43,683 nt of DNA from Planctomycetes bacterium GWF2_42_9 (lineage in GTDB: Bacteria > Planctomycetota > Phycisphaerae > Sedimentisphaerales > UBA12454), in contig MHYA01000003.1 of NCBI GenBank assembly GCA_001825675.1, positions 1-43,683 of the forward strand, read 5' to 3'. This document shows, one piece after another, positions 1-43,683 of the stretch. Position 1 is the first letter of the stretch, and each line of letters starts with the position of its first letter. A program made the position numbers and the translations under genes. The notes under the pieces are model-generated. The model was given only the letters and a program-made list of their open reading frames with translations. It ran no database searches and was not told where the DNA came from.

Positions 1-32
1 AGCTCTTAATCTGGTCATCATCTTTGTCATCC

Positions 33-57
33 TCAACACTTAAGTGTTGATTTTTTT
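33..57 (+). terminator. Intrinsic terminator (perfect palindrome plus T-run)
   Basis: An 18-bp perfect palindrome (TCAACACTTAAGTGTTGA, 33-50) is followed directly by seven T residues. It folds as a 7-bp stem with a TTAA loop and would end a plus-strand transcript entering from the left. The gene it serves lies outside the window. Confidence 0.6.
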
Positions 58-63
58 ATCGGT

Positions 64-243
64 CTATCCGACCATCGCAACTCCTTCAATCTTTACCTGT
101 TCTTTTAATCGCTTCATATTCAAATAACATGCCGTGCTCCATTTTGTACCGGCTATATGACGCAATCTTGCTGCCGAAAGCATCAATGCACTATTGCCAT
201 CAGGGAAGCTGCTCGTCTGCGGATCTCTTTCATTAATGGTTGC
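64..243 (-). pseudogene. IS256/Mutator-type transposase, C-terminal relic
   Basis: Read on the minus strand, about 58 codons end at a TAG (64-66). They contain a stretch reading FPDGNSALMLSAARLRHIAG followed by TKWSTACYLNM. I recognise this as resembling the C-terminal tail of IS256-family (Mutator-type) DDE transposases, in which a hydrophobic helix precedes a W...RYL/YLNM motif. Nothing upstream continues the protein: in-frame stops appear beyond about 243, so only the tail survives and it cannot be functional. No terminal inverted repeat could be identified. The relic marks past transposition at the left edge of the accessory region. The family assignment rests on memory of the motif. Confidence 0.5.
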
Positions 244-421
244 CTATAGTGCAAAAGCAAGTCTTGCGGGTCAGTTTGAAGACCACATCAGTATCATTAC
301 AGCCGCAGGCTAACTATCCAAGCGATATATTCACATACGCATAACACCTTTAATGGCATGATGTTAAGTTGAATATATTTAAGAGAATTCCTTAAAAACT
401 CTGAAAGGTTAAGAATTTTTC
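244..421. other. Intergenic, no gene recognised
   Basis: No credible coding sequence is visible. A 24-codon plus-strand frame starting at 236 overlaps the transposase relic and has no supporting motif. The stretch lies between the transposon relic and the promoter at 422 and is probably transposon debris. Confidence 0.4.
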
Positions 422-469
422 TTGACAATAAACCATGGTTTAATTATGATAATAGCTATATAGCATTAA
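422..469 (+). promoter_or_regulatory. Consensus promoter with palindromic operator
   Basis: TTGACA (422-427), a 17-bp spacer and TATGAT (445-450) form a near-consensus sigma-70 promoter. The palindrome GCTATATAGC (455-464) lies at the expected transcription start and continues as ATTAA to 469. The same 15-bp block recurs at 1447-1461, just after the promoter of the GntR/LacI regulator, so it is the likely operator of that regulator. A half-site-like ATATATAGC occurs at 482-490. Expected to drive the PEP-CTERM gene at 733 through a leader of about 270 nt. Confidence 0.65.
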
Positions 470-635
470 GATATAGGTAACATATATAGCAAAAGGCAAT
501 ATTTTTAGATTGAAATATTGAATAAAATTATCAGGTAGTTCTTTAAGAAGTAAATGATGCCCCTTAACTATGATGTTACTTACTGTTGGTTGTGGTTTTG
601 TGTTGAGAAAAAGATAATTCTTAGTATAGACGCAG

Positions 636-663
636 CAGCGGCTGCATGTTGCAGCCGCTGTTT
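636..663 (+). terminator. GC-rich hairpin in the leader, attenuator or terminator candidate
   Basis: A perfect 10-bp stem, CAGCGGCTGC (636-645) with GCAGCCGCTG (651-660), closes a 5-nt loop and is followed by TTTATT. It lies between the promoter at 422 and the gene at 733. It could terminate a short leader RNA or attenuate transcription. The T-run is short and interrupted. Confidence 0.4.
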
Positions 664-732
664 ATTAAACCTGAGTTTTTAACAAGATCTCTTTTTTAGA
701 AAAAAGGGAAATATACCGGGTGGGAGTGAGAA

Positions 733-1407
733 ATGAAGCAGTTTGGGTTTATATTATTTATTTATATTTTTGCAGTAAATATTGTTGCTGGTGCGTCAGT
801 AGATATTGCACCGCCAATATGGAGAGGTGGTTTAAATTCGACGTTTCAGCTTTGGGACTTTGGCGCCAATATTAGAATGCCTGTCCCTGATTTGGTTAAT
901 AATTGCTTTGGTGAGCCGTCATTAATCGTTGTTCCAACAAAACCTTGGTTTTCGAGTTGGGGCGGGCATCAAGGCATATGGCATCTATCCGGCGCTATAT
1001 CAGTAGAGATACCAAATAACTCAGTTGAAAATCTTTATAAATTGATACAAATACAATTTGTTTGGGCAAGTGAAGATGGCTCAAGCACGCCTTGCTTTTC
1101 AGTAGAAGCGAATCGGCTTGATGGAACAATGATACCAGAAAACGATATCGTTCTTCTCAGCCAGAGTAATACATTACTTGAGCCAACGAATGTTTCTGAA
1201 GCAGGGGAATATTGGTATCATACAACTGCTCTTTTTAAAGTACAGCCAAATCCAGCCATTGAAACTGTTAACATTGGGAGTGCAATAATGGTTGATGCTC
1301 TTGTAATCGATACAATTTGCATTCCTGAACCGGCTACAATGATCTTTTTTACGATTGGAGTCTTTGTAACTCTAAAAAAACGAAATATATCTAAAATGAT
1401 GCAATAA
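733..1407 (+). CDS. PEP-CTERM sorting domain protein
   Basis: A 224-aa exported protein. It has an N-terminal signal peptide (hydrophobic residues about 5-20, ending near VAGA) and a C-terminal PEP-CTERM signal (IPEPATM near residues 197-203, a hydrophobic segment, then KKRN). In bacteria with the EpsH/exosortase system this tail directs membrane anchoring and processing, often together with exopolysaccharide. The middle has no domain I recognise. It is preceded by a purine-rich ribosome site (GGGAGTGAG) 3 nt before the ATG. It lies downstream of the operator-bearing promoter at 422 and upstream of the regulator that shares this operator, so the two are probably co-regulated. No exosortase gene is in the window. 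Confidence 0.75.
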   Translation: MKQFGFILFIYIFAVNIVAGASVDIAPPIWRGGLNSTFQLWDFGANIRMPVPDLVNNCFGEPSLIVVPTKPWFSSWGGHQGIWHLSGAISVEIPNNSVENLYKLIQIQFVWASEDGSSTPCFSVEANRLDGTMIPENDIVLLSQSNTLLEPTNVSEAGEYWYHTTALFKVQPNPAIETVNIGSAIMVDALVIDTICIPEPATMIFFTIGVFVTLKKRNISKMMQ

Positions 1408-1414
1408 AAAGTGT

Positions 1415-1461
1415 TTGACAATAAAGAAGAAACGTGTATAATAATTGCTATATAGCATTAA
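1415..1461 (+). promoter_or_regulatory. Promoter and operator of the GntR/LacI-type regulator
   Basis: TTGACA (1415-1420), a 16-bp spacer and TATAAT (1437-1442) form a consensus promoter. The perfect palindrome TGCTATATAGCA (1446-1457) follows, extended by TTAA to 1461. The 15-bp core GCTATATAGCATTAA is identical to 455-469. Its position over the transcription start suggests repression, most simply autorepression by the regulator starting at 1494. Confidence 0.7.
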
Positions 1462-1493
1462 AATATATCAATTATATGTAGCGAGTTAAAAAT

Positions 1494-2606
1494 ATGGTAC
1501 AAAGCATAGTTAATACAAATAAGAAAAAGAAAATAGCTCCTCGATATGAGCAGATTGCGAATGATATTCGGAAAAAAATCAAAGATATCGAACCGGGTGA
1601 AATGCTGGCACCAGAAAGAGATTTGGCAGAACACTATTCGGTCAGTTATATGACTATGCGAAAAGCAATCGATGTTCTCGCTAAAGAAGGATTTATAAAG
1701 AGATATCAAGGCAGAGGCACAATAGTCAACAACAGACTTAGCGTTGGTGAAATCGCGGTTGTGGTTCGTCCCAAGCTTTTGGATATACATTCTTCGCCGT
1801 ACTACCAACTTGCAAGCAATTTATTGATTGAAAATATACACGCCACAAATAAAAGCTGGCAAGTAAAACTTCACCTGGGCAAAGCAACAATGCGAGGTGA
1901 AGAATTTCCCGAGACATTAGATTTGTTGGCTCCAGAAGTGTTGCACAATTTAAGAGGGGTGTTCACTTTCAATCCTCTTTATGATTTGTCAAAGAAACTT
2001 GAGCAGTCTAATGTGCTTGTAATTTCTATGTCACTTGGAGATAAATTTGGAAAATATCAAGTTGGTTTCAATCAGGCGGATGTTTTTAATCTCGGACTAG
2101 CTCATTTTGCGGAAAGAGGGTGCAAGTCGATCGGCTTAATAGGCCATAAAAATTATTTGGGCATTGATGGCATTGCTTACGATTCTAAAGTGCATTTTTT
2201 AGAACAAGTCCATACTAACAAACTGGAAACTCGTGCAGAGTGGATTCTTTGTCAGGAGGGTGATAGATTTGAGAATAATGGGTATGAGATGTTTATGCGA
2301 CTTTGGAATCGACCACAGCATCCTGATGCGATTTTGATAACGGATGACGTTTTGTGCCGTGGTGTGTTACGTGCTATCCTGCAACTAGGAATCAAATTGC
2401 CCGATGATCTGTGTTTAACGACCTATGCAAATAAAGGGGTTGAAATTGCATATCATCGAGATTTAACAAGGGTGGAATACGATGTTCCAAGACAAGCCGC
2501 AGTAGCCTGTGAGATGATGTTTAGTTTAATTGAAGGTAAACCAATAACATCACAGGATTCGATTATTGTTTTGCCAGGTAAACTGGTTGTTGGCCAGACG
2601 ACATAA
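1494..2606 (+). CDS. GntR-type HTH / LacI-type ligand-binding transcriptional regulator
   Basis: A 370-aa regulator with two parts. Residues about 17-80 form a GntR winged helix-turn-helix (PRYEQIANDIRKKI, then APERDLAEHYSVSYMTMRKA and the GRGTIV wing). Residues about 85-370 resemble the periplasmic-binding-protein-like sensor of LacI/AraR regulators (VISMSLGDKFGKYQVGFNQ, RGCKSIGLIGHKNY, PDAILITDD). This architecture is typical of sugar-responsive regulators such as AraR. The gene has a consensus promoter with a palindrome shared with the promoter at 422, indicating autoregulation and control of the upstream PEP-CTERM gene. The ligand is unknown; neighbouring glycan genes suggest a mono- or oligosaccharide. 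Confidence 0.85.
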   Translation: MVQSIVNTNKKKKIAPRYEQIANDIRKKIKDIEPGEMLAPERDLAEHYSVSYMTMRKAIDVLAKEGFIKRYQGRGTIVNNRLSVGEIAVVVRPKLLDIHSSPYYQLASNLLIENIHATNKSWQVKLHLGKATMRGEEFPETLDLLAPEVLHNLRGVFTFNPLYDLSKKLEQSNVLVISMSLGDKFGKYQVGFNQADVFNLGLAHFAERGCKSIGLIGHKNYLGIDGIAYDSKVHFLEQVHTNKLETRAEWILCQEGDRFENNGYEMFMRLWNRPQHPDAILITDDVLCRGVLRAILQLGIKLPDDLCLTTYANKGVEIAYHRDLTRVEYDVPRQAAVACEMMFSLIEGKPITSQDSIIVLPGKLVVGQTT

Positions 2607-2976
2607 AAGCTCTTTGAAAAAAGAAAAGTTATCTTGAACTCATGTCAGACTAATTTTCCGTTTGAAAAGAATATCCATGAGTTTTTAGACAGGTATTATA
2701 TAAAAAGTAAACCGGCAACACATTTGCGACATGAAGCCGGTTTACAATAAACGAATTTAGTAAAAGTTTTTGAACCTTCACCAAACACGCATATGCATAT
2801 TAGCTTTACACATCATGATATGCAACTCAAAAATTTGGTGCAGGAGAAAGGAAGGTGGCTGCATCACAAAAAGGATATTTCGGCCGCTGGAATCAGCGAG
2901 AATTATCGTGTTAGTTCAATGTAAGTATTAATGTAATATTGAATGTAAAAACTTTTTGAATTTTGGAGGATTATTT
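2607..2976. other. Intergenic region with a 10-bp-stem hairpin
   Basis: No gene is recognised. An inverted repeat GTAAACCGGC (2707-2716) and GCCGGTTTAC (2736-2745), with a 19-nt loop, lies downstream of the regulator and may stabilise or terminate its transcript, although no T-run follows. Around 2788-2799 there is a GCATATGCATAT alternating sequence, and a TCATGATATGC stretch lies near 2813-2823. Either could bind a regulator. No strong promoter was seen for the following gene. Confidence 0.4.
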
Positions 2977-3870
2977 ATGATGACGAAGAAGCTTTTAGTT
3001 GCGTTAGTTGTAATGGCTCTGGTTGGCTTGGCAAATGCCGAGACAGTAATGCTTATAACAAATGGAGCGCCGGCTGGCGTTGTTGATACTGTTGGGACTA
3101 CATATCCAACAGGATTGCCTGGCGATATAATTCCGGCAGGAATGGAAGGTGTCTATAACGCAAGTACTTACCGGATAGAAGACGCTACAGCTCCGATGCA
3201 GGATGGCAGCGGTGTACAATATCAAATTCATCCAGGAGCATCTTGGCCGAATGCACAAGGCGTGGAGTGGACCGGCGGACCAATACTTACCGGCAGCTAT
3301 ACTATAGAAATGTTGATCAATCCTGATTATACGCATGGTCAAGCCCAGACTGGTGAATGGGGCATATCATTCGGTACAACATGGCGTTCTGTCTTGATGA
3401 GTACAGAAGAAGGATGGGAAACTGGCGAGATGGTTATGTGGATTGACCAGACTACAGGTAAGGTTACATTCCAGCCGCAGTCAGGTTCAACCTTTGGCGA
3501 TATTACCTCTTCCATAGCTCTCCAGGAAGGCGATACGAAATTAGGAGGACCATGGTACCATTTAGCAGTAGTAGTTGACCGAGCATTGGGTACAACCGAA
3601 ATGTTCATAAATGGCAACTCTGCAGGTACCGGCATAATCCCGAATAACCCTGATGATGTTGACATTAAACTCTCTTTGGAAGCTATTTGCGTTGGCGGTC
3701 CATTAAACCAATATCCGCAGTGCAACTTTCAGGGCATGATGGATGCATTTGCAATCAGTGATGTAGCGTTAGCTCCAGCAAACTTTGTATTACCAATAGT
3801 ACCAGAACCAGCGACCATTACTTTGTTAACAGTTGGTCTAGGAATGATCATTAGAAGAAAAAGAAGCTAA
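2977..3870 (+). CDS. LamG-like lectin domain protein with PEP-CTERM anchor
   Basis: A 297-aa exported protein. I chose the ATG at 2977 because GGAGGA (2965-2970) lies 6 nt upstream and the signal peptide MMTKKLLVALVVMALVG then starts cleanly. An in-frame ATG at 2956 lacks a ribosome site. The body shows the concanavalin A-like/LamG pattern (SYTIEMLINPD, PWYHLAVVVD, EMFINGNSAGTG, GMMDAFAISD). The C-terminus is a PEP-CTERM signal (VPEPATITLL, hydrophobic segment, RRKRS). Such proteins are exported and held at the envelope, and LamG folds often bind carbohydrate. It shares its domain pattern with the next gene, so the two may have arisen by duplication. Ligand unknown. Confidence 0.8.
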   Translation: MMTKKLLVALVVMALVGLANAETVMLITNGAPAGVVDTVGTTYPTGLPGDIIPAGMEGVYNASTYRIEDATAPMQDGSGVQYQIHPGASWPNAQGVEWTGGPILTGSYTIEMLINPDYTHGQAQTGEWGISFGTTWRSVLMSTEEGWETGEMVMWIDQTTGKVTFQPQSGSTFGDITSSIALQEGDTKLGGPWYHLAVVVDRALGTTEMFINGNSAGTGIIPNNPDDVDIKLSLEAICVGGPLNQYPQCNFQGMMDAFAISDVALAPANFVLPIVPEPATITLLTVGLGMIIRRKRS

Positions 3871-3883
3871 TCTTCATAAACTT

Positions 3884-3920
3884 CCTAAGTGGCTGGAAAT
3901 ATTCAGCCACTTAGGGATTT
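3884..3920 (+). terminator. Stem-loop after the LamG/PEP-CTERM gene
   Basis: A perfect 12-bp stem CCTAAGTGGCTG (3884-3895) pairs with CAGCCACTTAGG (3904-3915) across an 8-nt loop and is followed by GATTTCT. It is probably a terminator or a 3' stabiliser; the T-run is weak. Confidence 0.6.
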
Positions 3921-3972
3921 CTAATAAAGTTATTAAATAATAAAATGCAGTTAGGAACTGTGAGGGATAAAT

Positions 3973-5925
3973 ATGAAAATGCATTTCAAATATGTTCTAA
4001 TAGTTTTTGTTTTTGCAGGAGGATTTTTAGCTGCCGATGTGCAAGCACAAACTCTCTATTTTCTGAATTTTAATCATGGTGCGCAATCGCCTGCTCCCGA
4101 CCCTTACACTGCCGGAACTGGTGAGACTATCCCAGCAGGTATTTCTGGCCACCGCTTAAGCACAGATAGTAACTTAATAGATGCTACTTTAGGTGCAGGC
4201 GAAGGAGGACAATCTCTGTCTCAGAAGTCAGGAAGCATCAATCTGCGGGAAGGCTATGAAAGACAAGGTTATATTTTCGACTTTACCGAACCCGTAGCTG
4301 ATATGAATATGGCGATAAGTGAATATACAATAGAAATGTTGATAAAGCCTGACCTTAGCGGACCGTCAAATCTTAAAACTGAGCATGCCACACTTTTAAA
4401 CAGCAGAGATTGCAATAGTGCTCTAGCTACGAAAGGCACTGTGGTTTTAGAGATGGACCAAAATGATATTGATGCAGGACGGATACATTATTATCCAAAT
4501 ATTTTTGATAGAACTGCTGGAAGTTTGCATTCAAGGGAACGGCTCAAATCTGATCAATGGTACCATATTGCGGTGGTTCTGAGGTCGAACTTGTCTGGTG
4601 GACCGCAAAGAGCAGAATTGTGGATTAACGGCCAACTTGATACTACAAGCGCAGATTGCGGCGGATGTACTCAAAATTGTGGTAGCATATGTACACAATC
4701 ATACCCGGAAACTTGGGAAACTCAGGGTATATTTACATTAAAATCCCATTTTAGTATCGGCAGTCCCTTCCAGGATATTTATGATCCTTACTCATTGAAA
4801 TCACCGGATATTAATGATGTAAATGGCCAAAACTGGAAAGGCGAAATCGACTCTGTTGCGATCACTGATGATGCTTTATATCCTAATGGGTTTCTTCTTC
4901 CCACACCTCCTTGTTATACTTGGTCAAATGGCGATCTCAATTACGATTGTGTAGTAGATACTACGGACTTTGCAGGTGTTGTTAACGATTGGTTAAGATG
5001 TACAAACGCAGGACAAACAGGCTGCTCAACATGGCCTGATCCTAATCACGTAATTCCGCATGGTACAGTCGTTATTGATGGCGATATATCTGAATGGGCA
5101 GGAGCAACATGGATTCCAATCGATAAGCCCGGACCTCGCCGTCCCAGTGATCATCAAAATGGAACTATCAGTCAAGGCGCCCCGTCGGATGTAAGTTCAG
5201 CAGTAATGGCGCTTCGCTGGGAAGGGAATGTAGTTTATGCGGCTGTGGTTGTAGTGGACAATATATGGGTATTCAGAGATAGTTATACTATTCCGACTTG
5301 CGGTGATATGCTTGAAGTTTATAGTCAGGGCAGCGCTCTTGGAGGCTGGTATTATGCTGAAGGTCCCAGTTCTATATCATATCAATGCAGCTTTGCACAG
5401 CATTATGTTATGGGGCCAAATACGGTCGGCGGCTCATGGGCGGGTTTCCACATGCAAGATCAAAGCAAATACTGGTTATATAAGGAAGGCGACCCTGAAT
5501 TTGATGAGACCGGCTTCCAGTACAAAATTACAACAAATGCTGCTGAACATAAAATTATTTACGAAGTTGCAGTTAAACAGTTTGATCGTTATGGCGGAAT
5601 TAATGGCGAACCAAATCAAGTATCCGTGCTCTATCCGGGTAAAGTAATAGGTTTCGATGTTAGTGTCGGCTCCCGCACTACAACCGGAACATTAGCGAGT
5701 AATTATAAAGCACTGGTAGAGGCTCTAAATCCTAACTCTTGGGGATACTCTGATTACTATTCTGCCGATCTGTTCCAAAAATGGAGACTTGGTGGAACAG
5801 ATTGCGGACAGGGTTACCATCTACCAGAAGATATTTCAGGGCCTGGCGGTTTACCAGATTGCGTTGTCAATATGTATGATTTTAGTAAATTCGCGTCTGA
5901 TTGGTTAAAGACAGTCAATTATTAA
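3973..5925 (+). CDS. Secreted multidomain protein: LamG, dockerin-like repeat, CBM9-like domain, dockerin-like tail
   Basis: A 650-aa exported protein. The signal peptide ends near VQAQ (residues 23-26). Residues about 100-305 are LamG-like (YTIEMLIKPD, QWYHIAVVL, ELWINGQLD, GEIDSVAITDDAL). Residues 320-343 form a dockerin-like calcium loop (GDLNYDCVVDTTDFAGVVND). Residues about 366-600 start with IDGDISEWAGATW, typical of CBM9-like sugar-binding domains. The tail (about 629-645, DCVVNMYDFSKFASDWL) looks like a second dockerin-like segment. A Cys-rich loop lies at 229-240. No catalytic residues were recognised, so a binding or scaffold role at the cell surface is more likely than catalysis. 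In Planctomycetota such repeats occur without cellulosomes. The ribosome site is GAGGGA 7 nt before the ATG. Confidence 0.75.
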   Translation: MKMHFKYVLIVFVFAGGFLAADVQAQTLYFLNFNHGAQSPAPDPYTAGTGETIPAGISGHRLSTDSNLIDATLGAGEGGQSLSQKSGSINLREGYERQGYIFDFTEPVADMNMAISEYTIEMLIKPDLSGPSNLKTEHATLLNSRDCNSALATKGTVVLEMDQNDIDAGRIHYYPNIFDRTAGSLHSRERLKSDQWYHIAVVLRSNLSGGPQRAELWINGQLDTTSADCGGCTQNCGSICTQSYPETWETQGIFTLKSHFSIGSPFQDIYDPYSLKSPDINDVNGQNWKGEIDSVAITDDALYPNGFLLPTPPCYTWSNGDLNYDCVVDTTDFAGVVNDWLRCTNAGQTGCSTWPDPNHVIPHGTVVIDGDISEWAGATWIPIDKPGPRRPSDHQNGTISQGAPSDVSSAVMALRWEGNVVYAAVVVVDNIWVFRDSYTIPTCGDMLEVYSQGSALGGWYYAEGPSSISYQCSFAQHYVMGPNTVGGSWAGFHMQDQSKYWLYKEGDPEFDETGFQYKITTNAAEHKIIYEVAVKQFDRYGGINGEPNQVSVLYPGKVIGFDVSVGSRTTTGTLASNYKALVEALNPNSWGYSDYYSADLFQKWRLGGTDCGQGYHLPEDISGPGGLPDCVVNMYDFSKFASDWLKTVNY

Positions 5926-5945
5926 CACTTTCGTTATTAAAAACT

Positions 5946-5998
5946 CAGCTCTGGTTTCTTTTGAGTAAAGGGAAACCAGGGCTGAAAAACCTTTTTTT
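5946..5998 (+). terminator. Intrinsic terminator after the LamG/CBM9-like gene
   Basis: A 13-bp stem, CAGCTCTGGTTTC (5946-5958) with GAAACCAGGGCTG (5972-5984, one G-T pair), is followed after a short spacer by seven T residues (5992-5998). It separates the LamG genes from the prepilin-like gene. Confidence 0.7.
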
Positions 5999-6012
5999 GA
6001 TGGTGGTGACAT

Positions 6013-6927
6013 ATGTTGAAATTACGGAAAAATAGAAACGGTTTTACCTTAGTAGAATTGCTCGTCGTTATCTCGATAATAGCATTATTATTAAGCGTCC
6101 TTATGCCTGCATTAAGCAAAGCGAGAGATTCTGCTTACAAAGTGTCTTGTCTTTCTAACGTTAAGCAAATGGGCTACGGTGTAGGTGTATTTGCCAATAA
6201 TTGTGATGGTGTGGTACCTACTTTCGCAGGTACGCCAACAACATGGCTCGGATATAATGAAGATGACGAAAATTTTGATACTTCTGATCAATTATGGTAC
6301 TCATGGATAGGATTGCTCCAGCCTTATATTACCGGAAAGCCTTTGGATATAAAGAAAGGATACGACTCTAAATTATGGATATGTGCATCAGATAAGGTTT
6401 CACCGGTAGAATCGGAAACGGTGTACAATCGTGTTGTAAGTCGTAATTGTATATCTTATGGCATAACTGCCTCGCTATATACTGCACCGACTTATCCTGC
6501 TGGTGATAATACTGGAAATGGAACATGGAAAGATGGTACGCGATTATATGATGTAAAACAACCTGCCATGAGGATGTATCTTTCAGAGCATGGGAAAAAG
6601 TTTCCTGCGCCTCCAAATGGAAACAATGCAGAGATATGGCGGACGCCATGTGTTAGTTGGGGATATCCAACTTATGAAAAGTATATATCAACAAACAGAC
6701 TATTTGGTGCTCCTGGAATTTATCATGGCGGTAAAAACCCCGTCTCCAGTACGCTTTTTGCGGATTTCCATGCTAAAGCTATCGCTTTTGATCAGATAGC
6801 TGATCCTAAACATTCAAATCCATGTAATCCTGCAGGAATCGATTTGTGGTATTATAATAAATGGTCGTTAGTGTCACGGATTCCAGGCCTTTCGTTAGAT
6901 AAGGATCCAACAGGCCGTTATCCATAA
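6013..6927 (+). CDS. Prepilin-like protein with type IV pilin N-terminus
   Basis: A 304-aa protein starting with a class III signal: a short basic leader ([10 protein letters not shown]), cleavage before F11, then [20 protein letters not shown] with Glu at +5. This is the substrate motif of the PilD prepilin peptidase and type II/IV pilus-like assembly. CLSNVKQMG (46-54) and a C-terminal YHGG...LFADFHAK segment resemble the planctomycete prepilin family whose C-terminus carries an H-X9-DG motif. Here the motif reads ADF and the His-to-Asp spacing is longer. These proteins are highly multiplied in planctomycetes and usually sit next to secreted glycan-related genes, as here. The exact role is unknown; a pseudopilin or surface fibre is likely. 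Confidence 0.8.
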
Positions 6928-7327
6928 GAAATAACTAAGCTACAAAAGCAGCAATAGAACGATGAGACGATATCTTCGGGTTCCTGCGAATTATTCTAAA
7001 ATGAAATTGATTATGGAAGCAGCATGGCGATTATGGGTGGCAGGAATAACCTTACAATCGTTGATTGTAGGTTGTCTACTACTATGGCCAACCCTTAAAA
7101 TAATTCGATTAAAATATTCTGCAGATGGCCTATTCTTGGGTGATGTTATTACGCCAGGTAGGAGGAGCGTTTTCAAGGGGGATAAAAGACAGGAAACCAT
7201 AAATACAATTCTTTATGGCAATTCATCGGTATCCCTTTCAAACAACAGTAGTATAAAATTGGCAGCCGGTGATAGAATCTTTCTTCGTTCCAGAACTTGA
7301 TTCAATTACTTTTAGATGAGGCTCACT
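6928..7327 (+). other. 400-bp gap with only doubtful coding sequence
   Basis: The longest open frame is 112 codons (6962-7300) with no ribosome site and no recognised motif. Its N-terminal part could be read as a membrane segment (about 26-45). In another frame, a short open stretch around 7018-7094 contains NNLTIVDCRLS, reminiscent of a beta-helix rung, but it ends in a stop. The gap may hold a decayed gene fragment or simply a leader for the operon beginning at 7328. I see no clear promoter or terminator. Confidence 0.25.
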
Positions 7328-9082
7328 ATGAATGAGATGAAACTTATAATTTATGGAATTTATTCGCAGCTAATATTATCTACCTGCGTTTTTGGGGTGA
7401 TTAATGTAAAAGATTATTCCGCCAAGGGAGATGGCATTACTGATGATACAAATGCCATTCAAGCTGCTTTTGATGCTCAACGCGAAGGGACGAAGAGCAC
7501 GGTTTATTTTCCTGCCGGGAATTATTTAGTGAGCGATACGTTGAAAATGTATATGCCGGATGTGAGCGGCGAATCATTTCTTAATACAAAAATTATTCAG
7601 CAGCAAAAAGATAAAGATATTTTTAATGGTGAATATGCATGGCGGGGACAAATAAGAAATTTGACATTTATTGGCGGCGCAAAGCAGTTGAATCTGCGAA
7701 ATATCCGTACTGACCAGGGAATGATGTGTGTTGAGCAGTGCAGTTTTACAGATTCTTCAGATTTTGCGATTTATATGGCGCCGCAAAGCAATCCAATGCA
7801 TTTTATAATCAGGGAATGCCATTTCGGCAACTGTGCACAAGTATTATATACTGTTTGTGACTGGACGACATTCAGCGATTGCTGGATTACAACAGCGCGT
7901 ATGGAAAACAAAGCCGCCATTGAGGCTCGCGGGGATAAACTTCTTTGCGAAAATATTATCGGAGTTCCGATAGTTACCGGGAAAAATGACCGATGGATAG
8001 ATTTTTACGGAAGTGAAGGCGGGAATCTGCTTACTTGTAAAAACTTTCGATTTGGAGGCGAGTTTGGAGGTACTACACCAGTATATAATTTCACAAAATT
8101 GGATAAAAACATGGCCGGCGGTGGTATTGTATTGGAAGATTGCCGCATCAGTGCCGGAGGAGGTGTAAAAAAGTGTGCCATTTATTGCGAAGAGATACCG
8201 AACATGATTGTGATACAGAATTGTGTTCTTCATGTTCCGGCTTTAATTTTATCTCCCAAGATCAATTTATCTGAATATTTTAAAAATATTCCCGAAGGTT
8301 TATTATATTATGATTTACTTGGAAACGTTTCTTTGAGCCGTAATAATGCTCAAGCCATTTCCTTAATGGATGCCGCTAAAAGCAGAGATACTTCACCTGA
8401 AGCAATAGCGGGACAGTTAGACAGCCAACAAACACAAATCGCACTTAAAAAAATAATTACAAAGATTGAACAACTTGAAGACCAATTACCTGCTGATACG
8501 CAGTTCAATGGTCACAAGATGAAAACAGATAAGTTTGAATATATCGATATAAATTTGAATACTCATATATGGGATATGAATGTTTTGATGTCTCCTACCG
8601 TTCATTCAAACAATGAATATATGGAAATGGCACAGCTTGGAGATGATATAGTCTTTATGCGTCGTGCACCTGGATTGTGGCCAAGTGTTATTGTACGTGA
8701 TGTGGAAGTTGATGTTGAAAAAACTCCTTTTATTAGTTGGAGACAAAAAGATCCCGGCAATAATCCCTTACCAAATGAATATAAACTCAGGAATGAGACA
8801 AATAAGTTAGACCCTAATATTATTATGCCGAGCGGTTATGCAATAAGAGTATTCAATCATCAAAGCCAAGAATCAGTATTACTGCATGAGATTCATACTC
8901 CTCCGTGGTATGACTATCGTGCTTATGATTTACGTAAAGCATTAAGTATCAACAAGGGTAAAGTGTTAATTGATATCATTTATTATCCTCTTGGTGTCTA
9001 CATTACAGGCCGTCCCGGAAGCGGTCATGCAATACCTCCGGAATATCAAATCATTGATTTTATCAGACTCGAAAGTGAGTGA
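7328..9082 (+). CDS. Secreted right-handed beta-helix protein, pectate-lyase/rhamnogalacturonase-like
   Basis: A 584-aa protein. The ATG at 7328 was chosen because GATGAGG ends 6 nt before it; an in-frame ATG at 7316 overlaps that site. The signal peptide covers about residues 1-22. The N-terminus has the pectate lyase superfamily 3 (PF12708) entry motif: INVKDYSAKGDGITDDTNAI, then YFPAGNYLV. Repeated short strands with Cys and Asn follow through residue about 320, as expected for a beta-helix. The last ~200 residues are unassigned. Members cleave or bind acidic or pectin-like glycans, but the fold alone does not fix the activity. It opens the long co-directional catabolic cluster and is probably its extracellular depolymerising or binding component. 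Confidence 0.75.
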   Translation: MNEMKLIIYGIYSQLILSTCVFGVINVKDYSAKGDGITDDTNAIQAAFDAQREGTKSTVYFPAGNYLVSDTLKMYMPDVSGESFLNTKIIQQQKDKDIFNGEYAWRGQIRNLTFIGGAKQLNLRNIRTDQGMMCVEQCSFTDSSDFAIYMAPQSNPMHFIIRECHFGNCAQVLYTVCDWTTFSDCWITTARMENKAAIEARGDKLLCENIIGVPIVTGKNDRWIDFYGSEGGNLLTCKNFRFGGEFGGTTPVYNFTKLDKNMAGGGIVLEDCRISAGGGVKKCAIYCEEIPNMIVIQNCVLHVPALILSPKINLSEYFKNIPEGLLYYDLLGNVSLSRNNAQAISLMDAAKSRDTSPEAIAGQLDSQQTQIALKKIITKIEQLEDQLPADTQFNGHKMKTDKFEYIDINLNTHIWDMNVLMSPTVHSNNEYMEMAQLGDDIVFMRRAPGLWPSVIVRDVEVDVEKTPFISWRQKDPGNNPLPNEYKLRNETNKLDPNIIMPSGYAIRVFNHQSQESVLLHEIHTPPWYDYRAYDLRKALSINKGKVLIDIIYYPLGVYITGRPGSGHAIPPEYQIIDFIRLESE

Positions 9083-9089
9083 AAAGATA

Positions 9090-11192
9090 ATGTATGTGAA
9101 AAGTGCAAAAACTACTATGTTAAATTATAATGAAGTTCACAACGGCACAGGTGATAAGCTTTTATTTAATCCTAATTCGGTTAATTATATTCTTCGGTAC
9201 TATTTTCCATATTGGTCGGCAGAAAAGAAAATAAAAGAGGTAATAGAATTTTGCGAAACAACAGGTACTAAATATGTGATGTTTGTATGTGGATACCAGC
9301 ACATGGGCTGGAATATGATACCTTTGGACGTGGCGCGACTTGAGACCGAAAAATTTATCTATGCACGTAAAGAACTTGAAAAGCATGACATAAAACTTGG
9401 ACTCGATATGGGGGTGACTTACGGGCATCATCAGAACCGCTGGGACCATAGAGATAAATTTCCAGACATCAAATATTGGAAGACAGATATTAAAGGCCAT
9501 GCTGATTACAGCAGTCCGTGTCCGGAAGACATTAATCTTAAAAAACATGTTAAACAAGTCTATCAGATTTACGCTCATTGTGAGCCTGAATACATATATA
9601 TTAATGATGATTTGCGTTTTGATGTGTCAGATAATATGTGGGGATGTTTTTGTACTAAACACATTACCTTATTTTCGGAGCTTACCGGTAGGCAGTGGAA
9701 TTGCGAAGAATTAAAAAATGCTCTTTACGGAGACCATAATATTCGCAAGCAATGGATACAAATGCTTGGAAAATGCGTTGTAGAATATGCTCGTGATTTA
9801 ACAGTTGCGATTCATGGAATTAATCCAAAGATTAGAATGGGTATGATGGTTCCAACTGTTCACCTTTTGCCGATATTTGGCCATCATTTAACAAATGTCC
9901 TGGATGCTCTTGATGGAAATGTAAAGCCTATAGTTAGACCTTGCATAGGTCCGTATCAAGATAGTAATCGACGTGAGATTGCAGGTGGTATTATCTATAT
10001 GGAATTGGTCAAGCATTTTCTTACCAATAAAAATGTGGAATATACTCCTGAAATTGAAACTGCACCGTTTACCAGATTGTCCAAAAGTATGACTGTGGTT
10101 AGATTTCACATAGCTCAAGCGATTTTGAATGGTATGACGAATCCTGCAATTGCTCCAGCCAGCTATGTAGGTGATCCGGTAGATATAGAACCTGAATATA
10201 TTAAAAATCTTCCTGTAGATAAGTTGTTCTACGATAGTCTCTGCAAGATGGGATTTAGCACTCCGGGAAACAAAAAAGGTATTCAATTGGTATATGATTT
10301 TAATTCAGCTAAAGAGTCAAAGGCAAAAATAAAATCGCCTCATGACCTTGCATGGTCATCGTTTGTAACTGCAAAAATTCTTGGAAGTCTTGGTATTTGC
10401 TATACGCTTGATGAATCGCCTGTAAAATTAATAACGGGTAAATTATTCAGTGCCATTTCTAAGAAAAGGATTGAAGATATTCTAAAAAAGGGAGTAATTT
10501 TAGATGCTGAGGCCGCAGAGGCACTAATCGATTTAGGGTATAGTTCTGATATCGGCATAAATATTGGGAAAGAGCCTGAATATTGGATGGCGGAAGAGTG
10601 TGTCGACGCAGAGTTCAACGGCATATATAAAGATACATACATACCGCTCAAAGCAATAAAAGATTCAATTTATAAGTTGCTGCCATTCGAAAATGCAAAA
10701 GTTATTTCTCAAATTGTTGATGCCGACCGCCAGCGGGTATGTTCTGGTATTGTTTTGTATCAGAATTCCCGTGGAGGCAGAATTGCTATTTTACCATATT
10801 CAATATCTGCTGATGATGGCGATAATCGCCATTTATTGTGCTATCAGCGAAGATATATGTTTAGAAAAATAATTGAATGGATGAATGCAGATGTTCTGCC
10901 TGTCTTTGTAGAAGAGCCTACGGATTTTCTTGTTCAGTGCTGGGATAACGGCCAAGTGCTGACTGTGTGTCTCACTAACCTTTCCTATGATTCATTTTCT
11001 GAAGTAAAGGTCATATTTACTCATAAAGAAAAACTACACTTTGATGAGGCAGTTTATGTATCTGATAATGGCACATTGAATAAATTGCAAATTTCCCTTA
11101 TTCAATCAAACGAAGGGGATGGTCATATTTGTAAAATAAAACATGAGTTTAGTGCTTTCAGGCCTCTGATAATGCGCATACCATATGTGTAG
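9090..11192 (+). CDS. TIM-barrel glycoside-hydrolase-like protein, function unknown
   Basis: A 700-aa protein without a signal peptide. I start it at 9090, 7 nt after the preceding stop, with a GTGAGTGA ribosome site. A frame extending back to 8970 would overlap the upstream gene by 113 nt. The N-terminal half has an alternating strand/helix pattern of a beta/alpha barrel (KYVMFVCGY, IKLGLDMGVTYGHHQNRW, EPEYIYINDDLRF, IRMGMMVP, VEYTPEIETAPF). It carries a CFC...C pattern near residues 188-207 that is seen in several bacterial GH-like barrels. The C-terminal part (GRIAILPYSISADDGDN, then a strand-rich tail) resembles the trimerisation and beta-sandwich regions of GH42-like beta-galactosidases. 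I cannot assign a family. An intracellular glycosidase acting on imported oligosaccharide fits the context. Confidence 0.5.
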   Translation: MYVKSAKTTMLNYNEVHNGTGDKLLFNPNSVNYILRYYFPYWSAEKKIKEVIEFCETTGTKYVMFVCGYQHMGWNMIPLDVARLETEKFIYARKELEKHDIKLGLDMGVTYGHHQNRWDHRDKFPDIKYWKTDIKGHADYSSPCPEDINLKKHVKQVYQIYAHCEPEYIYINDDLRFDVSDNMWGCFCTKHITLFSELTGRQWNCEELKNALYGDHNIRKQWIQMLGKCVVEYARDLTVAIHGINPKIRMGMMVPTVHLLPIFGHHLTNVLDALDGNVKPIVRPCIGPYQDSNRREIAGGIIYMELVKHFLTNKNVEYTPEIETAPFTRLSKSMTVVRFHIAQAILNGMTNPAIAPASYVGDPVDIEPEYIKNLPVDKLFYDSLCKMGFSTPGNKKGIQLVYDFNSAKESKAKIKSPHDLAWSSFVTAKILGSLGICYTLDESPVKLITGKLFSAISKKRIEDILKKGVILDAEAAEALIDLGYSSDIGINIGKEPEYWMAEECVDAEFNGIYKDTYIPLKAIKDSIYKLLPFENAKVISQIVDADRQRVCSGIVLYQNSRGGRIAILPYSISADDGDNRHLLCYQRRYMFRKIIEWMNADVLPVFVEEPTDFLVQCWDNGQVLTVCLTNLSYDSFSEVKVIFTHKEKLHFDEAVYVSDNGTLNKLQISLIQSNEGDGHICKIKHEFSAFRPLIMRIPYV

Positions 11193-11227
11193 ATGGAACT
11201 ATTAAATTACATATAGAAAGAAATTAA

Positions 11228-13198
11228 ATGAATTTTGATTGGATTGACTGGTCTATAGTTGCGGGTTTTCTGCTTTTTATAATAGTTATAGCGAATTATA
11301 CCAAGCAATATACAAAAACCGCCAGCGGCTTTATTGCAGCAAATCGGTGTGCGGGAAGATATTTGCTGACTATTTCTGAGGGCATAGCGTCTGTGGGAGC
11401 ATTTGGTCTTATCGCTTGTTTTCAGGAAACTTATCAGGCGGGCTTTACACACATCTGGTGGAAAAATATTGGAGTTCCTATTGGACTGGCTATTGCCTTA
11501 TCCGGGTGGGTGATTTATCGGTTTCGACAAACACGTGCCCTGACATTAGCAGAGTTTATGGAACGAAGATACAGCAAGCGTTTTCGGATTTTTATGGGGC
11601 TTCTAATATTTAGTTCAGGGGTGCTTAATTTTGGGATTTTTCCTGCCGTCAGCAGTCATTTTTTTATCCATTTCTGCGGGTTACCTGAAACAACTTCAAT
11701 CATGAATTTCTATATTCCAACCTATCCTTTGGTAATGGCGGGATTATTGCTTATATCTCTTTATTTTATATTTATCGGCGGCCAAATAGCAGTAATGATA
11801 ACAGATTTTGTGCAGGCTTTTTTCTGCTATATTGTATTTATAATTATAATTTCTTATATTTTTGTCTCGCTGGGATGGAAGCCTATTTCTGAAGTTTTAA
11901 GTATGCCGGAAAATGTTCATATGGTTAACCCTCATCAAGGCAAAAACATTCCAGATTTCAATGTTTGGTATTATATAATGCTAACGGTGTTAAGTTTATA
12001 TCAGACCAGGGCATGGCAGGGTACGCAGGGTTTTAATAGTGCTCCATTAACCCCGCATGAAGCAAAGATGGGAGGCATAATAGGAGCGATAAGGGGTTTG
12101 AGCCTATCTTTGCTTGTGCTTATTCTGCCAATCGCAACATATACGATATTGAAGCATCCTGATTTTGGTTTTATTGCTGATAAGGCCAATAACGTTCTAA
12201 ACAGCGTACCGGATAAGGAAGTTAGAGGGCAAATAGTTGTACCGGTTGTTATGAGTTATTTTTTGCCGAAAGGTTTGTTGGGTTGTTTTGCGACAGTGTT
12301 TTTGGCAGCGGTTATAGGTAATCAAGGAACCTATCTGCATTCGTGGGGAAGTATTTTTGTGCAGGATGTAGTTATGCCGTTACGCAAGAAACCTTTCACT
12401 AATAAACAACACATGCTTTTTCTGAGACTGGCGATTGTCGGAGTTTGTGTTTTTGTTTTCTTTTTTAGTCTCCTGTGGCATCAGACAGAAGCAATTTTGT
12501 TATGGGTACAGATAACCGGAGCGATTTACCTCGGAGGTGCAGGCGCGGTTATAGTCGGCGGACTGTACACAAAAAAAGGTACAACGGCGGCTGCTTATGC
12601 TTCTATGATTACCGGCTCTGTTCTTGCTTTATCCGGAATAATTATAAAACAAATTTATCCTGATTTCTTTTTAAATAGTATGCAAATGAGTTTTATAGCG
12701 GCAGCAGTTGCTTGTTTGGTATATGCACTGGTTTCTTTTTTAGCACCTCAAAAAAAGGAATCTGATATTGATAAGCTGCTTCACAGGGGTGAACACGCGG
12801 TGGCGGCTGATGTTGTGGCTGGGAATACTAAATCAGGCGCTATATGGGGTAAGTTAGGTTTAGACAAAGAATTCAATAAAAGGGATAAATTCATATTCTT
12901 TTTTGTTCTTAGTTTTACCTCTTTCTGGTTTATTGTGCTTGTGGCGGAAACGATTATTAATTTATTCTATAACTTTAAAACCATAGCCTGGATTAGATAT
13001 TGGCAGTTCTATGTCATATTAATGTTTGTTTCTAGTATCGTTATTACAATTTGGCTTGGTATTGGGGGCATGATGGATATCAAGAAACTGTTTGAGCGTT
13101 TAAGACAAATTAAACATGACGAACAGGACGATGGGTGGGTAGCTCCAGAAGCTGTTTCGGATACTTCTGTGGAAATTTGCGAAAAAGAAAAGGTTTAA
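11228..13198 (+). CDS. Sodium:solute symporter (SSS) family transporter
   Basis: A 656-aa inner-membrane protein with about 14-15 hydrophobic segments. It has the SSS pattern: an N-terminal helix followed by SGFIAANRCAGRY, then GIASVGAFGLIACFQETYQAG, LTLAEFMERRYSKRFR and GQIAVMITDFVQAFFCYIVF. It lies 35 nt downstream of the hydrolase-like gene and 22 nt upstream of an oxidoreductase gene. It is the only obvious transporter in the cluster, so it is the likely importer of the sugar or breakdown product. The C-terminal ~110 residues add two further membrane helices and a charged tail, as in the larger SGLT-like members. Substrate unknown. Confidence 0.85.
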   Translation: MNFDWIDWSIVAGFLLFIIVIANYTKQYTKTASGFIAANRCAGRYLLTISEGIASVGAFGLIACFQETYQAGFTHIWWKNIGVPIGLAIALSGWVIYRFRQTRALTLAEFMERRYSKRFRIFMGLLIFSSGVLNFGIFPAVSSHFFIHFCGLPETTSIMNFYIPTYPLVMAGLLLISLYFIFIGGQIAVMITDFVQAFFCYIVFIIIISYIFVSLGWKPISEVLSMPENVHMVNPHQGKNIPDFNVWYYIMLTVLSLYQTRAWQGTQGFNSAPLTPHEAKMGGIIGAIRGLSLSLLVLILPIATYTILKHPDFGFIADKANNVLNSVPDKEVRGQIVVPVVMSYFLPKGLLGCFATVFLAAVIGNQGTYLHSWGSIFVQDVVMPLRKKPFTNKQHMLFLRLAIVGVCVFVFFFSLLWHQTEAILLWVQITGAIYLGGAGAVIVGGLYTKKGTTAAAYASMITGSVLALSGIIIKQIYPDFFLNSMQMSFIAAAVACLVYALVSFLAPQKKESDIDKLLHRGEHAVAADVVAGNTKSGAIWGKLGLDKEFNKRDKFIFFFVLSFTSFWFIVLVAETIINLFYNFKTIAWIRYWQFYVILMFVSSIVITIWLGIGGMMDIKKLFERLRQIKHDEQDDGWVAPEAVSDTSVEICEKEKV

Positions 13199-13220
13199 AA
13201 TAAACATAGTAAAGGTTGAA

Positions 13221-14519
13221 ATGGCTATGAAAAAAAATAATAAAATCAATGAAATTAGGATCGCTTGCATAGGTGCCGGATGTTCTGGTGTTGGTCAGAT
13301 GATGTTGCTCGAAAGGTTTCTTCCTGGCTGTTGTGTGGCTTTCTGTGATTTAAATCGAAATTATTTTGATGCAGCTATGGAAGAATATTTTGGCCAAGGT
13401 AGTACGGCGATGGCAGGTGATTTTAAAAGTGATGCACAAAACCTTCGTTCAGATTTTCGTAATCTTCAATTTTACACAGATGTAGATGAGATGTTCAAGA
13501 AAGAAAACATTAATACCGCAATCATCGCAACTTTTTGCAGTTTACATGCAGATATGGTTGAAAAATGTGTGAAACATGGTGTTAATATTTTGCTTGAAAA
13601 GCCAATAGCTATTACCGAAGGAGATGTTGAAAAGGTGTGGCGGCTGCTAAAGAACTATCCAAAAGTTACCACGGTAAATTTTACGATGCGAGGCGCTCCA
13701 GTTTCTGTAGCTGCCAAAGAGCATGTGCGGAATGGGCATATAGGAAAAATTGTATCTGTTCAGTATTCCAATAATGTTCATTATGGCGATTACTATTTTC
13801 GCAGATGGATGAGAATAAAAGAAAATATAGGGAACCTTTTTCTACAAAAAGCAACACATGACCTCGATATCATAAATAGCATAATTGGTTTAAAGCCTGT
13901 AAAAATAGCGGCCTTTGGTTCTCGTCTGGTGTATGGGGGTGATATGCCCAACGACTTGACCTGTGATATATGTGATAAAAAAATGATATGTCCGATGAGC
14001 GTGCACAAGCGGTTTCTCGACGCAGCCAGGCCTTTAACAGCAAAGCATGAACGTAAATGCGTTTATGCAAAAGAAATAGATATTGATGATAATCAGGTGA
14101 TGATAATTCAGTATGAGGGCGGTGTTACAGCTACATATTCACAATCATTTAATGCGCCGCCGCAGGGAGGCGGTAGAGGCGGGACTTTCATCGGCACAGA
14201 TGGAATCATGGAATTAAAGTATTATGGTGACTACGAGGAAAATTCAAAGAATGAGATAACAAAAGGCAGCAGCCAGCTTAATATAACTAAATTTAATGCT
14301 AAACCTTCTTCCAGAATTCATGAAGTGTATGATTGGGCAGGGCATGGTCATTTTGATGGTAATGAATATGGCATGCTCGGGAAGATAGATTTGCTCAAAG
14401 GTGGAAGCAGCGATGTGGCCGGAACCGTAGAAGAAGGTTATATCAGTGCCAAAATGTGTTTAGCTGCTCAAAAATCAATAGAAACAGGGAGTGTGGTCAG
14501 CCTGAATTTAAATATGTAA
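13221..14519 (+). CDS. Gfo/Idh/MocA family oxidoreductase with Cys cluster
   Basis: A 432-aa NAD(P)-dependent dehydrogenase-like protein. The Rossmann motif IACIGAGCSGVGQ lies at residues about 12-24 and the EKP motif (LLEKPIAI) at about 126-133. The substrate domain includes ATHDLDIIN, the usual catalytic region. An insertion with CDICDKKMICPMS followed by HERKCVY (about residues 251-277) gives a CxxC-x5-C...C arrangement, suggestive of a structural metal site in this subfamily. Relatives oxidise or rearrange sugars, inositols and glycosides. Its place after the SSS transporter suggests it acts first on the imported product. Substrate unknown. Confidence 0.85.
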   Translation: MAMKKNNKINEIRIACIGAGCSGVGQMMLLERFLPGCCVAFCDLNRNYFDAAMEEYFGQGSTAMAGDFKSDAQNLRSDFRNLQFYTDVDEMFKKENINTAIIATFCSLHADMVEKCVKHGVNILLEKPIAITEGDVEKVWRLLKNYPKVTTVNFTMRGAPVSVAAKEHVRNGHIGKIVSVQYSNNVHYGDYYFRRWMRIKENIGNLFLQKATHDLDIINSIIGLKPVKIAAFGSRLVYGGDMPNDLTCDICDKKMICPMSVHKRFLDAARPLTAKHERKCVYAKEIDIDDNQVMIIQYEGGVTATYSQSFNAPPQGGGRGGTFIGTDGIMELKYYGDYEENSKNEITKGSSQLNITKFNAKPSSRIHEVYDWAGHGHFDGNEYGMLGKIDLLKGGSSDVAGTVEEGYISAKMCLAAQKSIETGSVVSLNLNM

Positions 14520-14549
14520 ATATAATGAATTCCAAATAGAAAATGATTT

Positions 14550-15746
14550 ATGGACATGAATATCCATTCCCAAATGAATAATCAAACGGAAGTAGTAGCA
14601 ATATATTTCCCAAGCTGGCATACCAATGACCACTATCAGGCATGGTATGGACAGGGATTTACAGAATGGGATCTGATAAAAACAACTAAGCCGTTATATC
14701 CCGGACATCATCAGCCGAAAATTCCGACATGGGGTTATTTTGACGAGAGCGATCCTGCGTGGTCTGCCAAAGAGATTGATATTGCTGTTGAACATGGCGT
14801 TACAACATTTCTTTTCGATTGGTATTGGTACAGTGGCGTGAAAATTATGGAAGAGGCTTTAGAGAATGGTTTCTTGAAAGCATCTAATCGACATAAAATG
14901 AAATTTGCATTGATGTGGGCAAATCACAATTGGGGTTCATGGCCCGCGATTACAGGCATTCCCGGAATGAACTCGGCGGTTAATCAAAGTGCATCGCTTT
15001 GGCTGCCTATTCGGCATAGCTTGGAAGATCTTGACCGAGTTGTGGATTATTGCTGTGAGCATTATTTCGATGAACCGAACTATTGGAAGATTAAGGGCAA
15101 ACCATATTTTGCAATCTTTGATATTGCCGAATTTTCGAAACAACTTGGCCGCGATAAAGAATTCCGAATTGGTTTGGAACGAATGAACAAACGGGCTCAA
15201 AAGAATGGTTTGCCGGGTATTTTCTTTAGCGCTAACATCGGTTGTTGCAATGATAATATTTATTGTTGCGGTTGGGGCAGAGTGCCTGATGCTGAAGTGA
15301 TAGGTTTTGAAAGTGTTTTTGCATATAATATTGTGCGCACAACTGAATACGACTCACTTCCAGATTCCAGACCGAGTGTGAAATATGATGAGGTAATTAA
15401 GTCGCATCAATATTGCTGGGAACAAATTGAAAAAGGTGGCCTGCCGCATCATCCTGTTGTAACTGTAGGCTGTGATGTTTCTCCTCGCTGGCATCGAGGT
15501 GTTTCATTGCCTATGGATTTTCGTAAATTAGCGTATGAGCCAATTATAGAAGGTAATACTCCAGAAAAGTTTGGACAATTATGTAGTTTGGCTTTCAAAC
15601 AGGTGAGAAAAAACAAGTTAGAACCAAAAGCTATTTTCATTAATGCATGGAACGAATGGTCGGAAGGTATGTATTTGCTGCCTGAAAAGAAATATGGAAA
15701 TGGTTATCTTGAAGCTATTAGAACTGCTATGGCAGAAGAACTATAA
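14550..15746 (+). CDS. WbsX-like (GH99-like) domain protein
   Basis: A 398-aa cytoplasmic protein matching the WbsX family (PF14307): EVVAIYFPSWH near the start, YGQGFTEWDLIK, KPLYPGHHQPKIP, FLFDWYWYSG, FALMWANHNW, and FINAWNEWSEGMYLLP at the C-terminus. The family is named as glycosyltransferase but has a GH99-like barrel, and in catabolic clusters it may act as an endo-glycosidase. Trp-rich motifs and conserved Glu in NAWNEW and GFTEW are intact. It sits 30 nt after the oxidoreductase gene and 28 nt before a UroD-like gene. I favour a hydrolytic role because the surroundings are catabolic, but this is inference. Confidence 0.8.
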   Translation: MDMNIHSQMNNQTEVVAIYFPSWHTNDHYQAWYGQGFTEWDLIKTTKPLYPGHHQPKIPTWGYFDESDPAWSAKEIDIAVEHGVTTFLFDWYWYSGVKIMEEALENGFLKASNRHKMKFALMWANHNWGSWPAITGIPGMNSAVNQSASLWLPIRHSLEDLDRVVDYCCEHYFDEPNYWKIKGKPYFAIFDIAEFSKQLGRDKEFRIGLERMNKRAQKNGLPGIFFSANIGCCNDNIYCCGWGRVPDAEVIGFESVFAYNIVRTTEYDSLPDSRPSVKYDEVIKSHQYCWEQIEKGGLPHHPVVTVGCDVSPRWHRGVSLPMDFRKLAYEPIIEGNTPEKFGQLCSLAFKQVRKNKLEPKAIFINAWNEWSEGMYLLPEKKYGNGYLEAIRTAMAEEL

Positions 15747-15774
15747 AACTTAATTTGATAGGAAAAAAGATTAA

Positions 15775-16944
15775 ATGAGTATGAACAACCGAACAAGAAT
15801 TAAGGCTATTTTAAATTACAAAGATTACGATCGTATGCCGGTTGTGCATTTTGGGTTCTGGTCTGATACTCTTGATAAATGGTGCGAGCAAGGTCATCTT
15901 TCATTGGAAGAATCAGGCAAGAATTGGGGAGATGCAAAACCCATAGATAAAACCATAGGTGATAAGCTCGGTTTTGATTTTAATTGGTATAATACTTTTA
16001 GTCCGGATATAAGCATAAGACCAGTGTTTAAAAGAGAAGTATTGCAAGTTCATGAAGACGGCAGTCGCGAAGTAAGAAATTATTGTGGAAATATAGAACT
16101 CGAAAAAGATGGAGCAGGTTCTATTCCTGCGGAAATTGATCATTTGCTAAAGAATCGTCAATCGTGGGAAGAATACTTCTTACCAAAACTTAAATTCACT
16201 GAAGATAGAATATATAAAAGTCTTGTCAATACCAGCCAGAGAATGCTTCCGTTACTTGATGGCGGGCTGGAGTACTTAAAAAACGAACAAAGAAGTGAAC
16301 ACGTTGGTTTATATTGCGGCAGCCTGTTTGGTAACATAAGAAACTGGCTCGGTGTAGAAGGTTTAAGTTATTTATATATTGATGACGAAAAGCTCTTTGA
16401 TGAAATTATAGATACAGTAGGCGAACTTAGCTTCAAGTGTGTCGAAACCGTTTTGTCAACTGGAGCTAAATTTGACTTTGGCCATTTCTGGGAAGACATT
16501 TGTTTTAAAAATGGTCCACTGGTAAATCCATCAGTATTTGAAAGTAAAGTCGGCCCGCATTATAAACGCATTACAGTGCTCTTGAACCAAAATGGAATAG
16601 ATATCGTCAGCCTGGATTGTGACGGGCTAATCGACGCCTTAATTCCGACTTGGCTTAATAATGGTGTTAATACTATGTTTCCCATAGAAGTTGGGACATG
16701 GAATGCCAGCATACAGCCCTGGAGGGAAAAATACGGTCGGCAATTACGAGGAGTTGGTGGTATGAATAAGACTGCCTTCGCCAGAGATTACGCTGCAATA
16801 GATGCAGAAATAGAGCGTCTTAAACCTCTCGTTGAATTAGGAGGCTATATACCTTGCCCTGACCATCGCATACCCCCTGATGCAAAATGGGAAAACGTAC
16901 AATACTATTGTGAAAAATTTAGAAGAGCATTTAGTCAAAGTTAA
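15775..16944 (+). CDS. Uroporphyrinogen decarboxylase-like (UroD/MtaA-type) protein
   Basis: A 389-aa protein of the UroD superfamily. It opens with NNRTRIKAILNYKDYDRMPV and ends with GGYIPCPDHRIPPDAKWENV, a C-terminal block typical of UroD-like proteins that resemble cobalamin-dependent methyltransferases such as MtaA/MtbA rather than true heme enzymes. FDFGHFWEDI and IVSLDCDG line the expected pocket. A haem role is unlikely because no other haem gene is nearby and the gene sits inside a sugar operon. It overlaps nothing; the next start is 26 nt downstream. A second paralogue lies at 25691. The reaction could be demethylation, but no corrinoid protein is in the window. Confidence 0.75.
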   Translation: MSMNNRTRIKAILNYKDYDRMPVVHFGFWSDTLDKWCEQGHLSLEESGKNWGDAKPIDKTIGDKLGFDFNWYNTFSPDISIRPVFKREVLQVHEDGSREVRNYCGNIELEKDGAGSIPAEIDHLLKNRQSWEEYFLPKLKFTEDRIYKSLVNTSQRMLPLLDGGLEYLKNEQRSEHVGLYCGSLFGNIRNWLGVEGLSYLYIDDEKLFDEIIDTVGELSFKCVETVLSTGAKFDFGHFWEDICFKNGPLVNPSVFESKVGPHYKRITVLLNQNGIDIVSLDCDGLIDALIPTWLNNGVNTMFPIEVGTWNASIQPWREKYGRQLRGVGGMNKTAFARDYAAIDAEIERLKPLVELGGYIPCPDHRIPPDAKWENVQYYCEKFRRAFSQS

Positions 16945-16969
16945 TTTAAAAGTTTTGAGAAAGGATATA

Positions 16970-18133
16970 ATGGATAATCGTATAAAGATTTCAAATTCTG
17001 AATATCTTCAAAGAATACTCAGGTGCGCAGTCTTGGCGGGTAAGAACGATATAGACGTTGTAATCGCAAATTCCAATGAAGCAGATTTCGCAAATGTCAG
17101 ATATTTTTCAGGCTTTTGGCCGTTATTTGAAGTTGGTGGCGTAGCGATAGCTGCAAATGGCAAAGCTGCATTGATGGTAGGTCCTGAATCGCAGGAATTC
17201 GCCGAAAGCTGGTCGCCCATAAAAAACATACATAGAATGAGGGAATACCGTGAATCAGCAGACCCGCAATTTCCAGGCGGCGGATTTAATACTTTTGCAG
17301 ATGTATTCGAATCAATAGGTGTTAAAAATCCTAAAAAGATTGGTATTGCAGGCTGGCTTGTAACAAGTGTTGATTTATATCAATCTATACAAAAAGCATT
17401 TCCATCGGCTGAAATAGTTAAGGCAGATAATATTGTAACAGAACTCAGACAAATTAAATCTGAAGCCGAAATTGCTTGCCTTAAAGAAGCGTTTCGTATT
17501 TCCGAAATTGCAGTTGACGCTGTTTTAGGTAAAATCAAGCTTGGTATGACCGAACTTCAGGCTGTGGGCATTGCACAGCAGGCCATTTATGAAAATGGGG
17601 GGGAATATGAAGCTCATGCACTTTATCTTTTTGGTGGTAACAATACGAATAATGCTATTTCACGGCCGAGATATAACATTATCGAAAAAGGCAAAATAAT
17701 CCAGCTTAATTTAGGTGCAAGATATTGTGGTTATTCACCTTCAATTGGAATTCCGTTTTGCATTGGAAAAATGAATGTAAGACAGAAAGAGCTTGTTCAA
17801 TTTGGACTTGATGCTCATTTTAAAACCAGAGAATGGTTGAGAGCGGGAATTGTAGCAGGTGAAGTTGCGAAAAAATTTGAAGTGTATTTTAAAGAAAAAG
17901 GATATGCGGCTAATTATCTTTATGGTCCATGTCACGGCCTGGGGATGCTTGAAGTTGAAAAGCCATGGATAGAGACTACTTCAGAGTATAAACTGCAAGA
18001 GAATATGACATTCCAGGTGGATACTTTTGTTCGAGACAAAGAATTTGGATTGAGATGGGAGACTGGTGCTGTGATAAAGAAAAACGGCATCGAACTTCTT
18101 TCAGATAAAATTAAAGGCATAGTTGAGCTTTAG
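16970..18133 (+). CDS. M24-fold (creatinase/Xaa-Pro-peptidase-like) protein lacking metal ligands
   Basis: A 387-aa pita-bread-fold protein. The ATG at 16970 follows AGAAAGGA; an earlier ATG at 16880 would overlap the upstream gene. Residues 1-150 form the creatinase-type N-domain (NVRYFSGFWPLFEVGGVAI). The catalytic half begins at LRQIKSEAEIACLKEA. Where M24 metallopeptidases have the two Asp ligands, this protein reads IIQLNLGARYCGYSPSIG, so both are missing. CHGLGMLEVEKPW keeps the His and LRWETG keeps one Glu. This resembles metal-free creatinase more than aminopeptidase P. With a creatininase-like gene nearby, an amidinohydrolase-type or other C-N hydrolysis is possible, but the substrate is unknown. 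Confidence 0.75.
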   Translation: MDNRIKISNSEYLQRILRCAVLAGKNDIDVVIANSNEADFANVRYFSGFWPLFEVGGVAIAANGKAALMVGPESQEFAESWSPIKNIHRMREYRESADPQFPGGGFNTFADVFESIGVKNPKKIGIAGWLVTSVDLYQSIQKAFPSAEIVKADNIVTELRQIKSEAEIACLKEAFRISEIAVDAVLGKIKLGMTELQAVGIAQQAIYENGGEYEAHALYLFGGNNTNNAISRPRYNIIEKGKIIQLNLGARYCGYSPSIGIPFCIGKMNVRQKELVQFGLDAHFKTREWLRAGIVAGEVAKKFEVYFKEKGYAANYLYGPCHGLGMLEVEKPWIETTSEYKLQENMTFQVDTFVRDKEFGLRWETGAVIKKNGIELLSDKIKGIVEL

Positions 18134-18145
18134 AGGAGCATATAA

Positions 18146-18511
18146 ATGAATACAGGTAAAAGAGTTTGGGTTTTTCCTGATGGTGATTTGCCGCAGGCGG
18201 GTGATAAAGAGCCATTTGGACATGAATCGCTTGTTATTCTTAATATGAATGGTCAAGATACGAATGTAGAATTTGATATTTACTTTGATAAAGCTGAACC
18301 TGTGAAAAGTATTAAATCCATCATAAAAGTTGAAAGAGTTAAATGTTTCAGACTCGATAAACCGATAGGTGAAAATAATTATCAAATACCTTTTGGTCAA
18401 TATGCGTTGGTTGTTCGCAGCCAATTACCGGTTATTGCGCAAATAGGCAGAATGGATGTTACGCAACCTAATTTGGCATACTATACAACTATGGGTTATG
18501 CCCTTGAATAA
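18146..18511 (+). CDS. ASRT-like (sensory rhodopsin transducer family) beta-sandwich protein
   Basis: A 121-aa soluble protein resembling Anabaena sensory rhodopsin transducer (PF07100): GKRVWVFPDGDLP, GHESLVILNMNGQDTNVEF, IYFDKAEPVKS, VKCFRLDKP, and SQLPVIAQIGRMD. Its length (about 120 aa) matches the family. No rhodopsin gene is in the window, so photosensing is unlikely here. The family is a beta-sandwich that may bind a small ligand, and homologues occur in carbohydrate operons. The gene lies 12 nt after the M24 gene and 17 nt before the creatininase-like gene, with a strong GAGGAG ribosome site. It is probably translated as part of the same message. Confidence 0.8.
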   Translation: MNTGKRVWVFPDGDLPQAGDKEPFGHESLVILNMNGQDTNVEFDIYFDKAEPVKSIKSIIKVERVKCFRLDKPIGENNYQIPFGQYALVVRSQLPVIAQIGRMDVTQPNLAYYTTMGYALE

Positions 18512-18528
18512 ATTGTAAATGGTGAGTT

Positions 18529-19275
18529 ATGCGATATGAAATAATGTTTCCAGACCAGTTGCGGCAGGCGATAGATAAAAATATACCAGCGGTAATGGCA
18601 ATAGGAGTGATAGAATATCATAGTGAACATTGCTGTATTGGCGTTGATACACTTGTTGTTACGAGAGCTTTGGATGTTCTCGAAAAAGAAATGGAAATAG
18701 TTATTCTGCCACCTTTTGTTTATGGCACTGCAAGTTATGCAGTATCATCACCAGAGAGAAAAGGAACAATCAGTGTTAATTCGCATACGGTGTACCTATT
18801 TGCCAAAGACCTCTTTTTAAATTTGCTTAGGGTAGGTTTAAGAAATATCCATCTGTTCATACACCATCAAAGTGAGAGTTTCACGGCAGGCATGCCCACC
18901 GACCTTGCCTTAAAACTAGCGTCAAAAGAGTCTATATTTGAATTTTTGGAAAAACAGCGTGGCGAAGGCTGGTGGGGCAGCGAAAAGATGCGGGATTATT
19001 ATAAACAGCATGAGAAAGGCTCTGATCCTTTTAGCTGGATACAGATCCATCCGTTTATGGATGAGCAGACACAGAAACAATTTCCAATAGATCACGCAGG
19101 CAAGCAGGAAACTTCTTTAATGATGGCGTTTTGTCCTGAAGGTTTGGATATGAAACGCCACACTAAAGAACACTGGTTTGCAGAATCAGCCAAAGATGCA
19201 AATATGGATTATGCAAATGACGCAAAGAAAATGATTTTAAATAAAATTAAAAGAATCCTGTACAACAATGAATAA
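18529..19275 (+). CDS. Creatininase-family amidohydrolase-like protein
   Basis: A 248-aa protein of the creatininase family (PF02633). The metal-binding entry motif is IEYHSEHCCIGVD, giving Glu, His at +2 and Asp at +11 with the same spacing as in creatininase. SPERKGTISVNSHTVY matches the following strand/helix. Where most members have NGHGGN or NGHYEN, this protein has IHHQSES, so the second metal site is altered. Family members hydrolyse cyclic or linear amides such as creatinine and FAPy intermediates. The stop overlaps the next start by 8 nt, indicating translational coupling. Located between the ASRT-like gene and a hydrolase-like gene; the combination with M24 proteins suggests a shared nitrogen-containing substrate. 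Confidence 0.75.
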   Translation: MRYEIMFPDQLRQAIDKNIPAVMAIGVIEYHSEHCCIGVDTLVVTRALDVLEKEMEIVILPPFVYGTASYAVSSPERKGTISVNSHTVYLFAKDLFLNLLRVGLRNIHLFIHHQSESFTAGMPTDLALKLASKESIFEFLEKQRGEGWWGSEKMRDYYKQHEKGSDPFSWIQIHPFMDEQTQKQFPIDHAGKQETSLMMAFCPEGLDMKRHTKEHWFAESAKDANMDYANDAKKMILNKIKRILYNNE

Positions 19276-20992
19276 GTTTGAAGATAGAATATTTAGATGC
19301 GGTGAAAGCGATTTTTATCGCAATGAGATAATAAACTGCAATCGGACGCATACGGATAAAAATCTTTATGAAATAGCCGGTGCCGGATTCAATGGTATAT
19401 GGCTGCGTGGAAAATTACGAGAGATTATTCCGGGGAATTTGTTTAGAGATTATGTAACCAATGCGGAAAAACGCTTGTCCGAATTATCTAAACTCTGTAG
19501 TCATTCAGAACGATATGGATTAGGAGTTTGGCTTTATCTTACAGAACCTTTGGGGATTGAAGCTGCACACCCGTTTTGGAAAAAACATCCTGATTTAGCT
19601 GGAAGTCGCGTTAAGATTTTGTCAGAGAAAGAAAAAATTTCTCTTTGTTCATCTACTAAGCAGGTGCAGGATTATCTTTTTGAAGGATTCAGAAATCTTT
19701 TTAAGCGATTACCTCTTCGGGGCGTTATACTCATAACATCAAGTGAACAGGTGAATAATTGCTGGGCGCATGTACTCTCAAGCCCGGCAACATATCCATG
19801 CCCTGAAAAATTCTGGTCGAAAGACTGCCAATGTCCACGATGTGATCCACGTGGTCCATTTGAGGTAATATCTGAAATATTAAACTTTGTTAATAGCGGC
19901 ATTAAATCGGCAAACTCCAAAGCCAAAACTGTTGCTTGGAATTGGTCATGGAATATGCATTGTAAACCTCCCTATAAACCTATTATAGAGGCCTTACAAA
20001 AAGATATTATTGTGATGGGAGATTTTGAACGCGGCGGCATAGTTCGAAGAGAAGGGCAGAGCCGTGTTGTTGAAGAATACAGCCTTTGTTACCCTGGGCC
20101 TTCAAAATGTTTTCAACAAGAAGCCAAGTATTTAAGCAAACGTTCGTTATTCGCCAGACTGCAAATCAACACGACTCATGAACTTGCTACAGTTACAAAT
20201 TTACCGCTTGTAGTCTCATTGTATAGAAAATTTGCCTATTTGAGAAAAACTAATTGCTCAGGCATTATGGCAAGCTGGATTATAGGATGCGCTCCGGACA
20301 CGTTGAATACTTTTGCGGTGAAAAAGCTGACTTGCCAAAAGGTTTTGCCTAAAGAGAAGAATTGGATTCGTTCACTGGCTAAAGATTATTTCGGTTCAAA
20401 TGTGAAATGTGAATATATATTAAAAGCTTTATATGGCTTTTGTAACGCATGTAATTTCTATCCTATAAATGGCAATATATTTGTTTACCGTTCGCCTGTC
20501 AACTATGCTTTGGCTTATCCCTTGAAGCTTAGGTTTGAAGGAAAGGAAATGGGGCCATCATGGATAAAACACAAATTTGGCGACAGACTTGAAGATAGTC
20601 TTGGATGTTTTGATTTAGCCACGATGGTATCATTGCTTGAAAAATTAAGTTTCAGATGGCTTAAAGCTTTTAAATGGTATGAAAAGGCTTTGTCAAATAC
20701 AAATATACATGGGACAAGAGAGTTAGCTGTTGCAGCTATAGCCGGCTGTTCATTTCGAAGTGCTTATAATGTTTATCGGTGGTATCGTTCGCGAAGAAAT
20801 AAAAAGACCAAATCTCTTATCACATCTGAACTGCGCATTATTGAGGATGAAATAAGCAATTTAAATATGGCCTTAAGATACATCGAAAATGATAAAAGGT
20901 TCGGTTTTCATGAAGAAGATAAATGGCAAGTTTTTACATCAGAAGATATTCTTAAAAAAATGAAAATATTAAAACGAATGGCAGGTAAATGA
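19268..20992 (+). CDS. Large TIM-barrel hydrolase-like protein, family not recognised
   Basis: A 574-aa protein without signal peptide. Its start overlaps the creatininase-like gene by 8 nt. The first 300 residues have a beta/alpha-barrel look (GAGFNGIWLRG, RYGLGVWLYLTEPLG, LRGVILITSSEQVNNC, AKTVAWNWSWN, IIVMGDFERGG). A DCQCPRCDPRGP segment near residues 181-192 resembles the Cys-rich loop seen in GH20-like and DUF4838 proteins; the DUF4838 neighbour has CQCENCSR. The acidic TSSEQ at a strand end could be catalytic. The C-terminal 200 residues are helical. I would call it a probable glycosidase-like protein of the same substrate pathway. Confidence 0.45.
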   Translation: MNKFEDRIFRCGESDFYRNEIINCNRTHTDKNLYEIAGAGFNGIWLRGKLREIIPGNLFRDYVTNAEKRLSELSKLCSHSERYGLGVWLYLTEPLGIEAAHPFWKKHPDLAGSRVKILSEKEKISLCSSTKQVQDYLFEGFRNLFKRLPLRGVILITSSEQVNNCWAHVLSSPATYPCPEKFWSKDCQCPRCDPRGPFEVISEILNFVNSGIKSANSKAKTVAWNWSWNMHCKPPYKPIIEALQKDIIVMGDFERGGIVRREGQSRVVEEYSLCYPGPSKCFQQEAKYLSKRSLFARLQINTTHELATVTNLPLVVSLYRKFAYLRKTNCSGIMASWIIGCAPDTLNTFAVKKLTCQKVLPKEKNWIRSLAKDYFGSNVKCEYILKALYGFCNACNFYPINGNIFVYRSPVNYALAYPLKLRFEGKEMGPSWIKHKFGDRLEDSLGCFDLATMVSLLEKLSFRWLKAFKWYEKALSNTNIHGTRELAVAAIAGCSFRSAYNVYRWYRSRRNKKTKSLITSELRIIEDEISNLNMALRYIENDKRFGFHEEDKWQVFTSEDILKKMKILKRMAGK

Positions 20993-23116
20993 ATGAAGTC
21001 TGATTATAAAATTCAAATAAAAAGGGCTTTATTAATTGTATTGTATTGTACAGCTTTATCTTTAGGCCAAAACGATATTGAAGTGAATGAAGAGTGGCAC
21101 ATATATTCTCCATTATCATCTTCTTCGCCAGAAAACTTTGCTGCAAAAGAGTTTCAAACTCTTTTTAGGCAGGCTACAGATATTAATTTGCCTATATCGA
21201 CAGAGAAGGAATTTGGAAAATTTATTTTTATTGGGCATAACAAATTAGCTGATTCTAATGAAATTAAGATAGTAAATTATGGCGAAGAGGATTTTCGTAT
21301 AATTATAAGTGATGACCATATATACATTGTTGGGGGCCGTCCACGAGGCACGCTTTATGGCGTATATACGTTTCTCGAAGATTATGTTGGGGTTAAGTTT
21401 TTAACTGCTGAACATACATATATCCCTAAAATAAAAAAGTCATTTTTGCTTAAAACCATTGATCGTAGTTATCACCCCCCATTGATGTATCGTAATGTGT
21501 ATAGTGGTGAGTTTATCTTGCCTTCCGACGAGCAGACAAAATTATTTCTTGTTCGTTCACGAATAAACGCGTCAGATCAAGTTTTGCCGGATTATTTAGG
21601 CGGTGTATCTTCGTTTAAGTTAATAAATCATAGCTTTTGGAGTCAGTTGCCGACAAGCGAATTTGGTACCCAACATCCTGAATATTATGCCTTATTTAAT
21701 AGCAGACGACTGTCTAATGTGAAAAACGACGCTTCAGAAACACAGCTTTGTTTGACGAATCCAGATGTTCTAAAACAGGTTATTGATGCAGTTGAATCTG
21801 AAATTATAGCAAGGCCAAACATTAAAACTATTTCTGTCAGTCAGAATGACAATTACTTCTATTGCCAATGTGAAAATTGTAGCAGAATTGATGATGCAGA
21901 AGGTTCACCGATGGGTTCTTTGCTCAAACTTGTTAATAATGTTGCGGAGTATACTAAAAATAAATACCCAGAATATAAGATTGGGACATTAGCATATCAG
22001 TATTCACGAAAACCTCCTAAGGACATTCGTCCTCACGAGAATGTTCAAATTCAATTGTGTTCTATTGAATGCTGTATAATGCATCCAATAGCTGATGCCA
22101 ATTGTCCCCAAAATATTGCATTCTGCCAGGATTTAAATAGCTGGAGCAGGATTTGTGACCATATATATATATGGAATTACAATACAAATTTTCAGGATTA
22201 TTTGCTTCCGTGCCCTAATCTTTATGTGATCGCGCCAAATATCAGGTATTTCTTATCACGCGGGGCTAAAGGAATCTTTATGCAGGGGGCATACAACACT
22301 CTTGCATCTGAGTTTTCAGATTTAAGAAATTATATCACGGCTCGTTTACTTTGGGATCCAAATCAGGATACGGAAAAACTCATAGATGAATTCCTTAGAT
22401 TACATTATGGGAAATCGGCTGATCCAATTAAACAGTATATAACGTTTTTTCATAACAAAGCTTGTTCGAGCGGCATGCACACGAGTCCTTATGGAAAAGC
22501 GGCAGATTATGCGATTGATGACGAAGTAATTGAATTTGGGAAAAAAGCTTTTCGAGATGCTATGGCAATAGCAAAAAATGAAGATTTTAAGAAACGAGTT
22601 GAGAAAGCTTCTATATGCATCCTCAGAGTGGAGTTGGAGCCAATATGGTATATTAACCAGTCATCTAATCTCACTCCGAACCAGATTGAGATGTTAATGC
22701 CCAGTGTTAGTCAGTTTCTTTTAACATGCAAGGAGAATGGCGTAAATCTGAATAATCAAAATGAAGTCCAGGCTCTTTTTTTTATGTTGGCAACTCAATT
22801 TGAAAATGTCAGTTATCCTAAACCGGCTAACCTGGAAAAAGCGATTCCTAAACTTCGTTCTGTTGTTGCTGGCTACTTATCGAAATGTACGGAATTAAAT
22901 ATATCCCAGCCATATTTGGCGGCTGTCGATTTATATCAGAGAATCTTGGTTCAAAGTGCAATGCCAATTACTGATTTAGAAATATTTAAACCTCGCGTTG
23001 AACATTTCTTCAAATTATGTGACAAATATAATATTAGCCGAGCGGGTGAGTGTGTATTTATTTCGCAGAAATCTGAAGAGTTGAAAAAACTTTTAAAACA
23101 ATCCACAAAAAATTAA
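20993..23116 (+). CDS. Secreted DUF4838 protein, alpha-glucuronidase-like
   Basis: A 707-aa exported protein with a signal peptide (basic start, then LLIVLYCTALSLGQ). Residues about 25-140 match the GH67-type N-terminal domain (SPENFAAKEFQTLFRQATD, FIFIGHNK, IYIVGGRPRGTLYGVYTFLEDYVGVKF). DUF4838 (PF16126) follows with SVSQNDNYFYCQCENCSRID, IGTLAYQYSRKPP and QIQLCSIECC. GH67 alpha-glucuronidases remove uronic acids from xylan; DUF4838 proteins are related to them, but their activity is poorly established. The ATG follows the previous stop directly. A signal peptide in mid-cluster indicates that part of the degradation is periplasmic or extracellular. Confidence 0.8.
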   Translation: MKSDYKIQIKRALLIVLYCTALSLGQNDIEVNEEWHIYSPLSSSSPENFAAKEFQTLFRQATDINLPISTEKEFGKFIFIGHNKLADSNEIKIVNYGEEDFRIIISDDHIYIVGGRPRGTLYGVYTFLEDYVGVKFLTAEHTYIPKIKKSFLLKTIDRSYHPPLMYRNVYSGEFILPSDEQTKLFLVRSRINASDQVLPDYLGGVSSFKLINHSFWSQLPTSEFGTQHPEYYALFNSRRLSNVKNDASETQLCLTNPDVLKQVIDAVESEIIARPNIKTISVSQNDNYFYCQCENCSRIDDAEGSPMGSLLKLVNNVAEYTKNKYPEYKIGTLAYQYSRKPPKDIRPHENVQIQLCSIECCIMHPIADANCPQNIAFCQDLNSWSRICDHIYIWNYNTNFQDYLLPCPNLYVIAPNIRYFLSRGAKGIFMQGAYNTLASEFSDLRNYITARLLWDPNQDTEKLIDEFLRLHYGKSADPIKQYITFFHNKACSSGMHTSPYGKAADYAIDDEVIEFGKKAFRDAMAIAKNEDFKKRVEKASICILRVELEPIWYINQSSNLTPNQIEMLMPSVSQFLLTCKENGVNLNNQNEVQALFFMLATQFENVSYPKPANLEKAIPKLRSVVAGYLSKCTELNISQPYLAAVDLYQRILVQSAMPITDLEIFKPRVEHFFKLCDKYNISRAGECVFISQKSEELKKLLKQSTKN

Positions 23117-23137
23117 ACTGTATAGGAGCTTTAACAA

Positions 23138-24532
23138 ATGGCTGAATTAAAATTAAAAAAAGTAGATGTCAAAAATATCCTGAACATTGGTTTCCCTTTA
23201 GAGGTCGAACCTGAGATCCCTTTATTGGTATATGATAATCGAATAAAAAAATTGCGGACGTTGATGAAAAAAGAGGGCTTTTCAACGGTTCTGATTTATG
23301 GAGACAGGGAACATTTGGGGAATATTATGTATTTTACTGGGTATGACCCAAGATTTGAAGAAACCTTGTTGATAGTACATGATGATGATTCTGAATTAGT
23401 TCTTATAGTTGGTAATGAGGGATATGTATATTCGAATGTAAGTCCTGTCCCGCATCGAAAACTTTTATTTTCTCCTTTTAGCCTTGCTGGTCAGCCCTGT
23501 AACAGTACCGCCGACCTTGCATCTGTTTTGAAAGATTTTATTCATAATACTAAAAGTGTTGGACTTGTTGGGTGGAAATCATTTTCAGCCTCAAAAACCA
23601 AGAACTTTGCAGTTCCTCATTTCATTGTGAATGCGATAAGTCAATTGATGGATATAACCAATCTCAAAGATGTAACTGACTGGTTGATGGATCCGCAGAA
23701 TGGCCTTCGCAGTTGCTATGAAATTGAACAATTGGCAAAATTTGAATGGGTTTCAACATGGTCTTCGGAGTCCGTATTCAGAGCTATTTCGAAGTTGCAG
23801 GATGGACAATCCGAATATGAAATTGCATCCAATATGCAACTTAATGGTTATCCTCATGCACATCATCTTTGTATTACTTCAGGTGATAGATTAAAAAGTT
23901 TTTTCGCAGGGAGTCCTTCAAGTAAAAAAGTAAAAACCGGAGAACCTTTTTTTATTGCTCTTGGATTAAGAGGCAGCAATACCTGTCGTGCAGGTTTTTT
24001 GGTACACGATGCGTCAGAGCTTCCAGAGAATATTCGGGATTATGCCTCAAAAGTTGTTATCCCCTATTTTAAAGCTATCAGGAGTTGGTACCAAAAACTT
24101 TCTATTGGAACAAATGTTTCCGAATTACATCGACTTGTGCATAGCGAACTAAAAAAACCACTCTTTAATATCGGGCTGAACATCGGGCACCAGATTGATT
24201 ATGAAGAATGGATGAATAGCCCTGTTACGGAAAACAGCACAGTTGAATTAAAATCAGGTAATTATTATCAATGTGACTTCTTCCCGGCTGTCGAGGGTGA
24301 TTATTTTGGCACTTTTGCTGAAGATGGTGTGGCCTTGCTGAATTCATCTGAACGGCGTGAATTCGAAGTAAAATATCCTCAGGCATATAAGAGAATTCGG
24401 TATCGCAGAAATATTATGAAAAATATCTTGGGAATTGAATTATCCGAAGATGCAATGCCTTTTTCAAATATATGTGGTTTTATATTTCCTTACTTATATG
24501 ATCTGAATCTTGTTCCAAGTGCAGCGATCTAA
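23138..24532 (+). CDS. Second M24-fold protein lacking metal ligands
   Basis: A 464-aa protein with the creatinase/prolidase arrangement. Residues 30-170 form the N-terminal domain (DNRIKKLRTLMKKEGFSTVL, NIMYFTGYDPRFEETLLIV) and residues about 190-440 the pita-bread part. The expected metal-binding segment reads EPFFIALGLRGSNTCRAG, without either Asp. IGHQIDYEEW replaces the usual HGIG region, and FAEDGVALL stands where the last Glu-containing strand is expected. It is therefore probably not a metallopeptidase. It is longer than the paralogue at 16970 and clearly divergent from it. The ribosome site TAGGAG is strong. Two such proteins in one cluster suggest two steps, or a catalytic and a non-catalytic partner. 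Confidence 0.65.
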   Translation: MAELKLKKVDVKNILNIGFPLEVEPEIPLLVYDNRIKKLRTLMKKEGFSTVLIYGDREHLGNIMYFTGYDPRFEETLLIVHDDDSELVLIVGNEGYVYSNVSPVPHRKLLFSPFSLAGQPCNSTADLASVLKDFIHNTKSVGLVGWKSFSASKTKNFAVPHFIVNAISQLMDITNLKDVTDWLMDPQNGLRSCYEIEQLAKFEWVSTWSSESVFRAISKLQDGQSEYEIASNMQLNGYPHAHHLCITSGDRLKSFFAGSPSSKKVKTGEPFFIALGLRGSNTCRAGFLVHDASELPENIRDYASKVVIPYFKAIRSWYQKLSIGTNVSELHRLVHSELKKPLFNIGLNIGHQIDYEEWMNSPVTENSTVELKSGNYYQCDFFPAVEGDYFGTFAEDGVALLNSSERREFEVKYPQAYKRIRYRRNIMKNILGIELSEDAMPFSNICGFIFPYLYDLNLVPSAAI

Positions 24533-24573
24533 GCATCGAAATTAATGCAAATTGTTATTTTATAGGGAATAGC

Positions 24574-25644
24574 ATGGATATGGATAAAATAGATAACCTT
24601 GAATTGTGGAAAAGACGAAGAAAAATACTAAATCAGAAACTTTGGGACCTATTACTGGCAGGAAATATCAAACGCCCGGAAAAACCAAAATATGAAATTA
24701 TTGCCAAAGGTGAACAAGCGGAAAAAATGATAGAGGAAAATCTTAAATATGTTTTTAAGGCCTTTCCATCCGAGAAAAAACTATATCCAGAGTTAACTTA
24801 TAAATGGCATGGACCTGTAACATGGGATACATTCATAATATCTTATCCGGGCTGGCCGGGCGAGCCATCGCAAAGAGCGATATTAAGAATACCAAAAAGC
24901 AGGAATAATCCACTTCCTGCGGTACTCTGCTTTCATGGACATGGAAGGGGTTGTCTGCTGGGAAAGTCAGAAATGGACTACATTGCTTTGCCTTTAACTG
25001 CGAAAGGATACATTACTCTTTGTCCGGATGCGACAAGATGGGAAGACAGACGCGATAAGACTTATGAAAAAGCTGAAATTAATGATTTTAAGGGTATGGC
25101 GTTTTATTCTGAGAGAAACCTTGCTATGCCGCTTTTATATAAAGGGCAAACTTTGTTAGGAGTCATAATATGGGAGCACATGATTGCAGTTGATGTACTT
25201 CAATCTATGGATTTTGTCGATTTAAATAAAATAGGCACAATAGGTACGAGTATGGGAGGAGTGCAGAGCTTTTGGCTGTCGGCAATGGATAAGCGTATCA
25301 CATGTGGCGTTGAAAGTTGTGGCGTCAGTTCATTTGAAGTTTGGTCACAGGAAAAAACTTTAAATGCTTTAGTAAATTTCATTCCGCATATCTTGAGACA
25401 TACCGATTGGGGCGAAATAGGTGGATTGATTGCTCCAAGACCTTTTATGTGTTTAGATGCCGCACAGGATGGATTTTTCCCATTAAGAGGAATAAAGAGT
25501 ACTCATAAAATTATGTATAATATATTTAATCTTTATAATGCATCAGAAAAATTTAAAAAGCATATTCACACAGGAGGTCACCTTTTTATAGATAAGCATA
25601 TTGAACTTGCTTTTAAATGGCTTGATTATTGGCTAACCAAATAG
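24574..25644 (+). CDS. Alpha/beta hydrolase, acetyl-esterase/dienelactone-hydrolase-like
   Basis: A 356-aa cytoplasmic alpha/beta hydrolase. The triad is visible as Ser in GTSMGG (about residue 226), Asp in AAQDGFFP (about residue 293) and His in GGHLFID (about residue 333). The oxyanion-hole region is CFHGHGRG. The long N-terminal segment and the LIAPRPFM motif before the Asp resemble the acetyl xylan esterase-like subgroup found in Planctomycetota and Bacteroidetes glycan clusters. Removal of acetyl or other ester decorations from the sugar is the likely role. AGGGA precedes the ATG by 6 nt. Confidence 0.75.
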   Translation: MDMDKIDNLELWKRRRKILNQKLWDLLLAGNIKRPEKPKYEIIAKGEQAEKMIEENLKYVFKAFPSEKKLYPELTYKWHGPVTWDTFIISYPGWPGEPSQRAILRIPKSRNNPLPAVLCFHGHGRGCLLGKSEMDYIALPLTAKGYITLCPDATRWEDRRDKTYEKAEINDFKGMAFYSERNLAMPLLYKGQTLLGVIIWEHMIAVDVLQSMDFVDLNKIGTIGTSMGGVQSFWLSAMDKRITCGVESCGVSSFEVWSQEKTLNALVNFIPHILRHTDWGEIGGLIAPRPFMCLDAAQDGFFPLRGIKSTHKIMYNIFNLYNASEKFKKHIHTGGHLFIDKHIELAFKWLDYWLTK

Positions 25645-25690
25645 ATTGAACAAAATTAAAATTTGACTACGAATACTAAAGGACAGATTT

Positions 25691-26806
25691 ATGAATAGTA
25701 GAGAACGCGTATTAACTGCTTTGCGACGACAGCAGCCTGATAAAGCACCTTATGAAATACCGAGGTTCAATCGTGCTGCATGGAAACGCTTTAACATTGA
25801 GACAGGCAGTACCAATCCCGATGAATATTTTGGTGTGGAAACTGATTTTGAATGGGTGGATTTTGCCCCCACAGATGTCAATATAAAAGAACGCTATCTC
25901 CTTTATCACGAACTTCCGCCAAATGTTATTTATAAAAAAGATGACAGCGATTTACATAAGGACGACTATACATTCAATGAATGGGGTACAGTATTTATCG
26001 CCGGAACCGATCCAGCTTACGACCACTTTGTCGCACCCGCCAAAATGATGAATGCTGCGGGACTTAATGATATCGAAAAATATCCCATGCCGGATTTTAT
26101 GTCTGATTATCGTCACAATCATTTTGAAAAAATAATAGCAGGCATACACGGTCGCCAACGCGCTTCCGTTATTAATATGGAAATGACAATTTTTGAAGTA
26201 TCGTGGCAAATACGTGGTCTCGATCAGCTTTTGACTGATTTTGCGATTGGAACAGATATTGCCGAGTGTCTGTTAGATAGAGTAACAGCTGTTTCGGTTG
26301 CAAAAGCTCAGCGTATCGCGCAAGCAGGTGTGGATATCATCCGTTTAGGTGATGACGTAGGAATGAAAGATAGAATGATAATGTCCCCCGATATGTGGCG
26401 ACAATGGCTTAAACCTCGTCTTGCTAAGGTAATTTCTGCAGCAAAAAAAAATAAGCCTGATGTTCTTATATGCTATCATAGCGATGGATTTATCGAACCG
26501 ATTATCCCCGAGTTGATTGAAATTGGCGTTGATGTACTCAATCCTTTGCAGCCGGAATGTATGGATCCTGCAAAAATAAAAAAATTGTATGGCGATAAGC
26601 TTGCCTTTTGGGGAACTATTGGCATTCAGCAAACACTTCCAGTCGGAACTCCAAAAGATGTTGAAGATGAAGTCCGACTGCGAATCGAGACGGTTGGCAA
26701 AGGCGGAGGATTATTGATAGGGCCTACTCATGTGATAGCTCCTGAAGTGCCGTATGATAATCTTCGTGCTTTTGTTGCAGCTGTTAAAAAATATGGTACA
26801 TATTAA
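25691..26806 (+). CDS. Second uroporphyrinogen decarboxylase-like protein
   Basis: A 371-aa UroD-superfamily protein. It opens with NSRERVLTALRRQQPDKAPYE. The C-terminal half has CYHSDGFIEPIIPELIEIGV, NPLQPECMDP, and LIGPTHVIAPEVPYDNLRAF. The His of HSDG and the Cys of PECMDP are at the positions where MtaA/MtbA-type methyl-transferring members bind zinc, so a methyltransferase-like reaction is plausible. It is only distantly similar to the gene at 15775. The AAGGA ribosome site is good. It follows the esterase gene by 46 nt and precedes GH97 by 70 nt. No corrinoid-binding protein accompanies it in the window. Confidence 0.75.
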   Translation: MNSRERVLTALRRQQPDKAPYEIPRFNRAAWKRFNIETGSTNPDEYFGVETDFEWVDFAPTDVNIKERYLLYHELPPNVIYKKDDSDLHKDDYTFNEWGTVFIAGTDPAYDHFVAPAKMMNAAGLNDIEKYPMPDFMSDYRHNHFEKIIAGIHGRQRASVINMEMTIFEVSWQIRGLDQLLTDFAIGTDIAECLLDRVTAVSVAKAQRIAQAGVDIIRLGDDVGMKDRMIMSPDMWRQWLKPRLAKVISAAKKNKPDVLICYHSDGFIEPIIPELIEIGVDVLNPLQPECMDPAKIKKLYGDKLAFWGTIGIQQTLPVGTPKDVEDEVRLRIETVGKGGGLLIGPTHVIAPEVPYDNLRAFVAAVKKYGTY

Positions 26807-26876
26807 AACATAAATCTCAAAAAAGTATAGGATACATTCTGACTTTGCATTAAAATACAGAAAGGAAGCGTTTTTT

Positions 26877-28865
26877 ATGATAATTCAGAAAATATGTTGT
26901 GGCAATTTATTAAACAACATTATCACGAAAACTATTTTCTTAATGTATATTCTATCCCTAAGCCAAATAGTCGTTGCAAAAAATATACATCTGCAATCTC
27001 CAGACGCCAGAATTGAAGTTAATATTGATATCAATGATGTGCTAACTTATTCAGTTTCATACAATAAAAAACAAATTATTCTGTTATCTCCTATTTCTAT
27101 GACCTTGGAAAAATATGGTCAAATCGGCAAAAATCCTGAACTTGTTAATGTGCATACAGATACAGCAGATAGAGTTTTATACCCTGTTGCCCCGGTGAAG
27201 AGCAAAAGTATAAGAGATAATTACAATGAAACCATTTTAGATTTTAAGGGCTCTTACAGTATCGCATTTCGTGCCTATGATGACGGCATAGCATACCGTT
27301 TCATCCTGGATATTGATAAAAAAATAAAAATCAATAGGGAAGAAGTGCATTATAATTTTCCAAAAGGATTAAAGATTTATTTCCCGTCAGAACCAAATTT
27401 AGTCAGTCACTATGAAGCATATTATGACTATGCCGAGCTGAAAGATGTAAATGGCAAACAATGTTTATTGCCAGTTTTACTTTTGAAGGAAGATGACGTA
27501 AGAATGCTTATAACAGAAGCGGATATAAACGATTATCCCGGCCTTTATCTATATGGCTCGAACAATTCGCTCATTGGCCGCCATCCCAATCGCGTTCTCA
27601 AATATTCAACAGATGAAAAGGGTTTAGTCAGCACAATTATAAAGAGAGGCGATTACATAGCAGAGACTAATGGTAAAAGAACATACCCTTGGCGAGTGGT
27701 CGTCATTGCAGAAAATGATGCAGATCTGCTGATGAATGAGTTGGTATACAAACTCGGCCGAGAGCAGGAAATCAAAGATACTTCGTGGATAAAGCCCGGC
27801 AAAGTTGCATGGGATTGGTATAATGCCAATAACATTTATGGTGTGGACTTTCGTGCGGGTATTAACACTAATACGTATAAATATTATATTGATTTCGCTT
27901 CACAATATAATCTTCAATATGTTATTTTTGATGAAGGCTGGTATGTTGGGCGGGATGTTTTTAAAATTAATCCTGATATGAATGTGGATGAACTTTTTAA
28001 ATATGCAAAACAGAAAAATGTCGGAATAATTTTATGGGTTGGATGGAAAGCTTTTGATGATAAATTTGAAGATGCTATCAGGCAATTCGCATCCTGGGGT
28101 GCAGCTGGTATCAAGGTTGATTTTATGATGCGTGATGACCAGGATATGGTAAACTATTTTGAAAAGATAGCAAAAGAAGCGGCTAAGCATCATATGTTGG
28201 TAGATTTTCACGGCAGCTATAAACCTGATGGTATGCAGCGAACATATCCAAACGTACTTACCAGAGAAGGTCTAAAAGGTCTTGAGAATAATAAGTGGGA
28301 TGACCGATTAACTCCTGAGCATTGTTTAACTTTGCCGTTTATTAGAATGGTTGTCGGTCCGATGGATTTTACTCCTGGCGCAATGAGAAATGCCCAGCAG
28401 GAGGATTTTCAAAAGATTTTTAACTGTCCAATGAGTCAGGGCACACGATGCATGCAGCTTGCAATGTATGTAATTTATGAGAGCCCGTTACAAATGCTTG
28501 CTGATAGCCCATCTACTTATATGAGCGAGCCGGAAATTATGGATTATCTCTCGAAAGTGCCGACTGTGTGGGATGAGACAAAAATTATAAAAGCTAAAAT
28601 CTCAGATTATATCGTACTTGCTCGACGCAATGGTAGCGAATGGTATGTAGCCGCAATGACAGATTGGACTCCGAGAGATTTTGAAATAGATTTGTCATTC
28701 TTTAAAGATGGCAATTATCAGTTGGATATTTATCAGGATGGTATCAACGCAGATAGATATGCAGAAGATTATAAACATTTGAAAAAAGATGTAACAAATA
28801 AAGATACATTGAAGATTAAACTTGCACCTGCCGGAGGGTTTGTCGCAAGATTTAGAAAGATATAG
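26877..28865 (+). CDS. Secreted GH97 alpha-galactosidase/alpha-glucosidase-type glycosidase
   Basis: A 662-aa exported enzyme with an N-terminal signal peptide (about residues 1-34, ending VVAK). Residues 37-290 form the GH97 N-domain (SPDARIEVNIDIND, FRAYDDGIAYRF). The barrel starts at KPGKVAWDWYNANNIYGVDF. GIKVDFMMRDDQ places an Asp at residue 415, the position of the nucleophile in retaining alpha-galactosidase-type GH97; inverting SusB-like members lack it. LTREGLKGLE (461-470) carries the candidate acid/base Glu. The calcium-site region FTPGAMRN is present. Last gene of the plus-strand cluster. A mechanism assignment from one residue is suggestive, not proof. Confidence 0.85.
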   Translation: MIIQKICCGNLLNNIITKTIFLMYILSLSQIVVAKNIHLQSPDARIEVNIDINDVLTYSVSYNKKQIILLSPISMTLEKYGQIGKNPELVNVHTDTADRVLYPVAPVKSKSIRDNYNETILDFKGSYSIAFRAYDDGIAYRFILDIDKKIKINREEVHYNFPKGLKIYFPSEPNLVSHYEAYYDYAELKDVNGKQCLLPVLLLKEDDVRMLITEADINDYPGLYLYGSNNSLIGRHPNRVLKYSTDEKGLVSTIIKRGDYIAETNGKRTYPWRVVVIAENDADLLMNELVYKLGREQEIKDTSWIKPGKVAWDWYNANNIYGVDFRAGINTNTYKYYIDFASQYNLQYVIFDEGWYVGRDVFKINPDMNVDELFKYAKQKNVGIILWVGWKAFDDKFEDAIRQFASWGAAGIKVDFMMRDDQDMVNYFEKIAKEAAKHHMLVDFHGSYKPDGMQRTYPNVLTREGLKGLENNKWDDRLTPEHCLTLPFIRMVVGPMDFTPGAMRNAQQEDFQKIFNCPMSQGTRCMQLAMYVIYESPLQMLADSPSTYMSEPEIMDYLSKVPTVWDETKIIKAKISDYIVLARRNGSEWYVAAMTDWTPRDFEIDLSFFKDGNYQLDIYQDGINADRYAEDYKHLKKDVTNKDTLKIKLAPAGGFVARFRKI

Positions 28866-29019
28866 GTCAATCCGAGGCTTTAATTTGCAACAGAATTGCA
28901 ACAGCCATGTACTTTTAGGCTACGGTTGGCCTTCGGTTCGGCTTCGGCCAGGATACATAAGTCTTTATTGCGTAATCATTAATCGTTTATTAACAGATAC
29001 TTATAGCGTGAATTGGGAA
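28866..29019. other. Spacer between GH97 and the tRNA fragment
   Basis: No gene is seen. Around 28928-28953 there is a TGGCC...GGCCA inverted repeat with repeated TTCGG/TTCGGCTTCGG units, which may form a short hairpin at the end of the GH97 transcript. No T-run follows it. The sequence leading up to 29019 does not resemble the missing 5' half of the tRNA. Confidence 0.4.
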
Positions 29020-29061
29020 CTCATAACCCGGAGGTCGTAGGTTCGAATCCTGCCCCCGCTA
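29020..29061 (+). tRNA. Initiator tRNA-Met gene, 3' fragment only (attachment-site relic)
   Basis: These 42 nt cover the anticodon loop CTCATAA (anticodon CAT), CCCGG, AGGTC, the T arm GTAGG-TTCGAAT-CCTGC and the 3' acceptor strand with discriminator A. They match the 3' half of bacterial initiator tRNA-Met. The 5' half is missing: the preceding bases cannot form the anticodon stem, D arm or 5' acceptor strand. CCA is not encoded. It cannot be a working tRNA. Such 3' fragments are left when an element integrates into the 3' part of a tRNA gene, which would place the island to the left of 29061. Confidence 0.75.
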
Positions 29062-29132
29062 TTTCAGAAGTGATTAGCCGATCACACTTAATTGAAACGA
29101 TTCCACAAGGCTGCGAACCTATAAATTGAAAT

Positions 29133-29906
29133 TTACGCATGCAGACCACCATCCATAAGGATATTTTCACCGTTTATATAAGAACTCGCATCAGATGCTA
29201 GAAATACTATCAATCCTTTTATATCATCCGTTCCGGCCATACGACCAAGAGGTACTTTATTTTTATATCTCGACAGAAATGGCTCAGGCTGGTTTGAAAA
29301 TAGACCGCCTGGACTTATGCAATTTACACGTATTTTTTGGGGAGCGAGTTTGCGAGCCAAATATTTCGTTAAAGCTATCATACCGCCTTTGTGAAAATGG
29401 TAATCAGGCGGTGAGTCCATTTCTGTGCCTTCGTACAGTTTAAAATCGGCGCCGAACATCCCCTGCATAGATGCAATGTTAATTATTGTTCCGCCGCCAC
29501 GTTTGGCAATTAGATCAGCCATTTCGCGGGTTATATCGAACATGCCGGTTGCATTTACACGCATTGACTCTGCAAACGCTTCTAGCGGATCAGTATATTT
29601 CCTCATCGGTCGTGCAACAGCATTATTAATGAATATATCAAGGCCGCCGAATTCAGCTTGTATTTCATCTTTTAGTCTTATTATTGAGGCATGATCTGCC
29701 TGGTCAACATATTTCGCATGAACATCCAATCCTCTGCTCTTCATTTCATCGACAATTGTTTTTGCATTTTCCAGAGAGCGGGAAGCTGTAATTACTTTAC
29801 CATCAGCTTCGGCAAGAGCTTCGAGCATACTGCTCCCATATAAACCTGCTCCGCCTGTAATTAATATTACTTTATTCTTTAAACTCAATAAATTCTTAAC
29901 ATGCAT
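29133..29906 (-). CDS. Short-chain dehydrogenase/reductase (SDR)
   Basis: A 257-aa classical SDR. Cofactor site TGGAGLYG (17-24), structural NNA (94-96), catalytic Ser146 (NIASMQG), Tyr169 and Lys173 in YHFHK, followed by the ISPGG loop (198-202). NAD(P)-dependent oxidation or reduction of a hydroxyl/keto group on a sugar or sugar acid is expected. It is the last gene of the minus-strand operon that starts at 34076 and is 9 nt downstream of the small protein gene at 29916. AGGAAT precedes the ATG. The substrate is probably shared with the aldolase and aminotransferase of the operon. Confidence 0.85.
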   Translation of the reverse strand: MHVKNLLSLKNKVILITGGAGLYGSSMLEALAEADGKVITASRSLENAKTIVDEMKSRGLDVHAKYVDQADHASIIRLKDEIQAEFGGLDIFINNAVARPMRKYTDPLEAFAESMRVNATGMFDITREMADLIAKRGGGTIINIASMQGMFGADFKLYEGTEMDSPPDYHFHKGGMIALTKYLARKLAPQKIRVNCISPGGLFSNQPEPFLSRYKNKVPLGRMAGTDDIKGLIVFLASDASSYINGENILMDGGLHA

Positions 29907-29915
29907 TTTATATTC

Positions 29916-30353
29916 CTATTTGCACTTTTTTCTAACAACAAGTTTACATTCAGCTTTGTCACAATTACTAAGGTCTATATTATACTCAAATCCAAGCGGC
30001 TCAAGCACACGCCTATAAAGCAGATCGCAATGTTCGCAATAAGCATGATATGGTTTTAAATGCTTTGCTTCCATGAGCCTGCCTTTGCTCGGGCATTTAC
30101 GCATTTCAATGGTAAATAAATTATTTTCTTCATCCAGCGTCATTTTAAAATCTGCTGCTTCTTCAGAAAGACTATGGCTCCAATATTCAAAACAGCCGGC
30201 AAGTCCCTTTTTAGTAGCCAGATCACGAAGATTGTTTAGGAACGCATCAGATAGATGCTCCCAAAAAGAGATGACAGCAGCCTTGCCGCCTTTTTGTTCG
30301 AGGAATTTAAACAATTCACTATAAGCGGGGATAAATTCTGTACAGGAAATCAT
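29916..30353 (-). CDS. Small L-2-amino-thiazoline-4-carboxylate hydrolase-like protein (1)
   Basis: A 145-aa cytoplasmic protein. The C-terminal half has TIEMRKCPSKGRL, YHAYCEHCDLLYRRVLEPLGFE and a final Cys-containing strand. This resembles the ATC-hydrolase-like family (PF14196) pattern of a Cys-Pro strand followed by a Cys-bearing helix and A/PLGF. The N-terminal half is helical (FWEHLSDAFLNNLRDLATKKG). Its start overlaps the stop of the upstream gene by 4 nt (ATGA), so both are translationally coupled and may form a heteromer. The family name comes from cysteine biosynthesis in Pseudomonas; in this sugar/amino-acid context the real reaction is unknown. Confidence 0.45.
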   Translation of the reverse strand: MISCTEFIPAYSELFKFLEQKGGKAAVISFWEHLSDAFLNNLRDLATKKGLAGCFEYWSHSLSEEAADFKMTLDEENNLFTIEMRKCPSKGRLMEAKHLKPYHAYCEHCDLLYRRVLEPLGFEYNIDLSNCDKAECKLVVRKKCK

Positions 30354-30829
30354 TTTTTATTCTCTCCTTTTCTCCAAAACCTTTGAACACAGCAGCCTTC
30401 TGAAGGCTTATAATCACAGGAACATTCGAAACCAGCCGCTTCACAAATAGCTTTGTTAATATTAACAGTTGTTTGGCAATAACGCTCCGTAAACAACTGT
30501 TTTGTTGTGAGCAGATGCAGTATCGCAGGGCATTTTAAAACTGTTATTGTTAATTGGCCATTTTGCAATTCAAATTCTGCATGGCCTGCTTCAAGCTTGA
30601 AAATGCGTTTGAAATGCCGTTCCAGAGCAATTAGTCCATCTTTTTTTAATTCTTCGATAAGCGGTGTAAATGTCGCTCTGCCGACTTGTTCAAGATATTC
30701 AGATGTCGTGTCCGGCCCATATTTTTCATCTAGATATTTAATGGCATAACACAATGCTCCATGAAAATCTTTATGCAGATACTCATTATCATATTGCTTA
30801 CAATCTAAAACTTTTATCTTATCAGACAT
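30350..30829 (-). CDS. Small L-2-amino-thiazoline-4-carboxylate hydrolase-like protein (2)
   Basis: A 159-aa cytoplasmic protein resembling its downstream neighbour. LTITVLKCPAILHL, a Cys-bearing segment RYCQTTVNINKAICEAAGFECS and a Cys-rich end (EGCCVQRFW) follow the same order as in the 29916 gene. The helical N-terminus contains FHGALCYAIKYLDEKYGPD. It lies 6 nt downstream of the lyase gene and overlaps the next gene by 4 nt. Two divergent copies in tandem suggest a two-subunit enzyme. The family call is tentative and based on motif order only. Confidence 0.45.
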   Translation of the reverse strand: MSDKIKVLDCKQYDNEYLHKDFHGALCYAIKYLDEKYGPDTTSEYLEQVGRATFTPLIEELKKDGLIALERHFKRIFKLEAGHAEFELQNGQLTITVLKCPAILHLLTTKQLFTERYCQTTVNINKAICEAAGFECSCDYKPSEGCCVQRFWRKGENKK

Positions 30830-30835
30830 ATCCAG

Positions 30836-31699
30836 TTATATCTTTCGTTTCATAAACGGAAAAATAACATTATTATCCATAATGCCTTTTCCCTTGAGGT
30901 TATTCTTTATGGCATACATCCAATCTGTTAAAAGATCAGGGCCAAGCATAGCATCCATATCTTTACGGAACTGCTGCTGAAGATTAAATGCCTTTAGCTG
31001 GTCTTTTTCAACTATCGCCGCGTTATAAAGTTTAACAAGAGTATCAACAAATGCGGTTCCTCCGCCTGTTATCACCCCATCTGCCCCCATCAACAGACTT
31101 ATGTCATATACATTTTCATCTCCCTGCAATATCTGACAGGGCCTGCTGTTCCTATCAGGATATCTCCGTAAAAGCTCCGCAAACAAGTATATATCACAAC
31201 TGGAATCCTTAATCGCTTTCATTTGCGGAATCTGCATTATCTTTATCAGCGTGTCAAGACCAACTTTATTTCCGGTCGCTCCAGGACAATGATAGAATAC
31301 AACAGGATAATCAAGTTCTTTCGCAACTTTCTCTATTGCACCAAATAAACTATCAGGATGAGGAAAGCGGTAGTAAAACGGTGTGGTCATAACAAGATAA
31401 TCCGGATTATATTTTTTAACTTGTTTCCCCAATTCGATCATTCTCCTCGGCGATACTTCCGCAATGCCGGCAAGAACGGGCACTCGTTTATTCACATGCT
31501 CAACGGTTGTTTTAATCGCAATAAGTTTTTGAGAATCAAGAATTGCGGGACCTTCACCCATATTGCCAAGCACAAATATCCCGTTTGCTCCCTGTGAAAT
31601 TACATAATCAATAAGTTTTTTCAATGATGTAACATCAACATCTTCATTTGGCAATAAAGGTGTCGGAAGTGCTGTTATAATCCCTGATAATTTTGACAT
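30836..31699 (-). CDS. Dihydrodipicolinate synthase/N-acetylneuraminate lyase family aldolase
   Basis: A 287-aa class I aldolase of the DapA/NanA superfamily. GNMGEG (45-50) is at the carboxylate-binding position of GTTGE, Tyr136 lies in VVFYHCPG and the Schiff-base lysine is Lys164 in KAIKDSS. The length is normal. A core DapA role in lysine synthesis is unlikely because the gene is inside a catabolic-type operon with an oxidoreductase and an aminotransferase. Splitting or forming a 2-keto acid (sialic-acid, keto-deoxy-sugar-acid or hydroxyproline-type pathway) is more likely. AAGGAT precedes the ATG. Substrate not determined. Confidence 0.85.
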   Translation of the reverse strand: MSKLSGIITALPTPLLPNEDVDVTSLKKLIDYVISQGANGIFVLGNMGEGPAILDSQKLIAIKTTVEHVNKRVPVLAGIAEVSPRRMIELGKQVKKYNPDYLVMTTPFYYRFPHPDSLFGAIEKVAKELDYPVVFYHCPGATGNKVGLDTLIKIMQIPQMKAIKDSSCDIYLFAELLRRYPDRNSRPCQILQGDENVYDISLLMGADGVITGGGTAFVDTLVKLYNAAIVEKDQLKAFNLQQQFRKDMDAMLGPDLLTDWMYAIKNNLKGKGIMDNNVIFPFMKRKI

Positions 31700-31720
31700 A
31701 TTAAAATCCTTAAAAACGTA

Positions 31721-32728
31721 TTAAAGTGTAACTTTCATGCTATTGTTAGAAATGCTCTTATTGACTGCCATAATTAATTTTGCCATTTCAATACCATCTT
31801 CGAATCTCACTGGCCAATCCGTACTGCCGCTGCCAAGCTGGCTTATAAAATGCTTTATTTCTCGAACATATGCCTGTTCATATTCAAATTCATCAGGCCC
31901 ATATGCCGTCCATTGCCCTTGTCTGGCATCATAGATTTTATATTTTGAGCCATGCAAATCCCAAGTCATTGTTGTTTTTTCGCCTGCAAGCCATATCCCT
32001 CTGTTACAAGCCTTATCTACTCCGTTAAAATGAAAATTAAACTGCAAACCATCTTCAAATTCCAACAACGTATTGATTGTATCTGGAGAACCAGCCGCAA
32101 ATTCAAGATTGCTTAACTTGCTTGATGTGGCAATAACAGATTTAATTTTTCTTTTTAAAAGCCATAGTACCCATTGAATATCGTGCCCGACAATATCAAT
32201 ATTGGCTCCGCCTTGTGATATATCTGCCAGATAATAATCTGTCATCTTTTCATAAGGATGCCAGTCAGGAAAATAAGATGTGCTTACGCCCCAGCATGTG
32301 ATCAAACTTCCTGCCGCATTTTCATCTAATTGTTTTTTAAACTGTTCAGAAGCAGGATGAAAAATCATCTGGCTGCCAATAGCACCTAATAAATTATTCT
32401 TAGTCGTTAAAGCCTTAAGTTCATCAAGACCATCTGTATTTAATGAAAGAGGAACTTCACAAAACCAGTTCTTACCTGCTCGTGCTATTTTTAAAAGATA
32501 TTCAATATGTAAATGCGGCCAGAGAGAAACAATTACAGCAGTGGTCTTATCAAATTTAAAATCATCAAACTTATCTGTTGTTTTTATTTGATATTTTTCT
32601 TCAGCTTCCTTGCGTCTATCTTGCCTGTGATCAAAACCTATTATTGAATCAGGACCAACACCATTTGCTAATAAACAGCGAACCCGGCGTTTTCCCATTG
32701 AACCTAATCCTGCTACAAAGTATAACAT
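31721..32728 (-). CDS. Gfo/Idh/MocA family oxidoreductase
   Basis: A 335-aa NAD(P)-dependent oxidoreductase. The N-terminal Rossmann motif is FVAGLGSMGKRRVR (residues 4-17). Where most members have EKP, this one has CEVPLSL, so the usual lysine is replaced. IVGHDIQWVLW holds the substrate-domain catalytic region. It starts 16 nt after the aminotransferase gene and has a good AAGGTGA ribosome site. It could oxidise a sugar or amino-sugar before transamination or aldol cleavage. The lost lysine could mean altered cofactor handling or substrate. Confidence 0.8.
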   Translation of the reverse strand: MLYFVAGLGSMGKRRVRCLLANGVGPDSIIGFDHRQDRRKEAEEKYQIKTTDKFDDFKFDKTTAVIVSLWPHLHIEYLLKIARAGKNWFCEVPLSLNTDGLDELKALTTKNNLLGAIGSQMIFHPASEQFKKQLDENAAGSLITCWGVSTSYFPDWHPYEKMTDYYLADISQGGANIDIVGHDIQWVLWLLKRKIKSVIATSSKLSNLEFAAGSPDTINTLLEFEDGLQFNFHFNGVDKACNRGIWLAGEKTTMTWDLHGSKYKIYDARQGQWTAYGPDEFEYEQAYVREIKHFISQLGSGSTDWPVRFEDGIEMAKLIMAVNKSISNNSMKVTL

Positions 32729-32744
32729 AGAATCACCTTAACAA

Positions 32745-34076
32745 TTAGTTTATAAGCCTTGCAAATCCGGTATGAGCCTCAGGGCCTTTAAGGGACTCTG
32801 CTAGCTTACCATCCTGAAGAATGTTTGCTATTCTACTAAAAACATCATCCAGTGCCTGCTCGTATATCCCCAATATTTTCTCGTTATGAGCAAAAGTAGA
32901 GTATACCACTGTACTGGCTAAAATACCTTTTTCAAGCATCAGCTGAGTAAAAAGCGTCTTTAATACATTTGAACTTTCATGCACAAATTTAAAATGAGCA
33001 AGAGCCGAATAGCCGTCACCTGTATCAATTTTAATGTTATATTTAGCCGCATATTTGTTCCACATCTTAACTATTGAGTTGCCAATATCATTTACATGCT
33101 TTGAGACATTGACCTCTTTCATTTTTTTTAGTGTTGCCAAAGCCGCCGCAGGGCCAACGCTTTCCGTCCAATAGGTACTACTGATAAACGATGTGTTTGC
33201 ACCATCCATAGCATTTTTCGTTCCTATCACTGCACCCATCGGATGGCCATTACCAAGGGTCTTGGCAAAAAAGGCTATATCAGGATTAACGTCAAATTTT
33301 AAATGGATTCCGCCATAATTCACTCGCCAGCCAATTGTAATTTCATCAAAAATTAATAAAGCCCCGCATTGATGCGTTTTATCTCTGACAAATTCAAGAA
33401 ACCCATGTTCAGGATCGTTGTAGCGGGCAGGCTCCATAACTACCGCAGCTAAAGTATCACCATATTTTTTGATTATTTCTTCAAATCCCTGCTTATCATT
33501 ATACTTGAAAGCTAAAGCAGTACCTTTAAGTTCTCTTGGAACACCAAGAGGATTAAGGCCGGGTAATAGATGACCATCTAATGCGGCAATGTCCCCAAGA
33601 TTGGCGGCCAAATACCAATCCTGCCAACCATGATAACCGCATATCGCCACCAATGATCGTTTAGTTGTCGCGCGTGCGATTCTTACAGCAACCGCGCCAG
33701 TTTCTCCTCCTGTGCGAGTAAATCTTACCTGCGAAGCCCATGGATGAATTTCGCATAACATATCAGCTAATTCCACTTCTTCAGGTGGATTCAGCGTACA
33801 CATTGAGCCATCTTGTACACGTTTTATAACAGCTTCTGACACATCAGGGTCTGCAAAACCAAGCAGACATGCGCCTATGCCATTTGTGGTCATATCATAA
33901 TAATGCCTGCCATCCAAATCCCAGCATTCGCAGTCTTTAGCTTTGCTGAAATATGCCGGCCAATATCCAGGTAGAAACATTTCAGGACGCTTGCTCAACA
34001 ACTGGGTGCCGGCAGGAATACGAGTTTTGCCGTATTCATAAAGTTTTTGCGTAGTTCCATTCTCAAGATAATTCAT
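32745..34076 (-). CDS. Class III PLP aminotransferase (glutamate-1-semialdehyde aminotransferase-like)
   Basis: A 443-aa fold-type I PLP enzyme. TGGETGAVAVRIAR (122-135) and YHGWQDW (148-154) bind cofactor phosphate and ring, Asp244 in LIFDEI contacts the pyridine nitrogen, and Lys272 in FFAKTLGNG forms the Schiff base. It resembles HemL-like members, including aminotransferases acting on sugars and amino acids, but not HemL itself: TGGE replaces the usual NSGTEA segment. It is the first gene of the minus-strand operon and is transcribed from the operator-bearing promoter at 34136-34163. It is probably involved in amino transfer on a keto-sugar or beta-amino/keto acid. Confidence 0.85.
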   Translation of the reverse strand: MNYLENGTTQKLYEYGKTRIPAGTQLLSKRPEMFLPGYWPAYFSKAKDCECWDLDGRHYYDMTTNGIGACLLGFADPDVSEAVIKRVQDGSMCTLNPPEEVELADMLCEIHPWASQVRFTRTGGETGAVAVRIARATTKRSLVAICGYHGWQDWYLAANLGDIAALDGHLLPGLNPLGVPRELKGTALAFKYNDKQGFEEIIKKYGDTLAAVVMEPARYNDPEHGFLEFVRDKTHQCGALLIFDEITIGWRVNYGGIHLKFDVNPDIAFFAKTLGNGHPMGAVIGTKNAMDGANTSFISSTYWTESVGPAAALATLKKMKEVNVSKHVNDIGNSIVKMWNKYAAKYNIKIDTGDGYSALAHFKFVHESSNVLKTLFTQLMLEKGILASTVVYSTFAHNEKILGIYEQALDDVFSRIANILQDGKLAESLKGPEAHTGFARLIN

Positions 34077-34124
34077 AATTTATACCTAATATAAAGTGAA
34101 CAGTTTTAAAATATCTGACATAAC

Positions 34125-34138
34125 ACTGTTATAACAGT
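34125..34138. promoter_or_regulatory. Palindromic operator, ACTGTTATAACAGT
   Basis: A perfect 14-bp palindrome between the divergent aminotransferase operon and the GntR regulator. A second partial copy (AACAGTTTT) lies at 34099-34107. It overlaps the start region and -10 of the minus-strand promoter, a position that would block transcription when bound. The neighbouring GntR/FCD protein is the obvious candidate ligand-responsive repressor. Confidence 0.6.
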
Positions 34139-34163
34139 TTAGTGAAAGTATTGAATTTGTCAA
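34136..34163 (-). promoter_or_regulatory. Promoter of the aminotransferase operon
   Basis: On the minus strand TTGACA (34163-34158), a 16-bp spacer and TAAACT (34141-34136). The -35 is perfect, the -10 moderate. The -10 overlaps the palindrome at 34125-34138. Confidence 0.5.
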
Positions 34164-34173
34164 CAAAAAACTC

Positions 34174-34202
34174 TTGTAGTCAACGCAGCATATATCTATA
34201 AT
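34174..34202 (+). promoter_or_regulatory. Promoter of the GntR/FCD regulator
   Basis: TTGTAG (34174-34179), a 17-bp spacer and TATAAT (34197-34202), giving a start about 25 nt before the ATG at 34235. The operator at 34125-34138 lies about 35 bp upstream of the -35, so it may affect this promoter less than the divergent one. Confidence 0.5.
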
Positions 34203-34234
34203 GTACTTCATAGATTTTATAATTACGGAACAGC

Positions 34235-34858
34235 ATGAAAAGAGATATTTCAAAGACAGTATTTGTATATAACAAACTAAAGCAAATGATCATCACAGGT
34301 GAATTTTCGGGTAACCACAGATGGTCACTAAGGACACTGGCCCAAAAATTCAAACTGTCAATGGCGCCTGTAAATGTTGCCGTAAGACAACTCGAAAACG
34401 AAGGTCTTTTAACTGTGTCCCCACAAAAGGGAATATCTATTAAGCAATTAACCATTCCGCAGATAAAGGAAGCAAATCTTATCAGAGAAGCGCTTGAAAT
34501 TCAGGCAATCAGATTAATCACACTGAAAAATGATGAAAATATTACAAACTCCCTCTATGAAATTTCCTGTAAAATCACTGAAGCATTAAAAACCTCAATG
34601 AAAAAATTTTATCTGCTCGACAATGAATTCCATCTACAAATTATTAAAAAATCAGGTTCTAACCTCTTAATACATGAATATGAAAAATTTTCAACTATTT
34701 GTATGATTTCATGGGAATTTCTGGGTTTGGATTATTTCGGAAATAACCCCAAAAACAAAGACTCACACATGCAAATAGTAAAAGCTATCAAATCAGGCGA
34801 CCCAGACAAAGCTGAAAAAGTTTTACGCAGGCATATTGGAAGCGATGCTTCGAATTAA
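34235..34858 (+). CDS. GntR family transcriptional regulator (FCD type)
   Basis: A 207-aa regulator. Residues about 8-70 form the GntR winged helix (VYNKLKQMIITGEFSG, LRTLAQKFKLSMAPVNVAVRQLENEGLL, PQKGISIKQL). The C-terminal ~130 residues are all-helical with the FCD-type pattern (ANLIREALEIQAIRL, FYLLDNEFHLQIIKKSG, KDSHMQIVKAIKSGDPDKAEKVLRRHI); Asp and His at DNEFH and the last His in RRHI suggest a metal-dependent ligand pocket for a carboxylic acid. It is divergent from the aminotransferase operon and very likely controls it. CGGAA precedes the ATG. Confidence 0.85.
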   Translation: MKRDISKTVFVYNKLKQMIITGEFSGNHRWSLRTLAQKFKLSMAPVNVAVRQLENEGLLTVSPQKGISIKQLTIPQIKEANLIREALEIQAIRLITLKNDENITNSLYEISCKITEALKTSMKKFYLLDNEFHLQIIKKSGSNLLIHEYEKFSTICMISWEFLGLDYFGNNPKNKDSHMQIVKAIKSGDPDKAEKVLRRHIGSDASN

Positions 34859-35324
34859 TTTCAGCAGAATCTCAATATTAACAAGTGTGAAACAGTTTAT
34901 CGGTTTATTTTTGCAGTTATGCAGGTAATATCATTTTTAAATTTGATATATATAGATAAAGACTTGACGGGAAATATTCGGTTTTGGCATAGGGGCTGAA
35001 AACAGGCTCATAAAAAGGATTTTATCAGTATACCGGGTATGGCAATGTTGTGTCAATTGTTGGGTAAAAGCAACTGCACGTGATATCGCAGCAGCAGAAC
35101 TAAACGAAATCATACATAATGTTTCATATCCAACCAGCACGAGAACATTTTCCAGCACTCCTCGCGGCCCGAAAACAATCAGCTTATGCACTTTATACTT
35201 AAATTGTTATGGGACTTTAAACACACTCTTTGTCTCTTCTATTAATTTTTTTGTTCTTTAATTACAATGTATTAAGCACAGGGGACAAAATGTCGATAAT
35301 GAGCACGGAAGGAACTATAATTTT
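34859..35324. other. 466-bp gap, no gene recognised
   Basis: An 84-codon minus-strand frame (34937-35191) and a plus-strand frame over the same bases contain no motif I recognise and no convincing ribosome site. The plus frame reads ARDIAAAELNEIIHN around 35068-35112 and might be a gene remnant. The last 80 bp are AT-rich and should hold the promoter of the phosphorylase gene, but I see no clear consensus. Confidence 0.35.
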
Positions 35325-37940
35325 ATGCAAAAGATACGTAATTTTACAGTATTACCGGCGTTACCAGAATCGCTTTCAGCGCTTAGAACCATTGCCAATA
35401 ATATGTATTGGTGTTGGAACTATGAATTTATTGAACTTTTTAGACAGATTGATCCTGAAAAATGGGAGCAATGTGGACATAACCCAGTGAAACTGCTGGG
35501 GTCTGTAAGTCAAAATCGGTTGAACGATTTAGCTACAATGCAAGGCTATATTTATCAACTTAAGCACGCACAAGAAAAGTTAAATCATTATTTGGCTTCT
35601 CCGGGCTGGTTCGATAAAGATTGGTCGAATGGCAAAAAGCCGGTCATCGCATATTTCAGCTTTGAATTCGGTATTCACGAATCATTACCGATCTATTCAG
35701 GCGGTCTTGGTATTTTGGCCGGTGATCATTTGAAAAGCGCTTCCGATTTAGGTCTGCCTTTGGTCGGCGTTGGTTTGATGTATCAGAAAGGATATTTCAG
35801 ACAGTATCTTAACGCGGACGGATGGCAGCAGGAACGTTACGAAGATAATGATTTTTACAATATGCCGTGTGAATTGGTACGCAAGAAAAGTGAAAATCCA
35901 TTAACTATAAAACTTACATTCCCGTCACGTCAGGTGGTTGCGCAGATTTGGCAAGTTACTGTCGGGCGTGTAAATCTTTATTTGCTTGATACGAATATTC
36001 CGGCAAATTCAGAACGCGACAGGCTCCTGACTTCCGCATTATATGCGGGTGATAACGAGATGAGAATTCAGCAGGAAATACTGCTTGGCATCGGCGGCTT
36101 CAAAGCATTGTTAGCGATGGGCCTTGAGCCGACAGTATGCCACATGAACGAAGGCCACGCCGCGTTTATGGCTCTTGAAAGAATCAGGCACCTTATCACA
36201 ACCAAAGAATTAAATTTCGATCAGGCGCTTGAAGCGACAAAAGCATGCAATGTGTTTACAATTCATACGCCGGTTAAGGCTGGTAATGATGAATTCAGCC
36301 CGGAATTGATGGGTAAATATTTCAACGAATATTATCCTAAGCTCGGTCTGGATAAATATAAATTTATGTCTCTTGGTCGAATGGAACCAAATAAAGAAAA
36401 CGAATCGTTCAAGATGCCGGTGCTTGCTTTAAGATTAAGTACTTGGCGAAACGGCGTAAGCAAACTGCACGGCGGTGTATCGCGCTCGATGTGGGCAGAT
36501 ATGTGGCCGAAGCTGCCGGTTGAAGAAGTTCCAATTCAATCGATAACCAACGGCATTCACGCAAGCAGTTTTGTATCGCCTGAAATGAATCAGCTTTACG
36601 AACGTTATTTAGGCTTCAACTGGTCGGAAGAAATCGCTGAAGAATCGCTTTGGCAGAATGTAAACCAGATACCGGATGAAGAACTTTGGCGAATTCACCA
36701 GCGCAGCAAAGAAGCGCTTGTAAGTTTTGTTCGCAAGCAGATAAAGAAACAAATGCAGCGTCGCGGGACTTATCATACAGAGCTTGGATGGGCCGAACAG
36801 GTTCTTGACCCGGAAGCATTGACGATTGGTTTTGCCCGCAGATTCGCAACATACAAGCGCGGCAATTTGCTGCTTAAAGATTGTGAACGTATGGTGAAAC
36901 TCTTGAATAAAATTGATAAGCCGGTGCAGTTTATTTTTGCCGGTAAAGCACATCCAAATGATGAACAGGGTAAAGAAATCATTCGCCAGATCATTCATTT
37001 CTGCTCAAGGAATGATGTTCGCCGGAGACTGGTTTTCCTTGAAGATTATAATATTGATATTGCCCGCTATATGGTTCAGGGCGTTGATGTTTGGCTTAAT
37101 AACCCGCGTGTTCCTCTGGAAGCAAGCGGCACAAGCGGTATGAAAGCTGCGTTGAATGGCGCTTTAAATTTAAGCACACTCGACGGCTGGTGGGTTGAAG
37201 GTTATAACCTGAATACCGGCTGGGTAATTGGCGCCGGCGAAACTTATGACGATTATGAATATCAGGATAGAGTTGAGTCCGAAGCGATATTTAATTTACT
37301 CGAAAACGAAGTCGTGCCATTGTTCTACACACATTCGACAGATAATCTGCCGCGTGCGTGGATACACAGAATGAAAAATTCGATCAAGTGGATCGTTCCA
37401 AGATTCAATACTCACAGAATGGTTGCCGAATACACAAATAAATTTTATAAACCGGCGGCCGCCAAGTGGGAAAGTTTTATGTCAACGAATTTGGAAAAAG
37501 TAAAAGCGGCAGCAGTTCTTAAAAACCGTCTGCATAGCGAATGGGACAGTATCAAAATCGATGAAGTGGATGTTCTCGTCAAGACAGGAAAATCAACTGT
37601 TTCGCTTAACGGTAACGCTTCACATTTGGAAGTTGGTTCGGAGTTGCAGATTTCCGCGGTTGTCAGCCTTGGCAGATTGGCGCCTGAAGATGTAAGTGTT
37701 CAGATATATCACGGTATTGTCGATGCGTGGGGCAATATTAATCGCGGCGCGGTAAGGCAAATGTCTTATACCACAAAGCACGCAAAGGAAAACTGTTATA
37801 TGTTCAGCGGCACGATCAAGTGTGCAAAAAGCGGTAAATGCGGTTTCGCGGTGAGAGTGCTTCCGGAACATAAAGACCTGGCGGATCTGTACGAACCGGG
37901 AATGATAGTCTGGGAATCGTCAGAGCTAAGCAACAACTAA
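35325..37940 (+). CDS. glgP: Alpha-glucan (glycogen/maltodextrin) phosphorylase
   Basis: An 871-aa PLP-dependent phosphorylase that releases glucose-1-phosphate from glycogen or maltodextrin. The N-terminal ~115 residues match the DUF3417 domain (ALPESLSALRTIANNMYWCW) found in the bacterial/archaeal alpha-glucan phosphorylase subfamily. The catalytic part has FSFEFGIHESLPIYSGGLGILAGDH, CHMNEGHAAFMALE, and EASGTSGMKAALNG with the PLP lysine at residue 607. The C-terminal ~120 residues form a beta-rich extension. A purine-rich site precedes the ATG but is about 10 nt away. It is followed by a strong terminator and stands alone, as a core gene rather than part of the flanking catabolic clusters. 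Third positions look somewhat richer in G/C than in the left cluster. Confidence 0.95.
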   Translation: MQKIRNFTVLPALPESLSALRTIANNMYWCWNYEFIELFRQIDPEKWEQCGHNPVKLLGSVSQNRLNDLATMQGYIYQLKHAQEKLNHYLASPGWFDKDWSNGKKPVIAYFSFEFGIHESLPIYSGGLGILAGDHLKSASDLGLPLVGVGLMYQKGYFRQYLNADGWQQERYEDNDFYNMPCELVRKKSENPLTIKLTFPSRQVVAQIWQVTVGRVNLYLLDTNIPANSERDRLLTSALYAGDNEMRIQQEILLGIGGFKALLAMGLEPTVCHMNEGHAAFMALERIRHLITTKELNFDQALEATKACNVFTIHTPVKAGNDEFSPELMGKYFNEYYPKLGLDKYKFMSLGRMEPNKENESFKMPVLALRLSTWRNGVSKLHGGVSRSMWADMWPKLPVEEVPIQSITNGIHASSFVSPEMNQLYERYLGFNWSEEIAEESLWQNVNQIPDEELWRIHQRSKEALVSFVRKQIKKQMQRRGTYHTELGWAEQVLDPEALTIGFARRFATYKRGNLLLKDCERMVKLLNKIDKPVQFIFAGKAHPNDEQGKEIIRQIIHFCSRNDVRRRLVFLEDYNIDIARYMVQGVDVWLNNPRVPLEASGTSGMKAALNGALNLSTLDGWWVEGYNLNTGWVIGAGETYDDYEYQDRVESEAIFNLLENEVVPLFYTHSTDNLPRAWIHRMKNSIKWIVPRFNTHRMVAEYTNKFYKPAAAKWESFMSTNLEKVKAAAVLKNRLHSEWDSIKIDEVDVLVKTGKSTVSLNGNASHLEVGSELQISAVVSLGRLAPEDVSVQIYHGIVDAWGNINRGAVRQMSYTTKHAKENCYMFSGTIKCAKSGKCGFAVRVLPEHKDLADLYEPGMIVWESSELSNN

Positions 37941-37962
37941 CGTTTAGTAGATAATTAAATCA

Positions 37963-37996
37963 AAATCCCGCGGCCTAAAAACCGCGGGATTTTTTT
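37963..37996 (+). terminator. Intrinsic terminator of glgP
   Basis: AAATCCCGCGG (37963-37973) pairs with CCGCGGGATTT (37982-37992) over an 8-nt loop, and the T-run extends to 37996. It is a strong rho-independent terminator 22 nt after the glgP stop. Confidence 0.9.
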
Positions 37997-38123
37997 GCGC
38001 TTTCATAATCACACTAAGTATTTTTCTTATATGAAAGAAGTTTTTAACCATATTTCGATTTATTGATTACAGGTTAGAATCCTGAAAATTTAAAAAATAA
38101 GTTTTAAATTGAAAGGGTAGAAA

Positions 38124-38267
38124 ATGTGTGCTGAAAGTGCTTTATGCGAATGTGGAAGAGAGTTGGAACAGGGCCTTTGCAGTGGATGTAATAAACCGAC
38201 TGACAGATGTACGTGTGAAGAAATATGCACAAGTTGCGGAAATCCTATAGATGAATGCACCTGCTGA
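38124..38267 (+). CDS. 47-aa Cys-rich protein (zinc-ribbon-like)
   Basis: A short gene with GAAAGGG 6 nt before the ATG. The 47-residue product contains 11 cysteines arranged as CxC, CxxC, CxC, CxxC and a terminal CTC (LCECGRELEQGLCSGC, RCTCEEICTSCGNP, DECTC). This spacing suggests two zinc-ribbon-like knuckles or a metallothionein-like metal store. No known family is recognised. It is isolated between the glgP terminator and the convergent ptsN-like gene. The regular Cys spacing and good ribosome site make it a credible gene despite its size. A structural zinc-binding or metal-buffering role is inference. Confidence 0.6.
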   Translation: MCAESALCECGRELEQGLCSGCNKPTDRCTCEEICTSCGNPIDECTC

Positions 38268-38314
38268 ATCAATTAATTTCAAAGCAACCTAAATTTAAAT
38301 AGAGGCTTTGTAAA

Positions 38315-38773
38315 TTATTCAGTTTCTTTTTCGCTGATTAATTTATAAAGTTCTTCGGCAGATTGTGCGGCCTGAAGTTTATTTTTGAAATCTTCATCAA
38401 GCATAAGTCTGCTTATGCGGGCCAGTGCCTGAATATGCGGGCCCGTTCTATCTACAGGTGAAGCAAGCAGAACGACAATATGAACTGGTTTGCCGTCGAT
38501 ACTCTGGAAATCAATTCCTTTATGTGAAATGCCCATAGCCATTACAAGTTCTTTTACGCCAGTGCATTTGCCGTGTGGGATAGCGATACCGAAACCGATA
38601 CCGGTGCTTTTGGTGCTCTCACGTGTAATAACAGCTTGAAAAACCTGCTCTTTGTTTGCCAATAAATTGGCGTCGCCTAACAAATCAACAAGTTCCTTTA
38701 TAACAGATTCTTTATTTGTACTTTCGAGCGGAACCTTTACACATGTCGGTTCAAGTATTTGAGTTAATACCAT
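38315..38773 (-). CDS. ptsN: PTS EIIA-Ntr-like (PtsN/fructose-type) protein
   Basis: A 152-aa cytoplasmic EIIA domain. The phosphorylated histidine is His67 in GIAIPHGK, preceded by REST...TGIGFG. DGKPVHIVVLLASPV and HIQALARISRLM complete the family signature. The length matches a stand-alone EIIA of the nitrogen PTS. No EIIB, EIIC or HPr gene is visible, so a regulatory rather than a transport role is likely. It lies downstream of queA on the same strand after an 81-nt gap. Confidence 0.85.
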   Translation of the reverse strand: MVLTQILEPTCVKVPLESTNKESVIKELVDLLGDANLLANKEQVFQAVITRESTKSTGIGFGIAIPHGKCTGVKELVMAMGISHKGIDFQSIDGKPVHIVVLLASPVDRTGPHIQALARISRLMLDEDFKNKLQAAQSAEELYKLISEKETE

Positions 38774-38854
38774 TTTGCTAACCTTATAAACTAACCTAAA
38801 AAATTTTAGAATCTACCATTATACCAATGGCGATTCTTGAGGCAATAGATAATA

Positions 38855-39916
38855 TTACATAATTAGCATACAATCGCCGTAAGAGAAAAAGCGATATTTT
38901 GCATCCACAGCATGTTTGTAGACTTTTTGGGTTGTTTCCAGGCCTGCAAATGCTGAAACAAGGGCCAAAAGGGTGGATTTGGGGAGGTGGAAATTGGTAA
39001 TCATAGCATCTGTAATCCTGAATTTAAATCCCGGAATGATGAAGAGATTTGTCGAGCCTTTAGACGGAATAATTTTTCGGGCGTTTGCGGTTAGGCCGGC
39101 AGTTTCCAGGGTTCGTACCGCGGTTGTGCCTACGGCGATGATTCGTCCGCCGGAATTAATGGCATTGTTTATTATTTCCGCATTTGTTTCGTCTATGATG
39201 TATTCTTCGCTGTGGATTTTATGCTCTTCTAATGTTTCAGATTTGACAGGCAGAAATGTGCCGGCGCCTACGTGCAATGTTACTTGAGCAATGGCAACGC
39301 CCATCTTAGCGACCTGTTCCAAGATTTCGGGGGTAAAATGAAGGCCTGCGGTTGGTGCGGCTATTGCGCCATTATGGCGAGCGTAAACAGTTTGGTATCG
39401 CTGCAAATCTTCTTTATGCTGCATACTAGGTTCGGGTCTTTTGATGTACGGCGGCAGGGGAGTAAAGCCGATATGTTCCAATATTTTTTCAGCTTCTAAT
39501 TCGCTATCGGGTTTTATTATAGCCTGACCATCCTGGAGTTTTGCCACTAATTTTGCGAAACTGAATTGTTTTTTTTCACGGTCGAGCAGGATTATTAGTT
39601 GGCCTTCTTTTATCTTGGAAGAATTTTTCAGCATTACTTTCCAGCCGGTTTGTTCGAGCGATAAAAACAATCCCTCAATCGCGGCTCCAGTGCCTTTTTT
39701 GGCATAAAATCTTGCAGGTATGACTTTGGTATTATTGAGAACCAGACAATCACCTTTGCGCAGATATTGTGCAATTTGTGAGAAAGATGTATCGCTAATA
39801 GAACCCGTAGAACGGTTTAGAACAAGCATTCTGCTGGAACTTCGTGAATCGGCAGGTTTTTGCGCGATCAGTTCAGGCGGCAAATAATAATCGAATTTTG
39901 ATATTTCCATTGGCAT
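38855..39916 (-). CDS. queA: tRNA preQ1(34) S-adenosylmethionine ribosyltransferase-isomerase
   Basis: A 353-aa QueA, which transfers the ribosyl group of SAM to preQ1 at tRNA position 34 to give epoxyqueuosine. The family signatures are complete: FDYYLPPELIAQKPADSRSS at the N-terminus, GDCLVLNNTKVIPAR, YQTVYAR, GAIAAPTAGLHFT, LHVGAGTF, and DAMITNFHLPKSTL. The length is normal for QueA. A second ATG two codons downstream is also possible; the first was kept because the only purine-rich site (AGGT) is closer to it. Core gene; other queuosine genes are not in the window. Confidence 0.95.
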   Translation of the reverse strand: MPMEISKFDYYLPPELIAQKPADSRSSSRMLVLNRSTGSISDTSFSQIAQYLRKGDCLVLNNTKVIPARFYAKKGTGAAIEGLFLSLEQTGWKVMLKNSSKIKEGQLIILLDREKKQFSFAKLVAKLQDGQAIIKPDSELEAEKILEHIGFTPLPPYIKRPEPSMQHKEDLQRYQTVYARHNGAIAAPTAGLHFTPEILEQVAKMGVAIAQVTLHVGAGTFLPVKSETLEEHKIHSEEYIIDETNAEIINNAINSGGRIIAVGTTAVRTLETAGLTANARKIIPSKGSTNLFIIPGFKFRITDAMITNFHLPKSTLLALVSAFAGLETTQKVYKHAVDAKYRFFSYGDCMLIM

Positions 39917-39999
39917 AAGTTATCAGACCTAAGAAAAAATAACAAAAAAATAATGCAACATTCTTTCTATATTCATAAAGCGACTATACAACAAAACCG

Positions 40000-40242
40000 A
40001 TGAAAGAAATATCAAGAACAATCAACAGGATCAATATGGATAGTGAAAAAGTATTCGAACGTGTAGCAATATCGATAGCTTCGCTTGACAGGAATGCAGT
40101 CGAACACAGAATCAAAAAATTTAAAGGCAGCTTTAAATTTGATTTTACCGATGATTACCTGGCAGGCCTTACCATCGACAGATTGAGACATATTCTTTTT
40201 GCGGCAATATCGACAAAATTAAAGAGAAAAGTCGCTCGGTAA
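40000..40242 (+). CDS. Small hypothetical protein
   Basis: An 80-aa protein with charged, amphipathic character, no signal peptide and no membrane segment. Motifs such as ERVAISIASLDRNAVEHRIKKFKG and FDFTDDYLAGLTIDRLRHILFAA look like a compact helical protein. I do not recognise a family. The first ATG (40000) has no ribosome site. The Met at codon 13 (40036) has AGGA 5 nt upstream and may be the true start, giving 68 aa. It is divergent from queA and followed on the same strand by a stem-loop at 40329-40353. Confidence 0.5.
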   Translation: MKEISRTINRINMDSEKVFERVAISIASLDRNAVEHRIKKFKGSFKFDFTDDYLAGLTIDRLRHILFAAISTKLKRKVAR

Positions 40243-40324
40243 GACCAAGAAGATCAACAGCCTTTAAACCCCTCACAATGATCATTTTCTGATATTTTAT
40301 GCCAATGTGCGAATTTTGCGCAAT

Positions 40325-40353
40325 AAAAAAGGCTCGATTCATCATCGAGCCTT
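40325..40353 (-). terminator. Intrinsic terminator of the candidate small RNA
   Basis: AAGGCTCGAT (40329-40338) pairs with ATCGAGCCTT (40344-40353) over a 5-nt loop. On the minus strand the stem is followed by a run of T residues (A at 40325-40330 on the plus strand). It may also halt the plus-strand transcript of the 80-aa gene. Confidence 0.7.
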
Positions 40354-40461
40354 GCTGAAGCAAAACCCTTGCAAATATTTATATAACATTTTTTTTATAA
40401 AAAAATATTCTACTTCAGCGAAACCAAAACCTATTATAAGAAAAAAAAGAGCATTTAATAT
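40325..40461 (-). ncRNA. Candidate small RNA, about 137 nt
   Basis: A minus-strand promoter (TTGTCA at 40495-40490, 16-bp spacer, TATAAT at 40473-40468) and a strong minus-strand terminator at 40353-40325 enclose about 137 nt without a reading frame. The predicted transcript has an inverted repeat GCTGAAG/CTTCAGC (40419-40413 with 40360-40354) that would close a long AU-rich hairpin immediately before the terminator. The class is not recognised; it is not tmRNA or RNase P RNA. Confidence 0.4.
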
Positions 40462-40467
40462 AGCGTT

Positions 40468-40495
40468 ATTATATCACAGATGGGGGTTTTGACAA
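40468..40495 (-). promoter_or_regulatory. Minus-strand promoter of the candidate small RNA
   Basis: TTGTCA and a perfect TATAAT, 16 bp apart, read on the minus strand. No coding sequence follows on that strand before the terminator at 40353-40325. Confidence 0.5.
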
Positions 40496-40640
40496 GGGGT
40501 TTTTGGTAAAATTTTATAATTTTTTAATTCCTTGTATTGTATAGACTTATAACAATATTTGTAATTAAGGAGTAAAATATAAAGAAAAGAGGAAAATATT
40601 GCTTGTATTTCCTGCTAAAAGGAATTTTAAATAAAGTTAT

Positions 40641-41117
40641 ATGATTAAAAGAGATGTAATAACGGTGGTGGTTATTTGTGCGATACTGTTGGCAGTAGCG
40701 GGCGCAGAATCGTTTATTGTCAAATCGGGGATGGATTGGTATCAGACACTTCAGAAGCCGGCCTTTAATCCTCCAAGTTGGGTATTCGGGCCGGTGTGGA
40801 CGATACTTTATATTATGATGGGTGTATCATTTTTCATTGTGTGGAAAAGAGGTATGCAAAATGCGAAAGAAAAAACCGCGATCGCATGTTTTATTTTTCA
40901 GCTTGTATTTAATTTTTTATGGACTCCGATTTTTTTTGGATTTAAACAACCTCTTATCGCGTTCGGCGATATTGTAATTTTATGGCTTGCGGTGCTTGCG
41001 ACGGTGAGCAGCTTTTTTAGAGTTTCAAAGACGGCGGGCGCATTGCTTGTGCCGTATTTTTTGTGGATTAGTTTCGCGGCAGTTTTGAACGGCGCTATTT
41101 GCATGCTTAATCAATGA
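40641..41117 (+). CDS. TspO/MBR family membrane protein
   Basis: A 158-aa inner-membrane protein with five hydrophobic segments. The TspO hallmark is present: WYQTLQKPAFNPPSWVFGPV followed by WTILYIMMG in the first third, then FIFQLVFNFLWTPIFFG, and a last helix with PYFLWISFAAVLNGAI. Members bind porphyrins and may act in tetrapyrrole or stress signalling. It is 15 nt upstream of the DUF155-like gene and probably co-transcribed with it. Confidence 0.9.
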   Translation: MIKRDVITVVVICAILLAVAGAESFIVKSGMDWYQTLQKPAFNPPSWVFGPVWTILYIMMGVSFFIVWKRGMQNAKEKTAIACFIFQLVFNFLWTPIFFGFKQPLIAFGDIVILWLAVLATVSSFFRVSKTAGALLVPYFLWISFAAVLNGAICMLNQ

Positions 41118-41132
41118 AAGTCAGACTGAATT

Positions 41133-42161
41133 ATGGCTAATGCACAACAAAAATTGATAACGCTTTTGATGGGCAAAGTTAAAAAAGAACTTTCAGGCGA
41201 GGTATTTACTCCTTCGATTGTAAAAAGTTCGCCTTCATATTACAAAGAGGCGATACCGAAGCAGGTAATTATCGGGCACGAAAACTATACGATTGGCGGA
41301 CAAAACGTTACGTTCCATTTGCGCGGGTATCAGCCGGATGTTCTTTTGATTCAGACAACCATTGATGTTGAGGATGTGTTCCAGAAAAGTATTTTTGCGT
41401 TAGAAAAGCAATCTTATGAACATTCATATCGAATTTTGAAAGAGTACGGCTGCGATTTGCTTTTCAGTGAAGAATATTCTGTTTTCGCTGTTACAAATTA
41501 TGATGGTGAGCCGGAGCAATTTTTAAATTTCAAAAATATAATCGCATCGCTGCTTAAATCAGAGGAATCGCTGACGCTTGATCCACAGGAAGTGCAATAT
41601 ACACTTAACAACAAGATCAAATACGCGGATAATGATTTGTCGATAATCGATTGGGACGGTGCGTTTTTGTTTGATCCGACCGGCGATATAGCGGAAGACC
41701 TTGAGCTTTTAACCCTGGCAAACCTTCAGCTTTTACGCCATAGGATTCTTGATCATCAAATCGATGCACGACTTACAAGAATGGCGGAGCTTGTGCATAA
41801 TATGCCGGCAGGCGGCAGGTTTAGAAGCAAAGAGCTTGTGCAGAAAATGAAAGAGACGATGCAAATAAGAATGGTCTCTATTTCGGAACTGCAAAGGCTT
41901 GAACGTGATGTTAAATTAATTGGAGACTGGTATTCGGCAAGATTTTATGAGCTTGCGGCTGGAAAATTTAAAACTGAAGAGTGGAGAAAGGCGATCAGGT
42001 CAAAACTTGAATCGCTGGAAGACGCGTATTCCGTTATGATAGAAAATTTTACCGTTTCGGCAAAACACCGAGTCGAATGGATTCAAATAATTTTATTTTT
42101 TATTCTGCAAATTGGTTGGTTGTTTTTGATTGTTCTAGAATATTTGCATTTTACAAAATGA
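41133..42161 (+). CDS. RMD1/DUF155-like membrane protein
   Basis: A 342-aa protein. The middle has EDVFQKSIFALEKQSYEHSY, a segment DWDGAFLFDPTGDIAEDLEL and LANLQLLRHRILDHQID, consistent with the DUF155 (PF02582, RMD1/YagE) pattern. Residues about 210-315 are largely helical and charged, and one membrane helix lies at the C-terminus (WIQIILFFILQIGWLFLIVL). Eukaryotic members are mitochondrial inner-membrane proteins. The bacterial role is not established. It is 21 nt upstream of comM and may be in one operon with it and tspO. Confidence 0.5.
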   Translation: MANAQQKLITLLMGKVKKELSGEVFTPSIVKSSPSYYKEAIPKQVIIGHENYTIGGQNVTFHLRGYQPDVLLIQTTIDVEDVFQKSIFALEKQSYEHSYRILKEYGCDLLFSEEYSVFAVTNYDGEPEQFLNFKNIIASLLKSEESLTLDPQEVQYTLNNKIKYADNDLSIIDWDGAFLFDPTGDIAEDLELLTLANLQLLRHRILDHQIDARLTRMAELVHNMPAGGRFRSKELVQKMKETMQIRMVSISELQRLERDVKLIGDWYSARFYELAAGKFKTEEWRKAIRSKLESLEDAYSVMIENFTVSAKHRVEWIQIILFFILQIGWLFLIVLEYLHFTK

Positions 42162-42182
42162 TGTTTTAACAGGGATGGGAAG

Positions 42183-43271
42183 ATGCTTGCGAAATTGTAT
42201 AGCGTAACGCTTGAAGGAATTGAAGGAATAATCTGTGAAGTTGAAGTTCATATTTCACGCGGCGGATTTGAAAAGTCGCTGATAGTTGGTTTGCCTGATA
42301 CTGCTGTAAAGGAGAGCATCGAACGTGTTCAATCGGCGGTAGCAAATTCCGGTTTTGCATATCCAAAGACAAAATGCGTGATTAATCTGGCTCCTGCGGA
42401 TGTCAAAAAAGCGGGGCCTGCGTTTGATTTGCCGATAGCACTTGGTTTTCTGCTCGCTACAAACGCGATTGAAAGTCCTCACGCAAGAGATTTTATTATT
42501 CTCGGTGAGCTTGCGCTCGACGGCAGAGTTCGGCCTGTTAATGGGGTATTAAGTATGGCAATCGCTGCTAAGGAGAGAGGGTTCAAAAATATGATTGTGC
42601 CGCTGGAAAATGTTCGCGAGGCGGCGGTGGTAGAGGATATGGAAATTTTCGGGGTTGGTTCGCTGATGCAGGCGGCGTCATTTTTGGCAGGCAATCTCGC
42701 GCTGGAATCTACTTATGTCGATATTGATAAAATGCTTGAGGAAGCATCGTTATACGATTTTGATTTTTCAGATGTTAAAGGGCAGGAGAATGTTAAGCGT
42801 GCACTGACGATCGCAGCGGCAGGCGGACATAATATCTTGATGATCGGCCCTCCAGGTTCGGGCAAGACTATGCTGGCGCAGCGGCTTGCGACTATTTTGC
42901 CGAAACTGACTTTGACAGAATCGCTTGAAACTACGCGTATTTATTCTTCTGTCGGGCAGCTTAACGGCAAAGGATTGGTCGCGACAAGGCCGGTGCGAAC
43001 GCCGCATCATACGGCAACAGGAGCGGCACTTGTCGGCGGCGGAAGCAATCCGCGATGCGGCGAGCTTTCGCTTGCACATAATGGGATTTTATTTCTTGAT
43101 GAGTTCGCTGAATTTCCAAGGCATGTACTTGAGATGATTCGCCAACCTTTGGAAGAAAGAAAAGTAACTATTTCGCGTGCGAGAGGTTCGATTTCATTCC
43201 CTGCGAATTTTATGTTGGTTTCGGCCACGAATCCTTGTCCGTGCGGGGCACACCTACCACTGATGAACTAG
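42183..43271 (+). pseudogene. comM: YifB/ComM-type Mg-chelatase-like AAA ATPase, interrupted
   Basis: The 362-codon frame is the 5' part of a gene that normally encodes about 500 aa. Present are the N-terminal ChlI-type domain ([34 protein letters not shown]), Walker A GPPGSGKT (222-229), [18 protein letters not shown], Walker B GILFLDE (301-307) and the [15 protein letters not shown] region. Homology stops right after NPCPCG (350-355). The last seven codons (AHLPLMN) are unrelated. The remainder, including the sensor-2 region, is missing, and a recombinase gene on the opposite strand begins there. ComM promotes branch migration during natural transformation. The truncated product is probably inactive. 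Confidence 0.85.
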
Positions 43272-43683
43272 ACTCAGTATCAAGGTAGATTTGAATATTA
43301 ATATCGTCCTCTGTAACATTGATTTCTTTTATAATAGCTCTGATTTTGGCTACTTTGCCTTCAAAATCAAGATATTCCCAATTTAAACCAAAAGATGAGA
43401 TTTCTTCAAATGATGCATTTAGAGCGTTTTTCATAATATCTACGTTATCTACGAATGAATGCAATTTCTGTTGTGTTGCACGATTATTTTCAAGGTCAAC
43501 TTTGAGCTTCTCATATCGCTCTTGGAAATCCTTATCATCAATCAATTTTCGTTCCATTGCTCCAAGAAGGTTGTCACGACGGGATAATAAGTCCTTTTCT
43601 GTTGAGGTGAGTTTTACCAAGTCTTCTTTTGTTTTTGATTCGTCCGGGGATGCTTCTTTTTCAAGGGTTTTCATCATTTTTTC
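43210..43683 (-). CDS. Serine recombinase, C-terminal part (continues past window)
   Basis: The minus-strand frame is open to the window edge, so the protein starts outside. The visible ~158 residues form a coiled-coil-rich C-terminal region ([38 protein letters not shown]), then [20 protein letters not shown] and [14 protein letters not shown]. This is the usual tail of large serine recombinases/resolvases. The catalytic domain cannot be seen. The final 13 or so codons and the stop (43210) are read on the antisense of comM, so the frame crosses the integration junction. The gene points into comM, as expected for an integrase next to its own attachment site. Confidence 0.65.

Follow-up and report, generated by a model that had tools for sequence, protein, structure and literature searches.

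Proteins of the creatininase and M24 (pita-bread) folds classically cleave C-N bonds, and metal-free M24 enzymes are known, namely creatinase and the ectoine hydrolase DoeA. Where such peptidase- or amidase-like genes lie in sugar operons, they are commonly annotated as peptidases and then ignored. Small beta-sandwich proteins of the ASRT family have been proposed (PMC2739507) to bind sugars and to act as stand-alone allosteric sensors, and the same source defines the signature motif SHEshChhN. Among sugar-catabolic gene sets, the L-fucose cluster of Campylobacter jejuni comprises Cj0480c-Cj0489 (PMC11365321).

Here, we analysed a window of 43,683 nucleotides from a planctomycete genome, in which genes of these families stand among those of a polysaccharide-utilisation locus, i.e., carbohydrate-active enzymes linked to a sugar transporter. 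A sequence-only reading of the window knew of no described pathway with this gene set; we likewise found none in the literature searched, and nothing relevant on creatininase or M24 proteins in glycan or fucose gene clusters.

Layout of the locus

The cluster consists of 15 genes, all on the + strand, between 7316 and 28865, and is followed by a group of genes on the - strand:

7316..9082, +: W7, beta-helix, pectate-lyase-like (PF12708, 8e-19)
9090..11192, +: W8, unclassified, no Pfam or NCBIfam match
11228..13198, +: W9, SSS sodium:solute symporter, likely importer (PF00474, 5e-14)
13221..14519, +: W10, Gfo/Idh/MocA oxidoreductase (PF01408, PF02894)
14550..15746, +: W11, WbsX-like (PF14307, 3e-55)
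15775..16944, +: W12, UroD-like, looser associate of M24 and ASRT (PF01208, 17.8 bits, below the cut-off of 23.9)
16976..18133, +: W13, M24 fold without metal ligands, core (PF00557, 5.6e-27; Creatinase_N, 2e-12)
18146..18511, +: W14, ASRT, small beta-sandwich, predicted sugar-binding sensor, core (PF07100, 6e-27)
18529..19275, +: W15, predicted metal-dependent hydrolase with creatininase fold, separate subfamily, core (PF02633, 2.4e-24)
19268..20992, +: W16, unclassified TIM-barrel glycoside hydrolase by the fold of its AF2 model, core
20993..23116, +: W17, DUF4838 glycosidase-like (PF16126, 1e-96)
23138..24532, +: W18, second, divergent M24-like protein without metal ligands (Creatinase_N, 31.8 bits; M24, 16.4 bits, sub-threshold)
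24574..25644, +: W19, AXE1/dienelactone-type esterase (PF05448, 8e-6, weak)
25691..26806, +: W20, UroD-like, MtaA/CmuA-like (PF01208, 5e-24)
26877..28865, +: W21, GH97, likely retaining alpha-galactosidase (PF10566, 9e-107)
29133..31699, -: W22-W25, SDR dehydrogenase, two small paralogous proteins and DHDPS-family aldolase (PF13561, PF00701)

Pfam matches confirmed the families that had been named from the letters alone (beta-helix, SSS, Gfo/Idh, WbsX-like, two UroD-like, two M24-like, ASRT, creatininase, DUF4838, AXE1-like and GH97); the GH97 protein W21 scored 760 bits against NF053844, whose cut-off is 800. Junctions are mostly short or overlapping, measuring 22, 30, 28, ~31, 12, 17, -8, 0, 21, 41, 46 and 70 nt from 11228 onward. 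An apparent 65-nt overlap upstream of W13 is the product of an early start codon, the reported reading frame beginning at 16880 and its homologues at ~16976, while the frame of W8 opens at 8970 with an in-frame ATG at 9090. Scans for promoters (51 against 64.8 in shuffles) and terminators (16 against 13.4) performed no better than shuffled sequence and did not settle the operon limits.

The odd gene families are no random mixture, and the conserved unit is a four-gene core at 16976-20992 in the order metal-less M24, ASRT, creatininase-like protein and unclassified glycosidase. The 21-kb cluster as a whole is not that unit. Our tentative view, held just short of evenly, is that the cluster is a polysaccharide-utilisation locus carrying a conserved, undescribed sugar-catabolic core.

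Copies and co-occurrence of the core

The genome holds four copies of the core, whose M24, ASRT and creatininase proteins are 82-93% identical with dN/dS of 0.02-0.08; dS between copies is ~1 or saturated, synonymous sites being largely saturated. Judged from these ratios, the core is under strong purifying selection, and the four copies suggest one core step in common to which differing glycosidases are joined, W16 of the window having drifted to 53% identity. Given ~10 M24 and 8 creatininase genes in this genome, ~0.07 pairs within 2 kb would be expected by chance and four were observed. Of 31 loci found with creatininase alone as the query, 23 have M24 next to it or nearby. The pair is present in Planctomycetota, Bacteroidota, Lentisphaerae/Kiritimatiellae, Desulfobacterota, Omnitrophota and Spirochaetes, and the Bacteroidales locus L022 has homologues of W15 and W13 at 10001-10741 and 8753-9916. 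Across 161 genomes of the order creatininase occurred in 4, all within the 7 that carry M24. The core thus exceeds chance, with four pairs against ~0.07 expected and the same pairing in six phyla; these pair counts, the 23 of 31 loci and the order-wide profile led us to reject chance assembly. Co-occurrence elsewhere, on which the sequence-only reading had staked its proposal, accordingly held for M24 with creatininase, and also for M24 with ASRT.

The pairing is not a strict interdependence, as each partner also occurs without the other: M24 lacks creatininase in three genomes of the order, and four well-flanked creatininase loci (L016, L023, L036, L037) contain no M24, L023 belonging to Arcticibacter svalbardensis and L037 to Parapedobacter indicus. 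In G213 and G218, the creatininase sits on another contig. Complete or partial M24-ASRT-creatininase trios were also found in G229 (L013), G524 (L064) and L040, most pair loci have no ASRT, and ASRT adjoins M24 with no creatininase in L061, L062, L065 and L070. The last of these, from another family of the order, carries ASRT, M24, W16, SSS and DUF4838; its symporter is a 43% homologue of W9, as is one on contig C155 of the present genome, and a DUF4838-like gene also adjoins creatininase in L086. Homologues of W16 were found in ~20 loci, and AXE1 in 4 of 85 module neighbours elsewhere.

The association extends past 28865, as orthologues of the minus-strand W22-W25, 59-93% identical, recur beside the module copies on contigs C155 and C70; as module partners, the aldolase and SDR recur within this genome only.

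These distributions bear on the possibility that an ordinary polysaccharide locus has captured unrelated accessory genes with no common function. The locus is indeed large and mixed, UroD-like genes are everywhere in the genome, and elsewhere the homologues of W18 stand apart from the module. However, this genome has the core four times, six phyla share it, and purifying selection on it is strong, all of which contradicts such capture for the core; capture may hold for W18, W20 and W11 and is very unlikely as an account of the cluster. W18 passes only the Creatinase_N cut-off, and its homologues are confined to five other genomes of the order, all of one genus; as they were not beside the module in the genomes checked, we rejected W18 as a core member.

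UroD-like genes

UroD is a looser associate of the core. A 32% identical homologue of W12 lies between M24 and ASRT on contig C85 of this genome, and a W12-type gene does so on contig C13 of G524, so that its proposed co-occurrence with M24 and ASRT stood in weaker form; a 32% identical W12 homologue of this genome clearly passes the PF01208 cut-off. The cluster had also been linked to methyl transfer, which would here mean that the UroD-like proteins demethylate an O-methylated sugar, or transfer its methyl group, in a B12-dependent reaction. W20 does match the MtaA/CmuA model TIGR01463, weakly, at 72 bits against a cut-off of 235, but a scan of W12 and W20 for the His-x-Cys zinc motif found none, the genome has only two B12-binding_2 matches against ~45 UroD-like genes, and none of the 31 pair loci contains UroD. 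The missing motif, the corrinoid count and the failure to co-occur with the pair led us to reject this role, which we consider extremely improbable.

Proteins of the core

W15 resembles creatininase 1q3k best among solved structures, and E29, H31, D40, H113, H189 and E194 are invariant across 17 homologues. Against the binuclear metal site of creatininase, which we take to be E34, H36, D45, H120 and E122, four of five ligands align to the invariant E29, H31, D40 and H113, and the fifth aligns to Ser115, with Glu116 adjoining. The creatinine-pocket residues, presumably Trp174 and Asp175, align to Phe185 and Pro186. As W15 scored 67 bits against TIGR04448 (cut-off 235) and the pocket residues do not fit, we rejected true creatinine degradation.

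W13 has the pita-bread fold of M24 metallopeptidases such as prolidase and aminopeptidase P without their five metal ligands. Where those enzymes have D,D,H,E,E, its family has N,S,H,D,E (17 aligned homologues), and comparison by eye gave A,A,H,D,E for W18; that both proteins are without metal ligands had been noticed from the sequence. The M24 histidine, which we take to be His232 in creatinase, is Ile in W13 as read from an alignment with 3q6d. The AF2 model (pLDDT 90) matches prolidase, creatinase and ectoine hydrolase equally well (TM ~0.82), and the Foldseek ranking did not separate these as nearest fold.

With metal ligands and the M24 histidine lost in 17 of 17 aligned homologues, W13 may not be an enzyme. 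W13 and ASRT could instead be non-catalytic, a pseudo-enzyme and a tetramer that binds sugar; depending on how much sugar is available, the two would regulate the transporter, creatininase and glycosidase or serve them as a scaffold. Such a role would agree with the sensor function proposed for ASRT (PMC2739507) and with the ASRT-M24 loci that have no creatininase. We regard this as quite unlikely, as metal-free M24 enzymes exist and the ~80 invariant columns of the family, with many polar residues (R234, Q247, Y257, S260, H324, E332, D353, R364 and E366, with H324, D353 and E366 counted from 16964), suggest a working site.

W14 belongs to ASRT by score (94 bits against a PF07100 cut-off of 25), matches structures 2ii7 and 1nc7, and keeps His, Glu and Asn of the family motif, with Cys replaced by Val. 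W16 has no evident signal peptide and gave no match in Pfam, NCBIfam or PDB sequence searches; its AF2 model (pLDDT 91) resembles GH20C, GH138, GH89, GH84 and GH115 (E down to 2.6e-11).

Sugar context and proposed route

Neighbours of the module elsewhere include GH29 alpha-L-fucosidases (6 of 85), MFS transporters (14 of 85), RhaT, FucP/NagP-like permeases (265 bits, far below the NagP cut-off of 625), a fucose-isomerase-like C-terminal domain, Amidohydro_2 (lactonase-type) and altronate-dehydratase-type enzymes, and FGGY kinases that are xylulokinase-like in L032 and a ribulokinase in L027; no sugar enzyme is common to all module loci, and a PDB sequence search with the amidohydrolase of contig C38 gave no match. 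The fucosidases, transporters, kinases and lactonase- and altronate-dehydratase-type enzymes point to deoxysugars or related pentoses. The substrate class is most likely a 6-deoxyhexose (of L-fucose or L-rhamnose type) or related sugar, pentoses or other sugars being possible, and the position of the core beside such genes in six phyla suggests a step of sugar breakdown not yet described. The N-containing or O-methylated substrate proposed earlier finds no counterpart among these neighbours, which are deoxysugar rather than nitrogen or methyl-transfer genes.

From the genes present, how they are conserved and co-occur, and the folds and residue patterns of their products, we infer a substrate, reactions, their order and a sensor as follows. 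Exported beta-helix, DUF4838, GH97 and esterase proteins would trim the glycan, W9 would take up a small sugar, and cytoplasmic W16 would release a monosaccharide. W15 and then W13 may act in turn on that sugar or its oxidised form, with a lactone- or lactam-like ring opened and then metal-free hydrolysis or elimination, while W14 would sense either that sugar or a pathway intermediate. In this genome, the SDR and DHDPS-family aldolase might then yield pyruvate and an aldehyde, in the manner of the L-fucose pathway of Campylobacter. The reading we favour, though with slightly more doubt than belief, is a cytoplasmic module that acts once the sugar is imported, opening or hydrolysing an intermediate that stems from a deoxysugar, and that has ASRT as its sugar sensor.

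A reading closer to the earlier idea is that W15 and W13 serve N-acylated amino-sugar catabolism, removing acyl groups or cutting an amide or amidine of an N-modified (deoxy)amino sugar. Both folds are classically C-N cleaving, the permeases score best to NagP, W16 resembles GH20 hexosaminidases, a PIG-L-like (LmbE) gene follows UroD-ASRT on contig C85 at the creatininase's expected place (by reading the sequence), and a nitrilase-family gene lies beside the module on C70 and a polysaccharide deacetylase in L025. Yet those permease scores fall well short of the cut-off for NagP, the scanned neighbours included no enzyme of NagA/NagB type or otherwise specific to amino sugars, and the recurrent glycosidases are fucosidases; we consider it unlikely, if a serious candidate.

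In its boldest form, this would be a new route of sugar degradation whose central steps, on a deoxysugar-type intermediate, fall to a hydrolase of the creatininase fold and an M24 protein that has no metal and is no peptidase. Horizontal transfer would have carried the route into at least six phyla, and in some lineages it would be coupled to a stand-alone ASRT sugar sensor; this fuller picture is conceivable but leans towards doubtful. As the link to glycan degradation is kept across phyla and strongly selected, a missing enzyme function can be tested directly with just two proteins, both small and soluble. In the module, ASRT also gains a definite metabolic partner; beyond the Anabaena rhodopsin system, the role of this family remains predicted.

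Comparison with known systems

Creatinine degradation by creatininase and creatinase likewise sets creatininase-fold and metal-free M24-fold genes side by side, whereas here W15 falls far below the family cut-off without the pocket Trp and Asp, W13 has no M24/creatinase histidine, and glycosidases and sugar permeases surround the two. IolN, the 3-dehydro-scyllo-inosose hydrolase, is likewise a creatininase-fold hydrolase in a sugar or polyol pathway; we rejected the inositol pathway, as W15 scored 38.6 bits against a cut-off of 245 and no inositol genes lie nearby. The hexosaminidase-type and pectin glycosidases GH20C, GH138, GH89, GH84 and GH115 share a predicted fold with W16, at 9-11% identity and a TM of 0.43-0.56 over the query among the best hits, and without membership by sequence.

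The C. jejuni fuc cluster, as listed in PMC11365321, has no M24, creatininase or ASRT gene; what the two have in common are genes for a DHDPS-family aldolase, an SDR, an amidohydrolase, an altronate-dehydratase-type enzyme and a FucP-type permease, which lie around module copies here or in relatives, the window itself having only the aldolase and SDR nearby. In the ASRT/ASRAH sugar operons such as that of TM1070, the ASRT gene stands alone within a sugar-metabolism operon, as W14 does; the partners reported in the available part of PMC2739507 are an isomerase, aldolase, kinase or ABC transporter, and neither M24 nor creatininase is named as a partner there.

The cluster and its module copies

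Every gene named in a sequence-only reading of the window, which saw here an unusual catabolic cluster, is present on the + strand, and the tight spacing it described holds, most junctions measuring 0-46 nt and some overlapping. An apparent 65-nt overlap upstream of the M24 gene W13 stems from a start codon called too early and vanishes with the start seen in homologues, near 16976. The features concerned are:

7316-28865, + strand: the cluster, including W9 (SSS symporter), W12 and W20 (UroD-like), W17 (DUF4838) and W18 (second M24-like)
16976-20992, + strand: the core module, W13 (M24), W14 (ASRT), W15 (creatininase-like) and W16 (glycosidase)
29133-31699, - strand: W22-W25, an SDR, two small proteins and a DHDPS-family aldolase
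29916-30829, - strand: the two small proteins, paralogous (145 and 159 aa), one weakly resembling DUF6144; this genome has three loci in which such a pair adjoins an SDR and an aldolase
32745-34076, - strand: class-III aminotransferase resembling glutamate-1-semialdehyde aminomutase; it marks the upstream end of a convergent minus-strand gene row

The core order M24, ASRT, creatininase-like, W16 is found on four contigs of the genome (C3, which is the window, C38, C70 and C155). W22-W25 accompany the module again on C155 and C70, and an Amidohydro_2 gene follows W16 on C38. Between copies the M24, ASRT and creatininase proteins are 82-93% identical; W16 of the window shares only 53-54% identity with the others. 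As synonymous sites are near or past saturation while dN/dS is 0.02-0.08, the copies are old duplicates held under strong selection. The three similar proteins thus probably serve one common metabolic task, with the glycosidase varying with the glycan.

In the C155 copy (L010, 10056-11218) an in-frame stop or frameshift interrupts the M24 gene and leaves two ORFs, through either decay or assembly error, and ASRT, creatininase and W16 are intact. ASRT occurs at six loci in the genome, one of them decayed (frameshift/TAA; C142, ~3000-3857, L012) and adjoining a UroD-like gene, with pectin-type beta-helix genes nearby.

Co-occurrence in other genomes

Searching 84,980 species genomes with the creatininase W15 as sole query returned 31 loci, from Planctomycetes, Bacteroidales, Lentisphaerae, Kiritimatiellae, Desulfobacterales, Omnitrophota and Spirochaetes. 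The association of M24 with creatininase claimed from the sequence recurs outside the window's own genome: 23 of the 31 loci hold a W13-type M24 (48-87% identical), mostly directly upstream, a frequency conditional on creatininase, through which the loci were selected. Among the remaining eight, the sequence ends near the creatininase or only partial matches occur in four (L040-L043), and four truly lack a nearby M24 (L016, L023, L036, L037). ASRT lies inside the M24/creatininase trio in L013, L064 and L040 (at a contig end) and nearby in L038.

The nearest named relative, Planctomycetes bacterium GWC2_45_44, carries a module locus (L013) whose gene coordinates are identical to those of L069 in G229, a genome of the window's family. 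Within the window's order (161 genomes) creatininase occurs in four genomes, all among the seven with M24, an overlap of probability ~1.3e-6 by hypergeometric count, two of the four belonging to one genus. These two, G213 and G218, have M24 alongside ASRT and W16, joined in G218 (L070) by an SSS symporter and a protein of the DUF4838 family, and their creatininase lies elsewhere in the genome, adjoining another DUF4838 protein (L086). Across the phylum (392 genomes) the set is rare, M24 being found in six and creatininase in three; the patchy distribution suggests spread by horizontal transfer. The source genome (4.86 Mb, 92% complete, 7% contaminated) and most relatives are metagenome-assembled, and binning error is ruled out for the core because the same core appears in many assemblies.

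Two other genomes of the order carry a W13-type M24 with a second, ~26% identical M24 (L090, 8881-11283; L091, 5016-9370), together with DUF6786 and adjoining an SSS symporter or RhaT. Paired M24 genes are a recurrent feature of sugar loci.

The UroD-like genes

The window's genome holds ~45 UroD-like genes, a large family expansion. Their proposed membership of the system stands in part: a W12-type UroD accompanies M24 and ASRT on contig C85 and in genome G524, but none was detected in the 31 creatininase loci at the sensitivity used. The methyl transfer once ascribed to them is unlikely, given that absence and because neither W12 nor W20 has the His-x-Cys zinc motif and the genome has only two B12-binding_2 matches.

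Folds and residues of the core proteins

W13 has the M24 fold, and in an alignment with solved prolidases the five metal-ligand positions, D, D, H, E, E in those enzymes, hold N, S, H, D, E, with a conserved M24 histidine replaced by isoleucine. Its family keeps ~80 invariant columns across six phyla, and its AF2 model (pLDDT 90) favours none of prolidase, creatinase and ectoine hydrolase as its nearest fold. W15 has the creatininase fold with E29, H31, D40, H113, H189 and E194 invariant. Since it keeps four of five known metal ligands and lacks the Trp and Asp of the creatinine pocket, it is plausibly a metal hydrolase for another substrate. W14 is a typical ASRT, keeping His and Asn from the published motif and carrying Val in place of Cys. 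W16 matched no sequence family; its AF2 model (pLDDT 91) looks like the TIM-barrel glycosidases of the GH20/GH138/GH89/GH84/GH115 group, and it is probably cytoplasmic, since by eye it starts without an evident signal peptide.

Sugar-gene neighbourhood and proposed function

The commonest of 85 neighbours, in unweighted counts, are MFS (14), GH29 (6), LacI-type sensor domains (6), DUF6786 (5) and GHL6 (5). Bacteroidales pair loci hold two GH29 alpha-L-fucosidases, a GHL6/GH42-like enzyme, a FucP/NagP-like permease and DUF6786, and in Planctomycetes RhaT sits between M24 and creatininase. The Desulfobacterota version (L032, L033, L035) combines an ABC transporter, BtpA, an M29-like 'peptidase', an FGGY kinase, M24 and creatininase, recalling the peptidase-like genes of the E. 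coli sgc, frv and ypd sugar operons. Amidohydrolases lie near creatininase in Arcticibacter and Parapedobacter, with an altronate-dehydratase-type enzyme in Arcticibacter, and a neighbour in the UroD-M24-ASRT locus L065 has a fucose-isomerase-like C-terminal domain. Two unrelated genomes have BNR (sialidase-like) proteins close to the module (L011, 17301-18428; L037, 14947-16083).

We consider it likely that this is a conserved sugar-catabolic module, undescribed in the open-licence PubMed Central literature. The data show which genes are present, how they are conserved and linked, and the folds and residue patterns of their products. The working scheme is inferred: a small sugar would be imported, W16 would split the glycoside in the cytoplasm, W15 and W13 would process the sugar, an aldolase would cleave it to yield pyruvate, and ASRT would act as sensor. 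By analogy with its fold, our choice for W15 is that it may hydrolyse a sugar derivative with a lactone- or lactam-like ring; W13 may perform metal-free hydrolysis or elimination, or else be a regulatory pseudo-enzyme. This detailed chemistry is doubtful, and module and chemistry taken together fall slightly short of an even chance.

The L-fucose cluster of C. jejuni comprises an SDR, an amidohydrolase, an altronate-dehydratase-type enzyme and a DHDPS-type aldolase (PMC11365321). These four enzyme types are spread over the module copies and related loci described above. The neighbourhood suggests 6-deoxyhexoses, or pentoses of related stereochemistry, as the substrate class, no single sugar being proven.
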